Shown: one piece after another, positions 1 to 64,000 of the stretch
Numbering within the stretch: position 1 is the first letter of the stretch
How the letters are laid out: each line of letters starts with the position of its first letter
From: Onchidella celtica
Taxonomy: Eukaryota; Mollusca; Gastropoda; Systellommatophora; Onchidiidae
Direction: 5' to 3'
Length of the DNA: 64,000 bases
Assembly: GCA_963931925.1 (NCBI GenBank)
Contig: OZ007582.1
Coordinates: 26,576,224 to 26,640,223, forward strand
Position numbers and translations under genes: made by a program
The notes under the pieces: generated by a model
What the model saw: only the letters and a program-made list of their open reading frames with translations
Told to the model about the DNA's origin: nothing
The model's database searches: none

Positions 1-2055
1 GACAGCCAAGGTTCGCAATCGGCTACCTTGATCACGATATTGTTTATAAAGACTAGCATGCGCAGCTGAAGATTTTTGTGCGAGCTGACATGCGTTAAGA
101 ATTCGCTGGCGCAAGTCTACAACGTATTGATATGCAGACCGCGTATCGTTGTCGTCGGTGTCTGATCCGGCGAATAAATCATGGAGTATGGCCATTGGAC
201 CACGCGGCTTACGACCATACAATAATTCGAAGGGAGAAAAACCCGTCGATGCGTTCGGTAGTTCTCGGTATGCAAAAAGAATAGCGGGGAGTTGTCGATC
301 CCAATCACTCGGTTTGTCGGCGGAAACTCGTGCAAGCATACTTTTCATGGTAGCATTCCAACGTTCACAGCAGCCATTAGACTGTGGGTGATATGGAGAT
401 GTCAATCTTTGTTTAATCCCGACCAACTCCAAGACTTTCTTAAAAAGCTCAGAGGTAAACTGTGGACCTCTGTCCGATAAAATTTCAACTGGAAACCCAA
501 GACGCGAAAAAATAGTAATAAGAGCTTCAGCGATATGATCAGCTGAAATGTCTTTTAGCGGAATGGCCTCTGGCCAACGGGTTGCGTAGTCAATGACAGA
601 AAGTATAAAACGATGTCCTCTGTCTGACTTGTGTAGAGGACCAACTATATCTACGGCAACGCGCTCAAATGGTCTGGAAACCATAGGCATCTCCTGCAGA
701 GGAGCTCTCGATGCTCTTCCTTTAGGGGTACGTCTTTGACATACGTCACATGTTGATACAAACCGGTTTACATCTGCGTAAATACTGGGCCAAAAAAATT
801 GGGATAGTATTCGAGACTTAGTTCTGGCCTTTCCCTGGTGACCCGCCAAGGAAGTGTCATGCGCGAGACGAATAATGTCGCGACGAAAAGATCTCGGTAC
901 CACAAGTTGCATAACGGTTTCTCGCTTATTCTGAAAATTACGATATAATAAGTCATCTTTAATAAGAAACTTAGAGGTATCTGGTGCGGTAGGATCAACC
1001 TTAGCAAACAAATGTTTCAATGTGGGATCTGAATGTTGCTCATCATGAAATGCACTAGACGTTATGTTCACTTCAATAGTAGGATTATTCAATGGACTGT
1101 CTGCTCGTCGTCTCGATTGTAGGCGTGTTGTCGCACAAGCAACACTCTCATCCTCAGTCCAAATTTCCAAGTTACCGATAGGAAACTTATTTACTTGCGG
1201 TACATTACCTATGATTAAATCAGCCACTGGATTAGGCAGTACACATGCAGTAACAATACCTGTGAGAAAAGGTGTATCAATATAAACCTCTGCAAGACGG
1301 AATCGCTCTACAGATCCGCCAAAAGTAATACAAGTTACCTCCTTGTCCAAAAATTGTGTTGGACGGACTAGTGACTGTCGAACGCCGATAGTCGTGCATC
1401 CGGAGTCACGTAGAACAGAAGCGCGAATAGCGTTCACGCGGCCCTGGTAAAATGTTAATTCAGCCAGTTCATGTAGGGCGGACATGACTGGAATAGTCTT
1501 TGATTGTGATGACGATTTATTAGTATAACCAACATCTGTATAGGGTGTAGATTGTACAGAGCAGGCATTTGCCGCTCCCATTTTTACGGTACAAAATCTT
1601 CGCATGTGGCCGAACTGATTACACTTGAAGCACATAATACGGTGTGAGTCGTGTCCACGATAAGGCCGATTCTGCGGTCTATTATAATTATGATTATCAT
1701 CAAAATACACTCGTCGAGGCGGTCTCTGAGGCCGGTTATATTGTTGGCCTGGATAGTTGCCACGATAATATGGGCGAGGCTCGTAAAAAGAATAAGTCTG
1801 ATATCCTCGACGCTGGGATACATTACCTTCATTCGGAAAATCCCTCTGTTTAACAAAAGGCGGCTCTGATTTCTTTAACGTTAGCTCACGCTTCCTCTCC
1901 TTCTGTTTCTCTCTTTCTTTTTCTCTCTCTCTTGCTGCTAGCCAATGCTCAAGATCTCGGTCTTGTTCTACTTGTTGTTCGCACCACGAGGCGCGTTCTT
2001 CCTCTGGTATGCCGAGAACTTTGGCATATGCCAGGTATTTAAAAAACTCGGCCAT
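1..2055 (-). CDS. Gypsy-like Gag/retropepsin/integrase polyprotein lacking reverse transcriptase, partial
   Basis: The reading frame is open from an ATG at 2055 (an in-frame stop lies just upstream at 2062-2064) to the left edge of the window, at least 685 codons, so the C-terminus is missing. The N-terminus is acidic, followed by a charged Glu/Arg/Lys coil (about residues 35-75) and an Arg/Tyr/Pro-rich linker. A CCHC zinc knuckle follows (C142, C145, H150, C155). A retropepsin-like motif DSG occurs at 217-219 with a downstream LIIGN. An integrase zinc finger (H399, H406, C436, C439) and an integrase core with D469, D528 and E564 (35 residues between the last two) complete it. These signatures are typical of Ty3/gypsy integrases. 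Only about 80 residues lie between protease and integrase, so RT and RNase H are absent. No stop or frameshift was found. It could be a non-autonomous element or a domesticated gene. Confidence 0.85.
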   Translation of the reverse strand, partial: MAEFFKYLAYAKVLGIPEEERASWCEQQVEQDRDLEHWLAAREREKEREKQKERKRELTLKKSEPPFVKQRDFPNEGNVSQRRGYQTYSFYEPRPYYRGNYPGQQYNRPQRPPRRVYFDDNHNYNRPQNRPYRGHDSHRIMCFKCNQFGHMRRFCTVKMGAANACSVQSTPYTDVGYTNKSSSQSKTIPVMSALHELAELTFYQGRVNAIRASVLRDSGCTTIGVRQSLVRPTQFLDKEVTCITFGGSVERFRLAEVYIDTPFLTGIVTACVLPNPVADLIIGNVPQVNKFPIGNLEIWTEDESVACATTRLQSRRRADSPLNNPTIEVNITSSAFHDEQHSDPTLKHLFAKVDPTAPDTSKFLIKDDLLYRNFQNKRETVMQLVVPRSFRRDIIRLAHDTSLAGHQGKARTKSRILSQFFWPSIYADVNRFVSTCDVCQRRTPKGRASRAPLQEMPMVSRPFERVAVDIVGPLHKSDRGHRFILSVIDYATRWPEAIPLKDISADHIAEALITIFSRLGFPVEILSDRGPQFTSELFKKVLELVGIKQRLTSPYHPQSNGCCERWNATMKSMLARVSADKPSDWDRQLPAILFAYRELPNASTGFSPFELLYGRKPRGPMAILHDLFAGSDTDDNDTRSAYQYVVDLRQRILNACQLAQKSSAAHASLYKQYRDQGSRLRTLAV

Positions 2056-3535
2056 GATATGTTAAAGTCTGTAAAGTTAGTAAATATTTACCCAATGTTA
2101 CGGTATATCGCGGTATCAATATCTTATATGAACAGATATTGTCTGTTAATATTAACTCAGTGTCTTATGTTAGCACTGCTTCGCGAAAAGAACGTTCTAT
2201 CTCTCTCTCTCAAAATTATAGGCAGTATCACTTAAACTGCAAACACTTTATCTCTCTCTGAAAATTACAAGCAGTATCACTTAAACTGCAAACACTTTAT
2301 CTCTCTCTCTCTCAATATAAATTCTAGTAAGGCAGTGCCGTCTATCCGTTGCTCCCACTGCAATAAAATACTATATATCGCCTTTACTGCGATAAATTAA
2401 TGTCTCGAGTGATCACTCTCAAAATTTACGTCTCTCTCAACGCAACGAACCAGTGTCCTCTGTTATCACTGTCAAAAACGAATCGCTCTCTCAATGCGAT
2501 GAATCAAAAATATATCTCTCTCTCAACACGACAAATTTGAAATATCTCTGTGTTCTCAAAACACTCTCAAAATTCTCTCTCTTCTCAAAATGCGCACACG
2601 CAGTGTCTTCTGTTACCACTGCAAAATTAATCTCTCTAGATCTATCTTCAACGTGAAATTGTCACGTGAACCAAAAATTATTATATTCCTCTCTCACATA
2701 TGTCAATACCAGATTACAATTCAACGTGGTTTTAGCACGTGAAACACCTCAGGCATATATTCTAAACATATCAATGTTATTATAGTAGTTTAAAGTTTAT
2801 AAGCAAAAAAAAATACAATAAACAGGACGTATACTGACAAGTAAAACGAACGATAACAGACCCTACAAGTCCTAACTTATATTACAGAAAGTTTGAGAAG
2901 AAGACAGGAGAGACATCTTCCTAAAGAAAAGTGAGGAAGGAAAAGAACGCCACAATCTATACGAATAATGGATCCCTAATAGAACTATTCACAGAGAAGC
3001 AAATCCCCCCGAGTTATTTTACATAGCCACCAAGGCCTCCAATATCCTTCGTAATGGCAAAGAAGATATGCTAACCTATGATCCCAACCAACCTCCCGCA
3101 CTTAAACTAAACATATAATAAATAGTAAAATGGCCTGGAACAACACACACAGAGCGGAAAGTACGTCGCCCTCCTCAAGACTGTTAGTAAGATGGATCAC
3201 TTAACTTCGTTTTTGAGGAATTCAGATGTTAAATATCCTCAATCCATAGCTCCAAGCCCAAACTTGTATTTCTGTCTGAAGTAAAACTGGATGATGAAAG
3301 GGTTCCCTCGCCGGTGTCCACGGGTCAATGGGATGTTGGGATGTTCACCATATGAAATTGAAACAAAATATTCGATTAATACAAATTGTTTAAACTCTAT
3401 AATAAAAAGCACCTGAAAACATAATATTAGAACAGTACAATATCAAATAATGGAATAAAAAAATACAATAGGTTTTAAAATAATCTAACTAAGTGGCATG
3501 GCGTTATCTAAGGTTCTTTAAGGGTCCCTCTCCAG
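2056..3535 (-). other. Leader-like noncoding stretch upstream of the Gag-integrase ORF
   Basis: No convincing coding frame is visible on either strand. The stretch from 2190 to 2700 is rich in CTCTCT runs and contains a roughly 50-bp unit repeated directly (near 2215-2310, sharing GCAGTATCACTTAAACTGC). Seen from the element it would be the untranslated leader between LTR and ORF. That role is inferred from position only. Confidence 0.4.
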
Positions 3536-3590
3536 TGTTACGATTTGGAAGAGGGGTGTGCCCTGCAGTGTTACGAGGTGGGTCCTCGAG

Positions 3591-4900
3591 TGTTACGTTG
3601 GGGATTACTAAATTATAAATTTAGGTGTTCGACTGCATTTAAATCGAGAGGTTTTAGAAATTACTCTGCCATACCATGCCACATACACTAATAACAATTT
3701 CGAGTAAGTTATATCAAGGACCTTGTAGGGCCACAAATTTATTACCTAAAAGTCCTAACAATTTCGTCTATCTTACATATCAAAGACAACATCAGCAGCA
3801 TCAAATGAAAATACTAAAATACATAACTATCAATCTCCTCTAGAGTCTTAAGAGATTTGAAGCTCTATATCATTCTGATTCATTCACAGTTTACCTAGCA
3901 ATTATTTATCTTCAGAAATATAGACTGCCTACTACTTCACAAATAATATACTTATGTCTCAGACGACAATATTAACTCATTTAACTGCTTATAAAGGATC
4001 AAGCCGTCAAGACACACTGACGTAGTTAAGATAAATCTAGATCTGCTCTAGGATGGGCTGGCAATCCCCAGCCTCATCCAGACACATCAAATTACAATTT
4101 ACAAATGTGTATATCAGTCACTCTTTCTAGATCTTAGTTGCAAGTAAAACTTTATGGTCTTGCATTCCTTTGGTCGCACTTCTACTGGAAAGTTAGGGTC
4201 AGATTCACATCATCTCGAATCATGGTGATGAAACTTACGATTGGTTCCCTGAAACGACTTCAGGGAACTGGAGAAAAGAGCTGTGGGTTATTTTCATTGT
4301 CTATCCAGGACATAGACATGACGTTAACAGTCTTATGGTTCCCTCTGGCTGAACCTTAGCCGACACCTTCGCAGAATAGGATACGCTGCATGGAGTGAGG
4401 TAGCATAAACATGTCACCGCTTATCTTCTGCAAATCACGTGACTGCTCAAATTTGATTGGTGCATCCACTTCGAGCTCCGCTCGCAGCGCCAATAGATTC
4501 TATTAATAGTAACAGACAAAGTCAGACTTAGGATGTCAAAACCTTTCGCAAAGTCTCTACACCCTAAACGTTTTATGTACGAATTTCCTCACTCCTTATT
4601 CGCCCCGTCTTTCCCTGTTAAAGTACACCCAAACCACGGGGTCGAAAACTGCATCGTCACTGTTAATTTATCCATTCGTTCTATCCTGACCCACTTTCTT
4701 TCCATCTCTAAGAAAAGCGTTACAAAAACAAACTGTCCACGGGAACAGTTCAAGGACGTTTGGACTGACTAAAATCAATGATGCCATGTAATAAACAATG
4801 CGTGACCCAGCACGGCAATTCAAATCCTAACCCTGACAACCGGGCAATCACTCGAGTATGTTTCTATATTAATAAAATTTAATAAAGAAACCTTACGACA
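3591..4900 (-). repeat. Candidate 5' LTR of the gypsy-like element
   Basis: On the plus strand the stretch opens with TGTTACG and closes with TTACGACA, giving TG..CA ends. Its length (about 1.3 kb) and several internal words (for example GATTGGTGCA followed by CCACTTC near 4455) parallel the better-defined solo LTR at 39087-40332. TGTTACG occurs three times between 3536 and 3597, so the exact inner edge is uncertain. The partner LTR lies outside the window. An imperfect primer-binding site may follow the inner edge, but no tRNA match was established. Confidence 0.4.
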
Positions 4901-6441
4901 CAGGGGCCCACTTTCCTAACTCTTCAGTTAATAGCAATTAAATAATCTTTATACTATATATAGTTGTTACCCATGGCTGTTTTGGGATTTATCGCAGAAA
5001 ACTTATCCAAACAAAAGCAATTGTAAACATTTTTGTTGTTCCTGTTGTTGTTCTACCTTTCACGACTGACGTTTAGAATGCATTAATAACACACGGCTTT
5101 ACTCAGACATGAACGTGTCCACATAACAAAATACGTCACGCGCACACTGCTGCAAATTCCATCCTCTGTGGATTAGGCGCTTATCTTATTTTCTCAAAAC
5201 CGAGATAGCTTTTAACTGTGATAGCTATAAAGAATCTATTTTTGATATTGGTGCCAATTTGTTACTTAACAATAAATTTCTATTGACTCCAAGCACCAGA
5301 TAAATCTACAATAAACAATAGTCAATAACATTACAATATTCTGTCTTTGTAAATTATTTTGTAACTCCCCATGTGCCAGTCAATATAGGTGAGCAGCCTC
5401 ACTATCCCGTGAGTCAATCCCTCACTTCCATGCCCCCGTAATCCTTGAATCCCGCTCACTCCATATTCTTTTAGACAGTGTTGGTTTCCTAATTATGAAC
5501 TCAAAAAACTTGGGCATCTCCAATTTTTCAATTTATTCAAGTTACTTCTAGCCAAAATGGCAGCAGATTACTGCATGAGGTCTGCATCTCAGTTTTGGTG
5601 ACGTAAACGGCACATGGTAATTGACAAAGGGTGAACTGAAGAACCGGCTCCATCCACATTTGGTCTGGTCAGTGGCAGTTTTGAAAGTCATTGTATTCCC
5701 CCCAGAATTCGCCCAATACCCTTATCATTTTTTTTTTTTTTAGGAGAAAGAGAAATACAAGACAATCAACTGACCGGGGCCAACGAAAAATATTGTGTAT
5801 TAAGGTTAATAATTTTGGCAATTTTCTGTATGCATGTTATAGTTTTTGAGGATGTCATTGCCTCTTTTGATGTTTTAGAATGAACCATTTCTGAGATTAA
5901 AAACTTCAAATATTATCTTTCAACAAAATAGGACAGATCTACTTATTGTTGAGTACGCGTTCTGAAAGAAGAAACTGGAAACTTTGCCAAGAAAAGGGTG
6001 CTGGACATGAAAACCCAAATTCAAACACGATGTTAAAGGGGAAATGTTACTCGTGCCCAGTGATGTGCTGTTATTATGTGTAGGTCACCAATCGCACCCG
6101 TTGTAATTAATGTTGTTACAGACACGTTATCTCCACCACTGTATAAGCTACTTTTTTCCCCCGCAGCTCAGAGCGGCCCCTCAAGACGAGACAAGCCAAA
6201 GGCTTCTACCGGTGGAGCCCGGAGAATGGGCCAGCATGTTCTGGTCCTTCAGGCCGTTATAGCAACACTGGTGGCAGCACTAAATTGACTAAAGACCCAC
6301 AGATTCTATACATTTCCTGTTGAATCTTTTTTGTTCGATTTTTTTTTTCACTTGAAAAAGGCGAAAGCCGAAAATTTTGTGTATTTTCTGTCTTCTCTTT
6401 AGTTTGCTTTGTATGGTTTGGGTTTTATTTCTCATGCAGGG
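4901..6441. other. Intergenic stretch, no gene seen
   Basis: AT-rich sequence without a credible coding frame. It includes a T-run near 5738-5750. A fragment at about 5378-5463 is nearly identical to the 3' part of the solo LTR at 6442-7311 and is probably an LTR remnant. Confidence 0.5.
5378..5463. repeat. LTR-related fragment (direct repeat of 7219-7303)
   Basis: About 85 bases beginning GTCAATATAGGTGAGCAGCC match the segment at about 7219-7303 almost exactly. The match stops just before the terminal CTCGTGACA of that solo LTR, so this copy lacks a recognisable LTR end. Confidence 0.7.
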
Positions 6442-7311
6442 TGTCACAAATCCCAGACTGGGAGATGTAATAATTATAACAGGACAACAATCACGAACGA
6501 ACACGTATAACACTTAACAGAACAACCCATCAGACTCACACATTTATTAAACATAAAGATAAAGATAAAGATGCATTTACATACATTATATTACTCAATT
6601 AACTGCCGTCCAACGGCCTTCTTCCCTCAAGCACTCTTCCTCGGGTCCACAACCCGGTAGTTACTTTTAAAGGCACTTCGGCTTCAGCCTCTCCACTCAA
6701 TGTCTTAACACATTTAGTATTTCTTTCGCACCGCAGTCTCTCAATAGCACCTCCCTATGGCAATAACACCTTAGCCTTCCAATAGCACCTCAACATGTCC
6801 ATAGCACGTTAATAGTTCAATTCACATTAGTATCTCAATATCACAGTATATTAATATCACATGTAATACATCTTAAGAGCACATTAACATTTCTATACAC
6901 ATCCCTGTCTGTGGCCAGACTACCACGACTCATGCGTTCCTCCTGTCCTGCTCGACAGCTTCACTCCACTGGCCTATGTGTAGCCTTCGGCCCTATGCTG
7001 GCCTATCCCCTGTGCTGCTCGCTCACCGCGGGTGGCTTCTCGGCCCGACCCCGGCACCAGTCATCACTGGAAAACACACAACAATCTCCCGACTGCCTCT
7101 GATCTCACGTCTGTCCCCTGGGACTCCTTAACTTGCAGTGATTGTCAGTACAGCGCTCTCGCCTCATGCCGACCCCCCAACTCACAACATTTCACGCTTT
7201 AACGTTAACTAACAGAAGTCAATATAGGTGAGCAGCCTCACTATCCCATGAGTCAATCCCTCACTTCCATGCCCCCGTAATCCTTGAATCCCGCTCACTC
7301 CACTCGTGACA
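6442..7311. mobile_element. Solo LTR with CAGGG target-site duplication
   Basis: The segment starts TGTCAC and ends GTGACA, a perfect 6-bp terminal inverted repeat with TG..CA ends. It is flanked by CAGGG at 6437-6441 and again at 7312-7316. An 870-bp block with LTR-type ends, a 5-bp duplication and no internal coding region fits a solo LTR left by recombination between two LTRs. Small ORFs inside show no domain. Confidence 0.8.
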
Positions 7312-7594
7312 CAGGGTTTCGCAACATACAACTTTTTCTTTTTGCCCAATTTTGACTTTGGTGTCAGCACTGCATGTTTAAAGAATTTTAAAACAGAGAA
7401 ACACATATCAAAAGCTCGGCTGGACTGCTTACCTGTGCTTCCATAATAATTTTTTGTTATCTACTTCCCACTGAAAAAAAACAACAAAAAAACCCATATA
7501 CTACTATATTTTTTGAACATTTTATCGAAGGCCTGTTCTATTTCTATCGCATCCATGAAATAACTTTTATATTAATGCATATTATGTCATTCAA

Positions 7595-7672
7595 AATTGA
7601 CTAATTTTGCCCCCCCCCCTTATCATCACATGTCATCAAATGGCTATTCCCCCCCCCCCTCCCCGTTTGATG
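7595..7672. repeat. Poly-C/TGTCATCA low-complexity tract
   Basis: Two C-runs (near 7609 and 7650) flank TCATCACATGTCATCA. A similar arrangement occurs at 8763-8830. The two tracts bracket the SINE and may be parts of one split repeat. Confidence 0.5.
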
Positions 7673-7759
7673 ACGTAATCAAAACTTGACAAATAACGAC
7701 TAAAAATACCTATATTTATATAGTGCTGTTTGCTATTTATTTTAATTCAAACTAACAGA

Positions 7760-8091
7760 TTCTAAATAAAATCAAATCAATAAGAACTTTCATATAGCGC
7801 TTAATATCCACTAATGCTCTAAACGCTTTACAAGGTGTCCCTGACAGGCTGAGTCAACCATTTAATATCATCTCAACTCACAAAGAGCATACAGTGAAGC
7901 TGCCTGTTAGCAAACTGAGAAGATCTTTCCACTACTTATATGTCAGGTACCGGTTTTTACAGACGGGTGGACTGAGGAAGTTGAAGGTAAATTGTTTTCC
8001 CATAGCAACTACAGCGGACAGGTTCGAACTCGCAACCACCGCATTACAAATCCGACGTGCTAACCACTGCGCTACGCTGCCCCCCAAATTG
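7760..8091 (-). repeat. tRNA-derived SINE with AAAGCG/GCGCTATAT tail
   Basis: Read on the minus strand, the head near 8090-8030 has an A-box-like TAGCGCAGTGGTTAGCA and a B-box-like GAGTTCGAACC, the polymerase III promoter of tRNA-derived SINEs. The other end carries TGTAAAGCG and AGCGCTATATGA, a module seen in three other places in this window. The head does not fold as a clean tRNA, so it is not a tRNA gene. Membership of the metazoan Meta-SINE group is possible but not tested. Confidence 0.65.
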
Positions 8092-8107
8092 ATCTGACTC
8101 TCTGAAA

Positions 8108-8360
8108 TAATGCAAAAATAGAACCAAAATTATACTAAACTTAAAACTGTTGCAAAGTAATAAATTTTATGCAACACAGGGCAAATTTATTTCAATATTT
8201 TTGAGAAATAATGCAATTTTTATGCATGTGTATAGTGAGCATTATACATGTGACAATATATATGTCAAAATTATGCAAAGTATGCAAACCAAGGGAAATA
8301 ATGCCAAAATAGAACAAAAATTATACTAAACTTAAAACTGTTGCAAAATAATAAATTAAT
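8108..8360. repeat. Pair of ~65-bp direct repeats
   Basis: The block beginning AATGCAAAAATAGAACC at 8108 recurs from about 8299 with a few substitutions. Both end in a run containing ACTGTTGCAAA and an AT-rich tail. The interval is AT-rich without a gene. Confidence 0.6.
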
Positions 8361-8986
8361 GAATAAGATACCTATTGTTCCTGCCAAATGTAAGTGTAGA
8401 CCTAGGTCTTAAAACCAAGACTTGTCTAGATCTAATCTAGAATCTAGGATTTTTAAAAAAGTAGGTAACTGAAGATTCTCATTTCCCTTGATTTGAAAAA
8501 TAAGGCTGAACAAACAGGAAGATAAACATTGAAATGGAAGTGAAAAATATAGAACCAAATCAGACATAATGCAGTATTGACTCTGTGGTAGGTTTAGCAG
8601 TTTAACATATTGAGTAGTAAAAGTAGTCATTCAAGGTATTTATTGTCTAATTAATTAGTTATTTTATTGGCAGGTATTATAATAAATATGAATTTGATCT
8701 GTATATTTGTTCTTCTGTTTTAATTACCAAACCACATTGATGACATCATCTCTGGACTCAACACCCCCCCCCTCCCCCATGTCATCACTTGTCATCATTC
8801 AAGAGACCCCCCCCCCCCACCCCCGCCCCCTTATGTGATGACATTATATGTGAACGGTCCGTATGCTTTTCATTAATAAACTTAAAAGTTGCGGGTTTAA
8901 ATTGCAGTGTTGTAGCTCCACTGGAGATCAGTTCACTCACAGTTTTCTCAAAGCTCCTGTCTTGTAAAATCTGTGCCACAATATGC

Positions 8987-9514
8987 TAGGGGTGGCCAAA
9001 CTTGCCTAATGTAAGAGCCACATACGATAAACTTTAGATGTTCGAGAGTCATAAGATACGAATAAAATTTACACACACGTTTTTATTGTTAATGTTACAT
9101 ACATATATTGGTTACAAAAATAATTTACATGTAGCCATATGAATACTAAGAAATACATGTATGCAACGATGGTTACAAGTATACAGTTTTTTTAAATGAT
9201 AATTTGTATTACTTTCAGTAATAGCAAAGTACACATACACATCAAACGTTTTCAAAATCTTGACTGATGATTGTTTTCACAACGCTGGGCGTATGTAATA
9301 CAGCAATGAACTACAGGAACATTTAAGAAAAACTTGCGGATTGGCATTTCAGTAACAAAATTAGAAGGCTAAAATGAAACTAAAAAGGTGAAAAAAAAAG
9401 AAAAAAGATGTGATGAAAAAAGAAGAGCTCATCCAATAGATTTGCACGAGTTGTATAATACTAGAAAGCCATAGGGCTGCATATGGCTCGGGAGCCGCAA
9501 TTTGACCACCCCTG
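8987..9514. mobile_element. hAT-type MITE, 528 bp
   Basis: The left end is AGGGGTGGCCAAACTTGC and the right end reads, inverted, CAGGGGTGGTCAAATTGCG, an imperfect terminal inverted repeat of the hAT type. The flanks CAATATGC (8979-8986) and CAAAATGC (9515-9522) match at 7 of 8 positions, fitting the 8-bp duplication of hAT transposons. There is no transposase frame, so it is non-autonomous. Confidence 0.75.
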
Positions 9515-9589
9515 CAAAATGCTCAGATTTACACGTATTTCTCTGTTTAATAACTGAGCCGCTGAGAACAACAATAGTCTAAGTGCCAT

Positions 9590-9860
9590 TTTTTCTAGAC
9601 TTGACAAAGTCAAGCTTGAAGGGAAACTGCCAGGGCAAAATCAAAATTAATACATTAAAATTTATCCCTATCACCCCCCCCCCCCGCCCCCCCAATATCA
9701 CCAACAAAAATGTATAATTCATTATTAAATAAATATTAATATATATTCAAATATCAAATACGTTCAAATACAAGTTGTGAGTTAGTTGTGAACTGTTGTG
9801 AGTTGTGAACTGCGCCTAACAGGCTACGTTACAATTTGCTCTGAGATAGAGAGAGGTAGA

Positions 9861-9914
<54 letters not shown>

Positions 9915-9995
9915 GAGAGGAAGAAAGAGAGCGCTTGAGCTTCTGTAAAGCGCATAGAGCATTTTTAATAGATATGCGCTATATGAATGCCATCC
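9590..9995 (+). repeat. Composite SINE-like element with (GA)n core
   Basis: The order is GGGCAAAATC, a C-run, an AT-rich stretch, three GTTGTGA-type repeats, a GCGCCTAACAGGC block, a (GA)n tract (about 9846-9911) and a terminal TGTAAAGCGCATAGAGC..GCGCTATATGAATG module. The same order occurs in reverse orientation at about 33940-34370, which establishes it as a family. The tRNA-like head is missing here. Confidence 0.65.
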
Positions 9996-10700
9996 ATCAT
10001 CTATTATATATTTCAGTAACTTGCCACCTTTAGCATGACTAACTGACCAAATACACTCTTCAGGCCTTAAATTTGGCAGGAAGGTGGCAACTGAGATAAG
10101 GAAGATGATGGCTATAATTAAAAGTTGTTTACTTCAAGCATGTATTTTAAAAAAAATAACAATGTTTATTGCTATGTAACATCTGTATTTTTGCATGTTT
10201 GTTTTGTAATATAATATATAGTACCGTACATGTCATAAAAAGTAACCGTGCCAAGCGTTCAGTTTGGTGCGTAGTGTTCTGGTGCTCATGAGTTCTGAAG
10301 CAAGACTGTAGTTTATTACTTTTATTATACTATTGTAAGGGCCCGTTCAAAGAACGGGTTGCCAACAACACGCACAATTTTGTTGTATCTCCATTTTCTG
10401 AAAGACTGGAGATATTTTTGAATGTGGAAGATATGCATACTTTGTCACTTGTTTAAAATGCATTGTGGCATTTATCAAGCTGTTTCACAGTTCCCATTCA
10501 TCCTAACTCCTACTCATGATGTGCCTGGTTTTAAGGAACAGAAGTCTAACTACAAAGCGGAACAGAGAAAATGCTGAGCTGTGTTCACTGCTCATCCTCA
10601 GCTTATCATGCAAAATACTTCTGTCCCCTAACAACACATAATACGAAATCTTCAAACTTTTAACGTGGAATTTCTCAGTTGTGCAAACGTGGAGATGGAG
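9996..10700. other. Unassigned AT-rich stretch
   Basis: I see no coding frame, RNA gene or repeat family here. Confidence 0.4.
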
Positions 10701-10724
10701 CAAACAACAACAAAAATCACGAAT

Positions 10725-12125
10725 TTAAGAATACGGAAAGTGTAAAGTCATACATCGGCGTTTCACAAAATAAGAATTGATTATGGAGAGTATAAAATCA
10801 TACTCTGCTATGCGCGAAATTAAGAATACGGGAGTGCATAATCATACTCTTGTGCTCGCCACATTGAGAATACGGAAAGCGTAAAAACATACAGTAATAC
10901 TTTACGAAGCCATGAATTAGAAAGCGTAAAATGCCACACCGATACTTCTCGAAATTAAGAATATGAAAGTGTAAAATCATATACAGATACTTCACGAAAT
11001 TGAAAATACGAAAGTGTAAAATCATACACAGATACTTCACGAAATTGAAAATACGAAAGTGTAAAATCATATACAGATACTTCACGAAATTGAAAATACG
11101 AAAGTGTAAAATCATACACAGATACTTCACGAAATTGAAAATACGAAAGTGTAAAATCATATACAGATACTTCACGAAATTGAAAATACGAAAGTGTAAA
11201 ATCATACACAGATACTTCACGAAATTGAAAATACGAAAGTGTAAAATCATATACAGATACTTCACGAAATTGAAAATACGAAAGTGTAAAATCATACACA
11301 GATACTTCACGAAATTGAAAATACGAAAGTGTAAAATCATATACAGATACTTCACGAAATTGAAAATACGAAAGTGTAAAATCATACACAGATACTTCAC
11401 GAAATTGAAAATACGAAAGTGTAAAATCATATACAGATACTTCACGAAATTGAAAATACGAAAGTGTAAAATCATATACAGATACTTCACGAAATTGAAA
11501 ATACGAAAGTGTAAAATCATACACAGATACTTCACGAAATTGAAAATACGAAAGTGTAAAATCATATACAGATACTTCACGAAATTGAAAATACGAAAGT
11601 GTAAAATCATACACAGATACTTCACGAAATTGAAAATACGAAAGTGTAAAATCATACACAGATACTTCACGAAATTGAAAATACGAAAGTGTAAAATCAT
11701 ACACAGATACTTCACGAAATTGAAAATACGAAAGTGTAAAATCATACACAGATACTTCACGAAATTGAAAATACGAAAGTGTAAAATCATATACAGATAC
11801 TTCACGAAATTGAAAATACGAAAGTGTAAAATCATATACAGATACTTCACGAAATTGAAAATACGAAAGTGTAAAATCATACACAGATACTTCACGAAAT
11901 TGAAAATACGAAAGTGTAAAATCATATACAGATACTTCACGAAATTGAAAATACGAAAGTGTAAAATCATACACAGATACTTCACGAAATTGAAAATACG
12001 AAAGTGTAAAATCATACACAGATACTTCACGAAATTGAAAATACGAAAGTGTAAAATCATACACAGATACTTCACGAAATTGAAAATACGAAAGTGTAAA
12101 ATCATACGTCGCTACTTCACGAAAT
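10725..12125. repeat. 45-bp minisatellite, about 26 near-identical units
   Basis: The unit is 45 bp long. From about 10955 to 12120 the copies differ almost only by one C/T position (ACACAGAT versus ATACAGAT). Left of 10955 four or five units are progressively degenerate. Because 45 is divisible by three, several frames stay open through the array and yield long apparent ORFs (for example 452 codons at 11000-12358 plus and 435 codons at 10798-12105 minus). I regard these as by-products of the repeat. Confidence 0.95.
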
Positions 12126-12427
12126 TAACGCTTGTCCCTCCTCCCACACTGCGTGAACTCGTCCACGTAACCGTTCTCCCACGTGTTACCGCTAACTTCG
12201 GTGGTCCGGTCAATCAGGTCACTTTGTACTTGGCGTATCATGTTTATTTTAGTGCACAATGGTTATGCTGGATAAATCGTGGGAGACCCCTATATTATTT
12301 GGGTAAAGTACTTGTGATGAGATGCAGTCAGTGTTATTGTAAAACAGACGGCTCATAATAAGGAAATTTCTATGAGTACGTGCCGCTTAAAACATGTTTT
12401 GACTTTTTGCCAAGAGGTCTGGGGTTT

Positions 12428-12460
<33 letters not shown>

Positions 12461-13410
12461 CCCTAAGTTGGGCCATATCACAGGACCACGTCAACAGATT
12501 ATTTTTCAAGCCAGGCTGCACTTAACTTGTATTGACTACGTGTATCATGACAGTCCCGTCTCCCTCTTCCACTGCCCCAAGGGTCAATTTCCATTATTTA
12601 TGTTTTCTAATGACAACCGTCTCACTGACTTTGGCAAGATATTTGATTTCCAGCTCGTAGACTACATCCAATCATGTACTTAAAGCAACAGAACATCTCT
12701 CCAATTAACACATCAAATAAAGGGCAACGACAAACAACAAAGTTGGTCATTTTCATCCAGTCTACAGACAGACATCCACACACAGCATTTCTTTTGGTCA
12801 TATCAGAATTCATTATTACGTGCAAAACGGCTTATCAAATAACCAGATGCCTCCTTTCTTATGATTTGATATGGAAACAGCAACCAGCAACAAAGTCAAA
12901 GTTTCCCTTAGATTTTCCCCAGATCAAACTTCTGACCTGTCAGAAGTGTTATATGAGTATGACGAATGGTCAGTACATGGGGCACAGTGGCCTAGCACGA
13001 AAAACTCGGATGATCCTTGCGCACGTTGCGCACATTCAATACCTTGGCAGTTGGAAGTCAGGCCCACCAATTGACGCCGCACCACAACTAATCCCTACCA
13101 ACCCCCCTCCAAAGAAAAAATACGACCGGCGCTAACCTGTGGCCACGTCGTGTCTGTTCCAGTAGGAACTGGGTTACACTGACACTAAGGCAACTTTCCC
13201 AAATGGAAAAAAAAAAAAAGGAGGCCTATAAAAATACAAGTACAAATTTTATCCTGATAAACATAATCAGACGATACCATTTTGTAAGATATAACAGGGG
13301 TGACAGTGTAAATAAACAAGCAAAAACTACCAAAAAAAAAGGAGACGCCACCTTTGCTATGCCTCTAAATTGGTCTCGTGCTGGACGAGGGTTGCATAGT
13401 GATGAGAAAT
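12126..13410. other. Repeat fragments left of the duplicated units
   Basis: No gene recognised. It holds a (GT)n tract (12428-12455), a fragment near 13005-13065 resembling the body of the SINE at 61321 (both have GCGCACGTTGCGCAC and TACCTTGGCAGTTGGAA), and blocks between about 12700 and 13310 that recur inverted at about 34740-35075. The ORF of 153 codons at 12674-13135 crosses these repeats and is not supported. Confidence 0.5.
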
Positions 13411-13611
13411 AAAGCAACGTGGCGTCTCCTGTTTGTTAGCTTGTTTGCCCTCGTTTCAGTAGAAATGATTATAAACAAAATGCACAATCTGGGATAGAAA
13501 TGCTTTCTCTGATCACTTTGTTAAAACCTAGACTAGATTTGCTGATTTTCTAAATAATACTGACATGTAATTTAGAAACTACTGTTAGCTTTTCATTCAG
13601 TGCCACCATTC

Positions 13612-14205
13612 AATGCTCCAGCTACAGCCTAGACATCATTTTCAAGTCATCGTTAACATTGTCATATTGGTTATCCTCAAGAGTTTCAACAACAATACCA
13701 ACACCACCGTCAGCAGCACCACCACCACCACCACCATCAACAACAACAACAAACAACAATCCAGCCAGTACAGACCCAAGGAAAATTCAAGGGCGTCAGA
13801 TTCGCCACGCCAGTGTTGTATACATCAGTAACGACGAATGTAAGAACTACAGAAATAGCAGTTGCAACAATAAGGGCAGAGCCCTAATTCTTCTAGCCCC
13901 CAAAATGCTTGACATTTTTTCTTAGGCCCGCAACAACAACAAAAGCAATATCAACAACCAGGGGCTAATCTGCTGGATCAGATGCTGACTCTCTCTGGTA
14001 TGTAACTTTGACAGTGGTTGATGATGAATTGACCATCCCCAGAAAGACACTGAACTCCCACTGAGTCCAGTCGACGACGCCAGTATAGAATTAGAGACAT
14101 GACTACCCCCCCCCCCCTTCCCCACCCTCCCCCTCAATATAAATAGTCCACTTTCTGTGATAAAAGAAAATCCCAACTTTAATGAAAATTTCATCATTCA
14201 ATTCA
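13612..14205. other. Copy 1-specific insertion with CAA/CAC-rich tract
   Basis: Sequence on both sides is contiguous in copy 3 (joined near 51255), so about 590 bp are extra here. It includes CAACAACAAC/CACCACCAC runs near 13690-13760 and a C-run near 14106. No gene is evident. Confidence 0.5.
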
Positions 14206-14760
14206 GACCATCAAATAAAACGTTGTCCACTCGAAGGTTTTTCCACTTGCACTTGAAACAATTAAAGACGAGTGTCTGTAATGCTGACAAGTGTGACAGT
14301 TCCTGAGACTTCCTGTGTTTACCCCGTGGCAGTTCCACGCGTGAGGTAATTCCGTCACCCCATATTTTGTATAGATTGTTGTTACCTGTACGCACGTACC
14401 CCAAGTACTTTGTGCTATGCGTACGTATCTTAAAGCCTTTTCTGACCCCCAGAGACAGAGAGTCTCCTGAGATACTCCTAACAACAGCCTTAATTAATTA
14501 TTCTTTCAGATTTTATCTTGTTTTCTCCTTTTTTTTTTTTTTTGGGTTGAAAGGATAAGGGGCGGGTTTAGGGATTCAATAAGATTTAGGGTTGAGGATA
14601 AGGACGGGGTTAGAGATAGGTACGTATACGTATGCACCCTTAGTGCAAAACGCTTGGGGTACGTAATTACAAGTAACAACAGCCTTTTCCATGTAAGAGA
14701 AAAACTATGTTTGCCCTTTCCGTGGGTCGTAGGGTAACTCCATCACCCCATATTTTGTAT
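14206..14760. repeat. Conserved upstream module of the unit (copy 1)
   Basis: About 550 bp align closely with 51255-51785. The module includes TTGTATAGATTGTTGTTACCTGTACG and AGATTTTATTTTGTTTTC-like blocks. I see no coding frame conserved between copies. Confidence 0.6.
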
Positions 14761-15099
14761 AAGGGAGGAACCAGAGAGGAAACAAATGTCCTGTGTAGTG
14801 TTCATCGTTGTAGCTTGTTGCCTCTAGTTTCCCGTCTTGTCTCTGCAAATTGTCCCCTTAGCATGGCAAGGTACTAACTGCCTTCCGTCAACTTTTGAGA
14901 AATAGACAATATTGAAGTTTCATGTACTTATAGCTTTCAGAGCAAAGAATTTTTTTTTCTTTTTAGTAATACTTTGAAATTACAAAGCGAATCTGCTTGA
15001 TATTGATTAACAATGGAGAAGGCCCGCAGAAGTAGTATGTAGTGTAGTGAGTGAGTGTGTAAATGTGTAAGTAAAAGCTGATTTTGATCGGCCAACCTG

Positions 15100-15575
15100 T
15101 TGGATGGTGACGTCACGACTACAGTTTCAATGAAAACTTGTACATCAGCCCACTGGTTGGATCTCACTGGATCTCCTATGTCGTGACGTCAAGACTACAA
15201 TTTCAGTGAAAACTTGTACACCAGCCCACTGGTTGGATCTCACTTGATCTCCTATGTCGTGACGTCACGACTACAGTTTCAGTGAAACCTTGTACACCAG
15301 TCCACTGGTTGAATCTCACTGAATCTCCTATGTCGTGACGTCAAGACTACAGTTTCAATGAGACCTTGTACACCAGCCCACTGGTTGGATCTCGCTGAAT
15401 CTCCTATGTCGTGACGTCAAGACTACAGTTTCAATGAGACCTTGTACACCAGCCCACTGGTTGGATCTCACTGAATCTCCTACGTCGTGACGTCAAGACT
15501 ACAGTTTCAATGAGACCTTGTACACCAGCCCACTGGTTGGATCTCACTGAATCTCCTATGTCGTCATGTCACCAT
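15100..15575. repeat. 77-bp tandem repeats bearing CRE-like palindromes (copy 1)
   Basis: Six units of about 77 bp carry TGACGTCA, the consensus cAMP response element, near 15107, 15184, 15261, 15338, 15415 and 15492. A seventh is degenerate (TCATGTCA). In the best units it sits in the 16-bp palindrome GTCGTGACGTCACGAC. The array is about 3.2 kb upstream of the leader exon of copy 1. The matching array in copy 3 is at 52950-53500. Binding of a CREB-type factor is inference from the motif. Confidence 0.8.
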
Positions 15576-15619
15576 CCAACTAGTCGGAAGGATCAAAATC
15601 GGCTAATTATTCACGCCAT

Positions 15620-16396
15620 GCCATAAGGTCAACATAAGGTCAACACTCTCAGCCAGATGTTCAAGCAGAACCAACTGAATGCAAGTGTATGGATACAGTG
15701 TCTGCCCTCGGATGATAGGCCAGAAGACCATCCTCATACTGCCGCCACTCCAGTACTCACCTGCGTACAGACTCCTAAACACATGCAAACACTATCAGAA
15801 TAAATGCATGGCCCACCAGGTTATTCACTCTCCCTGCGGAGAAACTTACGTCTATCAGTGGGCCTAGGTCTAAGAGAATAGAAGAGGGATGAATAATTTC
15901 TGAATCAATAATTATATTTGCATTGATTGTAACATCTGTATCGATTGTTACTTGTGCTGGTTCCGGCGACGTAACCTAAACTGCCAAAGCGAAACCGGAC
16001 CAAAAAAAAACAACAAAACAAACACTGCACATCCTACGGCCGCCGTTGTGAACGGGTTAGAATGCCCTAGCATGAAATGATAATATCAGGGAGTCGTTTT
16101 GTCATAAAGCTCCCCCCCCCCTCCCCCAGTTATCCAACCCCCGCCCCACCATCACCCCTGCGCCCCCTACCCCTGGCCAGACCATGCACAGATCAATGTC
16201 TCAACTTACGTTATCATCACAGAGGTTTTAAGTACACGGATCCTCCACAGCGATATCCGCTTGTTTTCTGTTTGTCGCTGTCTTTGAAAGGGCGTTTCCA
16301 CCCACTGTCAAAGATTTCTCATGAATGTTAAAATCTAATTTTTCAATTTCAGGTGGGCGATCCAATCAGATTTGTCCCCGGATACCTTTTATAAAC
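15620..16396 (+). other. Conserved possible-exon module (copy 1)
   Basis: Two blocks are unusually well kept. At 15641-15804 a frame reading LSQMFKQNQLNASVWIQC ends in a stop and is also open in copy 3. At 16351-16396 the sequence after TTTCAATTTCAG could encode VGDPIRFVPGYLL and a stop, and it is nearly identical in all three units. These may be exons of another gene or untranslated exons. Substitutions between copies in the first block do not clearly favour coding, so I do not call a gene. Confidence 0.35.
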
Positions 16397-18767
16397 TGCT
16401 GGAGATAAGATAAGTCAAACACATCATAGATTGTGTGGCCCAAGTAGCTCCATGATGTTGGTATGTATGAATATATGATAAATGTTCTTAATTAATTAAA
16501 AAATATAGAATGTTGTTACAAGTAATTACGTCCCCCAAGTTTTCTTGGACTAGTAATAGTATTTTAAAGTCTTTTGTGACTCCATAGCTAGAGAGCTCCT
16601 CCCGAAATACTGCTAACAATAGCTTTAATTAATTATTTTTTCAGGTTGTCTTCTGCTTTCCTGGCGTTTTTTTTTTGTTTTGTTTATTTTTTAGCTGAAA
16701 GGGTAAGTGGCAGGGATAGGGATTCTATAGGATTTAGGGTTGAGGATCAGGACGACGTTAGGGATGGGTACGTTTACGTTCGCACTCCTAGCGCAACATT
16801 TTTCGGGGTTAAGATTGTCCTGAATTGGACCGATAATTTCCTCCCCCACCCCTACCCACCCCCGGACAGTTTGTTTATTAATGAACACATCCCACGTGTT
16901 GCTGAAAGAGAAAGTGTAGGGCGAGAAGAAATTAGCGACACAAAGCAAACTGAAATAATACTAAGTTCTTCCTCACCGTTTCTGGACTCCAATAAAAAAA
17001 AGTTTTTTTAATCAGTAGATCGAAAGGAAGTCAGCTCCTAAATTTCACGGAAACCCGAGCTGTGCGAGGGGCTGTCGGTTTCATTAAAAATCGCGCGTGT
17101 TTTTTTTTTTTTTGTATTATAGATTGTAAAGTCCGGCTTCTGGCGAACACGCTCGTTTCCCACAACACGCCAGAGTGTGTCATCTTAGCAGTTTAGTCTG
17201 CATATACATGTAATATACTGGGAAACACACATGGCATTGAAAAGGCACGAATAAAATGCAAAGTGTTATTGTAATCATCGAGTGTTGAGCAAAGGAGAGA
17301 AATTAGTCAATGAAGAGACAAACATCAAGTATAAACTATTCATCATTCACTGTCAAAAACCTTGACTGACCATTTTCTTAAGTAAAAATTTTAAAGTTGA
17401 TAATTAAAAGTGGCCATCAAAAGACAACATGTAATCATAATAGCAAGAAAACAATTTTATTATGAATAACGAAGTAAATACTATTTTTGTTACCTCTAGT
17501 GTCTAGCATGTCGTCTATCCAAATTTGTTTATGTGTGTGTATGTAGGAGAGGGGGGGGGGCAGATAAACACATAATGCAAAATGGGGAGGTTGCAGGTGC
17601 AGGTGCAGAAAGAAGGTCCATGTAGAACTAAGGGGGTCGGGCGGGGTCTAGTCTCTCCCGCGAGGATTTATTGAAAGTTTGCATGGTTTTCATCAGAGTT
17701 GTGACTGATGACGTGTGTTGTTTGATTAGTCTAATCAAAGATAATACATACAATATTATAAGATACTCCTTTCTTCGCCCCTTTAAAAAAAATCATGCAC
17801 ACAGTTTGCGCGCTGATGGGGGACAGGGCCCATGGCGCATAGCATGAAAAGAATGCTTGATATAATGGTAAATTAATGATGCCTATTTGTTACAGTGCCA
17901 CTACGACGGAGAAAAAAAAAACATCCAGGATTTTCCACAGCGATTGATGTTATAATTACAAAATAAGTGACATCAATCAACGGCTACAGAGACATCTGAA
18001 TAGTGAACAAAATTCAATATTTCCCCTATTTTGGCATTGTAAAATACCGCATTGTTCATGACTTCCGCGCATTCGCCGCTGGGTGACGCGACATCTCTGC
18101 ATGATAAAAGCGCCAGTAGTCTCATTCTATTGTATCTAGTATCTTTGTGTAACCAAAAGGGAGTATCTACTCCACTTTGGTTTAACTTTGCCTTATTTTC
18201 AGACTTTGCATGATTTTCATCTGAGTTGTGACTGATGGCGTGTTGCTTGATTAGTCTAATCAAAGATACTGCATACAATATGATGAGACACTTCTTTCTT
18301 CGCCCCTTTAAAAAAACTAGTCACACAGTTTGCACGCTGATGGGGGGACAGGGCCCATGGCGCATAGCATGAAAAGAATGCTTGAAATAATGGTAAATTA
18401 ATGATGCCTATTAATTTTGTTACAATATCACTGCGACTAAAAAAAACATCCAGGAATTTCTACAGCGATTGAAGTTATACATGTAATTACAAAATAAGTT
18501 TTTTCTACAGCGATTGACGTTATAATTACAAAATAAATGACTCCAATCAAGGTCTACAAAGATAACTGAACATTGAACAAAATTCAATATTTCCCCTATT
18601 TTGGCATTGTAAAATACGGCATTTTTCATGACTTACGTGCATTCACCGCTAGGTGACGCGAAATCTGTGCACGTTAAAAGCGCCAGCTGTCTCATCCTAT
18701 GGTATCTAGGTATCTTTAGTGTAACCAACGAGGAGTATCTACTCCTTTAACTTTGTCTTATTTTCAG
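16397..18767 (+). other. 5' flank or first intron of copy 1
   Basis: No supported exon. Compared with copies 2 and 3 it lacks about 1 kb (the 40.68-41.73 kb segment of copy 2). It contains a 527-bp tandem duplication (17677-18203 and 18204 to about 18776), of which only the second carries the intact leader exon. Confidence 0.5.
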
Positions 18768-18776
18768 ACTTTCAGA
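17677..18776. repeat. 527-bp tandem duplication upstream of the leader exon
   Basis: TTTGCATGGTTTTCATCAGAG at 17677 recurs as TTTGCATGATTTTCATCTGAG at 18204. The following several hundred bases match at a constant 527-bp offset. The first unit breaks off right after its own TTATTTTCAGACTT. Copies 2 and 3 carry this segment once. Confidence 0.85.
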
Positions 18777-18837
18777 TTGTACGATGTGACAACACTGGTT
18801 GTGTTTGTGGTTGCCCTGGGCACAGACCAAAGTGAAC
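18768..18837 (+). CDS. CpeT-like copy 1, leader exon
   Basis: Acceptor TTATTTTCAG precedes and donor GTAAGA follows. The frame starts at phase 0 and ends at phase 1. It encodes [16 protein letters not shown], a hydrophobic leader without its initiating Met. Confidence 0.7.
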
Positions 18838-21800
18838 GTAAGACGAGGCTCAAGTCAATAAATGTCAGGTCACAGGATTGTGGTTGAACAAATAACCCAG
18901 TGTCTACAAAACAATTCCCTTCACTTCCAAAATGTCTGCATCTGGGGGAATGGTCGGACTGGGAGAAAGATTTAATTGGAAAAAAAAATGTCAATGTTTT
19001 TGGCCTTGGCGATATCTATTTTCTTAATGACATCTTAATGGAATACACAATGACCTCACCCTACCAGCCGTCAGTGGTGAAATGAGGAAATTAAAAGCTC
19101 ATTAAAAGTGCGAGAAAGCTAAATGTGAATTTGAATGAATGTCCGTATTTCAATAATTATACCAATTAGAAACATTCTTGACCAGTTTAAAATGGGCGAA
19201 TTAAGAAATTAACGATTATGAACTAAAATGACGCCTGAAAACGGAGGAATGGACAAAAATATATACCACATAAACAAATCCAGACAGACTTAACAGGAAA
19301 ATCGAATAGATCTCATAACAACTCACACTTCATTTGATATCCCCAGTTCGTTCTGAGGAATTTCTCAAGTTCATGAGTGTCTTGTCCGGACGCTACAGTG
19401 GGAGTGGATTAGGATGGCGTATTCAACCCATTAACCATACTCGACATGATGTGAATATCTCCACTCACAAAATCTCGACACATGACTCAATACTGCCAAT
19501 TTATGATCTGGATCAGTGGTTCTCAAACGGGCGACAGTGCTCCCCTCCCCCCAGGAGGCCATTTTGATTTCCAGGGGAGGGGGGCGAAACAAAGAAAAGA
19601 GCACCCACTGTCTTGCTCAATAGCATACGTAGGTTGGTTTTGTGAGTGAAAAAGGTCTAGTTTTTCTAGCATTAATTAGAGAATGCAATCTGTTCTATTC
19701 TGAATAATCAACACACCCATTGCGTTTAATACGGCTTTGAAAAACGTAAACCTCTTAATTTGTGTGTAACCTGAAAATGTATCTGTTGGGTTTGAATAAG
19801 TATTTGGGGAGGAGGGAGGAGACGCGGAGGGGGCGATGATAGAAATTTGGAACGGGGGAGGGGGGGGCAATCGCCCGAGAAAGGTTGAGAACCACTGGTG
19901 TAGACCCTTTCAAGCCCAAAACCAGAACTTTACGTATGACAGGAAGAAGACATTTTGCTTTGCGACCTGCTTTATTCTTTGTCCAGTAACCAGTTGGTGA
20001 TGACCAAAAGAAATTTATAGTCCTATAAAATTGCAGCCCAGATTGAAAATGCAGCACATTTTTTTTCATTTCACAAAAGCCTCACCGTTCCCTAAAACTA
20101 ACAGAATTATATAGTAATAGATTTTTGGTACTTTTCAGAAGTAGCAAAAAAATTGGTTTATACAGCTACATACTGGTCTAGTTACGATAAATTCTGGAAT
20201 GTTTGCTGTTTAATCATTTTTTTTTCTTTGGCTTGGGAGTCTATAACCAAGCTCATTCGATAGGGCTTTGAACGTAGCTGAATATTTATCAAGAAGGATT
20301 TTTCGAATATTTGAATCTCTAAAGTCTTTGGGAACGGTGTCGGAATGACGTTAAAACGTGAATTTGACCTACTTTAGTTCACGGCCTTTTCTGTGACATA
20401 GAGGTATAATTATTGCGCGTTTCTTTTGGAAAAACCTGAAGCCTCTTAATTCCGAACTCTTTCTTCTCTGGAAAATTCTATTTCTGTTTGGTTGTCATCT
20501 TAATGTTTTTTTTCTATGGAAGACTGCAGTTTATTTCACTTTTCTTTGTGACACATGAAATACAGGGATGGGTTGGTGTCTAGACTCTATACATTGCATA
20601 GTTAGGTCTGACGATAACCTGAAGGGATGGGTTGGTGTCTAGACTCTATACATTGCAGAGTTAGGTCTGACGATAACCTGAAGGGATGGGTTAGTGTCTA
20701 GACTCTATACATTGCATAGTTAGGTCTGACGATAACCTGAAGGGATGGGTTAGTGTCTAGACTCTATACGTTGCATAGTTAGGTCTGACGATAACCTGAA
20801 GGGATGGGTTGGTGTCTAGACTCTATACATTGCATAGTTAGGTCTGACGATAACCTGAAGGGATGGGTTGGTGTCTAGACTCTATACATTGCATAGTTAG
20901 GTCTGACGATAACCTGAAGGGATGGGTTAGTGTCTAGACTCTATACATTGCATAGTTAGGTCTGACGATAACCTGAAGGGATGGGTTGGTGTCTAGACTC
21001 TATACATTGCATAGTTAGGTCTGACGATAACCTGAAGGGATGGGTTAGTGTCTAGACTCTATACATTGCATAGTTAGGTCTGACGATAACCTGAAGGGAT
21101 GGGTTGGTGTCTAGACTCTATACATTGCATAGTTAGGTCTGACGATAACCTGAAGGGATGGGTTAGTGTCTAGACTCTATACATTGCATAGTTAGGTCTG
21201 ACGATAACCTGAAGGGAGGGGAAAGGTATTTTTAGTTTTAGGAGTGAGCCATGAGCTAAGACGTTCAACCTTATCTCTTTGACATTGCTGTGTATCGGAG
21301 ATTAAGAATTCCGATATATTTATGTGAGCTCCAGCTGTTGCAGGTTTTTAGTCACGCCGACTGGACGTTTCCATTCCTGGCACAGGATAGGGAACTACCA
21401 CAAGCGAAAGAAACCCTTTTTTCGTGACTACAGGAAAGATGCGCACCGACATTTTGGATGAAATGCAATTTCACTCGACTTGATCGGCGGTAAATAATAC
21501 CCGTTCGTACATTTCGCAGCCGGGGGGCGGGGGGTGTAATAGCTTACAAACGGCTCTAAACAGTTTCAATCAACCCAGAAATATGAACAAACCATAGTAA
21601 ACAGTGCCAAAATTGGCAAAAACAAAAAGTTAAATATAGCGAGGCATCGCGTAAGGAATAATGCCCAAACGATTCAATAAAACACAAAGAAAAAGGGATC
21701 ACAGAATTCTTACTCGAACTTTGCTACATAAAACTTTTTCTTTTTGCCAATTTTTGACTTGGCTTTAAGCATTGCTGCGACCCCACAGCTTTTCTGGGGT

Positions 21801-24800
21801 TTTTGTAATACTCAACAGTAAACAGATACTCACAGAGTCTTTGGTGAAGACGGCCTCTTTCAATTCTTGTTACCGCAACGACCTAGTTTCGCGATTTGGC
21901 GGTCGAGGGATCTCCCTCCAAATGCTTACTCTCTGATGTTACATTAAACACACGTTGCACTTGCCTAGTTGCGAACAACCGATCTCAGCCACAATGGCGC
22001 AGTGCAGTCAAAATTGATGACGTATTCCTGCCTTGTGTCGCTTCTGGTAGTATCTCTATTCTGTGATTGCTGGCACGGATTGTGGAAATTTCTGGATGGT
22101 TTTCTGGCATGAAATCAACTGATATATGTTTCAGAAAAACGCCTTTCTGATAGAGAGGTCAATGGGCGGCAAAGTCCAGTCCCTCGACTTTGTATTGGTC
22201 CACGAAGCAAGTGATGGTACATTTCGTATAAGAGCAGCCAGGCTGGCATTCCCGAGCGGTCTCAAGTAATAACCATTAAATTATCAAAATTTCTTCCTTG
22301 TATTTTCTTAACAAGTGGCGAGGAATATGGAAGAATTTAGCATACTGCATTTACTTTCTATGCAGTAACACGGCCTATGTCCCGCCCCATGCCTCCTTAC
22401 TTCCCTGTCTGAGCTACGTCAGGACCAAAAGGCATAAGTTTGTTTCTTACACAATAGGACAAAATTGAACTTCCTGTATTTCTTTCTTCCTGCCTCAGGA
22501 CCTGTTCATCTTTTTATTCATCTGTTTCTGCTTAGTATGAATTTTGCCTCTCGGACATTTAGACACTCTCTCCATTGTCTATCGCTACTGAATTCCATTT
22601 TTGTTTGTCCCGTCCATCTGTTCCTCCATACCATGCCATGCCATCTGTCCATCCACCCACCCACCCATACCATCCAGTCATCCATGCCATGTCCATCCTT
22701 CCACCCACAATCCATACCACCTTCGCCGACCTGCCAAAATAACTACAACAACGGAGATACGTGTTTCATTCAGTGCAAACACCTATGACGTCGCCCAGCT
22801 CAGCAACACCCGAATTAATAGTCTGGACTTCGACACTGGTTGTCGATCCAAATTCAGGATGACGGGAGATAACCAGTATACTGGGAGTCTCATGACTTGT
22901 CCGGCTGGTGTCCTGTCGGTGAGTTCAATATTCCTCACCCCACCCCCCTCCCCCCTTTTTTTTTCTTTGTTTTTGAAAATATCTCTCTCTCCCATCCCCT
23001 ACCATTCTCTTACAAACACGCCCAAGCAACACAAAGTATACAAAACTCCTACATACTTGACAGTCAAAGTATACAACCAAAAACAAATCAAACCAGCTCC
23101 GCCAAAACCAACTATTTTGTTAGAAAACCAGTACCTAGTGAATTATTCGAACTTGTCAGTACTAACAAATCCGCGTTGTTTCTGACATTTGCCGCAGCTG
23201 TCGTGCTGTTCAGACACTACTGCACTTATGAACACGTCACTCTGGTCACGAATGAGTGGATAAAGCTTTACATTCGGATACTCATGGGCATTCGGGTCAG
23301 GGGCAGGGTCTGTTTGAACAGCTATATAGTGCTTTTCATAGAACCGGATCAGGGTTACCAGATTGGCTTTTTAAAGCCAAAATTCCAGAAATCTGGCTTT
23401 TTTTTCTTTAAATTGTCGGCATCAGAAAATTTATTTAGATTTCTGGCCTTTTTCTGGCTTTTTTTTTCTTCACAGACGAACATTATCTGCACGAAAATTA
23501 TAAACCATCCTTCTAAAACATCATCTTTCAAGGAAATTATTTTTGGTCAGTTATAATAATAATAATAATAATAGTTCGTCCATCACGTATGATGATGACC
23601 TTAACAACACCAGAGGAATAAAGACCAGAAATTGTTGAGAATTTCAACACATGGACAATAAAGAGAACTAAAGGACACAGAGGACAGAATGGAAAGACTG
23701 TTCTTTCATGACTTATGGCTTCTCATGTGACTGATAAGTCCTATTTTTGCCCTGCAGACCCTTCCGCATAAATGACAAGAGTGCTCCGTTGGTTCAGTAC
23801 CACTGGGCCTTTTCTTGCGCCGTTCTCTTTTTTTGATAGCCTGCTGGACTCTGTCAGCTTCCCATGCTTTGCTGCCTCTGGTAAGGGCCGCCCTCCAATT
23901 TGCACGATCAAGCGAGAGCTTTTCCCACTCACTCACATCAATGGCAAAGGCCTTCGGTGATTGCTTGAGAGTGTCTTTGTAACGTCTCTTTGGGGCCCCA
24001 ACATTCCTCGTTCCATTGGAGAGCTCAGAGAAGAAGATTTGCTTAGGGAGTCTGGAGTCGGGCATTCTGACAACATGTCCTGCCCAACGTAGCTGAATTT
24101 TTTTCAGGTGGCAGAAGATGCTCAATTCCTTGGCACGATTGAGGACGTCAGTGTCTGGAATTTTATCCTGCCATTTGATCCTTAGGATCTTTCTAAGGCA
24201 GGCCAGATGAAAGTGATTTAGCTTTCTGGCATGCGATTGGTACACTGTCCAGGTTTCAGCCCCATAGAGTAGGGTGGGAAGGACCACAGCATTGTACACT
24301 TTCAGCTTAGTGTCTGTGCGAATGCCGGCAACATCCCATACTCTCTTTCGAAGCCTGCCAAATGCAGAGCTGGCTTTGCTGATTCTTGAGAGAATTTCAG
24401 TATCAACACGAGCCGCGGAAGACAGTGTACTGCCAAGATAGGTGAAGTTCTCCGACACCTTCAGAAGACTGTCATGGACTTTGATATTTGGGGTCACAGG
24501 ATACTTATCGTCTGGAGTAGGCTGATGGAGCACTTCCGTCTTCTTTGTGCTTATTGTGAGGCCAAAGTTGTCACAGGCACTAGAGAACTTATCAACACAG
24601 TTTTGCATGCTATCCTCATCGTGTGCCAGAAGTGCACAATCATCAGCAAATAGTAGGTCACAGACTTGAGTACTTTTGGTTTTGGTTTTTGCCTGAAGTC
24701 TCCTGAGGTTGAATAGACTGCCATCAGTTCGGTACTTGATGCTTACCCCTTGAGGAGGAGAGCTAAAGGCTTCTTGTAGCATTGCAGAGAACATGATGCT

Positions 24801-27800
24801 GAACAGAGTTGGGGCTAAGACACAACCCTGTTTTACCCCATTTGTGACAGCAAAGGGCTCTGAAACACTGCCGTTGCTTTTGACTGCAGCTTGCATGCCA
24901 TCATGAAACTGGCGCACTATTGTGATGAATTCGGGTGGACACCCAAACTTCGCCAAGATTTTCCAGAGGCCTTCACGACACACTGTGTCAAATGCTTTTG
25001 TGAGGTCAACAAATGTGATATACAGCGCTTTATTTTGTTCCATGCATTTTTCCTGAATCTGTCTGGCAGCAAAAATCATATCCGCCGTTCCCCTCTCTTT
25101 ACGAAAGCCACATTGGCTCTCGGGAAGCAAGTCATTTGACGAGAGGTGATCAAGAAGGCGATTCAGAAGCATTCTTGCCAATATTTTGCCAGCAATTGAA
25201 AGTAGAGAGATTCCCCGATGGTTGTCACAGACTTGGCTGTCCCCTTTGTTTTTGTACAGATGGATGATTGAAGCATCTTTGAAGTCCTGTGGCAGCTTCC
25301 CTGCTTTCAACATATGATTGAACAACTCGGTCAACCTTTCAATAAGCTTTTCTCCACCGAAGGCATACACCTCAGCAGGAATTGAATCCACGCCTGGTGA
25401 TTTGTTAAAGGACATCTGATTTGTGGCAGTTCGGGTCTCATTTGCTGTGAATGGCTTGGCAAGAGCTGCATTAATAGGAGTCTGAGGGAGGCGGTCAATG
25501 GACTCAGTATTTATATTTGATGGCCGATTTAGCACACCTCCGAAATGTTCTGCCCAACGCTGAATTATGGCATTCAATTCAACAATGCGTGTTGAACCAT
25601 CTGACGCCAGAAGTGGCGTAGTGCCAGAGCGGGATGGTCCAAACACAGCTCGGAGGCTCTCAAAGAACTTTCTAGTGTTGTTTGTGTCGGCATATTTCTG
25701 AGTTTCTCTTACTCGCTCTTCAAGCCAGTCATTTTTCATTTTCCTCAGCTTCTTCTGGAGTACACCCTTACATGCACGCAGTGCATCAGCTTTTGCTGTG
25801 GAAGAGGGGTCACTGCAGTGAGCTTGGATGAGACTATTTTTTTCTTTGATGAGCACTTTGATTTCATTATCATTATCATTGAACCAGTCCTGGTGCTTGC
25901 GGACAGGAAAACCAACTGTGCTGCTGGCGCAAGAGTGTACAGTCGTATTTAGGTCAGTCCAGCTCTGTTCAATGTTCTCAGGGTCAAAAGTCACGCAATC
26001 CAATTTTGAGGAGAGTTCTGATGAGAGCTCGCTCTGTTTCTCAGCTGAGCAGAGTTTTGAAACATTTAGGCGTTTAGGTGGCGCTTTCCCTTGAGGGCGT
26101 CTATTGCGCCTCAATGTTAGTCTGAGCTTGCAAACAATGAGTCTGTGGTCAGTTCCACACTCGGCACCACACATCGCCTTTGTTACAAGGACATCCTTTC
26201 TGTCAGTCTTCCTCACAATGACATAGTCTATGAGATGCCAATGCTTTGAGCGGGGATGCATCCATGACGTTCTGTTTCTCACGGGGAGACTAAAATTTGT
26301 GTTGGTAATGAACAGGCCAAATTCAGCGCACAAAGTAAGTAAGCGCAACCCATTGTTATTGCATGAACCAACTCCATGAGGGCCCAAAACATTTGGCCAC
26401 GCTGAGATTTCGGAGCCAACCCTAGCATTGAAGTCCCCCAAGAGAATCAGCTTATCAGCTGCCGGGACAGAGCATATGACAGATTCTAGATCAGAATAGA
26501 ACTTGTCTTTGGCTTCATCTGGGTTTGTCGTGGTGGGCGCATATGCGCTAATGAGGGTGGCTGACTGGCTTTTCCCAACTGGGATCCTGAGTGTCATTAG
26601 CCTGTCATTTATTTCAATTGGCATGGACTGCAAGTTTCTGACAAGGTCATTTTTAATTGCAAACCCAACACCATGCTGTCTCGGTTCGACTGCACCCTTG
26701 CCTTTCCAGAAGAAGGTGTATCCACCACTGAGCTCTTTGAGTTGGCCACTATCAGGGAGTCTGGTCTCACTGAGTGCCACTATGTCCAGGTTGTACCTGC
26801 TGAGCTCAATGGCAATAAGTGCAGTGCGTCTTTCCGGGTTGTTTGAGTTGTCCTGTAGTGTGCGTATATTCCAGGCTCCTAGCCTGAGTAAGCTGAATTT
26901 CTTTTTGTTTCGACCGCAAAAAGGGATCCCCACTGGTTGCGGTATACCAGTCAGGGTGATGTGAAGTGGGCTTTCTTTAGGGCACCTTTTCTAGCCCCTT
27001 CCTCAGTTGAGGTGAGCAGTGCTATCCTTAAATAAGGCTGCTCAGCTACTGTGGGTGCTGCCTCCCCACGCCTCCACTTCAATCGACGATGAAGCGACCA
27101 TAGCCCACAGCCACCAACGTGTAGGTTTGTGCTAACAGCTTCCAGTCTATCCAAACCTGCTGCCACCGCACTCGCCCATCGCCGTTGGAATTTTGAGAGG
27201 AAAGAAGACGAGACAAAGATGAAAGAAGACGAGGTGAGTGTTAAGACTGGCGCAAAGAATTTGTTTTTAGTGAGAAAGAGCTGCGCAAACATCAGACTCA
27301 CTCTCTCGCCTGGACACAACTTATCCAAGTGGCAAGACAGGGTCAAGACAACTGGAAATGTATCCAGGTGCAGGAGGATGCCAGAGGGACAGTCATATTG
27401 CCTGACCGGCTGCCTGTAGGCTACTCCACAGCTTCGCAGTCCCAACTGACTAGGGTGAAAGACCCAAACCAAAGAACACCAATACTGGTGGATATGTTAC
27501 ATATTGTACATGTGCCAGAATTCCTGCCACTAATTATCAGGAAACTCCACCAGAACACAAATACTCCAGAATTCAGATTTATTATATACGAATGGTTAAC
27601 TCCTGTGGTCCAAATAATATTTTTGTACTTTTTTTTTTTATATATTTGTGTATGTGTATATGATTGTGTGTGTGTGTGTGTATTTTTTGTATTTCTTTAC
27701 TCTCATTGGGGAAATTTGCCTTAATTTCACTGCAGCCTAGTCGCAGCTGAAGCAAACATGTCGTCGCCACAGTGCAACACCGGTCGGCAAGTATTTAGTC

Positions 27801-30800
27801 AGACTGTGTTGGAAAATCACTTGCATTCACAAAGACATACACACACACAAACACACACAGAGAAACATACTGCACGCACACAATTAGAAATGGCAGGGTA
27901 AAAAACGCAAGCGATCGATCATCAAAGATTTTCTACGGGAAAGAAAACGAAACGTTAAATAAATTGTAGTTGTTTTGTGTTGTTTTTTTTTCTTTCTAAA
28001 ACTGTGTACGTAAACGGAAACGGGAACTAAAATGATATGCGGAAACGACGTGCGGAAATAAAATGTTGTGTTTCCATGTGTACGGAAACGGAAGCGGCCA
28101 AAATAAAAGAAAATATCACTTTTGTTTCTCTAGTCATGAGATTCGTTCTTTGCAGCCTGCTATTTTATCTATTTCTACCACCAGAGCCGAATGCAATTTC
28201 TTGCTTTGGGAGGAGTTGATTTTAATACAACTCCTCCATCACAGATGTATTAAAAGGCAACCAAAAACGTCGTCGAGAGTGCCAGTGCCACCACTATTGT
28301 TTCTCCATTCTTTCTTCCATCTCTCCACTGAAATTGACATGTTGCAGCGTAAAAATGTGTGAGAAATTGAGGAAGATTACTGAAATCAATGCTAAATGAT
28401 TGCTCCCACCTCTTGTTCCATCAGATAGTCAGCGCCCAAAGAAGCAGACGAATATTGTACTTAAAGCCAAACAGAAAGCTTTATAGGCGATCTTTTTTTG
28501 CCATCCAGCATTCGAAGGAGTAATGTTTCCTAATTTGGTACATACATTCTGTTGTGAGTTTTTCATCTAATCGATGGTTCTGACAGTGCGTGGGAGTAAT
28601 GTTCTTCTTTTTTTTTGTGCTGGTAATAATGTGAGCAATGTGCGTGTGTGAGGTATGCGTTAGGGAGCTGTATGTCTTTGATATTGTATTCAGTGTAGTT
28701 CTACTACTTTTGAGGTGACTACAAATTTCCTACCAACAGGGTAATATCTTATCTTAAATTGTTTGTCACAAGAATTACAATGGTTAACAACGCAACAGAT
28801 GTTAACCATTTCATTACAGACATCCTCTTTTTTTCCATTTTTTAAACGAACCTGTCTTTGCCTGGTAGTGATGTAAATGCAAATAATTCTGATTTCTAAT
28901 CTGTATTGGAAAATCTCAGCACCCTGAGGTTTTTTTTTTTTTTTTTAATGCACAATCCTCAAAAATTCCACACTTAATAAAGCAATCATGTTATAATACA
29001 GATATGTACATGTTTATTATATATATAATGTATACATGTATTTCCATATTCTCAACTCAGGAATGCTGGAATAGAGATCTAAAGGGTAAACTTGCTCTAA
29101 AAACCGTCTAAGAGAAAGCGAATGGGAGAGTGTCAGCGAATAAAAATTGTACATAAGAGCGGGAAAGCATGGGGATTTGTGCAGTTTTCAATTATGATAA
29201 TGATTTTGTTTTAAGAGGATGAAGTCGGAAAAAGCAAATTAAATCGTTGGATTTTACAAAACTCAAATTCAATTGTAGATCAGGTTTGTTATACAACAGT
29301 CAAATAGTATGTAGATCTAGTCCATACAAAATGCTACCGAGTTTTAGAAGAGCAAGGCCTTGTCATGTCTTATCATGGACAGTCACCATTTTAATGGCAG
29401 CTCGTACGGGGGGGAGGGTGGGGGGTGTTTGAAGTCAACATTATAAAGGTGTACATGGTCGTGGAGTGGGTGGGTGGGGGAGAGTAAAAAATGGATAAAA
29501 TCAATCCTACATAGACCTACTTTTAACCAAATATAAATACATACAGGTTTGATGTTAAAACAACCGTCTGTGAGGTGACCCACTGGTGATGATTACTACA
29601 TACATTTAAGCTATCAGTTTTGCTGGTAATCATTGTGTTCATGCAGCAGTTTCTTTACAGCTTTACGAAACAGGCAACATATTAGTACAAACCTGAAATC
29701 AAATAAATGAAGTGAATAATGAAGCAGAAAACTCAACAGTCATATAATTTGTCCCCATTGCCTTTGCTATACTTTCAAAAATATATTAAATTTGTGTAAA
29801 TGGGAGTCCTTGTGACCTGGCCGCCTCACGTCAAAAAGTGTTTTGTTTTGTTTAACAAGCTCAATGGGCTTCTCCATATCACTGTTTGATATGTGCCAGT
29901 CTTGGCATCTTTGCAATACGAAGGTTTCCGCCACACTGGTTGACCCAGAGAGCCAATCTTCACTTCATATCAAAAATGCGCGGGGGAAAAAAGGCGGGAA
30001 ATACGTAAGTTCCGGCCTGCGGCTGTGCGGCAAGGGCTAAAAATCGCTACACATGAGAACACCCTCTCTGTTTTACTACTTGATGGATTTTGACATTTTC
30101 GTTTCCGTTTTCGTTTCCGTACGCATGAGAACATGATTTATTGCGAGATTTCTGTATTGTTTCTTTGCAATGAGGGGCTCTGCTATACATGGCCTTTTTT
30201 CTTTCTTTCACATTTTAAGTTTCCCTCCCTTCCATGTGTATCACAGGGACCCATAACCCACTACAAGACTGAGGTGAACTGTGACGGAAAACGGGAAATA
30301 GCTTCACGGAATGGTCAACCTACACCTACACCATTCACATCAAACGAAGAGCGGTAAAACATCCCTTTTGAAAACTGTTCAGCTAACGGGGTTTTTTTTT
30401 GCACAAACTGGAGAGACAGTACATGTATAGTTTTTGAAACTGTCATTTAGACAAGTTCAACTGTTACTGTCTAGTGTCAGAAAAAAGAAAAGTAATTGCT
30501 TTAAACAAAGACAGTCAGTCGTGCGTTCTTATTGGGTCCTTCCAGAAAAAAACAACAAAAAAACGTCTTTCTCTGACTCAGACAACCAAACATATTATAA
30601 GAGAATGATTCTGTATGTATCTGCCGATCAAAATAATCAGTTGACGATGTCTAGTTTGCAATCAACTGTTTAATTAAATGCTATTACAGCCACGAATAAA
30701 ATCTTTCTTTCCCGTATTTTGTTTTCACTGAACTTTCCGAAGGGTCAGCAACAGTGGCAACAAAAAAAAAAGTCGCGAAAGAATTTGATTGCAAACTATT

Positions 30801-31659
30801 ACATTCCACTTCTGAACGAGGTGTTTGGTAGATGCTCGAGTGCTGAATGGAAGACATATTTATTCAATTTCTTTTCTGGCGTCTTTGCGAATTTCATTCT
30901 TCCAGTTTTTCGGATACAAAAAGACGTTTCAGGTTTATGTTTTATCAAAATCAAGTTAAATGTCCATTTCCCTTGCCGAATGTGTGGAGATGTCCTGAAC
31001 TATCTACACTCTAGATCAGGGTTATCCGATGACCGGCCCACGGGCACACAATCCAGCCCACCAAAATGGAACCAAATACTTTTATTTGACCTGGCCAATT
31101 CAACAAGCCTCCCTTGTTTTCTGAATAACTGGTGAAACCTTTTTTTTTTTTTTTTAGAAGTATTTAAGATGATACCATCCACCAAATTCATGCTGTCGTA
31201 TAACCTTTAAACACCTACAGCTTAGATTAAGCTTTGTATCTCTGGCCTTCCTTAAAAAAAAAACAACAACAAAAAAAGGAAAAACCTGCTCTAGATGGTC
31301 ACTCCATGGCCACTCCCCACCAGCAGGCTGGACCTCCCCTCCCCCCCCCCCCCAACTAAGTTCATGCATCCATGAGGTTCACCAAATTGTTGACCTCATT
31401 AATTTAGAATGTTGTTACAAGTACGTACGTCCTCCAGTTGTTTTTTTTTTGCTCCAGCGGTGCGTATTTTAAAACCTTCTGTGACTCCAGAGCTAGCGAG
31501 CTTCTCCCGAAATCCTCTCAAAATAGTCCAAACAACATCCTTTATGCAAAAGGCTTGGGGTCCATATGTACTTATAACAACAGCCTTACTTTATGTTTCA
31601 GCTACCCCCTGCAGAGCTACGTGTTGGATGACGTTCCATCCTTCTCAAATCCATGCTGA
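18768..31659 (+). CDS. Secreted CpcT/CpeT-like protein, tandem copy 1 (six exons, start exon not found)
   Basis: Exons: 18768-18837, 19347-19450, 22135-22265, 22774-22918, 30247-30353, 31602-31659. All introns are GT..AG and phases run 1,0,2,0,2, leaving 204 open codons before TGA. The first exon gives a hydrophobic leader ([11 protein letters not shown]), read as a signal peptide. The rest follows the CpcT/CpeT order: an [11 protein letters not shown] helix (about 29-39), RIQPI, NAFLIERS (60-67), SLDF..DGTFRI strands, GC (124-125), Y137-x-G139, C144, then [10 protein letters not shown] (155-164). Cyanobacterial members attach or chaperone bilins. The animal function is unknown. C125, C144, C162 and the C-terminal C204 are shared with copy 2, fitting an extracellular fold. 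The ATG must lie upstream, since a stop precedes the leader frame. Family assignment rests on motif order, without a search. Confidence 0.72.
19347..19450 (+). CDS. CpeT-like copy 1, exon 2
   Basis: Acceptor ATATCCCCAG, donor GTGAAT. Phase 1 in, phase 0 out. It encodes the first helix and RIQPINHTRHD. Lengths in copies 1, 2 and 3 are 104, 119 and 107 bp, all differing by multiples of three. Confidence 0.75.
19514..19897. mobile_element. hAT-type MITE in intron 2 (copy 1)
   Basis: Ends CAGTGGTTCTCAA and TTGAGAACCACTG form a perfect 13-bp inverted repeat typical of hAT elements. The flanks ATCTGGAT and GTGTAGAC are degenerate 8-bp sites of the NTCTAGAN type. Orthologous insertions sit at 43843-44255 and 60349-60740, so it predates the locus duplication. 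Confidence 0.75.
20565..21213. repeat. 59-bp minisatellite, 11 units (copy 1 only)
   Basis: Units of exactly 59 bp start at 20565, 20624, 20683 and so on to 21155, differing mainly at GGTTGGTG/GGTTAGTG. Copies 2 and 3 have a single counterpart (near 44784 and 61872), so the array expanded in copy 1 after duplication. It lies in intron 2. Confidence 0.95.
22135..22265 (+). CDS. CpeT-like copy 1, exon 3
   Basis: Acceptor TGTTTCAG, donor GTAATA. 131 bp, phase 0 to phase 2. It encodes KNAFLIERS and two predicted beta strands. The length is identical in all three copies. Confidence 0.8.
22615..22720. repeat. CCAT-rich intronic repeat (copy 1)
   Basis: Irregular CCAT/CCACC repeats lie just upstream of exon 4. 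Counterparts at 46262-46400 and 63318-63430 differ in length. They produce short His/Pro/Ser-rich ORFs that are not genes. Confidence 0.7.
22774..22918 (+). CDS. CpeT-like copy 1, exon 4 (core motif)
   Basis: Acceptor TTTCATTCAG, donor GTGAGT. 145 bp, phase 2 to phase 0. It holds the most diagnostic segment: LDFDTGC, then FRMTGDNQYTG, then CP. This spacing of GC, Y-x-G and Cys matches CpcT/CpeT proteins. Confidence 0.8.
23350..23553. mobile_element. Left part of a hAT-like element, interrupted by a LINE (copy 1)
   Basis: It starts CAGGGTTACCAGATTG, the same end as the complete 765-bp element at 47038-47802 in copy 2. The LINE inserted within it. To the right of the LINE, from 27498, matching sequence resumes for only a short distance, so its right end is deleted here. 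Confidence 0.65.
23554..27494 (-). mobile_element. Full-length non-LTR retrotransposon (LINE), about 3.9 kb
   Basis: Copies 2 and 3 run uninterrupted through this site (near 47247 and 63973: TCAGTTACATA..), which fixes both edges to within a few bases. The 3' end on the minus strand is a short (TTA/TAT)n tail at 23554-23574. The 5' UTR is about 560 bp (26934-27494). The flanking duplication is at most GTTA. The single ORF is intact, suggesting a young insertion. Confidence 0.85.
23706..26933 (-). CDS. LINE polyprotein: APE endonuclease, reverse transcriptase and C-terminal C2H2 finger
   Basis: 1075 codons, uninterrupted. The N-terminal third is an apurinic-type endonuclease: WN (21-22), SETRLP (55-60), SAYAPT (129-134), GDFNAR (166-171), TDHRL (261-265). 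It would nick target DNA for target-primed reverse transcription. The RT includes KSPGVDSIPAEVY, GISLLSIAGK, a GFRKERGT segment, DLTKAFDTV, NGVKQGCVLAP and the catalytic FADD at 762-765. The C-terminus ends in a CX2CX12HX3H finger near residues 1050-1072. No RNase H or ORF1 is visible. Similar proteins are often annotated as craniofacial development protein 2-like. The clade (RTE/CR1-like) is not resolved. The start is the first ATG. Confidence 0.93.
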   Translation of the reverse strand: MGIPFCGRNKKKFSLLRLGAWNIRTLQDNSNNPERRTALIAIELSRYNLDIVALSETRLPDSGQLKELSGGYTFFWKGKGAVEPRQHGVGFAIKNDLVRNLQSMPIEINDRLMTLRIPVGKSQSATLISAYAPTTTNPDEAKDKFYSDLESVICSVPAADKLILLGDFNARVGSEISAWPNVLGPHGVGSCNNNGLRLLTLCAEFGLFITNTNFSLPVRNRTSWMHPRSKHWHLIDYVIVRKTDRKDVLVTKAMCGAECGTDHRLIVCKLRLTLRRNRRPQGKAPPKRLNVSKLCSAEKQSELSSELSSKLDCVTFDPENIEQSWTDLNTTVHSCASSTVGFPVRKHQDWFNDNDNEIKVLIKEKNSLIQAHCSDPSSTAKADALRACKGVLQKKLRKMKNDWLEERVRETQKYADTNNTRKFFESLRAVFGPSRSGTTPLLASDGSTRIVELNAIIQRWAEHFGGVLNRPSNINTESIDRLPQTPINAALAKPFTANETRTATNQMSFNKSPGVDSIPAEVYAFGGEKLIERLTELFNHMLKAGKLPQDFKDASIIHLYKNKGDSQVCDNHRGISLLSIAGKILARMLLNRLLDHLSSNDLLPESQCGFRKERGTADMIFAARQIQEKCMEQNKALYITFVDLTKAFDTVCREGLWKILAKFGCPPEFITIVRQFHDGMQAAVKSNGSVSEPFAVTNGVKQGCVLAPTLFSIMFSAMLQEAFSSPPQGVSIKYRTDGSLFNLRRLQAKTKTKSTQVCDLLFADDCALLAHDEDSMQNCVDKFSSACDNFGLTISTKKTEVLHQPTPDDKYPVTPNIKVHDSLLKVSENFTYLGSTLSSAARVDTEILSRISKASSAFGRLRKRVWDVAGIRTDTKLKVYNAVVLPTLLYGAETWTVYQSHARKLNHFHLACLRKILRIKWQDKIPDTDVLNRAKELSIFCHLKKIQLRWAGHVVRMPDSRLPKQIFFSELSNGTRNVGAPKRRYKDTLKQSPKAFAIDVSEWEKLSLDRANWRAALTRGSKAWEADRVQQAIKKRERRKKRPSGTEPTEHSCHLCGRVCRAKIGLISHMRSHKS
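28003..30135. mobile_element. Copy 1-specific insertion, possible TIR transposon
   Basis: Copy 2 is contiguous across this point (near 48440). The left end has TGTGTACGTAAACGGAAACGG, repeated near 28076 as TGTGTACGGAAACGG. The right end reads, inverted, GCGTACGGAAACGAAAACGG. Such related inverted ends suggest a non-autonomous DNA transposon, but no clean target duplication was found and the edges are approximate. No ORF with a domain is seen. G-runs occur near 29409-29480. Confidence 0.4.
30247..30353 (+). CDS. CpeT-like copy 1, exon 5
   Basis: Acceptor GTATCACAG, donor GTAAAA. 107 bp, phase 0 to phase 2, encoding [19 protein letters not shown] and a variable tail. The same length and splice sites occur at 48567-48673 in copy 2. 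Confidence 0.75.
30932..31342. repeat. Left arm of a 411-bp inverted duplication
   Basis: The arm is the near-perfect reverse complement of 32652-33063, with a 1.3-kb spacer that contains exon 6. Copy 2 has this sequence once, in the orientation of the left arm, so the right arm is the derived one. The arm contains a hAT MITE. Confidence 0.9.
31017..31288. mobile_element. hAT-type MITE with CTCTAGAT duplication (copy 1)
   Basis: Ends CAGGGTTATCC and GGAAAAACCTG form imperfect inverted termini. CTCTAGAT flanks both sides (31009-31016 and 31289-31296), an 8-bp hAT duplication. The counterpart in copy 2 is at 49260-49528 with the same flanks. Confidence 0.85.
31602..31659 (+). CDS. CpeT-like copy 1, terminal exon
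   Basis: Acceptor TTATGTTTCAG. Phase 2 in. It encodes [18 protein letters not shown] followed by TGA. The copy 2 counterpart has the same length, stop and final Cys. Confidence 0.75.
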
Positions 31660-32105
31660 GGCAGACCAGCTGATGTACTCACTATCAGTGGAGACTGGAT
31701 TTCTACGCTGTGATCAGGAAAAAATGTCATGAGCGCAAAATTACAAAAGTCACACTGTTGGCAGTGCAAATTCTGACAATACTAAATTTAAAGATGAAGT
31801 CAACCTGGGTTTCTGAATTATTTTTGTATGATGTCTTAGTGTTGTCCTTGTCTGCATGAGTATCAACCCGAGACACAAGATACCGAGACGGATCAATTCG
31901 TCATATTCCGTCCGTCGACTTGCGCGTGTGTTATCCATGTCAACAATGCAACAACACCACACCGCTTCCTAATTGAACGAAATGGAGTAGTACTCTCGAA
32001 TACAGCATGCGGCTCTACATTGTGGCAGAGAATGAACGTACGACACAGAATGCTGAAGTGTTCACAGTTTGCAACATTGGTGGTTGTGCAAGAAGGTCAT
32101 AATTG

Positions 32106-32278
32106 AAAAACAACAATGACAGGCCAACAGTAGCTTCCCAAATTACAGAAGAAACAATGACAAGCTTACACTGGCTTCCTAAAGTACAGAAAAAAAATGA
32201 CAAGTTTACACTAGCTTCCTAAATTACAGAAAAAAATGATAAGCTAACCGTAGTCTCCTATATTACAGGCCAGTCCTA
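32106..32278. repeat. ~40-bp minisatellite downstream of copy 1 (4 units)
   Basis: Units contain ATGACAAGCT..CTAGCTTCCTAAATTACAG. Copy 2 has about six units at 50405-50650, so unit number differs between copies. Confidence 0.8.
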
Positions 32279-32651
32279 CAGAAAATTAGCTTAGCAAATC
32301 AGCAAACCCCACGGTTTTTCTGTGGTTTTTACAATATTTCGTCAAAATCAAGTTTAGATAACAAAGTTTTTGTTTTAAAGCTAAAATTATTTTAGGAGCT
32401 TCGTCGCCAATAGCATTTATACCTCACTTTTCTTATTTTTATTTGTCTTGTTCTTTTGTCTGTGTGTTTTTGTGGTTGGGATTATTTGTTTTGTTACCCC
32501 GGGCAGCGCCTTATTCGGCCTGCCCTTCTAAACTTTTTGTCTGCCAAAATATATTTTTCTGAGTGAGGCTAAGATCTACAACTTGATTTAATAACTTTTA
32601 CAGTCGTTTACAAAACGTTTTCCAGATCTTTGAAAAAAAATTATTTTGTTT

Positions 32652-33063
32652 GGGGAGGGGAGGTCCAGCCTGCTGGTGGGGAGTGGCCATGGAGTGACCA
32701 TCTAGAGCAGGTTTTTCCTTTTTTTGTTGTTGTTTTTTTTTAAGGAAGGCCAGAGATACAAAGCTTAATCTAAGCTGTAGGTGTTTAAAGGTTATACGAC
32801 AGCATGAATTTGGTGGACTGTTATCATCTTAAATACTTCTAAAAAAAAAAAAAAAGGTTTCACCAGTTATTCAGAAAACAAGGGAGGCTTGTTGAATTGG
32901 CCAGGTCAAATAAAAGTATTTGGTTCCATTTTGGTGGGCTGGATTGTGTGCCCGTGGGCCGGTCATCGGATAACCCTGATCTAGAGTGTAGATAGTTCAG
33001 GACATCTCCACACATTCGGCAAGGGAAATGGACATTTAACTTGATTTTGATAAAACATAAACC
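32652..33063. repeat. Right arm of the inverted duplication, with inverted hAT MITE
   Basis: Reverse complement of 30932-31342. It includes the MITE at 32708-32978 with its flanking ATCTAGAG sites, so MITE and flanks were duplicated together rather than inserted separately. Confidence 0.9.
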
Positions 33064-33330
33064 CCCCGAGTTTACCAAGATAAGCCGTAAAACCCAAACT
33101 CAAACAAACACTTGAAGTGCGCAGCGTACACAATCATGGGCCCTTCAAGTTTTTCGTTCTTATCCGAGAAGACTAGGCACTCGATCCCACCTACCATGGG
33201 ATCAGGGACAGGAATTTTTTCTCCAGAAAAAAGAAAATCCCAACATGCCCGCACTGACCGGGGATCGAAACCGATTTCTTGGACACGAGAGGCGAGCACC
33301 TTGCCCCTATACCACGGTGTCCCCCGTTAT
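33064..33330 (-). repeat. tRNA-derived SINE head and body
   Basis: On the minus strand it starts near 33330 with GTGGTATAGGGGCAAGGTGC (A-box-like) and GGTTTCGATCCCC (B-box-like). The body is shared with the SINE at 61321 (GATCGAGTGCCTAGTCTTCTC). It abuts the inverted duplication exactly. Confidence 0.7.
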
Positions 33331-33599
33331 GTAACAAAGTGATCAGGGAAAGCATTATTATACCAGATTCTGCATACTGTTTATAATCATTTCTACTAAC
33401 GTTCAGCTAATTTCCCTTGCTAAATTCCATTGACTTGGGTTGCCATCAGTGTCGCCAGATTTGTGGATTTGAACTTGAATTGTTTTGGGAGGAATGAAAG
33501 CATGAGACATGAATGTAGGTGGAGAAAGATGGGGTGGGGGGGGGGTGGAGAGAGTTGGAGAAAAACAAAGTGGAATAATAATAATAATAATATTAAGAC

Positions 33600-33665
33600 A
33601 CAGCATTTATATAGCGCTTCATCCCGTTCACAACCAGGGTCTAAGCGCTTTACAATATTTATGTT
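33600..33665 (-). repeat. SINE 3' module (AAAGCGC..GCGCTATATAAATG)
   Basis: Read on the minus strand, TGTAAAGCGCTTAGACCC is followed by AAGCGCTATATAAATG, the shared 3' end of the SINE families here. An (AAT)n tract adjoins at 33573-33594. Confidence 0.6.
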
Positions 33666-33939
33666 ATTAAAAAACAATCACACACATAATACACAGGCAT
33701 ACTCAGGAGAAAACAAAAAAATGGACATTCAGAGTGTAAAAGGATGACTCTTCAGCTGATGTTTAAAAGTTATTTCAGTCTCTCTCAAAGACAGAGGCAG
33801 AGAATTCCACGTCTAAGGCTCTTGAAAAGAAAATGATTTTACACCAAAAATCCTGGAAAAGACTCTGTAGATGCATTAGAAAAGTACGTTTTTGCATTGA
33901 AATTCTGCTCTTGATGAAAACAAAAGATAATTATAATAA

Positions 33940-34370
33940 TGTATAGCATTTATATAGCGCATATCCATTTAAAATGCTCTATGCGCTTTACAGAAACAAC
34001 ATGTCAACCACAGAGCAGAATGGAGCTGCCTGCGAAGCGCTCAACACACTGCACTGCTTCTTTCTCTCTTCCTGTCTCGCTCACTCTCTCTCTCTCTCTA
34101 TCTCAGAGCAAATTGTAACGCAGCCTGTTAGGCGCAGTTCACAACTCACAACAGTTCACAACTCACAGCAGATCACAACTCACATCAGATCACAACACAC
34201 AACTCAAATAATATTTGAATATTATTTATTAATAACAATATATATTTAATAATGAATAATAATAAATTTTGTTGTTGCTGGTGGGGGGGGGGGGGATGAT
34301 ATGGATAAATTTTAATCTATTAATTTCAATTTTCAATTTTGCCCGGGCAGATACCGTGAAAATAATGGAG
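33940..34370 (-). repeat. Composite SINE-like element, inverted relative to 9590-9995
   Basis: It reads, on the minus strand, TGCCCGGGCAAAATTG, C-run, AT-rich tract, GTTGTGAACT repeats, GCGCCTAACAGGC, GA-tract and TGTAAAGCGCATAGAGC..GCGCTATATAAATG. The order equals that of 9590-9995. Confidence 0.7.
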
Positions 34371-35299
34371 GAAAGGACCTGTTGTGTCTGCCACTCTAGT
34401 GCACAGGGTTGACATGAGAGGGGCGTGTTTTCTATGTGTACATCTGTATATTTTCTTCATCATCAAGAGCTAAGTTTAAATAAAAAATGTTTCGGTCTAC
34501 AAATACTTCTGTTGAATCAATTGGCCAAATCTGGACACTTCACCGAGTAAAATAAACGTCTTGCTTAACCGCAGTCCTATACCAGGTCATTACAGAGGCC
34601 TCTTGTAGCTGCTCAGTTGGCAACGCTCGTCTTGCTGGAGGTCACTTTAGTGGCATAGCAACCCGGTGCCTCCTGTTTGTTTACTTGATTGCTCCCGTTG
34701 ATAGTTATCATTACGACGAAATGTGATAACCATTAGTCATACTCATGTAATAGTCCTGACAGGTCAGATGTTTGATCTGGGGAAAATCTAAGGGAAACTT
34801 TTGACTTTGATGCTGGTTTCATTTTCATGTAAAGTGATAAGGGGGGAGGGGTGGGCTCATCTGCTTATTTGATAAGCTAGTAATCAATTCCGATGTGATG
34901 CTAAGAGAAATGCTGCATAAGGGTTTCTGTCGGTAGGTTTTTCATCAGGGAAAACTGGGTGAAAATGACCGACTTTGTTGTTGATCTTTGTCTTTATTTG
35001 AGGGGATAATTAATCGGATCTTTTGGTTCTCTAACTTATTTCGCCTGTCACCCCCGCTATATCTCACAAAATGGTATCGTCCGATTACGATTATTAAGAT
35101 GAAATGAATGATTCATGTGCTCATACTCAAAGTAGTCATAGCTTTTAAAAATAGGACTTCTTTTTCTTTTTACGAATACTTACAATTTACACACTGAATC
35201 CGCTGGATACTTTGGCTCACAATGGAGAAGGTCTGTAGAAGTAGTGTATAGTGAGTGTGTAACTCAGTTTCAGCCAAAAAGTGGAGATAAAACCTTGTC

Positions 35300-38200
35300 A
35301 CTGTCAGGGGACGAATTGAAATTGAAGACAAACAATTAGGTCACTGGAAGAAACATAATTATATCTTCCAAATAAGCAATAGCTTCGTGGAACCAAGTTT
35401 GAACTGAAATGTCTACATTGATCAGTACGTGCCAGGGCAGTCAAAAGCCAAGTGCTCACAACCTGACGAGTTTTGTTAGGTCTCATGTCATGGAAGTCTT
35501 GTCGATGCTTGGGATAAGAGATCCCGGAGACTTTTTTCAGTGTTTTCTTTTGAATTTTTTTTTTTAATAGATAAATAATAACAAACATGCAAGGCCTCAA
35601 AACTCCCAAGATCTTTGAAAAAATGCCAAGATCCAAACACGGCTGCTTATTTTCCTGCGAAAACGAACTTTTAGCGGAGACAGCATGAAAGTAATAAATC
35701 AGGTGTCAGTCGGGGTCAAGGAGTTCAACTGGCCGGCGGCCGGTTAGATGGCGGCTACACAGTTGTTAGAATAATTATACCCGACAATATTTCACGCTCT
35801 CATTTAAACGTACCTATCCCAGTAATGCGAACCAGATCTTCAATAAATGCATTTAACATACTACATTTCTGTGAAAGTTTGAAAGTTCTGTGATAAATAG
35901 GAGAGATTTCACAAGGGTAGCAAAATAGTCCAAACTGGACTTTATTGTCGACCGGACACACTGATTAACAATTTTGCCTAAATAACAAACTTTCCTCAAA
36001 TAAAAAACAGTCGATTTTTTTCAGCAATGTTCTGAATTTGGTTAATCTACAGGCTGTGCAAATTTCAAGAAAAAGGCAATCATATCAAGGACAAAATGTC
36101 CTGTTAAAATAATCCAGCTGTGTAAAAGACACGGATGAACATTAATTTTTGGTGACATTTCGCTCATATGTTGGACAAGTTATGACCGGCACATGGAGAC
36201 ACTGGAACATTTACACATGTACGTGATAGCACTGTAAACGTGTCAATGACTTGTGCAGTAGAAAATCATTAACCTGAAGAGGAAAATTAATGACTAAAAA
36301 TAGAAAAAAAAGCCCACTCACGTGAATCACATAGAGATGATATGGTTTAAATTTTGGAGATAAATATTAGCAATGATTTCCATTGTACTCACTGAACTAC
36401 CGTGTGCTCAAATAGTCGTTTTCGCTTGAGAGACTTAAAGAAAAGGAAAAGTGTGACATCGTTGCAAACCATCAAAGCATTCGTTAGTGTGAGTGCCAGT
36501 CTCAGGAGTGAGTACAAGGCTGCAAATTGTTATGAAATCACATTTACTCCATTTTTTCTCCAACTCTCCATGTCTTCTGCCCGCCCTTCTCTCTTCCCCC
36601 CCCCCCCCCCACCGCCCAATGAAAATGCCAAGTGATAACCAAGGGTTTAAATGGACCTGTCAGATCTTTCACACACACCTCTGAAATTTATTTTTATATG
36701 GCTCTGCAGCTTCGTTATCAATGTATTCTCTTGACTGCCTGTAGTTTGCAAGCGATTAATTTAATTCTCACTCGCGTCATTCAGGCCTTACGTTAATATT
36801 ACTTATTCCCGTGAACACCCACGTGTGGTTGTTGGGCACCTATAGTAGCTTCTCCATCTGTCCTATCATTCTGTTCTATTCCGTCTATCGTCTCGCTTCT
36901 TCCCAGCACAATGAGAACATTATCCTGTGGACGACGTGCTTTCTCCAAACTATAACCCAGTGACGCCGGGGCAGCTGAATTCCTCCCCTTCCCAGTGATT
37001 CTGACTAACCATCACACAAATTGTCCAATTCAATCCCCATTTAAATAGATTTATGACTCAAGTAACGTCAGACATTAACCCTAAAAGTTGCATTAACCGA
37101 TTAAATCAACTAATTCACCAAGTAATATTGGAGTAATTGTTGTTGAGAGACCGTAGACTAATTACAAAGCTGTTATAGGCCCATTGCCCATATCGGTTAC
37201 CTTCGTTGTAAGGACCGACCCATAACCATGGCGATGGTAGCATTGATTTTTATTCGTTAGCTGATTTGCACTGCGAGCACTTGAGGCGTCTCGAACCAAT
37301 CGGCGCCGAGCTTAAATAAGTTCACTACAGTAAACAATGACACGTATGTACACGCACATGGGAGACGTTCGGTCAGTTCTTTCACTTCCTTTCCCTTGTT
37401 TACACGGATGGTAGGGAATCTGACCAGCTTAGATCCATCCTTTCCACCCCTGTCATAACAGTCAACTGCAATGCAACCAGGAGGCATTTTAACCGCTTAG
37501 ACATAATTGTTATCTCGAAGTTACACTCGTCAGCTGATCCACCCGCTATTTTGGGTGTTGGAAGTACAAAGCAAAAACACTCTGTGACGTCGTTCGCAAT
37601 GGGCATATAGAGATAATATTGCGTAGTGTTCACTGCTTATCTACAGTTTACCCTGTAACATGCCACGGTCCCCTAAACAACAGCCAAGTCGGAAGTTTTT
37701 GGATCTTGTAAGGACAGCGCAGTATTTTACATAGAAAGCTAGAGCTGAGCAGTGGACACAACTCAAGACTTTCTCTATTTGCCTTTGTAATAAGTCTACG
37801 CAAATTGTGGTGAAAATGAAGCATTTTCTAACGTACATAGCTATGTAACTAATCATACTAAAAAAACAACTAGATTTTCACATTTATGTAACTTGTCCTC
37901 TCCTCTCTCTTGTAACAGAGTGAAAAGCGTGGAATTTTAATACTTCAAACCAATATAAGTATTTCCATAGACGATGTCATATGGCTTCGTTTTCGGCGCT
38001 GCCGCTGAATTCCGCGCGACCTCTTGACCCCGAGCTGGTGACGAGGGCAGGGCGGCCAACTAAAGTACCGCTTGTTAGCAGCCGTGCAAAGGTAGCCCCT
38101 AAAATCCCAAGATATTGGGAAAAGTCCTAAGGACCGGTACCTCTGCTTCCCAACATGTTAAACTGAACTTGAACTTGAACTTGAACTTGTTAAGAGTGAA

Positions 38201-38560
38201 ACAGTCATCAGTCAGGTGTGATTTCCGCGACATACACTTATGTAATCGACTACGGCTGGACACAGAGCAGGTCGAGATGACCCGGCCTTGGCCTCTGAGT
38301 GGTCATTCTCACAATTAGTCTACAGTAACTTAACCTGCGAATCAGCTTGCTGGTCCTTAGGATTTTCCCCAAGATCTCGGAATTTAGAGCTTACATTTTG
38401 GGATCTTGGCATTTTTTCTTTTAAACAGATCTTGGGATTTTCAGGCTATTGTAGACTCTGTATTTTGCTATTATTTCTTTGTGAAAAAGAAAAATCACAA
38501 AATGACCTGTCCATTTGCCACTTAAAAGTTACTTATATCGATGGTACCATTTACATGTTC
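35300..38560. other. Copy 2-specific stretch, mostly unassigned
   Basis: No counterpart in copies 1 or 3 was noticed. It is AT-rich with a C-run near 36597-36610, four CTTGAA units at 38167-38190 and one short THAP-like frame (separate entry). Otherwise I see no gene. Confidence 0.45.
37257..37487 (-). pseudogene. THAP-like zinc finger N-terminal fragment
   Basis: The 76-codon frame begins MPPGCIAVDC, followed by LVRFPTI and KGKEVKELTER. THAP domains start with M, C-x2-4-C, then an FP motif and a basic/Trp helix, so the first 45 residues fit. The later Cys and His of the C2CH site are absent and the frame then becomes unlike the family. It may be a single exon of a spliced gene or a transposon remnant. 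Weak call. Confidence 0.35.
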
Positions 38561-38579
38561 CACTTATACTGATTGTAGC

Positions 38580-39086
38580 ACTTATATTTGCTACATGTAC
38601 GGATTGTGTCATAATTATATTTGCATTGATTGTAACATCTGTATCAACTGTTACTTGTTCTAGTTCCGGCAACGTGACCTAAAGCGAAGCCGGACCAAAA
38701 ACACTGCCGACTCGACGGCCGACGTTGATGCCCTAGCATGAAATATGTCAGCGAGTAATCTTGTCAACAAGCTTCCCTCTGCCCCCGCTAGCCCCCCATC
38801 CCGCCCCACCATCACCCCTACATCATCATCACAGAGGTTTTAAGTACACGGATCCTCCACAGCGATATCCGCTTGTTTTCTGTTTGTCGCTGTCTTTTAA
38901 AGAGCGTTTCCACCCATTGTCAAAGATTTCGCATGAATATTTAAATCTAATTTTTCAATTTCAGGTGGGCGATCCAATCAGATTTGTCCCCGGGTACCTT
39001 TTATAAAGTGCTGGAGATAAGATAAGTCAAACACATCATAGAGTGTGTGGCCCAAGTAGCTCCATGATGTTGGTATGTATGAATAT
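38580..39086 (+). other. Conserved possible-exon module (copy 2)
   Basis: It matches 16180-16470 and 54030-54310. It includes a frame GFKYTDPPQRYPL preceded by an AG, and TTTCAATTTCAG followed by VGDPIRFVPGYLL and a stop at 38965-39006. The module ends at the solo LTR insertion. Confidence 0.4.
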
Positions 39087-40332
39087 TGTCGCGGATCGGG
39101 ATTTTGGGGAATATAGATCAAGAGGTCCGCTTCCCAATCACACGAGCACAAAAAAACAACAACAAATAAACAACTTTCACTCTGAAAACTAAATAAATCA
39201 ATTTGAGTAACAGACTGCAAAGTTTATATATCTAACAAATTCAAAGATAAAATATACAATAGATAACGAATACAATAGCAACTGAAAATGCTCAACTAAG
39301 CTGAGGAGCAACTATGAAGTACTTAAGGCAATGTAATATGAAGTTATCTAAGTCACAATACATTTACATTCAAAAGAATCCGCGCCCGAGGGCGACGGAT
39401 CCTGTAAGGTTTAAAGTTCTATCTCTCTTCATACTAAAACATATTTATATAGCGTCTCTGCCAGGAGCGCTCTGGTGTAGTTCACACATGGTCGCGGGAA
39501 TGCATGTGGTCTGGCAGTACTGGTCAACAGTCTACATGTGTAACTGGCTGTAAATTCAGCATGGAATTAAAATCTTTAGCTCACCATTCGGCCCTCACAT
39601 TGTGAGGGCTGTTGATATTAGCGCTGTGGGTTTAATGCTCAAACAAGTAGGCTTGGGCCCAGGAGCGTAGATTTCTGACAATGCTCCATCACTGTACATA
39701 TCAGCTCAATCGCTGCGTCTCTATGACTTCTCATCTGGCTGAGAGCTCGCCGTCCACCTCGTAAATGGATTGTCTACATGTGGCCCAGAACTAAGTTCTG
39801 TATGGCCTTAAATACTGGACTGCATCTGCAGCTTACCGTCTAATTCCTGGATTGTGATTGGTGCAACCACTTCTAGCTCAGCTGCCGAACTGAGTTATTT
39901 TAAGTAACAGCCCTACGCAACGACCTTGGGTCGACATCAAAGGTCGAATCACTCAAGACAATAAAATGTAATTTTATAGCAATAAATTCTTAATATGTTC
40001 AAAACCCCGAGCTTTTACTCTGGATCACGGATTTTCTGTACGTCAACAGACGTCTCAATAACATTTAATTCCTACTCACCCCTTCCCTCTCTACTAAACC
40101 TAGTTCAAAACACGAGATATAAAAAGTGCTCAGTCATGCACACCTACGCTGTCCGTCTATCCTTCCCCACACCTTCTGTCTATCTATTAGGAAAAAAACT
40201 GTTCAAAACAAATTGTTTACGAGACCAAGTTATGCTGGCTCGCACAATAATTACGTTTGTAAAAATTACTCACTGCTCTCTCACAAAAATTTACTCAGTG
40301 GAAACATTTATGAATCAAATCTGTTCTTGACA
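39087..40332 (-). mobile_element. Solo LTR with AATAT target duplication
   Basis: It begins TGTCGCGG and ends TTGACA (TGTC/GACA inverted ends). AATAT flanks it at 39082-39086 and 40333-40337. Copies 1 and 3 have the uninterrupted site (TATGAATATATGATAAA near 16468 and 54309), proving a 1246-bp insertion. Internal words resemble the candidate LTR at 3591-4900, which suggests one family in the same orientation; the strand is inferred from this. Confidence 0.88.
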
Positions 40333-40337
40333 AATAT

Positions 40338-43126
40338 ATAATAAAATGCTCTTAATTAATCAAGAAATATAGAATGTTGTTGCAAGTACTTACGTCACCC
40401 AAGTTTTTTTTGAGCTAGTAGAAGTATTTTAAAACCTTTTTGTGACTCCAGAGCTAGAGAGCTCCCCCCGAAATACTCCTAACAACAAACTTAATTAATT
40501 ATTCTTTCAGATTTTCTTTTTGTTTTCCTTCCGTTTTTTTTTTGTTTTTGTTTAGTTGAAAGGGTAAGTGGCACGGTTTAGGGATTCGATAAGACTTAGG
40601 CTTGAGGATAAGCTGAGTTAGGGATAGGCACGTACACGTATGCACCCAAGGCGCAAAAAACTGGGGTGCGTACATACAAGTAACAACCCGCAAAATATAT
40701 TATTGACATATAAATATGGACATTACAAGGTGGTAAGACCATCGATAATTCTGGGGAAACTTTTACTACAAAACTGGTTTCATAAGCGAGTTTAATGGAG
40801 AGAAATACTAAGTGTAAATGCTGGGTAACATGATTAAGCCCCAAACTGATTCCTGTAGAATATTTAAAAAAGAAACAAAAAAACTGATCCAGTTCACGCC
40901 ATCAGGCACGCCGAGATTATTCTTTGACTCGGTCAATTCAACAAGACCTCTCAATTTTTCTGACTGAGTATAATATTTATATTTTTTTTTATAGATTTCA
41001 AAAAGATTGTAATCCCACCAAATTCACTCGAGAAATAGATCTACGCTTTCTGTACTTATTATCACAGGTCAGGCTATCGATCCAGAAGGATCCTTCCCCT
41101 ATAATATTTCAAAGTCTAATGTTGAGTGGCCAGCCAAGGGACTAAAATGTCTATCTAGTGCCCTCGTCCAAAGTGGCTAGAAACCTCGTGCAACCGTGAT
41201 CTAGAACAAATCAGATTGATTAGCATCTCTACCTGGACCACCAATCTACTCATGGTCAGATGGGTTTAAATAGTCGGCAAACACTGAATTTCCACACCTG
41301 GAAGCTATTTCGCCTGGAACTTTCATGACCAACGATTACTCAAAGTGCGTCCCAAAATTTGTGGTGTGACTTGAACTCCAATTTTCTGCACAATGGCTTG
41401 ACTAAAATGTCCCAGATTTGCACAACTATTTTTGTCCGTTCGTCAACACAATATTACTTGTCAGGCAGAGTAGTTACTTCTTAAAATAAAGAACATTCCT
41501 GAATAAATTTATACAAAATACTAGTACCGGGTGCTTCCCGGGGTAAACGTATTATTTATTTATTTACTTACTGGTTGAGGTACCTGCCTTTGCCCGGGAT
41601 AAATTTGTTCGTGACTAAACGTTTAGTTCTGGGTGATTATAATGGATCTGCTTCACCTTGCCTGTTTCTCTAGGTCTCTTTTCTTGTTATTGTTTGTTTT
41701 TTCATATCTTGCGTGTTTATGCCCTACTCGTCAGAACAGTTTTCGGGGTTAAGACTGTCATGAATTGGACCGATAATTCCCTCCTCCCACCCTCCCCCCA
41801 AACAGTTTGTTTACTAATGAACACATCCCTGGAAGCGATTACGTCATGTGTTCGTGGAAGAGAAAGTATAGGGCGAGGAGAAATTAGCGACACAAAGCAA
41901 ACTCAAATAAGTTCTTCCCCACCGTTTGTAAACTCCAATAAAAAAAATGATTTTAAAAAAATCGGTAGATCAAAAGGGAGGCAGCTCCAAAATTTCACGC
42001 AAACCCGTGCTGTGTGAGGGGCTGTCGGTCTCATTAAAAATAGTGCGTTTTTTTTGTTTTCTTTTAACATAGATGGTAAAGTCCGGCTTCTGGCGAACAG
42101 GCTCCTTTCCCACAACACGCCAGAGTGTGTCATCTTAGCAGTTTAGTCTGCATATACATGTAATGTACTGGGAAGCACACATGGCATTGAAAAGGCACGA
42201 ATAAAGTGCAGTGTTATTGTAATCATCGAGTGTTGAGCAAAGGAGAGAAATTAGTCAATGAAGAGACAAACATCAAGTATAAACTATTCATCATTCACTG
42301 TCAAAAACCTTGACAGACCATTTTCTTAAGCAAAATTTTAAAGTTGATATTTAAAAGTGGCCATCAAAAGACAACATGTAATCATGACAGCGACAAAACA
42401 ATTTTATTACGAATAACGAAGTAAATAGTAGTTCTGTTACCTCTGGTGTCTGGCACGTTGTCTACACTAATTTGTTAATGTGTGTGTTTGTAGGAAGGGG
42501 GTTGGGGAGGGGGGGTATTATGGGGAGATAACACATAACGAAAAATGGGGAGGTTGCAGGTGCAGGTGCAGAAAGAAGGTCCATGTAGAACTAAGGGGGT
42601 CGGGCGGGGTCTAGTCTCTTCCGCGAGGATTCATTGAAAGTTTGCATGGTTTTCATCAGAGTTGTGACTGATGACGTGTGTTGTTTGATTAGTCTAATCA
42701 AAGATAATACATACAATATTATAAGACACTCCTTTCTTCGCCCCTTAAAAAAAACTCGTCACACAGTTTGGGCGCTGATGGGGGACAGGGCCCATGGCGC
42801 ATTGCATGAAAAGAATGATTGATAAAATGGTAAATTAATGATGCCTATTTGGTACAGTGCCACTACAAGAAAAAAAAATTAATGGATTTTCTGCAGCGAT
42901 TGAAGTTATAATTACAAAATAATTGACTTCAATCAAAGCCTACAGAGATAACTAGACAGTGAACAAAATTCAATATTTCCATTATTTTGGCATTGTAAAA
43001 TACGGCATTGTTCATGACTCCCGCGCATTCGCCGCTAGGTGATATGAAATCTGTGCACGCTAAAAGCGCCAGTTGTCTCATCCTATTGTATCTAGTATCT
43101 TTAGTGTAACTTTGCCATATTTTCAG
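40338..43126 (+). other. 5' flank or first intron of copy 2
   Basis: No supported exon. 40680-41735 aligns with 57210-58310 in copy 3 and is missing from copy 1. The Helitron 3' end at 41521 lies inside it. Confidence 0.5.
41521..41740 (-). mobile_element. Helitron-related fragment (copy 2)
   Basis: Read on the minus strand it ends CCGGTACTAG next to a host T. It shares TCTGGGTGATTATAATGG-type sequence with the Helitron at 51786-52598. A matching fragment starts at 58080 in copy 3. The 5' TC end was not located. Confidence 0.5.
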
Positions 43127-43195
43127 ACTTTCAGTTGTACGGTGTGACAACACTGGTTGTGTTTGTGGTTGCCCTGGGCACAGTCCGAAGTCGAG
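43127..43195 (+). CDS. CpeT-like copy 2, leader exon (1-nt deletion)
   Basis: Acceptor CATATTTTCAG, donor GTAAGA. The hydrophobic run [15 protein letters not shown] is still readable, but only from phase 1 at the acceptor, whereas copies 1 and 3 need phase 0. Confidence 0.6.
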
Positions 43196-46100
43196 GTAAG
43201 ACGAGGTCAATAAATGTCACAGGGTCGTGGTTGAACAAATAAAGCAGAGGGAAAAAACCTGGGGGAAAGACTTAATTGAAAAAAAAAAAAAGTCCACGCT
43301 TTTGGCTTTGGCGATATCTATTTTCTTACTAACATCTTAATGGAGTATAAAATGACCTCACCCTACCAGCCGTCAGTGGTGAAATGAGGAAATTAAAAGC
43401 ACATTAAAGCGTACAGGAAACCTGAAAGTGAATTTGAATGAATGTCCGTATTCAATATACCACTTAGAAACATTCTTGACCACTTTAAAATGGGGGAAAT
43501 AAGAAATTAACGATTATGAACAAAAGTGACGCCTGATTGAACTTGGGAAAACGGAGGAATGGACAAAAATATGTACCACATAAGTAACAAATCCAGAGAG
43601 ACCTTACAGGGCAATCGAATAGATCTCATAAACAACTCACACTTCATTTGACATCCCCAGCTCGTACTGGGGAACTTCTCAAGTTCATGAGTGTCTTGTC
43701 CGGACGCTACAGAGGAACATCCAGCAGTGGGAAAGTGTTCGGGTGGCGTATTCAACCCATTCACCATGTTCGACAAAATGTGAATATTTTCATTCACAGA
43801 ATCTAGACGAATGACTCAATATTGCCAATTTATGATTTACATCAGTGGTTCTCAAGTGGCGATAGCGCTCACCTCCCCCCAGGCGGCCATTTTGATTTCC
43901 AGGGGATGGACGGGGGGGGGGGGACGAAAACAATGAAATGAGCACACACTGCCTTGTTCAATAGCGTACGCAAGTGGGTTTTGTGAGTAAAAAAGGTCTA
44001 GTTTTAAATGCATTAATTTTATTGATAGAGAATACAATCTGTTCTATTCTGAATAATCAACACACCTATTGGCATTCATACGGCTTTGAAAAAATTAAAC
44101 CTCTTAATTTGTGTGTAACCTGAAAATTTATCTGTTGGGTTTCATTAAGTATTTGGAGGAGGGAGGAGATGGGGAGGGGGCGATGATTGAAAATTTGGAA
44201 CCTGGGGGGGGGGGGGGGGCGTTGGCGATTGCCCGAAAAAGGTTGAGAACCACTAGTGTAGACCCTTTCAAGCCCAAAACCAAAACTTTACGTATGACAT
44301 GAAGAAGACATTTTGCTTTGCGACCTGCTTTATTCTTTGTCAAGTATCCAGTTGGTGATGACCAAGAGAAACTAAACTGGTATAAAATTGCAGCCCAGAT
44401 TGAAAATGCAGCACATTTTTTCATTCCACAAAACGTCACCGTTCCCTAAAACTAACATTATATATTAATAGATTTTGGTACTTTTTAGAAGTAGCAAAAA
44501 ATTGTTTTATTTTAGCACAAGTGGTCTAGATACGATAAATTCTGGAATGTTTGCTGTTCAACCATTTTTGGCTAAGGAGTCTATAACCAAGATCATTCGA
44601 CAGGGCTTCGAACGTGGCTGAATACTTATCAAGACGGATTTTTCGAATATTTGAATTTCTACAGTCTTTGGGAACGGTGTCGGAATGACGTTAAAACGTG
44701 AATTCTATTCTGAATAGAAAATTCTATTTCTGTGTGGTTGTCATCTTAATGTTTTTTTTTCTTTGTGACACATGAAATACAGGGATGGGACTGTATCTAC
44801 AGATAGTATGGTTAGGTCTGGAGGGAGGGGAAAGGTATTTTTAATTTTAGAAGTGAGCCATGAGCTAAGACGTTCAACCTTATCTGTTTGACATTGTTGT
44901 GTATCGGAGATTAAGAATTCCGGTAAAAAAAAAAAAAAAAAAATTCCGGTATATTTATGTGAACTCAAGCTGTTGTAGGTTTTTAGTCACGCCCTCTGGT
45001 TTCCATTCCTGGAACAGGATAGGGAAGTACCAAAAGCGGAAGAAACCCATTTTTCGTGACTACAGGAAAGATGCGCACCGCCATTTTGGATGAAATGCAA
45101 TTTCACTCGACTTGATCGGCGGTAAATAATACCCGTTCGTACATTTTCCCGAGGAGTAACAGCTTACAAACGGCTCTAAATAGTTCAGTCGACCCAAAAA
45201 TAAATTATGAACAAACCCACAGTAAACAGTGTCAAAAATTGGCAAAAACAAAAAGGTGGATATGGTAAGGCGTAAGAAATAATGCCCAAACGATTCAATA
45301 AACACAAAGAAAAAGGGATGACAGAATTCTTACTGGAACTTTGCTACATAAAACTTTTTTCTTTTTGCCAATTTTTGACTTGCTGCGACCCCACAGCTTT
45401 TCTGTTGTTTTTTTGTAATACTCAACAGTAAACAGATACTCACAGTGTCTTTGGTGAAGACGGCCTCTTTCAATTCTTGTTACCGCAACGACCTAGTTTC
45501 GCGATTTCACGGTCGTGGGATCTCCCTCCAAATGCTTACTCTCTGATGTTACATCTAGACGTCATCGTTGCGCACGTGCCTAGTTGCGAACAACCGATCT
45601 CAGCCACAATGGCGCAGTGCAGTCAAAATTAATGACGTATTCCCGCCTTGTGTCGATTCTGTAGTATCTCTATTCTGTTATTCCTGGTAGAGATTGTAGA
45701 AATTTCTGGATGGTTTTCTGGCATAGAATCAACTGATATGTTTCAGGTAAACGCCTTTCTGCTAGAGAGGTCAATTAATGACAGAGTTCTGTCCCTCAGC
45801 TTTACATTGGTCGGCCTAGCAAATGACGATACATTTCGTACAAAATCAGCCAGGTTGGCATTTCCCAGGAATCTCAAGTAATAACCATTAAATTATCAAA
45901 ATTTCTTCTTTGTATTTTATTAACAAGTGGGGAGGAATGTGGAGGAATTTTACATACTGCATTTGCTTCCATGCTAATCCACACTTCAATGTGGAGATCC
46001 TACGCAGTAACACGGCCCATGTCCCAACCCGTGTCTCCTTATTTTCCTGTCTGAGCTACGTCAGGACCAGTAGGCATCAGTTTGTTTCTTACACAATAGG

Positions 46101-49100
46101 ACAAAATTGGACTTCATGTATTTCCTTCTTTCTGTCTCAGGACCTGTTCATCTTTTCACTCATCTGTTTCTGCTTAGTATGAATTTTGCCCCTTTGATTT
46201 CAGACATTTAGACACCCTTTCCATTGTCTACCGCTACTGAATTCCATTTTTGTTTGTCCCGTCCATCTGTTCTTCCATACCATGCCATGCCATCTGTCCA
46301 TCCATCCAACCATGCCATCCATCCGTTCATCCATCCATCCACCCATCCATGCCATCCTGTCATCCGTGCCATATCCATCCTGCTACCCACCCCCAACAAT
46401 CCATACCATCTTCGCCGACCTGCCAAAATAACTACAACAACAGAGATATGTGTTTCATTCAGGGCAAACACCTATGACGTCGCTCAGCTCAGGAACACCC
46501 GAATTAAGAGTCTGCGCTTCCAAACTGGTTGTCAATTCAAATTCAAGAGGACGGGACTTGTCCAGTATACTGGCCATATCTTGAGATGTCCGCCTGGCAC
46601 CCTCTCGGTGAGCTCAATATCCCCCCCCCCCCCAACCACCGCTTTTTTCCTTTGTTTTCGAAAATCTTCCCCCGCCCCCTTCCTCTCTACCATTCTTTTA
46701 CTGACACGGCCAAGCAACACTAAGTATACAAAACTCTTGCATACTTGACAGCCAAAGTATACACCCAAAAACAACTCAAACCAGCTCCGCCAAAACTAAC
46801 TATTTTGCTAGAAAACCTGTACCTAGTGAATTATTCGAACTTGACAGTACGAACAAATCCGTGTTGTTTCTGACATTTACAGCAACTGTCGCGCTATTCA
46901 GACACTACTGCACTTATGAACACCTCACACTGGTCACCAATGAGTGGATAAAGCTTTACATTCGGACACTCATGGGCATTCGGGTGAGGGCCAGGGTCTG
47001 TTTGAACAGCTATATAGTGCTTTTCATAGACCCGGATCAGGGTTACCAGATTGGCTTTTTAAAGCCAAAATTCCAGAAATCTGCCGTTGTTTTTTTTTTA
47101 GATGGTCGACATGAGAAAATTTATTTAGATTTCTAGCTTTTTTCTGGGGTTTTTTTTTTTCTTCTTTACAAACGAACATTATCTGCAAGAAAATTACAAA
47201 CATCATTCTAAAACATTAACTTCCGAGGAAAATTTTTTTGTCAGTTACATAATTGCACATGTGCCAGAATTTCTGCCACTAATTATCAGGGAAGGTCCAA
47301 CCGGCAAGATTGGTGTCCCTTTGACCGTGGTGGATTTTTTTTTTAACTGCTACGGATTTTTGAAAGCCTGCCACGTATCCACACTGTGGTTTTTGATTGA
47401 TGTACTTGGCAATGAAGCATTCAAAGAGCTGGCCACCTATCGCCTAATAATTTTCTCTCATGTGCCCTCCGTTAAAACTAAGACCAGAAACAGAATACAG
47501 CTGAAATCTTCTTGATGCTATTGTGAGAATCGGGAAAGAACTAGATCTAGTGTTTTCAAAGAAATATTTCAGACTTTCACGTTATCTCCAGACAAGCTTT
47601 GAAGAAAAAAAAATCACATCTGACAAAGTTTTTTTTTCAAAAAGTTCCACTCACTCTAGACGGGAGGATGGTAGTGACATGTTCTGGAGCTTTTCGCGTG
47701 ATGCTAGTAAGAAAAGTATCCTGAAATTTGCTAGGCTTTTTTCTGGCAATTTGTTTCTGGTATTGTTTGGCTTAAACTGTAAATTTCAATCTGGTAACCC
47801 TGGCCCGGGCTGGGTTGAAGTGGTGAACCAGATGCACGGGTCGTTTACCCATTGCAATGGAAATCTTCTGCACTTGCCAGATAAGATCTGTTTTTTACTG
47901 GGTTTTTTTCCTTAGGAAACAAACATTCATCACACAGTGCCTCAGAGTTGCATACAGATCTGATATTCTATGTCACACTGTAGAACACAAATCCTCCGGG
48001 ATTCAGATGTATTATATACGAATGATTGACTCTGGTGGTCCAAATAATATTTTTGTACTTTTTTTTTTTGGTTGGTATTTGTGTGTGTTTCTGTCTGTGT
48101 CCGTGTGTGTGTGTGTGTTTTGTACTTCTTTACTCCCATTTGGGAAAATTGCCTTAATGTCACTGCAGCCTAGTCGTAGCTGGAGCAAACACGTCGTCGC
48201 CTCAGTGCAGCGCCAGTTGGCAAGTATTTAGTCAGACTGCGTGGGAAAATCACTTGCATTCACAAGACACACATACACACACACACACACACAAACGCAC
48301 ACACACAAACATAATGGGCTCACACAATTAGAAATGACTCGGGGGGAGAAGACGCAAGCTATCGGTCATCAAAGATTTTCTACGGGGAAGAAAACGAAAC
48401 GTTCAATTGTACCTGTTATGTGTTTTTTTTTCTTTCTAACTCTTTTCTGATTTATTGCGAGATTTCTGTATTGTTTGTTTCCAATGCGGGGCTCTACTAG
48501 TACTATACACGACCTTTTTTCTTTCTTTCACATTTTAAGTTTCCCTCCCTTCCATGTGTATCTCAGGGACCCATAAATCACTACAAGACTGAGGTGAACT
48601 GTGACGGAAAACAAGACACAGTTTCACGGAATGGTCATCCTGCACTTGCACTATTCACACTGAACGAACATCGGTAAAACATCCATTTTGAAAACTTTTC
48701 AGCTGACCAGCAGGTGTGTTCTGCTGGGGTTTTTTGCACAAACTGGAGAGACAGTACATGTATAGTTTTTGAAACTGTCATTAAGGACAAGTTCAACTGT
48801 TACTGTCTAGAGTAGGAAAAAAGAAAAGTAATTCTTTTAAGCAAAGTCGTTCGTCCTTATTGGATCATTCCAGAAAAACAAAAATCTTCTTTCTGTGACT
48901 CAGACAACCAAATATTTAAGATAATGATTCTGTATGTATTTGCCGATCAAAATAATCGGTTGACAATGCCCATTTTGGAATCAACTGTTTAATTAAATGC
49001 TATTACAGGTGCGAAAGAATTTCATTGCAAACTATTACATACCAGTTCTGAACAAGATGTTTGGTACATGCTCGAGTGCTGAATGGAAGACATATTTATT

Positions 49101-49905
49101 CAATTTCATTTCTGACATCTTCTCTACTTAAGCATTTCATTCTTCCAGTTTTTCGGATACAAAAAGACGTTTCGGGTTTATTTTTTATCAGAATCAAGTT
49201 AAGTGGCCAGTTCCCTTGCCGAATGTGTGGAGTTGTCCTGAACAATCTACACTCTAGATCAGGGCTGTCCATTGGTCGGCCCGTGGGCACACAATCCAGC
49301 CCACCAAAATGGAACCAAATACTTTTATCTGACCCGGCCAGTTCAGCAAGCCCCCCCTTGTTTTCTGAATGACTGGTAAAACTTTTTTAAAGATGTATTT
49401 AAGACTATAACAGTCCACCATACCCATGCTGTCGTATAACCTTTAAACACCTACATCTAAGTTATCCGGGATAAGTTGAAGCTTTGTATCTCCGGCCCTC
49501 CTTTAAAAAAAAAAAATGGACAAGCCTGCTCTAGATGGTCACTGCATGGCTAGTCCCCGCCAGCAGGCTGGACCCCCCCCCCCCACCCCCAAATTAAGTT
49601 CATGCATTCATGAGTTTCACCAAATTGTTGGCCTCATTACTTTAGAATGTTGTTACAAGTACGTAAGTCCTCCATTTTTTTTTTTTACTTTTTTTTTGCG
49701 CTAGGGGTGCGTATTTTAAAGCCTTCTGTGACTCCATAGCTAGAGAGCTTCTCCCGAAGTCTTCTCAAAATACTCCAAACAATAGCCTTAATGAAAAGGC
49801 TTGGGGTGCATACGTACTTATAACAGCAGCCTTACTTTGTGTTTCAGTTACCCCCTGCCGGGCTACATTTTGGCTGACGTTCCATCCTTCTCAAATCCAT
49901 GCTGA
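43127..49905 (+). CDS. Secreted CpcT/CpeT-like protein, tandem copy 2 (leader exon frameshifted)
   Basis: Exons: 43127-43195, 43661-43779, 45747-45877, 46463-46607, 48567-48673, 49848-49905. Exons 2-6 are open, with GT..AG sites and the same phases as copy 1, ending in FSNPC and TGA. Core motifs are kept: [36 protein letters not shown]. The leader exon is 69 rather than 70 bp because one A is missing after ACTTTCAG. If it is spliced to the same upstream exon as copies 1 and 3, the leader would be out of frame. Either this copy is a pseudogene or it uses another start. Exon 2 has five extra codons. No stops occur in exons 2-6, arguing for recent or ongoing constraint. Confidence 0.65.
43661..43779 (+). 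CDS. CpeT-like copy 2, exon 2
   Basis: Acceptor ACATCCCCAG, donor GTGAAT. 119 bp. It encodes [20 protein letters not shown] followed by RIQPIHH, with a Ser/Gly-rich insertion of five codons relative to copy 1. Confidence 0.7.
43843..44255. mobile_element. hAT-type MITE in intron 2 (copy 2)
   Basis: Ortholog of 19514-19897 with the CAGTGGTTCTCAA and TTGAGAACCACT ends. It contains longer G-runs. Confidence 0.7.
45747..45877 (+). CDS. CpeT-like copy 2, exon 3
   Basis: Acceptor GATATGTTTCAG, donor GTAATA. 131 bp, phase 0 to 2, encoding VNAFLLERS and the following strands without stops. Confidence 0.8.
46463..46607 (+). CDS. CpeT-like copy 2, exon 4 (core motif)
   Basis: Acceptor TTTCATTCAG, donor GTGAGC. 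145 bp. It encodes [18 protein letters not shown] and RCPPG at the same spacing as copy 1. Confidence 0.8.
47038..47802. mobile_element. hAT-like DNA element, 765 bp (intron 4, copy 2)
   Basis: CAGGGTTACCAGATTG at the left and CAATCTGGTAACCCTG at the right form a perfect 16-bp terminal inverted repeat. Flanks ACCCGGAT and GCCCGGGC share CCCGG, a degenerate 8-bp duplication. No transposase domain is evident. Partial copies start at 23350 and about 63779. Confidence 0.75.
48567..48673 (+). CDS. CpeT-like copy 2, exon 5
   Basis: Acceptor GTATCTCAG, donor GTAAAA. 107 bp, open, encoding [16 protein letters not shown] and a variable tail. Confidence 0.75.
49260..49528. mobile_element. hAT-type MITE with CTCTAGAT duplication (copy 2)
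   Basis: Ends CAGGGCTGTCC and AAGCCTG, flanked by CTCTAGAT at 49252-49259 and 49529-49536. Ortholog of 31017-31288. Confidence 0.8.
49848..49905 (+). CDS. CpeT-like copy 2, terminal exon
   Basis: Acceptor GTGTTTCAG. It encodes [18 protein letters not shown] and TGA. The final ten codons match copy 1 apart from a single D to A change. Confidence 0.75.
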
Positions 49906-50404
49906 GGCAGATCAGATGTACAGTCGGGATTTCTACTCTGTGATGACGGGGAAAAAAATGCCATTAGCGCAAAATTACAAAACTCTCACTGTTGGCGGTG
50001 CAAATTCTGACAATACTAAATTGAAAGATGAAGTCACTCTGGGGTTCTGAATTATTTTTGTATGATGTCTTAGTGTTGTCCTTGTCTGCTTGAGTATCAA
50101 CCAGAGACACAAGATACCGAGACGAATCAATTCGTCATATTCCGTCCGTCGACTTGCGGGCGTATCGTCGATGTCAACAATGCAACAATTCGCACCACAC
50201 CCCTTCCCAATTGAATGAAAAGGAATAGTATTTACCTTATGTATACGCGCACAATGTGTGGACATATAGTCGAAGAAGGAATGGTTCGTCTCGGTTACAA
50301 TATTCAGCTCTACATTGTGACAGAGAATGAATGTACGACACAGAATACTGAAGTGTTCACAGTTTGCAACATTGGTGGGTGTGCAAGAAGGTCCTAAATG
50401 AAAA

Positions 50405-50650
50405 ACGACAATAACAGGCTAACACTAGCTTCCTAAATTACAGAAAAGAAAAAAGGACAAGCTAACACTAGTTTCCTAAAATACAGAAGAAACAATGACA
50501 AGCTAACACTAGCTTCCTAAATTACAGGAAAAAAATGCCAAGCTAACACTAGCTTCCTAAATTACCAAAAAAAAAAAAATGACAAGCTAACACTAGCTTC
50601 CTATTACAGAAGAAACAATGACAAGCAAATACTAGTCTTCTGAATTACAG
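50405..50650. repeat. ~40-bp minisatellite downstream of copy 2 (about 6 units)
   Basis: Units contain GACAAGCTAACACTAGCTTCC and vary in an A-run. It corresponds to 32106-32278. Confidence 0.8.
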
Positions 50651-51785
50651 GCCAGTTCTACTTGGAAAATCAGCTTAGCAAATCAGCAAACCCCACGGTT
50701 TTTCTGTGGTTTTTACAATATTAATCGTCAAAATCAGGGTCAGGTAACAAAATTTTTGTTTTTAGGTCTTTATCTTAGGAGCTTCTCCGCCAATGGCATT
50801 TATACCTCATTATCAATAATAAATTCTCACGTACTGAAGAATCCCTGTTTTACGAATATCCGTTTATTTTACATTGGTTTCGTGAAGAAAAAAAAAATAA
50901 CGTCTTCGTGACAAGAGACTTCTTGACCCTAGTCAAAGCTGCACGAGTGTCCTGTTTGCAACCCGACGGGGAGAACGCGAGGCCACTTGAGCCCACTCCT
51001 CACTTTGCAAACCTCGACCTACGCGAGACTCCTTTTGTGGCACAGCAATGTGGCGTCTCCTGTTTGTTCACTTGTTTGCTCCATTGATTGTTTGTTTGCC
51101 CTCGTTTCAGTAGAAATGATTATAAACAAAATGCACAACCTGGGATAGAAATGCTTCGTCTGATCACTTTGTTAATACCTAAACTAGATTTGCTGATTTT
51201 CTAAGTGGACTGACCCGTAGATTAGGAATTAATGTTAGCTTTTCATTCAGTGCCACCATCAAATAAAAAGTTGCCGTCCACTCGAAGGTTTTCCACGTGC
51301 ACTTGAAACGCGTCTGTAGTTCTGGCAGTTGTGATAGTTCCTGATACTCCTCGTATATACCCCCGTGGCACTTCCACGCGTGGGGTAATTCCGTCACCCC
51401 ATATTTTGTATAGATTGTTGTTACCTGTACGGACGTCCCCCAAGTACTTTGTGCTATGCGTACGTATTTTAAAGCCTTTTCTGACCCCCAGAGACAGAGA
51501 GACCCCCTGAAATACTCCTAACAACAGCCTTAATTAATTATTCTTTCAGATTTTATTTTGTTTTCTCCTGTTTTTTTGGTTGAAAGGATAAAGGGCGGGT
51601 TTAGGGATTCAATAAGATTTAGGGTTGAGGGTAAGGACGGCGTTAGAGATAGGTACGTATACGTATGCGCCCTTAGTGCAAAACGCTTGGGGTACGTAAT
51701 TACAAGTAACAACAGCCTTTTCCATATAAGAGAATTACTATGTTTGCCCTTTCCGTGAGTCGTAGGGTAACTCTATCACCCCATA

Positions 51786-52598
51786 TCTTCTATACTATAA
51801 TATATATTTGTGGACTTGAGATTTTTCGTTGCAAAAGGCTTCTGAACCACTCAACACTCAGACTTCAAATTTTATATGGTGCATCAGAATGGATGTAAGG
51901 GTGCACAGTTTTTAATAGAAGTCTCAAACCGGTGTAGTTTTTTTTTATTGGAAATTTATTGTTTCGCCATCATTTATATCTATTTCGAGTCATGGTTCGC
52001 CATTTTAAAGTTTCGTTATCACTTCCTGCGATGTGTTCACTATCAAACACGCTAACCAGTGCGCAAATCATGCTGTTGTACGGAATGCGCAGTGTGTCAA
52101 CTCACAAAGGCAGAGCAGTAAGACTTATTTAAAAACAAACAAACAAAAATAAAATAACGAAGTGTCTGGGCACACGACATATCGTGGAAAAAGCGTGGAG
52201 AGATTTTTTCACGACACGTTTTTCATCCAATCAGAGCTTACCGTTTTCTGACTCAAAATGGCGGCCCCCACTGAGCGGGAGGTTGGAACCTGGGGGGCGT
52301 GAGGGTCTAGTCAGTTTGTATCAATTGGGCGGTAGTCAGATTGACTAATCAGGCGAAAAGGGGCTGGGGTAGCTGTATTAAGTCGTGAAACGTCGTGAAA
52401 AACTTCACCAAGGCCATTTCCACGACATGTCGTGGAAAACTTCACGGAGGCGATTTCCACGACATGTCGTGAAAATAGCCACTTCCATAAAATAAACAAA
52501 TAGGAACAGGCCAGATGAAGCAGGTCCATAATAATCACCCAGAACTGAAACCAATATTCAAACCGATTTATCCCGGGCAGGGCGGGGAAATCAGCTAG
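51786..52598 (+). mobile_element. Non-autonomous Helitron, 813 bp
   Basis: It starts TCTTCTATAC and ends AATCAGCTAG, inserted between A and T. Copy 1 has the exact empty site CCATATTTTGTATAAG (near 14744). TC..CTAG ends, an A/T target and no duplication are the Helitron hallmarks. A GC-rich inverted stretch (TCCCGGGCAGGGCGGGGA) precedes the 3' end. No Rep/helicase frame is present. Confidence 0.85.
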
Positions 52599-52949
52599 TT
52601 TTGTATAAGAGAGGAACCAGAGAGGAACCAAAATTAAAATCCTTTGTAGTGTTCGTCGTTGTAGCTTGTTGCTTCTAGTTTCACGTCTTGTCTCTGCAAA
52701 TTGTCCCCTTAGCATGGCAAGGTACTAACTCCCTTCCGTCAACTTTTGAGAAATAGACAATATTGAAGTTTCGTGTACTTATCATAGCTTTTAGAGCAAA
52801 GAATTTTTTTTTCTTTTTAGTAATACTTAGAAATTACACAGCGAATCTGCTTGTTATTGACACACAATGGAGAAGTATTATGTAGTGTAGTGAGTGAGTG
52901 AGTGTGTAAATGTGTAAGTGCAAACTGATTTTGATCTGCCAACCAGTTG

Positions 52950-53500
52950 GGTGGGGACGTTACGACTACATTTTCAATGAGACTTCGTACACCAGCCCAC
53001 TGGTTGGATCTCACTGAATCTCCTATGTCGTGACGTCACGACTAAAGTTTCAATGAAAACTTGTACACCAGCCAACTGGTTGGATCTCACTGAATCTCCT
53101 ATGTCGTGACGTCACGACTAAAGTTTCAATGAAAACTTGTACACCAGCCCACTGGTTGGATCTCACTGAATCTCCTATGTCGTGACGTCACGACTAAAGT
53201 TTCAATGAAAACTTGTACACCAGCCCACTGGTTGGATCTCACTGAATCTCCTATGTCGTGACGTCACGACTAAAGTTTCAATGAAAACTTGTACACCAGC
53301 CAACTGGTTGGATCTCGCTGAATCTCCTATGTCGTGACGACAAGACTACAGTGTCAATGAGACCTTGTACACCAGCCCACTGGTTGGATCTCACTGAATC
53401 TCCTACGTCGTGACGTCACGACTAAAGTTTCAATGAGACCTTGTACACCAGCCCACTGGTTGGATCTCACCGAATCTCCTATGTCGTCAGGTCACCATTC
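52950..53500. repeat. 77-bp tandem repeats bearing CRE-like palindromes (copy 3)
   Basis: Seven or eight units. TGACGTCA is intact in five (near 53029, 53106, 53183, 53260 and 53412). The rest are altered (GGACGTTA, TGACGACA, TCAGGTCA). Most use CGACTAAAGTTTCAATG where copy 1 has CTACAGTTTCAATG, showing separate homogenisation. Confidence 0.8.
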
Positions 53501-53519
53501 AACTAGTTGGAAGGATCAA

Positions 53520-54365
53520 AATCGGCTAATTCGCGCCATGCCATATGGTCAACATAAGGTCAACACTCTCAGCCAGAGGTTCAAGCAGAACCAACTGAAT
53601 GCAAGTGTATGGATACAGTGTCTGCCCTCGGATGATAGGCCAGAAGACCATCCTCATACTGCCGCCACTCCAGTACTCACATGCGTACAGACTCCTAAAC
53701 ACATGCAAACACTATCAGAATAAATGCAGGGCCCACGAGGTTATTCACTGTACCTGCGGAGAAACTTACGTCTATCAGTGGGCCTAGGTCTATGAGAATA
53801 GAAGAGAGATACATAGTCTCTGAATCAATAATTATATTTGCATCTAAAGGGAAACCGGACAAAAAACATTGCAGATCCTACGGCAGACGTTGTGAAAGGG
53901 TTAGAATGCCCTAACATGAAAAAAATATGTCAGGGAGTCGTTTTGTCAAAAAGCTCCCCCCCCCCCTCCCCCAGTTATCCAACCCCCGCCCCACCATCAC
54001 CCCTGCGCCCCCTACCCCTGGCCAGACCATGCACAGATCAATGTCTCAACTTACGTTATCATCACAGAGGTTTTAAGTACACGGATCCTCCACAGCGATA
54101 TCCGCTTGCTTTCTGTTTGTCGCTGTCTTTGAAAGGGCGTTTCCACCCACTGTCAAAGATTTCTCATGAATGTTAAAATCTAATTTTTCAATTTCAGGTG
54201 GGCGATCCAATCAGATTTGTCCCCGGATACCTTTTATAAAGTGCTGGAGATAAAGTAAGTCAAACACATCATAGATTGTGTGGCCCAAGTAGCTCCATGA
54301 TGTTGGTATGTATGAATATATGATAAAAATGTTCTTAATAAAAAAATATAGATTGTTGTTACAAG
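53520..54365 (+). other. Conserved possible-exon module (copy 3)
   Basis: Counterpart of 15600-16500. It includes LSQRFKQNQLNASVWIQC with a stop at about 53723, and TTTCAATTTCAG followed by VGDPIRFVPGYLL at 54199-54240. It ends at the LINE insertion. Confidence 0.4.
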
Positions 54366-54372
54366 TGCTTAC

Positions 54373-56919
54373 TTACTTTGGTTACTTTGGTGTAGAACCA
54401 GCCTCCTCGCACTCGGGACACACCCATACGTGCTCAGCTCTCCGCGCCATCATGTCGGACAAGGTCTTCTCACTAACAACTCCAGTAAGATGTTGATTGA
54501 ACAGTCGTCTTGCAGTACCACACAACCGGCTCTTGACTCCACAGCCTCTCTGACGCCCAAACAGTTTTATACGTTCAATGGTGTCCCCGTCTTCCTGTGG
54601 TGCTGTTTCTCTCAAAGCTGCGAGAATTTCATTTTCCCCGAGACTAAGAGAGCCTTGCATTGGGGCCTCACCAGCAAGCTTATCCGCTCTCTCATTTCCA
54701 GATACTCCAGCTTGTCCAGGGGAGAAAATCCAAGTCAGCCTTTTCAGTTTACTGTCGTGCAGATACTGCACCCATTCAGGTTTGAGGTATCCTGTTTCTA
54801 TTTTCCTGAGCATGCTCTGGGAATCTGTCACAATGACGGCACATGTGTGGGTGCTCCTCTGTAACCATGCAAGTGCGTATTCAGCGGCAACCTCCTCCAT
54901 TTTCATACTAGATGTTGTGACTTGATATGCAGCTCCATCTTCTGCCACTGTCCTGCCATCAACGCTGACCGTGTAACCTCATCCAGATCTTTCTCCTCTA
55001 GTGACTGATCCATCTTTATACACCACCGCATCTCCTGTCCTGCTGTTCTCGTGCACCAGTTCCAGCACGTCCGCATTAACGGCACATGCAGCCCTCTCAC
55101 GGCATTCTCGGCCCATGGTGATCACCACTCTAGTGTACTTGCCGGCCATCTTATCGTCCACTTTCACATACTCCTCACCCCTTCGCACTTTGTCAAGTTC
55201 ACACACTTTTTGTACAGTGGCCTCAGCTTCAGCTAACCATGATCTGCCTCGCTTTATCCTACTGCCTTTCCTGACATTCAGCTGGTCATGCAGCAGATGT
55301 TTTTGGTCTTTCGCCACTCTAAACATTGCCTTAACCTGGGCTAGTGTGTGCCTTTGTTCAATACTGGGGAGCCCGAGGATGTATCTCATTGCTGCTATTG
55401 GGGTGTCACGGGTGCATCCAGGGATGATTCTCATTCCAGTGTTTTGAATCTTTTCCAATTTCATCAACTGTGTCTTGGAAATTGTGACGATGCCCAGACC
55501 ATAGTCGATGACTGATAGCACTGTGGCTTTGAAAAGAATAAGCAATTGGCGCTGTTCTAATCCGAGGGCGGCCATTGTCTTTACTGCAGCCAGTCCACTT
55601 GCACAGCGCTTCACTGTGTGGTTCACGTGCTCTTTAAAACAGAGGGTTCTGTCAAACTTTATTCCAAGGTATTTAAGTTCCGTTACACGCTCGACATCCT
55701 CGCCTCCCATTCTCACTGGTTCAAGGCTTTTCTGCACTATGTGATTGTCTAGTGAGCACCAAAGTGCTGCTGCTTTAGCAGGGTTTACCACAGCATTGTG
55801 CTCTTCACACCATGAGTCAACCTCATTCAACGCTTCTCCCATAACGTCAACCATGGCGTTTCGTTCTGTGCCTGATGTATATAACAGTGCATCATCCGCA
55901 AATGTAAGAACTCTGCCCCTGGGAATGGTTATGTTGGCTAGCCGACTAGTGTAGATATTGTAGAGAAGTGGAGATAGCGGTGATCCCTGTGGAAGTCCTG
56001 GCGTGATAGTGACTGGCTCTGACACCCACTGCTCCAAACGTAATGCTACTGTGCGTTTCATCAGGGCGCTGGCGACCCAATTGACCAGGTATGGATCTAA
56101 CTCACATTCAACCAGCAGGCTCAGGAGTCGCTCATATGATACTCTGTTATATGCATCTTCCAGGTCCACCGCCACAGCCAGTGTCTCTTCCTTTCGCTGA
56201 AATGCCTCATATGTGTCATAAGCAAATATTGCTGCATTTGCCCATGTGTGCTTTCCTTTTCTATAGCTTCCAAGGGTCGCTGGTAGTGCCTCCCCATACT
56301 CAAGGTCAGCTGCAAGGATCTGTGCAACCATTTTCTCCATTAATTTGCCAACTGTGTTTTGCATTGTTATCACTCGGTAACCATTTAGTTTGGTGTGATC
56401 TCTGCCTGGCTTAGGTATCACTGCCAAGTAGCTGTGCAACCAGTCTTCGGGAACGTCCCCCAGCATCAGACTCTCATTATACAAGTCGGCTAGTTCCTGC
56501 AGTTCATCGTCAGAGAAGCTCCTTAGCTGATTATAGTCTATTTGATCGGGTCCTGGTGCAGTGTTTTTTGAGGCTGACAACATAGACTTAATGCCTTCAA
56601 CTGTAAAGGTAATTACGGATGCTGTGCTATTAGTGAGTTCTTGTAATTCCGTTTTCATTCTGACTCTTTCGTCATAATTTCCCTGATCAGTCTGTTGTAT
56701 GTACCGCTCCAAAAAGGCTGGTCCTTTATTTTCAGCTGTATCCAGAATGACACCGTTGTCCGCCTTAATCTGCCTGCTTACTGTGGATGTGTCCCGCTTG
56801 CTCATACGTTTATGTAGCGGCCAGAATTCTCCCAGCGCCCGGTCATTCCGTACATTGCTGCAGAAGTCCTCCTATCGTTCGTTCTTGGCCTGCCTGGCTG
56901 TTCTCTTGAAATCTTGCAC
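54373..56919 (-). mobile_element. 5'-truncated LINE with TGCTTAC duplication
   Basis: TGCTTAC flanks the insertion at 54366-54372 and 56920-56926. Copy 2 is uninterrupted at the homologous site near 40386. The 3' tail on the minus strand is a short CCAAAGTAA repeat. The endonuclease-coding 5' part is absent. Confidence 0.88.
54382..56919 (-). pseudogene. LINE ORF2 remnant: reverse transcriptase and RNase H with two in-frame stops
   Basis: One frame runs through the whole insertion, broken by TAG at 56872-56874 and TGA at 54979-54981. Between them, 608 codons hold an RT: NTAPGPDQI, the AVDLEDAYNRV region, GLPQGSPLSPLL, and FADD at residues 302-305 from the ATG at 56805. The RNase H starts at VYKDGS just before the TGA and continues after it with VTDSQSM and GNERADKLAG. 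The C-terminus ends VCPECEE and a TAA that lies inside the tail repeat. RT plus RNase H without LTRs points to the I/Jockey-related LINE group. The copy is inactive. Confidence 0.85.
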
Positions 56920-56926
56920 TGCTTAC

Positions 56927-59577
56927 GTCACCCAAGTTTTTTTTGAGCTAGTAGTAGTATTGAAAAACCTTTTTGTGACTCCAGAGCTAGAGAGCTCCTC
57001 CCGAAATACCCCTAACAATAGCTTTAACTAATTATTCTTTCAGGTTTTCTTTTGTTTTCCTCCCGTTTTTTTGTTTTGTTTTGTTTTTGTAATTGAAAGG
57101 GTAAGTGGCAGGGTTAGGAATTCGACAAGATTTAGGTTGAGGATCAGGACGGGGTTAGGGATGTGTACGTATACGTTCGCACCCCTAGCGCAAGACACTC
57201 AGGGTGGGTACACACAAATAACAACCGCCAATATATATTATTGACACAATATGTAAATAATGGAGATTACAAGGTGGTAAAACCATCAATAATTCTGGCG
57301 AGACTGTTTTACTAGACAAACTGGTTTCATGAAAGGGTTTAGTTGAGAGAAATAGTAATCGTAAACTGCAGAGTGACATGTTAGAACCCCAAACTGATTC
57401 CTGCAGAATGCCCCCCCCACCAAAAACAAAAAAAACCACCTCTGATCCAGTCCCCACCATCAGGCTCACCGAGACTATTCTTTGACTCGGTCAGTTCAAT
57501 AAAACCTCGCAGTTTTTCTGAGCAAATAAAACTTTTTTTTTTTTTAGATTTTAAAAAATTCTAATCCCACCAAATTCACTCGAGAAATAGATCTACGCTT
57601 TCTATACTTATTATCACAGGTCAGGCTATCGATCCAGAGGTTATTATCCTATCCTTCCCCTATAATATTTCAAAGTCTAATGTTGAGTGGCCTGCCAAGA
57701 GACTAAAATGTGTTTCTAGTGCCCTCGTCCAAAATGGCTAGAAACCTCGTGCAACCGTGATCTAGAACAAATCAGATTGATTAGCACCTCTACCTGGACC
57801 ACCAATCTACTCATGGTCAGATGGGTTTAAATAGTCCGCAAACACTGAATTTCCACACCTGGAAGCTATTTCGCCTGGAACTTTCATGACCAACGATTAC
57901 TCAAAGTGCGTCCCAAAATTTGTGGTGTGACTTGAACTCCAATTTTCTGCACAATGACTTGACTAAAATGTCCCAGATTTACACAACTACTTTTGTCCGT
58001 TTGTCTTAACACATTATTTGTCAGACAGAGCGGTTATTTCTTAAAATAAAGAACATTCCTGAATAATGTTATGTTAATACTAGTAGGTACTGGGTGCTGC
58101 CCGGGGTAAACGTATTATCTATTTATTTACTTATCGGTTGAGGTACACGCCTTTGCCCGGGATAAATTTGTTCGTGACTAAACGTTTAGTTCTGGGTGAT
58201 TATAATGGATCTGCTTCACCTTGCCTGTTCCTTTAGGTCTCTTTTCTTGTTATTGTTTGTTTTTTTCATATCTTGCGTGTTTATGCCCTACTCGTCAGAA
58301 CAGTTTTGGAAGAGAGAACGTCCTGTGTTCGTGGAAGAGAAAGGATCGTGAGGCGGAATTAGTGACAAAAAGCAAACTCAAATCAGTTCTTCCCCACCGT
58401 TTCTAGTCCCCAATAAAAAAAATGATTTTAAAAAAATCGGTAGATCACAAGGAAGGCAGCTCCAAAATTTCACGCAAACCCAAGCTGTGTGAGGCGCTGT
58501 CGGCCTCATTAAAAATAGTGCGGTTTTTTTTTTTTATATAGATTGTAAAGTTCGGCTATTGGCGTACACGCTGCTTTCACATAACACGCCAGAGTGTGCC
58601 ATTTTAGCATTTTTGTCTGCTTATAATGTACTAGGAAACACATGGCATTGAAAAGGCACGAATAAAATGCAAAGTGTTATTGTAATCATCGAGTGTTGAG
58701 CAAAGGAGAGAAATTAGACAATGAAGAGACAAACATCAAGTATAAACTACTCATCATTCACTGTCAAAAACCTTGTCTGAGCTTTTTCTTAAGCAAAATT
58801 TTAAAGTTGATAATTCAAAGTGGCCATCGAAGACAACATGTAATTACGACAGCGATAAAACAATTTTATTACGAACAAGGAAATAAATAGTATTTCTGTT
58901 ACCTCTAGTGTCTGGCACTTTTCTACCCAAATTTGTTAATGCGTGTGTTTGTAGGAAGGGGGTGGGGGGCAGATAAACACAAAACGCAAAATAGGGAGGG
59001 TGCAGGTGCAGGTGCAGGTGCAGGTGCAAAAAGAAAGCCCACGTAGAAGGAAGGGGAAGGGGCGGAGTGTAGTCCCTCCCGCAAGGATTTGTTGAAAGTT
59101 TGCATGATTTCCATCAGAGTTGTGACTGATGACGTATTGTTTGATTAGTCTAATCAAAGATACTACATACAATATTATAAGACACTCCTTTCTTCGCCCA
59201 TCTAAAAAAACTCGTCACACAGTTTGCGCGCTGATGGGGGACAGGGCCCATGGCGCATTGCATGAAAAGAATGATTGATATAATGGTAAATTAATGATGC
59301 CTATTTGGTACAGTGCCACTACAAGAAAAAAAAATTAATGGATTTTCTGCAGCGATTGAAGTTATAATTACAAAATAAGTGACTTCAATCAAGGTCTACA
59401 GAGATAACTAGACAGTGAACAAAATTCAATATTTCCCCTGTTTTGGCATTGTAAAATACGGCATTGTTCATGACTTCCACGCATTCGCCACTAGGTGGCG
59501 CGAAATCTGTGCATGCTAAAAGCGCTACTTGTCCTATTGTATCTAGAATCTTTAGTGTAACTTTGCCTTATTTTCAG
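56927..59577 (+). other. 5' flank or first intron of copy 3
   Basis: Collinear with 40387-43126. It contains a Helitron-related 3' end at 58080 and four or more GGTGCA hexamers near 59002-59025 (two in copies 1 and 2). No supported exon. Confidence 0.5.
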
Positions 59578-59647
59578 ACTTTCAGATTGTACGATGTGAC
59601 AACACTGGTTGTGTTTGTGGTTGCCCTGGGCACAGTCCAAAGTGGAT
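59578..59647 (+). CDS. CpeT-like copy 3, leader exon
   Basis: Acceptor TTATTTTCAG, donor GTAAGA. 70 bp as in copy 1, encoding a hydrophobic leader ending GTVQSG. Confidence 0.7.
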
Positions 59648-62600
59648 GTAAGACGAGGCTTCAGTCAATAAATGTCAGGTCACAGGGTCATGGTCGAACA
59701 AATAACCCAGAGTCTACAAAATAATTCCCTTCACTTCCAAAATGTCTGCATCTGGGGGAATATAACGTCATGGTCGGACTGGGGGAAAGACTTAATTGAA
59801 AAAAAAAATGTCCATGTTTATGGCTTTGGCGATATCTATTTTCTTACTGCTCAAATGGAGTACACGGTGACCTAACTTTATTATCTATCAGTGGTGAAAT
59901 TAGGAAATAACAAGTGCATTAAAACGTACGAGAGACCTGAAACTGAATTTGAATCAATGTCCGTATTTCGATATACCACTTAGAAACATTCTTGACCAGT
60001 TTAAAATGGGCGAATTAAGAAATTAATGAATATGATCAAAAATGACCCCTGAAAGAACTTCAGGAAAACGGAGGAATGGACAAAAATATGTACCACATAA
60101 AAAACAAATCTAGAGAGACTTAACAGGAAAATCGAATAGATCTCATAAACAACTCACACTTCATTTGATATCCCCAGCTCGTTCTGAGGATCTTCTCAAG
60201 TTCATGCGTGTCTTGTCTGGACGATACGGCAATGGGAGTACCCATGGGTTCCGTTTTCAACCCATTCACCATGATGATCATGAAGTAAATAATGTTCACT
60301 CACAGAATCTAGACGAATGACTCAATATTGCCAGTTTATGATCTAAATCAGTGCTTCTCAATGTGGGCGGGGGCGATTTGGACTTGGGGTTGCGGGGTGG
60401 GGGGGGGGGGGCGCTCGGAAACAAAGAAAAGGGGCGAAAACGGTGAAGAGGAGCACCCACTGTCTGGTTCAGATCAACAGCACACATAAGCGGGCTTTGT
60501 GAATAGAAAAGGCCTAGTTTTTTTTGTGCAATTATTAATAGAGAATACAATCTGTTCTGTTCTGAATAATCAACACACCTATTGGCATTCATAAGCGTTT
60601 GAAAAAAGTAAACCTCTTAATTTGTGTGTAACCTGAAAATTTATCTGTTGGGTTTGAATAAGTATTTGGGAAGGAGGGAGGAGATGGGGAGGGGGCCATG
60701 ACAGAATATTTGTTCGCCCGAAAAAGGTTGAGAACCACTGGTCTAGACCATTTTTAAGCCAGAACCAGAACTTTACGTATGACATGAAGAAGACATTTCG
60801 CTTTGTCTCTTGCTTTATTCTTGCCCAGTATCCAGTTGGTGATGACCAAAAGAAACTAAAATTGGTATAAAACTGCCACCCCGATTGAAAATGCAGCACA
60901 TTTTTTTCATTCCACAAAAACTTCATCGTTCCCTAAAACTAACATTTATAGTAATAGGCGTAATAGGTTTAGGGTACTTTTCAGATGTAGAAAAAAATTG
61001 TTTTATTTTAGCACAACTGGCCTAGTTACGATGAATTCTGGAATGTTTGCTGTTTAATCATTTCTTGGCTAAGGAATGCCAAGATCATTCGACAGGGCTT
61101 CGAACGTAGCTGAATACTTATCAAGAAGGATTTTTCGAATATTTGAATCTCTACACTCTTTGGGAACGGTGTCGGAATGACGTTAAAACGTGAATTTGAC
61201 CTACATTAGTTCATGGCCTTTTCTGTAACATAGAGGTACAATTATTGCGCGTTTCTTTTGGAAAAACCTGAGGCCTCTTAATTCCGAACTCTTTCTTCTC
61301 TGGTAAACTCTTTCTTCTCTGGGACAAGGTGGTCTAGAGGCAAGGTGCTCGCCTCCCATGCCAAGGGTCCCGGGTTCTAAACCCGGGCAGTGCAGGCATG
61401 TTGGAAAGTGGATTTTTCTCATATTTTCAAGTCCCTGGTCCTATTGGGGGGTAGGATCGAGTAGTTCTTGGAAATTAGATTTTTCTCATATTTTCAAGTC
61501 CCTGGTCCTATTGGGGGGTAGGATCGAGTACCTAGTCTTCTCGGATAAGGACGAAAAAATTCGGAGGGCCCGTGTGCACGTTGCGCACGTTAAAGATACC
61601 TTGGCAGTTGGAAATCGTAAAGAGCAGGCCGAAAGGCCGCTGCCCGGGCAAAATTGAAATTAATAGATTAAAAATTTATCCATATCATCTCCCCCCCCCA
61701 CCCCCCCCCCCCCCCGCCAGAACAAGAAATAATAAAACAAGTAAAGTGAGGTGTAAATGCCAAGGGCAGCGAACCTCCTAAAATAAAGACCTCAAATCAA
61801 ATCTTTGGTAAATTCAATTTCTGTTCGATTGTCATTTTTGTTATTTTTATTATGTGACACATAAAATACAGGGATGGGTTAGTGTCTAGACTCTATACAT
61901 TGTATGGTTAGGTCTGAAGATAACCTGAAGGGATGGGAAAGGTATTTTTAGTTTTAGGAGTGAGCCATGAGCTAAGACGTTCAACCTTATCTCTTTGACA
62001 TTGCTGTGTATCGGAGATTAAGAATTCCGATATATTTATGTAAACTCAAGCTGTTGCAGGTTTTTAGTCACACCGACTGGACGTTTCCATTCCTGGCACA
62101 GGATAGGGAACTACCACAAGCGAAAGAGACCCATTTTTCGTGACTACAGGAAAGATGCGCACCGACATTTTGGATGAAATGCAATTTCACTCGACTTGAT
62201 CGGCGGTAAATAATACCCGTTCGTACATTTTCCCGAGGAGTAACAGCTTACAAACGGCTCTAAATAGTTTCAATCAACCCAAAAATATGAACACACCTAC
62301 GGTAAACAGTGTCAAAAATTGGCAAAAACAAAAAGTTATATGTAGCAAGGCATCGCGTAAGAAATAATGCCCAAACGATTCAATAAACACAAAGAAAAAG
62401 GGATGACAGAATTCTTACTCGAACTTTGCTACATAAAACTTTTTCTTTTTTGCCAATTTTTGACTTGGCTTTAAGCATTGCTGCGACCCCACAGCTTTTC
62501 TGGTGTTTTTGTAATACTCAACAGTAAACAGATACTCACAGTGTCTTTGGTGAAGACGGCCTCTTTCAATTCTTGTTACCGCAACGACCTAGTTTCGCGA

Positions 62601-63634
62601 TTTTGCGGTCGAGGGATCTCCCTCCAAATGCTTACTCTCTGATGTTACATTAAACACACGTTGCACGTCAAAATTGATGACGTATTCCTGCCTTGTGTCG
62701 CTTCTGGTAGTATCTCTATTCTGTGATCCCTGGTAGAGATTGTAGAAATTTCTGGATGGTCTTCTGGCAAGGAATCAACTGATATGTGTTTCAGAAAAAC
62801 GCCTTTCTGATAGAGAGATCAAGGAACGGCTCAGTCGTGTCCCTCATGTTTGCATTGGTCAGCGAAGCAGATGACGGTAAATTTGAAATAGAATCAGCCA
62901 TTCTGACATTCCCGAGTGATCTCAGGTAATAACCATTAAATCATTAAAAAGTTCTTCGTAAATTTTCTTAACGAGTGGCGAGGAACATGGAAGAATTTAA
63001 CATACTGCATTTGCCTCCGAGCTCCACCCTAATCCACACTTGAATGTGGAGATTCTACTCAGTAACACGGCCCATGACCCACTCTGTGCCTCCTTACTTT
63101 CCGGCCTGAGGTGCGTCAAGGCCAGTAGGCATCAGTTTGTTTCTTACACAATATGACAAAATTGAACTTCCTGTATTTCTTTCTTTCTGTCTCAGGACCT
63201 GTTCATCTTTTCATTCATCTGTTTCTGCTTAGTATGAATTTTGCCCCATTGATCTCAGTCACTTAGACACCATCTCCATTGTCTATCGCTACTGAACGCC
63301 ATTTGTGTTTGACCCGTCCATCTATTCTTCCATACCATGCCATGCCATCTGTCCATCCATTCATCCATACATCCACCCATCCATACCATCCAGTCATCCA
63401 TGCCATGTCCATCTTTCCACCCACAATCCATACCACCTTCCCCGGCCTGCCAAAATAACTACAACAGAGATACGTGTTTCATTCAGTCCTAACACCTATG
63501 ACGTCAATGGGCTCAGCAACACCCAAATTGATGATCTGGACTTCGACAGTGGTTGTCATGCCAGATACGAGACGGCGGAAGGTGCTCCCGGGTATACTGG
63601 CTCTTTCTTGAGCTGTCCACCTGGCACCCTCCCG
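59578..63634 (+). CDS. Secreted CpcT/CpeT-like protein, tandem copy 3 (exons 1-4, truncated by window)
   Basis: Exons: 59578-59647, 60178-60284, 62795-62925, 63487-63634. Phases are 1, 0 and 2 as in copy 1, and all four are open. Leader [16 protein letters not shown]; then LLKFMRVLSGRYGNGS, NAFLIERS, DLDFDSGC, PGYTG and SCPPG. It differs most from the others in exon 4, with one extra codon (148 bp) just before the Y-x-G motif. The exon 4 donor is GTCAGC where copies 1 and 2 have GTGAGT/GTGAGC, a weaker splice signal. Terminal exons are outside the window, so intactness cannot be judged. Confidence 0.7.
60178..60284 (+). CDS. CpeT-like copy 3, exon 2
   Basis: Acceptor ATATCCCCAG, donor GTAAAT. 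107 bp. The loop after SGRY reads GNGSTHG and the end reads HHDDHE. Confidence 0.7.
60349..60740. mobile_element. hAT-type MITE in intron 2 (copy 3)
   Basis: Ortholog of 19514-19897. Ends CAGTGCTTCTCAA and TTGAGAACCACTG. Flanks ATCTAAAT and GTCTAGAC. Confidence 0.7.
61305..61806 (+). repeat. tRNA-derived composite SINE insertion (copy 3)
   Basis: Copy 1 is uninterrupted here (near 20473). The head from about 61321 has TGGTCTAGAGGCAAGGTGC (A-box-like) and GGGTTCTAAACCCG (B-box-like). An internal segment of about 65 bp, with CCTGGTCCTATTGGGGGG, is duplicated in tandem. The body ends in GCCCGGGCAAAATTG and a C-run, the start of the composite tail seen at 33940-34370. It is not a tRNA gene. Confidence 0.75.
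62795..62925 (+). CDS. CpeT-like copy 3, exon 3
   Basis: Acceptor TGTTTCAG, donor GTAATA. 131 bp, encoding KNAFLIERS, then SLMFALV and FEIES strands, without stops. Confidence 0.8.
63487..63634 (+). CDS. CpeT-like copy 3, exon 4 (core motif)
   Basis: Acceptor TTTCATTCAG, donor GTCAGC. 148 bp, encoding LDFDSGC, a divergent loop, PGYTG and SCPPG. Confidence 0.75.
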
Positions 63635-64000
63635 GTCAGCTCAATATCCCCTCCCCCCCCCCCTTTTTTTTTCTTTGTTTTCGAAAATCTCTTATTCGGA
63701 CATTCAGGGGCATTCGGGTCAGGGGCAGGGTCTGTTTGAACAGCTATAAAAAAATTAGTGTTTTTCATGGACCCGCATCAGGGTTACCATATTGGCTTTT
63801 TAAAGACAAATTCCAGAAATCTGGCGTTGTTTTTTTTTAATTGTCGGCGTCAGGAAATTTATTTAGATTTCTGGCTTTTTTTTTTTTTAACAAACGACCA
63901 TTATCTGCACGAAAATTACAAACCATCCTTCTGAAACATTATCTTTCAAGGAAATATTTTTTGGTCAGTTACATATTGTACATGTGCTAGAATTTTTGCC

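Follow-up and report, generated by a model that had tools for sequence, protein, structure and literature searches.

A tandem gene family in the gastropod Onchidella celtica encoding putatively secreted, fast-diverging proteins with a probable distant relation to CpcT/CpeT

Members of the CpcT/CpeT family are on record for cyanobacteria and cyanophages as well as for red algae, a cryptophyte and land plants (PMC2408579), and a review describes the family's T-type lyases as lipocalin-like barrels (PMC10254012). At the level of titles and abstract beginnings, the literature covered holds no link between CpcT/CpeT and an animal gene. The described members that most resemble the proteins discussed here are the CpeT of cyanophages (S-RSM4, ACG-2014j and one viral contig), which are likewise short and share, in collinear order, GTF/GRY, E, GC, YxG or FxG, C and Y..EV. 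However, the cyanophage genes are single uninterrupted frames that encode PYR and DRG..WG, whereas the gastropod genes are spliced and their products begin with a leader resembling a signal peptide, carry two additional cysteines and differ at the C-terminus. The CpcT of the Nostoc/Anabaena type (PDB 4o4o, a T-type phycocyanobilin lyase, PF06206) also shares GC, [FY]xG and C in that order with the copies, with LxxL before GC; it differs from them in its PYR and DRG..WG motifs, and the Pfam model of its family fails to match the gastropod proteins.

Two further systems are comparable in the way they evolve rather than in sequence. Conotoxins are short cysteine-rich peptides, unlike the proteins of this locus. 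Their genes nevertheless combine a conserved leader and conserved introns with a diversified mature part and several copies (PMC3862624), a likeness of evolutionary pattern only that implies no venom role here. The PV1 perivitellins of apple-snail eggs are, by description, a similar secreted family expanded by duplication, with positive selection in one clade (PMC13336756, the main text of which contains neither the term CpeT nor lipocalin).

Three copies of one spliced gene

The window analysed, a 64,000-nt stretch of O. celtica DNA (assembly GCA_963931925.1, contig OZ007582.1, positions 26,576,224 to 26,640,223), contains three side-by-side segmental copies of one spliced gene, all on the plus strand. 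The longer repeat blocks around them are about 81–95% identical, and the duplication spans the whole surrounding segment, not the exons alone; a tblastn search across the window for a fourth copy found none. The presence of spliced genes and retroelements also points to an animal genome. The sequence-only reading had proposed a tandem triplication, and its four exons per copy are all present, from the first base of exon 1 in copy 1 (18768) to the last base of exon 4 in copy 3 (63634). The models below, which rest on the genomic sequence (frames, splice sites and conservation between copies), extend all three copies by an upstream exon and the first two by exons 5 and 6, the latter of which closes with a stop codon in frame.

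The upstream exon 0 of copy 1 (17832..17867) carries the start codon, reads MAHSMKRMLDIM and ends in phase 0 at the donor ATG|gtaaat; its ATG, open frame and donor are conserved in copies 2 (42794..42829) and 3 (59250..59285). Exon 1 (18768..18837 in copy 1, 59578..59647 in copy 3) encodes in copy 1 a hydrophobic core that, judged by eye, resembles a signal peptide, in line with the earlier suggestion of a secreted product, which is probable. In copy 2, exon 1 as read from the first AG (43127..43195) is one base short, which would break the frame; the frame is kept only by use of a second AG, 8 nt downstream of the first, which gives 43135..43195. Exon 2 lies at 19347..19450, 43661..43779 and 60178..60284 (104, 119 and 107 nt in copies 1, 2 and 3). 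Exon 3, which is hypervariable and contains FLIERS in copy 1, lies at 22135..22265, 45747..45877 and 62795..62925 (131 nt each), and the equally hypervariable exon 4, which in copy 1 encodes GC..YTG..C and gives the best CpeT match, at 22774..22918, 46463..46607 and 63487..63634 (145, 145 and 148 nt). Copy 3 is truncated by the end of the window, and its exons after exon 4 lie beyond it. In copies 1 and 2, exon 5 (30247..30353, containing HYKTEVNC in copy 1, and 48567..48673) is followed by exon 6 (31602..31659, ending in SFSNPC in copy 1, and 49848..49905) and a TGA stop. Both models thus run through seven exons from the start ATG to a common stop and encode proteins of 216 and 218 amino acids with four cysteines.

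Every intron between exons 1 and 4 follows the GT..AG rule, and exons 1–4 end in phases 1, 0, 2 and 0 in every copy, as the sequence-only reading had held, although this agreement is partly plain inheritance, since the whole segment is tandemly repeated. The differences of exons 2–4 are, again as proposed, multiples of three, specifically as net lengths. In nucleotide alignments, the single exon gaps are 15 between copies 1 and 2 and 3, 6, 6 and 3 between copies 1 and 3; between copies 2 and 3 they are 4, 12, 4, 1 and 2, with ambiguous placement and net values of 12 and 3. Among the indels of introns 1 and 3, multiples of three account for 5 of 15, 5 of 16 and 4 of 16. The joined exons 1–4 stay open for 147–152 codons in all three copies, which argues that they are coding.

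A distant likeness to CpcT/CpeT

Standard searches return no CpcT/CpeT match. The sequence-only reading had pointed to the Pfam profile as the check on a CpeT identity, and three HMMER scans of the copies leave CpeT (PF06206, gathering cut-off 21 bits) unmatched at E<=10; the same model gives 249.9 bits for a positive control, a CpcT sequence. CpeT is likewise missing from the NCBIfam results, CpcT/CpeT from the PDB matches by sequence and by three-copy profile, PHROGs gives no match, and the viral contigs searched hold no relatives of the three copies. The remaining candidates were set aside as chance, namely Pfam PlyB_C (E 0.21–0.23, copy 1 only) and PATR (E 2), NCBIfam CRISPR_DxTHG (E 0.065, copy 3), and PDB chains at E 0.08–2.2 in the sequence search and 0.54–1.2 in the profile search.

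Purpose-built profiles give a different picture from the Pfam model. An HMM of 80 CpeT sequences scores copies 1, 2 and 3 at 11.2, 9.0 and 4.1 bits (single-test P of 1.1e-5, 5.3e-5 and only 1.7e-3), with 0/2000, 0/2000 and 1/2000 shuffles scoring as high. Applied to the 287 open reading frames of at least 60 amino acids in the window, 206 of which were scored, the HMM ranks the exon-4 frames of copies 1 and 2 on top (9.5 and 7.5 bits, the next frame reaching 2.3). The exon-4 frame of copy 3 ranks 11th (0.6 bits) and the listed exon-2 and exon-3 frames 20th to 165th; the ranking is therefore carried by the fourth exon of the first two copies, and the CpeT signal is mainly one of exon 4. In the reverse direction, an HMM built from the three copies gives the 80 CpeT proteins a median of 3.85 bits, reaches P<0.01 for 48 of them and has its best match at 19.9 bits (P 3.3e-8), collinear over profile positions 9–141 of 182 (133 positions). 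The maxima among controls are 2.6 bits for decoys (122/225 scored), 1.9 for reversed CpeT (65/80) and 6.0 for shuffled sequences (550/800), where the counts cover only sequences with a reported HMMER score and the decoys exclude window frames.

An overlap alignment with free ends, which favours short overlaps, is negative for copies 1 and 2; it finds 29/100, 31/100 and 0/100 shuffles as good as the whole proteins of copies 1, 2 and 3, 32/200, 126/200 and 78/200 for the N-terminal part, and 22/200 and 25/200 for the C-terminal part of copies 1 and 2. A global profile test, substituted after the overlap outcome was known, finds 0/120 shuffles as good for the whole protein, 2/300 for the N-terminal part, a weak support outside exon 4, and 78/300 for the C-terminal part (exons 5–6), which shows no relation. 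The hhalign probabilities are only 27% and 18%, dropping to 0.09% when the Aeromonas relative is compared on its own.

The core GC - [FY]xG - C is present in all three copies, and three cyanophage-type CpeT align to copy 1 at 20–25% identity, in an alignment that superposes GC, C and YxG, the last being FxG in one of them. Two motifs invariant in four aligned CpcT/CpeT sequences are missing, namely PYR after EQ from the copies and the C-terminal DRG..WG from copies 1 and 2, on which it was judged, the C-terminus of copy 3 lying outside the window. The window proteins are probably distant CpeT relatives, and within the CpcT/CpeT (T-type bilin lyase) superfamily they appear closest to the short cyanophage form. 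The family relation first proposed is supported as a distant one by purpose-built profiles in both directions, while the identity as a bilin lyase finds no support in the Pfam scans or in the motifs.

Divergence of the exons and competing explanations

Exons 3 and 4 diverge more than every aligned non-exon window of the same length in all three copy pairs, against a background that is biased low because these windows are limited to BLAST-alignable DNA. Exons 0 and 1, which encode the signal-like leader, are not above the non-exon windows, nor is exon 6, and exon 2 exceeds them in two pairs only. In the mature part, dN is 2.26, 3.52 and 3.66 times the intron divergence in the three pairs (Fisher p 6.3e-9, 1.1e-15 and 2e-17), and dS also lies above it. 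The corresponding dN/dS ratios are 1.51, 1.43 and 2.10 (bootstrap 0.93–2.78, 0.85–2.54 and 1.20–4.31; Fisher p for dN>dS 0.094, 0.11 and 0.0072) and are clearly above 1 in only one of the three pairs. Variable sites in exons 3 and 4 show no significant lag-2 alternation of the kind that strands would leave (p 0.12 and 0.81), and hydropathy alternation gives p 0.33 and 0.017.

The available data are compatible, with somewhat better than even chances, with a model in which the locus encodes a tandem family of secreted proteins, distantly related to CpcT/CpeT, that act as a diversifying binding scaffold. A rapidly changing secreted family without kinship to CpeT, its likeness due to chance or to convergence of small beta-rich proteins with GC and YxG, would account for the silence of Pfam, NCBIfam, PHROGs and PDB, the low hhalign probability, and a likeness that beyond exon 4 is weak in the N-terminal part, absent in the C-terminal part and absent from the overlap test; it is rather unlikely, as the reverse-profile scores exceed those of the scored decoys and the top match keeps its collinearity across most of the profile. 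If the kinship with a bilin-handling family is instead taken at face value, the proteins might be secreted carriers of tetrapyrroles, bilins or other pigments that retain a ligand pocket of the CpeT type within the lipocalin-like barrel described for T-type lyases (PMC10254012), with eggs, mucus, ink and shell among the conceivable sites; the missing PYR and DRG..WG speak against such carriers, which appear quite improbable. That at least one copy is a pseudogene in decay, with exon differences that reflect relaxed drift, is very improbable: the base lost from exon 1 of copy 2 and the exon-4 donor of copy 3, gtcagc in place of gtgagt (copy 1) or gtgagc (copy 2), would suit decay, but exons 2–6 contain, as far as seen, no stop or net frame change, and relaxation alone should not push exons 3 and 4 above non-exon divergence.

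Under the favoured model of a diversifying scaffold, the signal peptide would export a small protein of about 185 mature residues, predicted to fold into a small beta-barrel that up to two disulfides would stabilise. The activity of T-type lyases, which bind a bilin and attach it to a cysteine of a phycobiliprotein, would not be expected, since the lyase motifs PYR and DRG..WG are missing; the protein would instead serve as a scaffold for binding, with residues and charge that differ from copy to copy because a changing partner, such as prey, predator, microbe, parasite or mate, exerts selection on them. A defence role would fit the accelerated exon change, and exons that outpace non-coding DNA follow the pattern of genes in evolutionary arms races. 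A bolder version, unlikely and offered tentatively, holds that an animal lineage adopted a cyanobacterial or cyanophage bilin-lyase fold, exported and disulfide-stabilised it without the lyase motifs, and turned it into tandem hypervariable recognition or weapon proteins for venom, egg defence or immunity. If the favoured model is true, the CpcT/CpeT family also serves animals in secreted and rapidly diversifying form, and a pigment-handling barrel proves reusable as a recognition scaffold. Comparable genes may be overlooked, as this one went undetected by Pfam and cannot be seen as one continuous reading frame. Together with the excess change in exons 3 and 4 and the elevation of dN over intron divergence, the spread of net charge, which is +4, +15 and -8 in copies 1, 2 and 3 when counted over the 127 columns that they share, points to diversifying selection.

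A tandemly repeated, spliced gene

The window, whose GC content ranges from 0.34 to 0.46 in 4-kb steps, contains a tandem segmental repeat in which the blocks at about 16.4-32.4 kb, 39.0/40.3-50.8 kb and 56.9-64 kb are collinear on alignment; 13.4-16.5 kb can furthermore be aligned with 51.1-54.3 kb. The 76-bp arrays at 15107-15571 and 52956-53495 occupy equivalent spots of two repeat units. Beyond the three copies of the gene, no further copy was found within the window. The four exons per copy proposed by the sequence-only reading are borne out in position, with GT..AG borders and equal phases in all three, and the exon length differences in threes hold as net differences. The matching splice sites are partly mere inheritance, because the introns share the similarity too; what speaks for coding is that the joined frame stays open and that net lengths differ by multiples of three.

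When copies 1 and 2 were aligned, two further downstream exons with compatible phases came to light, namely exon 5 (30247-30353 and 48567-48673, respectively) and exon 6 (31602-31659 and 49848-49905), which is closed in both by a common TGA after SFSNPC. The ATG exon (exon 0; at 17832, 42794 and 59250 in copies 1, 2 and 3), chosen as the best among the aligned ATG frames listed, has a conserved donor and phase 0 in all three copies, and the N-terminus looks, by eye, like a signal peptide. Exon 1 of copy 2 is one base short, so that its frame requires an AG 8 nt downstream. The resulting models comprise 216 aa (copy 1), 218 aa (copy 2) and, up to the window end, 164 aa (copy 3).

Accelerated change in the exons

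Outside the exons, the copies diverge by 8.9% (1-2), 8.9% (1-3) and 9.0% (2-3) over 8020, 5828 and 5776 aligned sites, a background of BLAST-alignable DNA only that is biased towards a low value. Exons 3 (23-25%) and 4 (19-26%) lie above every same-length aligned non-exon window in all pairs. Exon 2 is equalled or surpassed by 28% (1-2), 2.7% (1-3) and 4.6% (2-3) of such windows and, between copies 1 and 2, exon 5 by 2.4% and exon 6 by 43%; exons 0 and 1 (3-9%) are not above background.

In the mature part, dN is 0.227 (1-2), 0.328 (1-3) and 0.373 (2-3), compared with intron divergences of 0.101, 0.093 and 0.102 (Fisher p 6.3e-9, 1.1e-15 and 2e-17). Because exon dS (0.150, 0.230 and 0.177) likewise exceeds intron divergence, dN/dS is 1.51, 1.43 and 2.10, with a bootstrap interval that leaves out 1 for copies 2-3 only and Fisher values for dN>dS of 0.094, 0.11 and 0.0072. 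Charge is altered at 32 of 67 variable sites, and net charge over 127 shared columns is +4 in copy 1, +15 in copy 2 and -8 in copy 3. A conserved leader joined to a hypervariable secreted part is a pattern shown by many proteins of venoms, immunity and reproduction. Conotoxin genes are one such example (PMC3862624).

Probable relation to the CpeT family

The proposed membership of the CpcT/CpeT family (T-type bilin lyases) stands in part. An hmmscan of the window proteins against Pfam gave no CpeT match, with a CpcT sequence scoring 249.9 bits as positive control. Purpose-built tests used 80 CpeT proteins: 75 remaining after reduction of 163 CpeT-bearing loci, the control CpcT and four from a plasmid collection. 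An HMM of these gave copies 1, 2 and 3 scores of 11.2, 9.0 and 4.1 bits (single-test P 1.1e-5, 5.3e-5 and 1.7e-3), equalled by 0, 0 and 1 of 2000 shuffles each. By our own arithmetic, the best forward P becomes about 0.27 after correction for 24,736 Pfam models, so that the forward direction is suggestive only. Among the 287 window ORFs of at least 60 aa, 206 of them scored, the two highest scores belong to those holding exon 4 from copies 1 and 2 (9.5 and 7.5; next 2.3), that of copy 3 ranks 11th (0.6), and the four ORFs matched to exon 2 or exon 3 come 20th, 24th, 68th and 165th. With hhalign, the three copies scored 29.7 (probability 27%) against 76 CpeT proteins, where 60 column shuffles reached at most 19.6 and reversal 19.3; 27.9 (18%) against all 80, where 100 shuffles reached at most 23.3; and 11.0 (0.09%) against the Aeromonas protein alone.

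In the reverse direction, the three-copy profile scored the 80 proteins at a median of 3.85 and a maximum of 19.9 bits, compared with maxima of 2.6 for decoy ORFs, 1.9 for reversed and 6.0 for shuffled CpeT among the sequences that were scored (122 of 225, 65 of 80 and 550 of 800 offered). The top protein, from a viral contig (L111), has P 3.3e-8 over profile positions 9-141 of 182; P is below 0.01 for 48 of the 80, which are mutually related and not independent. Earlier, an overlap test had given no support for copies 1 and 2, nor for either the N or the C part. In a global profile test, shuffles did as well in 0/120 cases for the whole, 0/300 for exon 4, 2/300 for the N part and 78/300 for the C part, which supports the whole and exon 4, the N part weakly and the C part not at all. 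An alignment with three cyanophage-type CpeT proteins (20-25% identity to copy 1) retains GC and C as well as YxG or FxG, but there is no PYR and no DRG..WG. The profile relation and GC/YxG/C speak for membership, whereas the lack of a Pfam match, PYR and DRG..WG speaks against it, and we consider a distant homology to CpeT, without the lyase motifs, reasonably probable.

Possible working and neighbouring elements

Most likely, the protein would be exported, fold into a small barrel presumably held by disulfides, and show a diversified surface to a putative changing partner. Copies 1 and 2 have four cysteines each; the alternation of variable sites expected of strands was not significant for variability. 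Reviews describe T-type lyases as lipocalin-like barrels (PMC10254012) and CpeT as a scaffold aiding bilin attachment (PMC10452541), and a further paper reports DUF1001 relatives from cyanobacteria, a red alga, a cryptophyte, phage S-PM2 and land plants (PMC2408579). The window proteins may possibly bind a pigment. In searches of a largely open-access literature, judged by title or start of abstract, none of the papers listed links the family to an animal gene. A record labelled Aeromonas caviae (L167) holds a CpeT-like reading frame with 33% identity to a heterotroph-type sequence, a hint that the family extends to non-photosynthetic bacteria.

Intron 4 of copy 1 houses an uninterrupted LINE ORF of 1094 aa with endonuclease and reverse transcriptase (23709-26990, minus strand; RVT_1 E 4.6e-37), which is absent from copy 2, where its flanking blocks adjoin each other. 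A second retroelement (54382-56871, minus strand) consists of a 630-aa reverse transcriptase ORF and a fragment that weakly matches RNase H (E 5.4e-5, under Pfam's cut-off), and a retroelement ORF in which both the zinc-binding and the core domain of an integrase were recognised (1-2061, minus strand) runs off the window start. Intron 2 of copy 1 carries about 11 repeats of a 59-bp unit (20564-21221), of which copy 3, aligned with copy 1, apparently has a single one. A 45-bp satellite (10863-12126; 28 copies, 95% matches) yields spurious long ORFs in several frames, and ARAGORN places a tRNA-Thr (tgt) at 8009-8081 on the minus strand.
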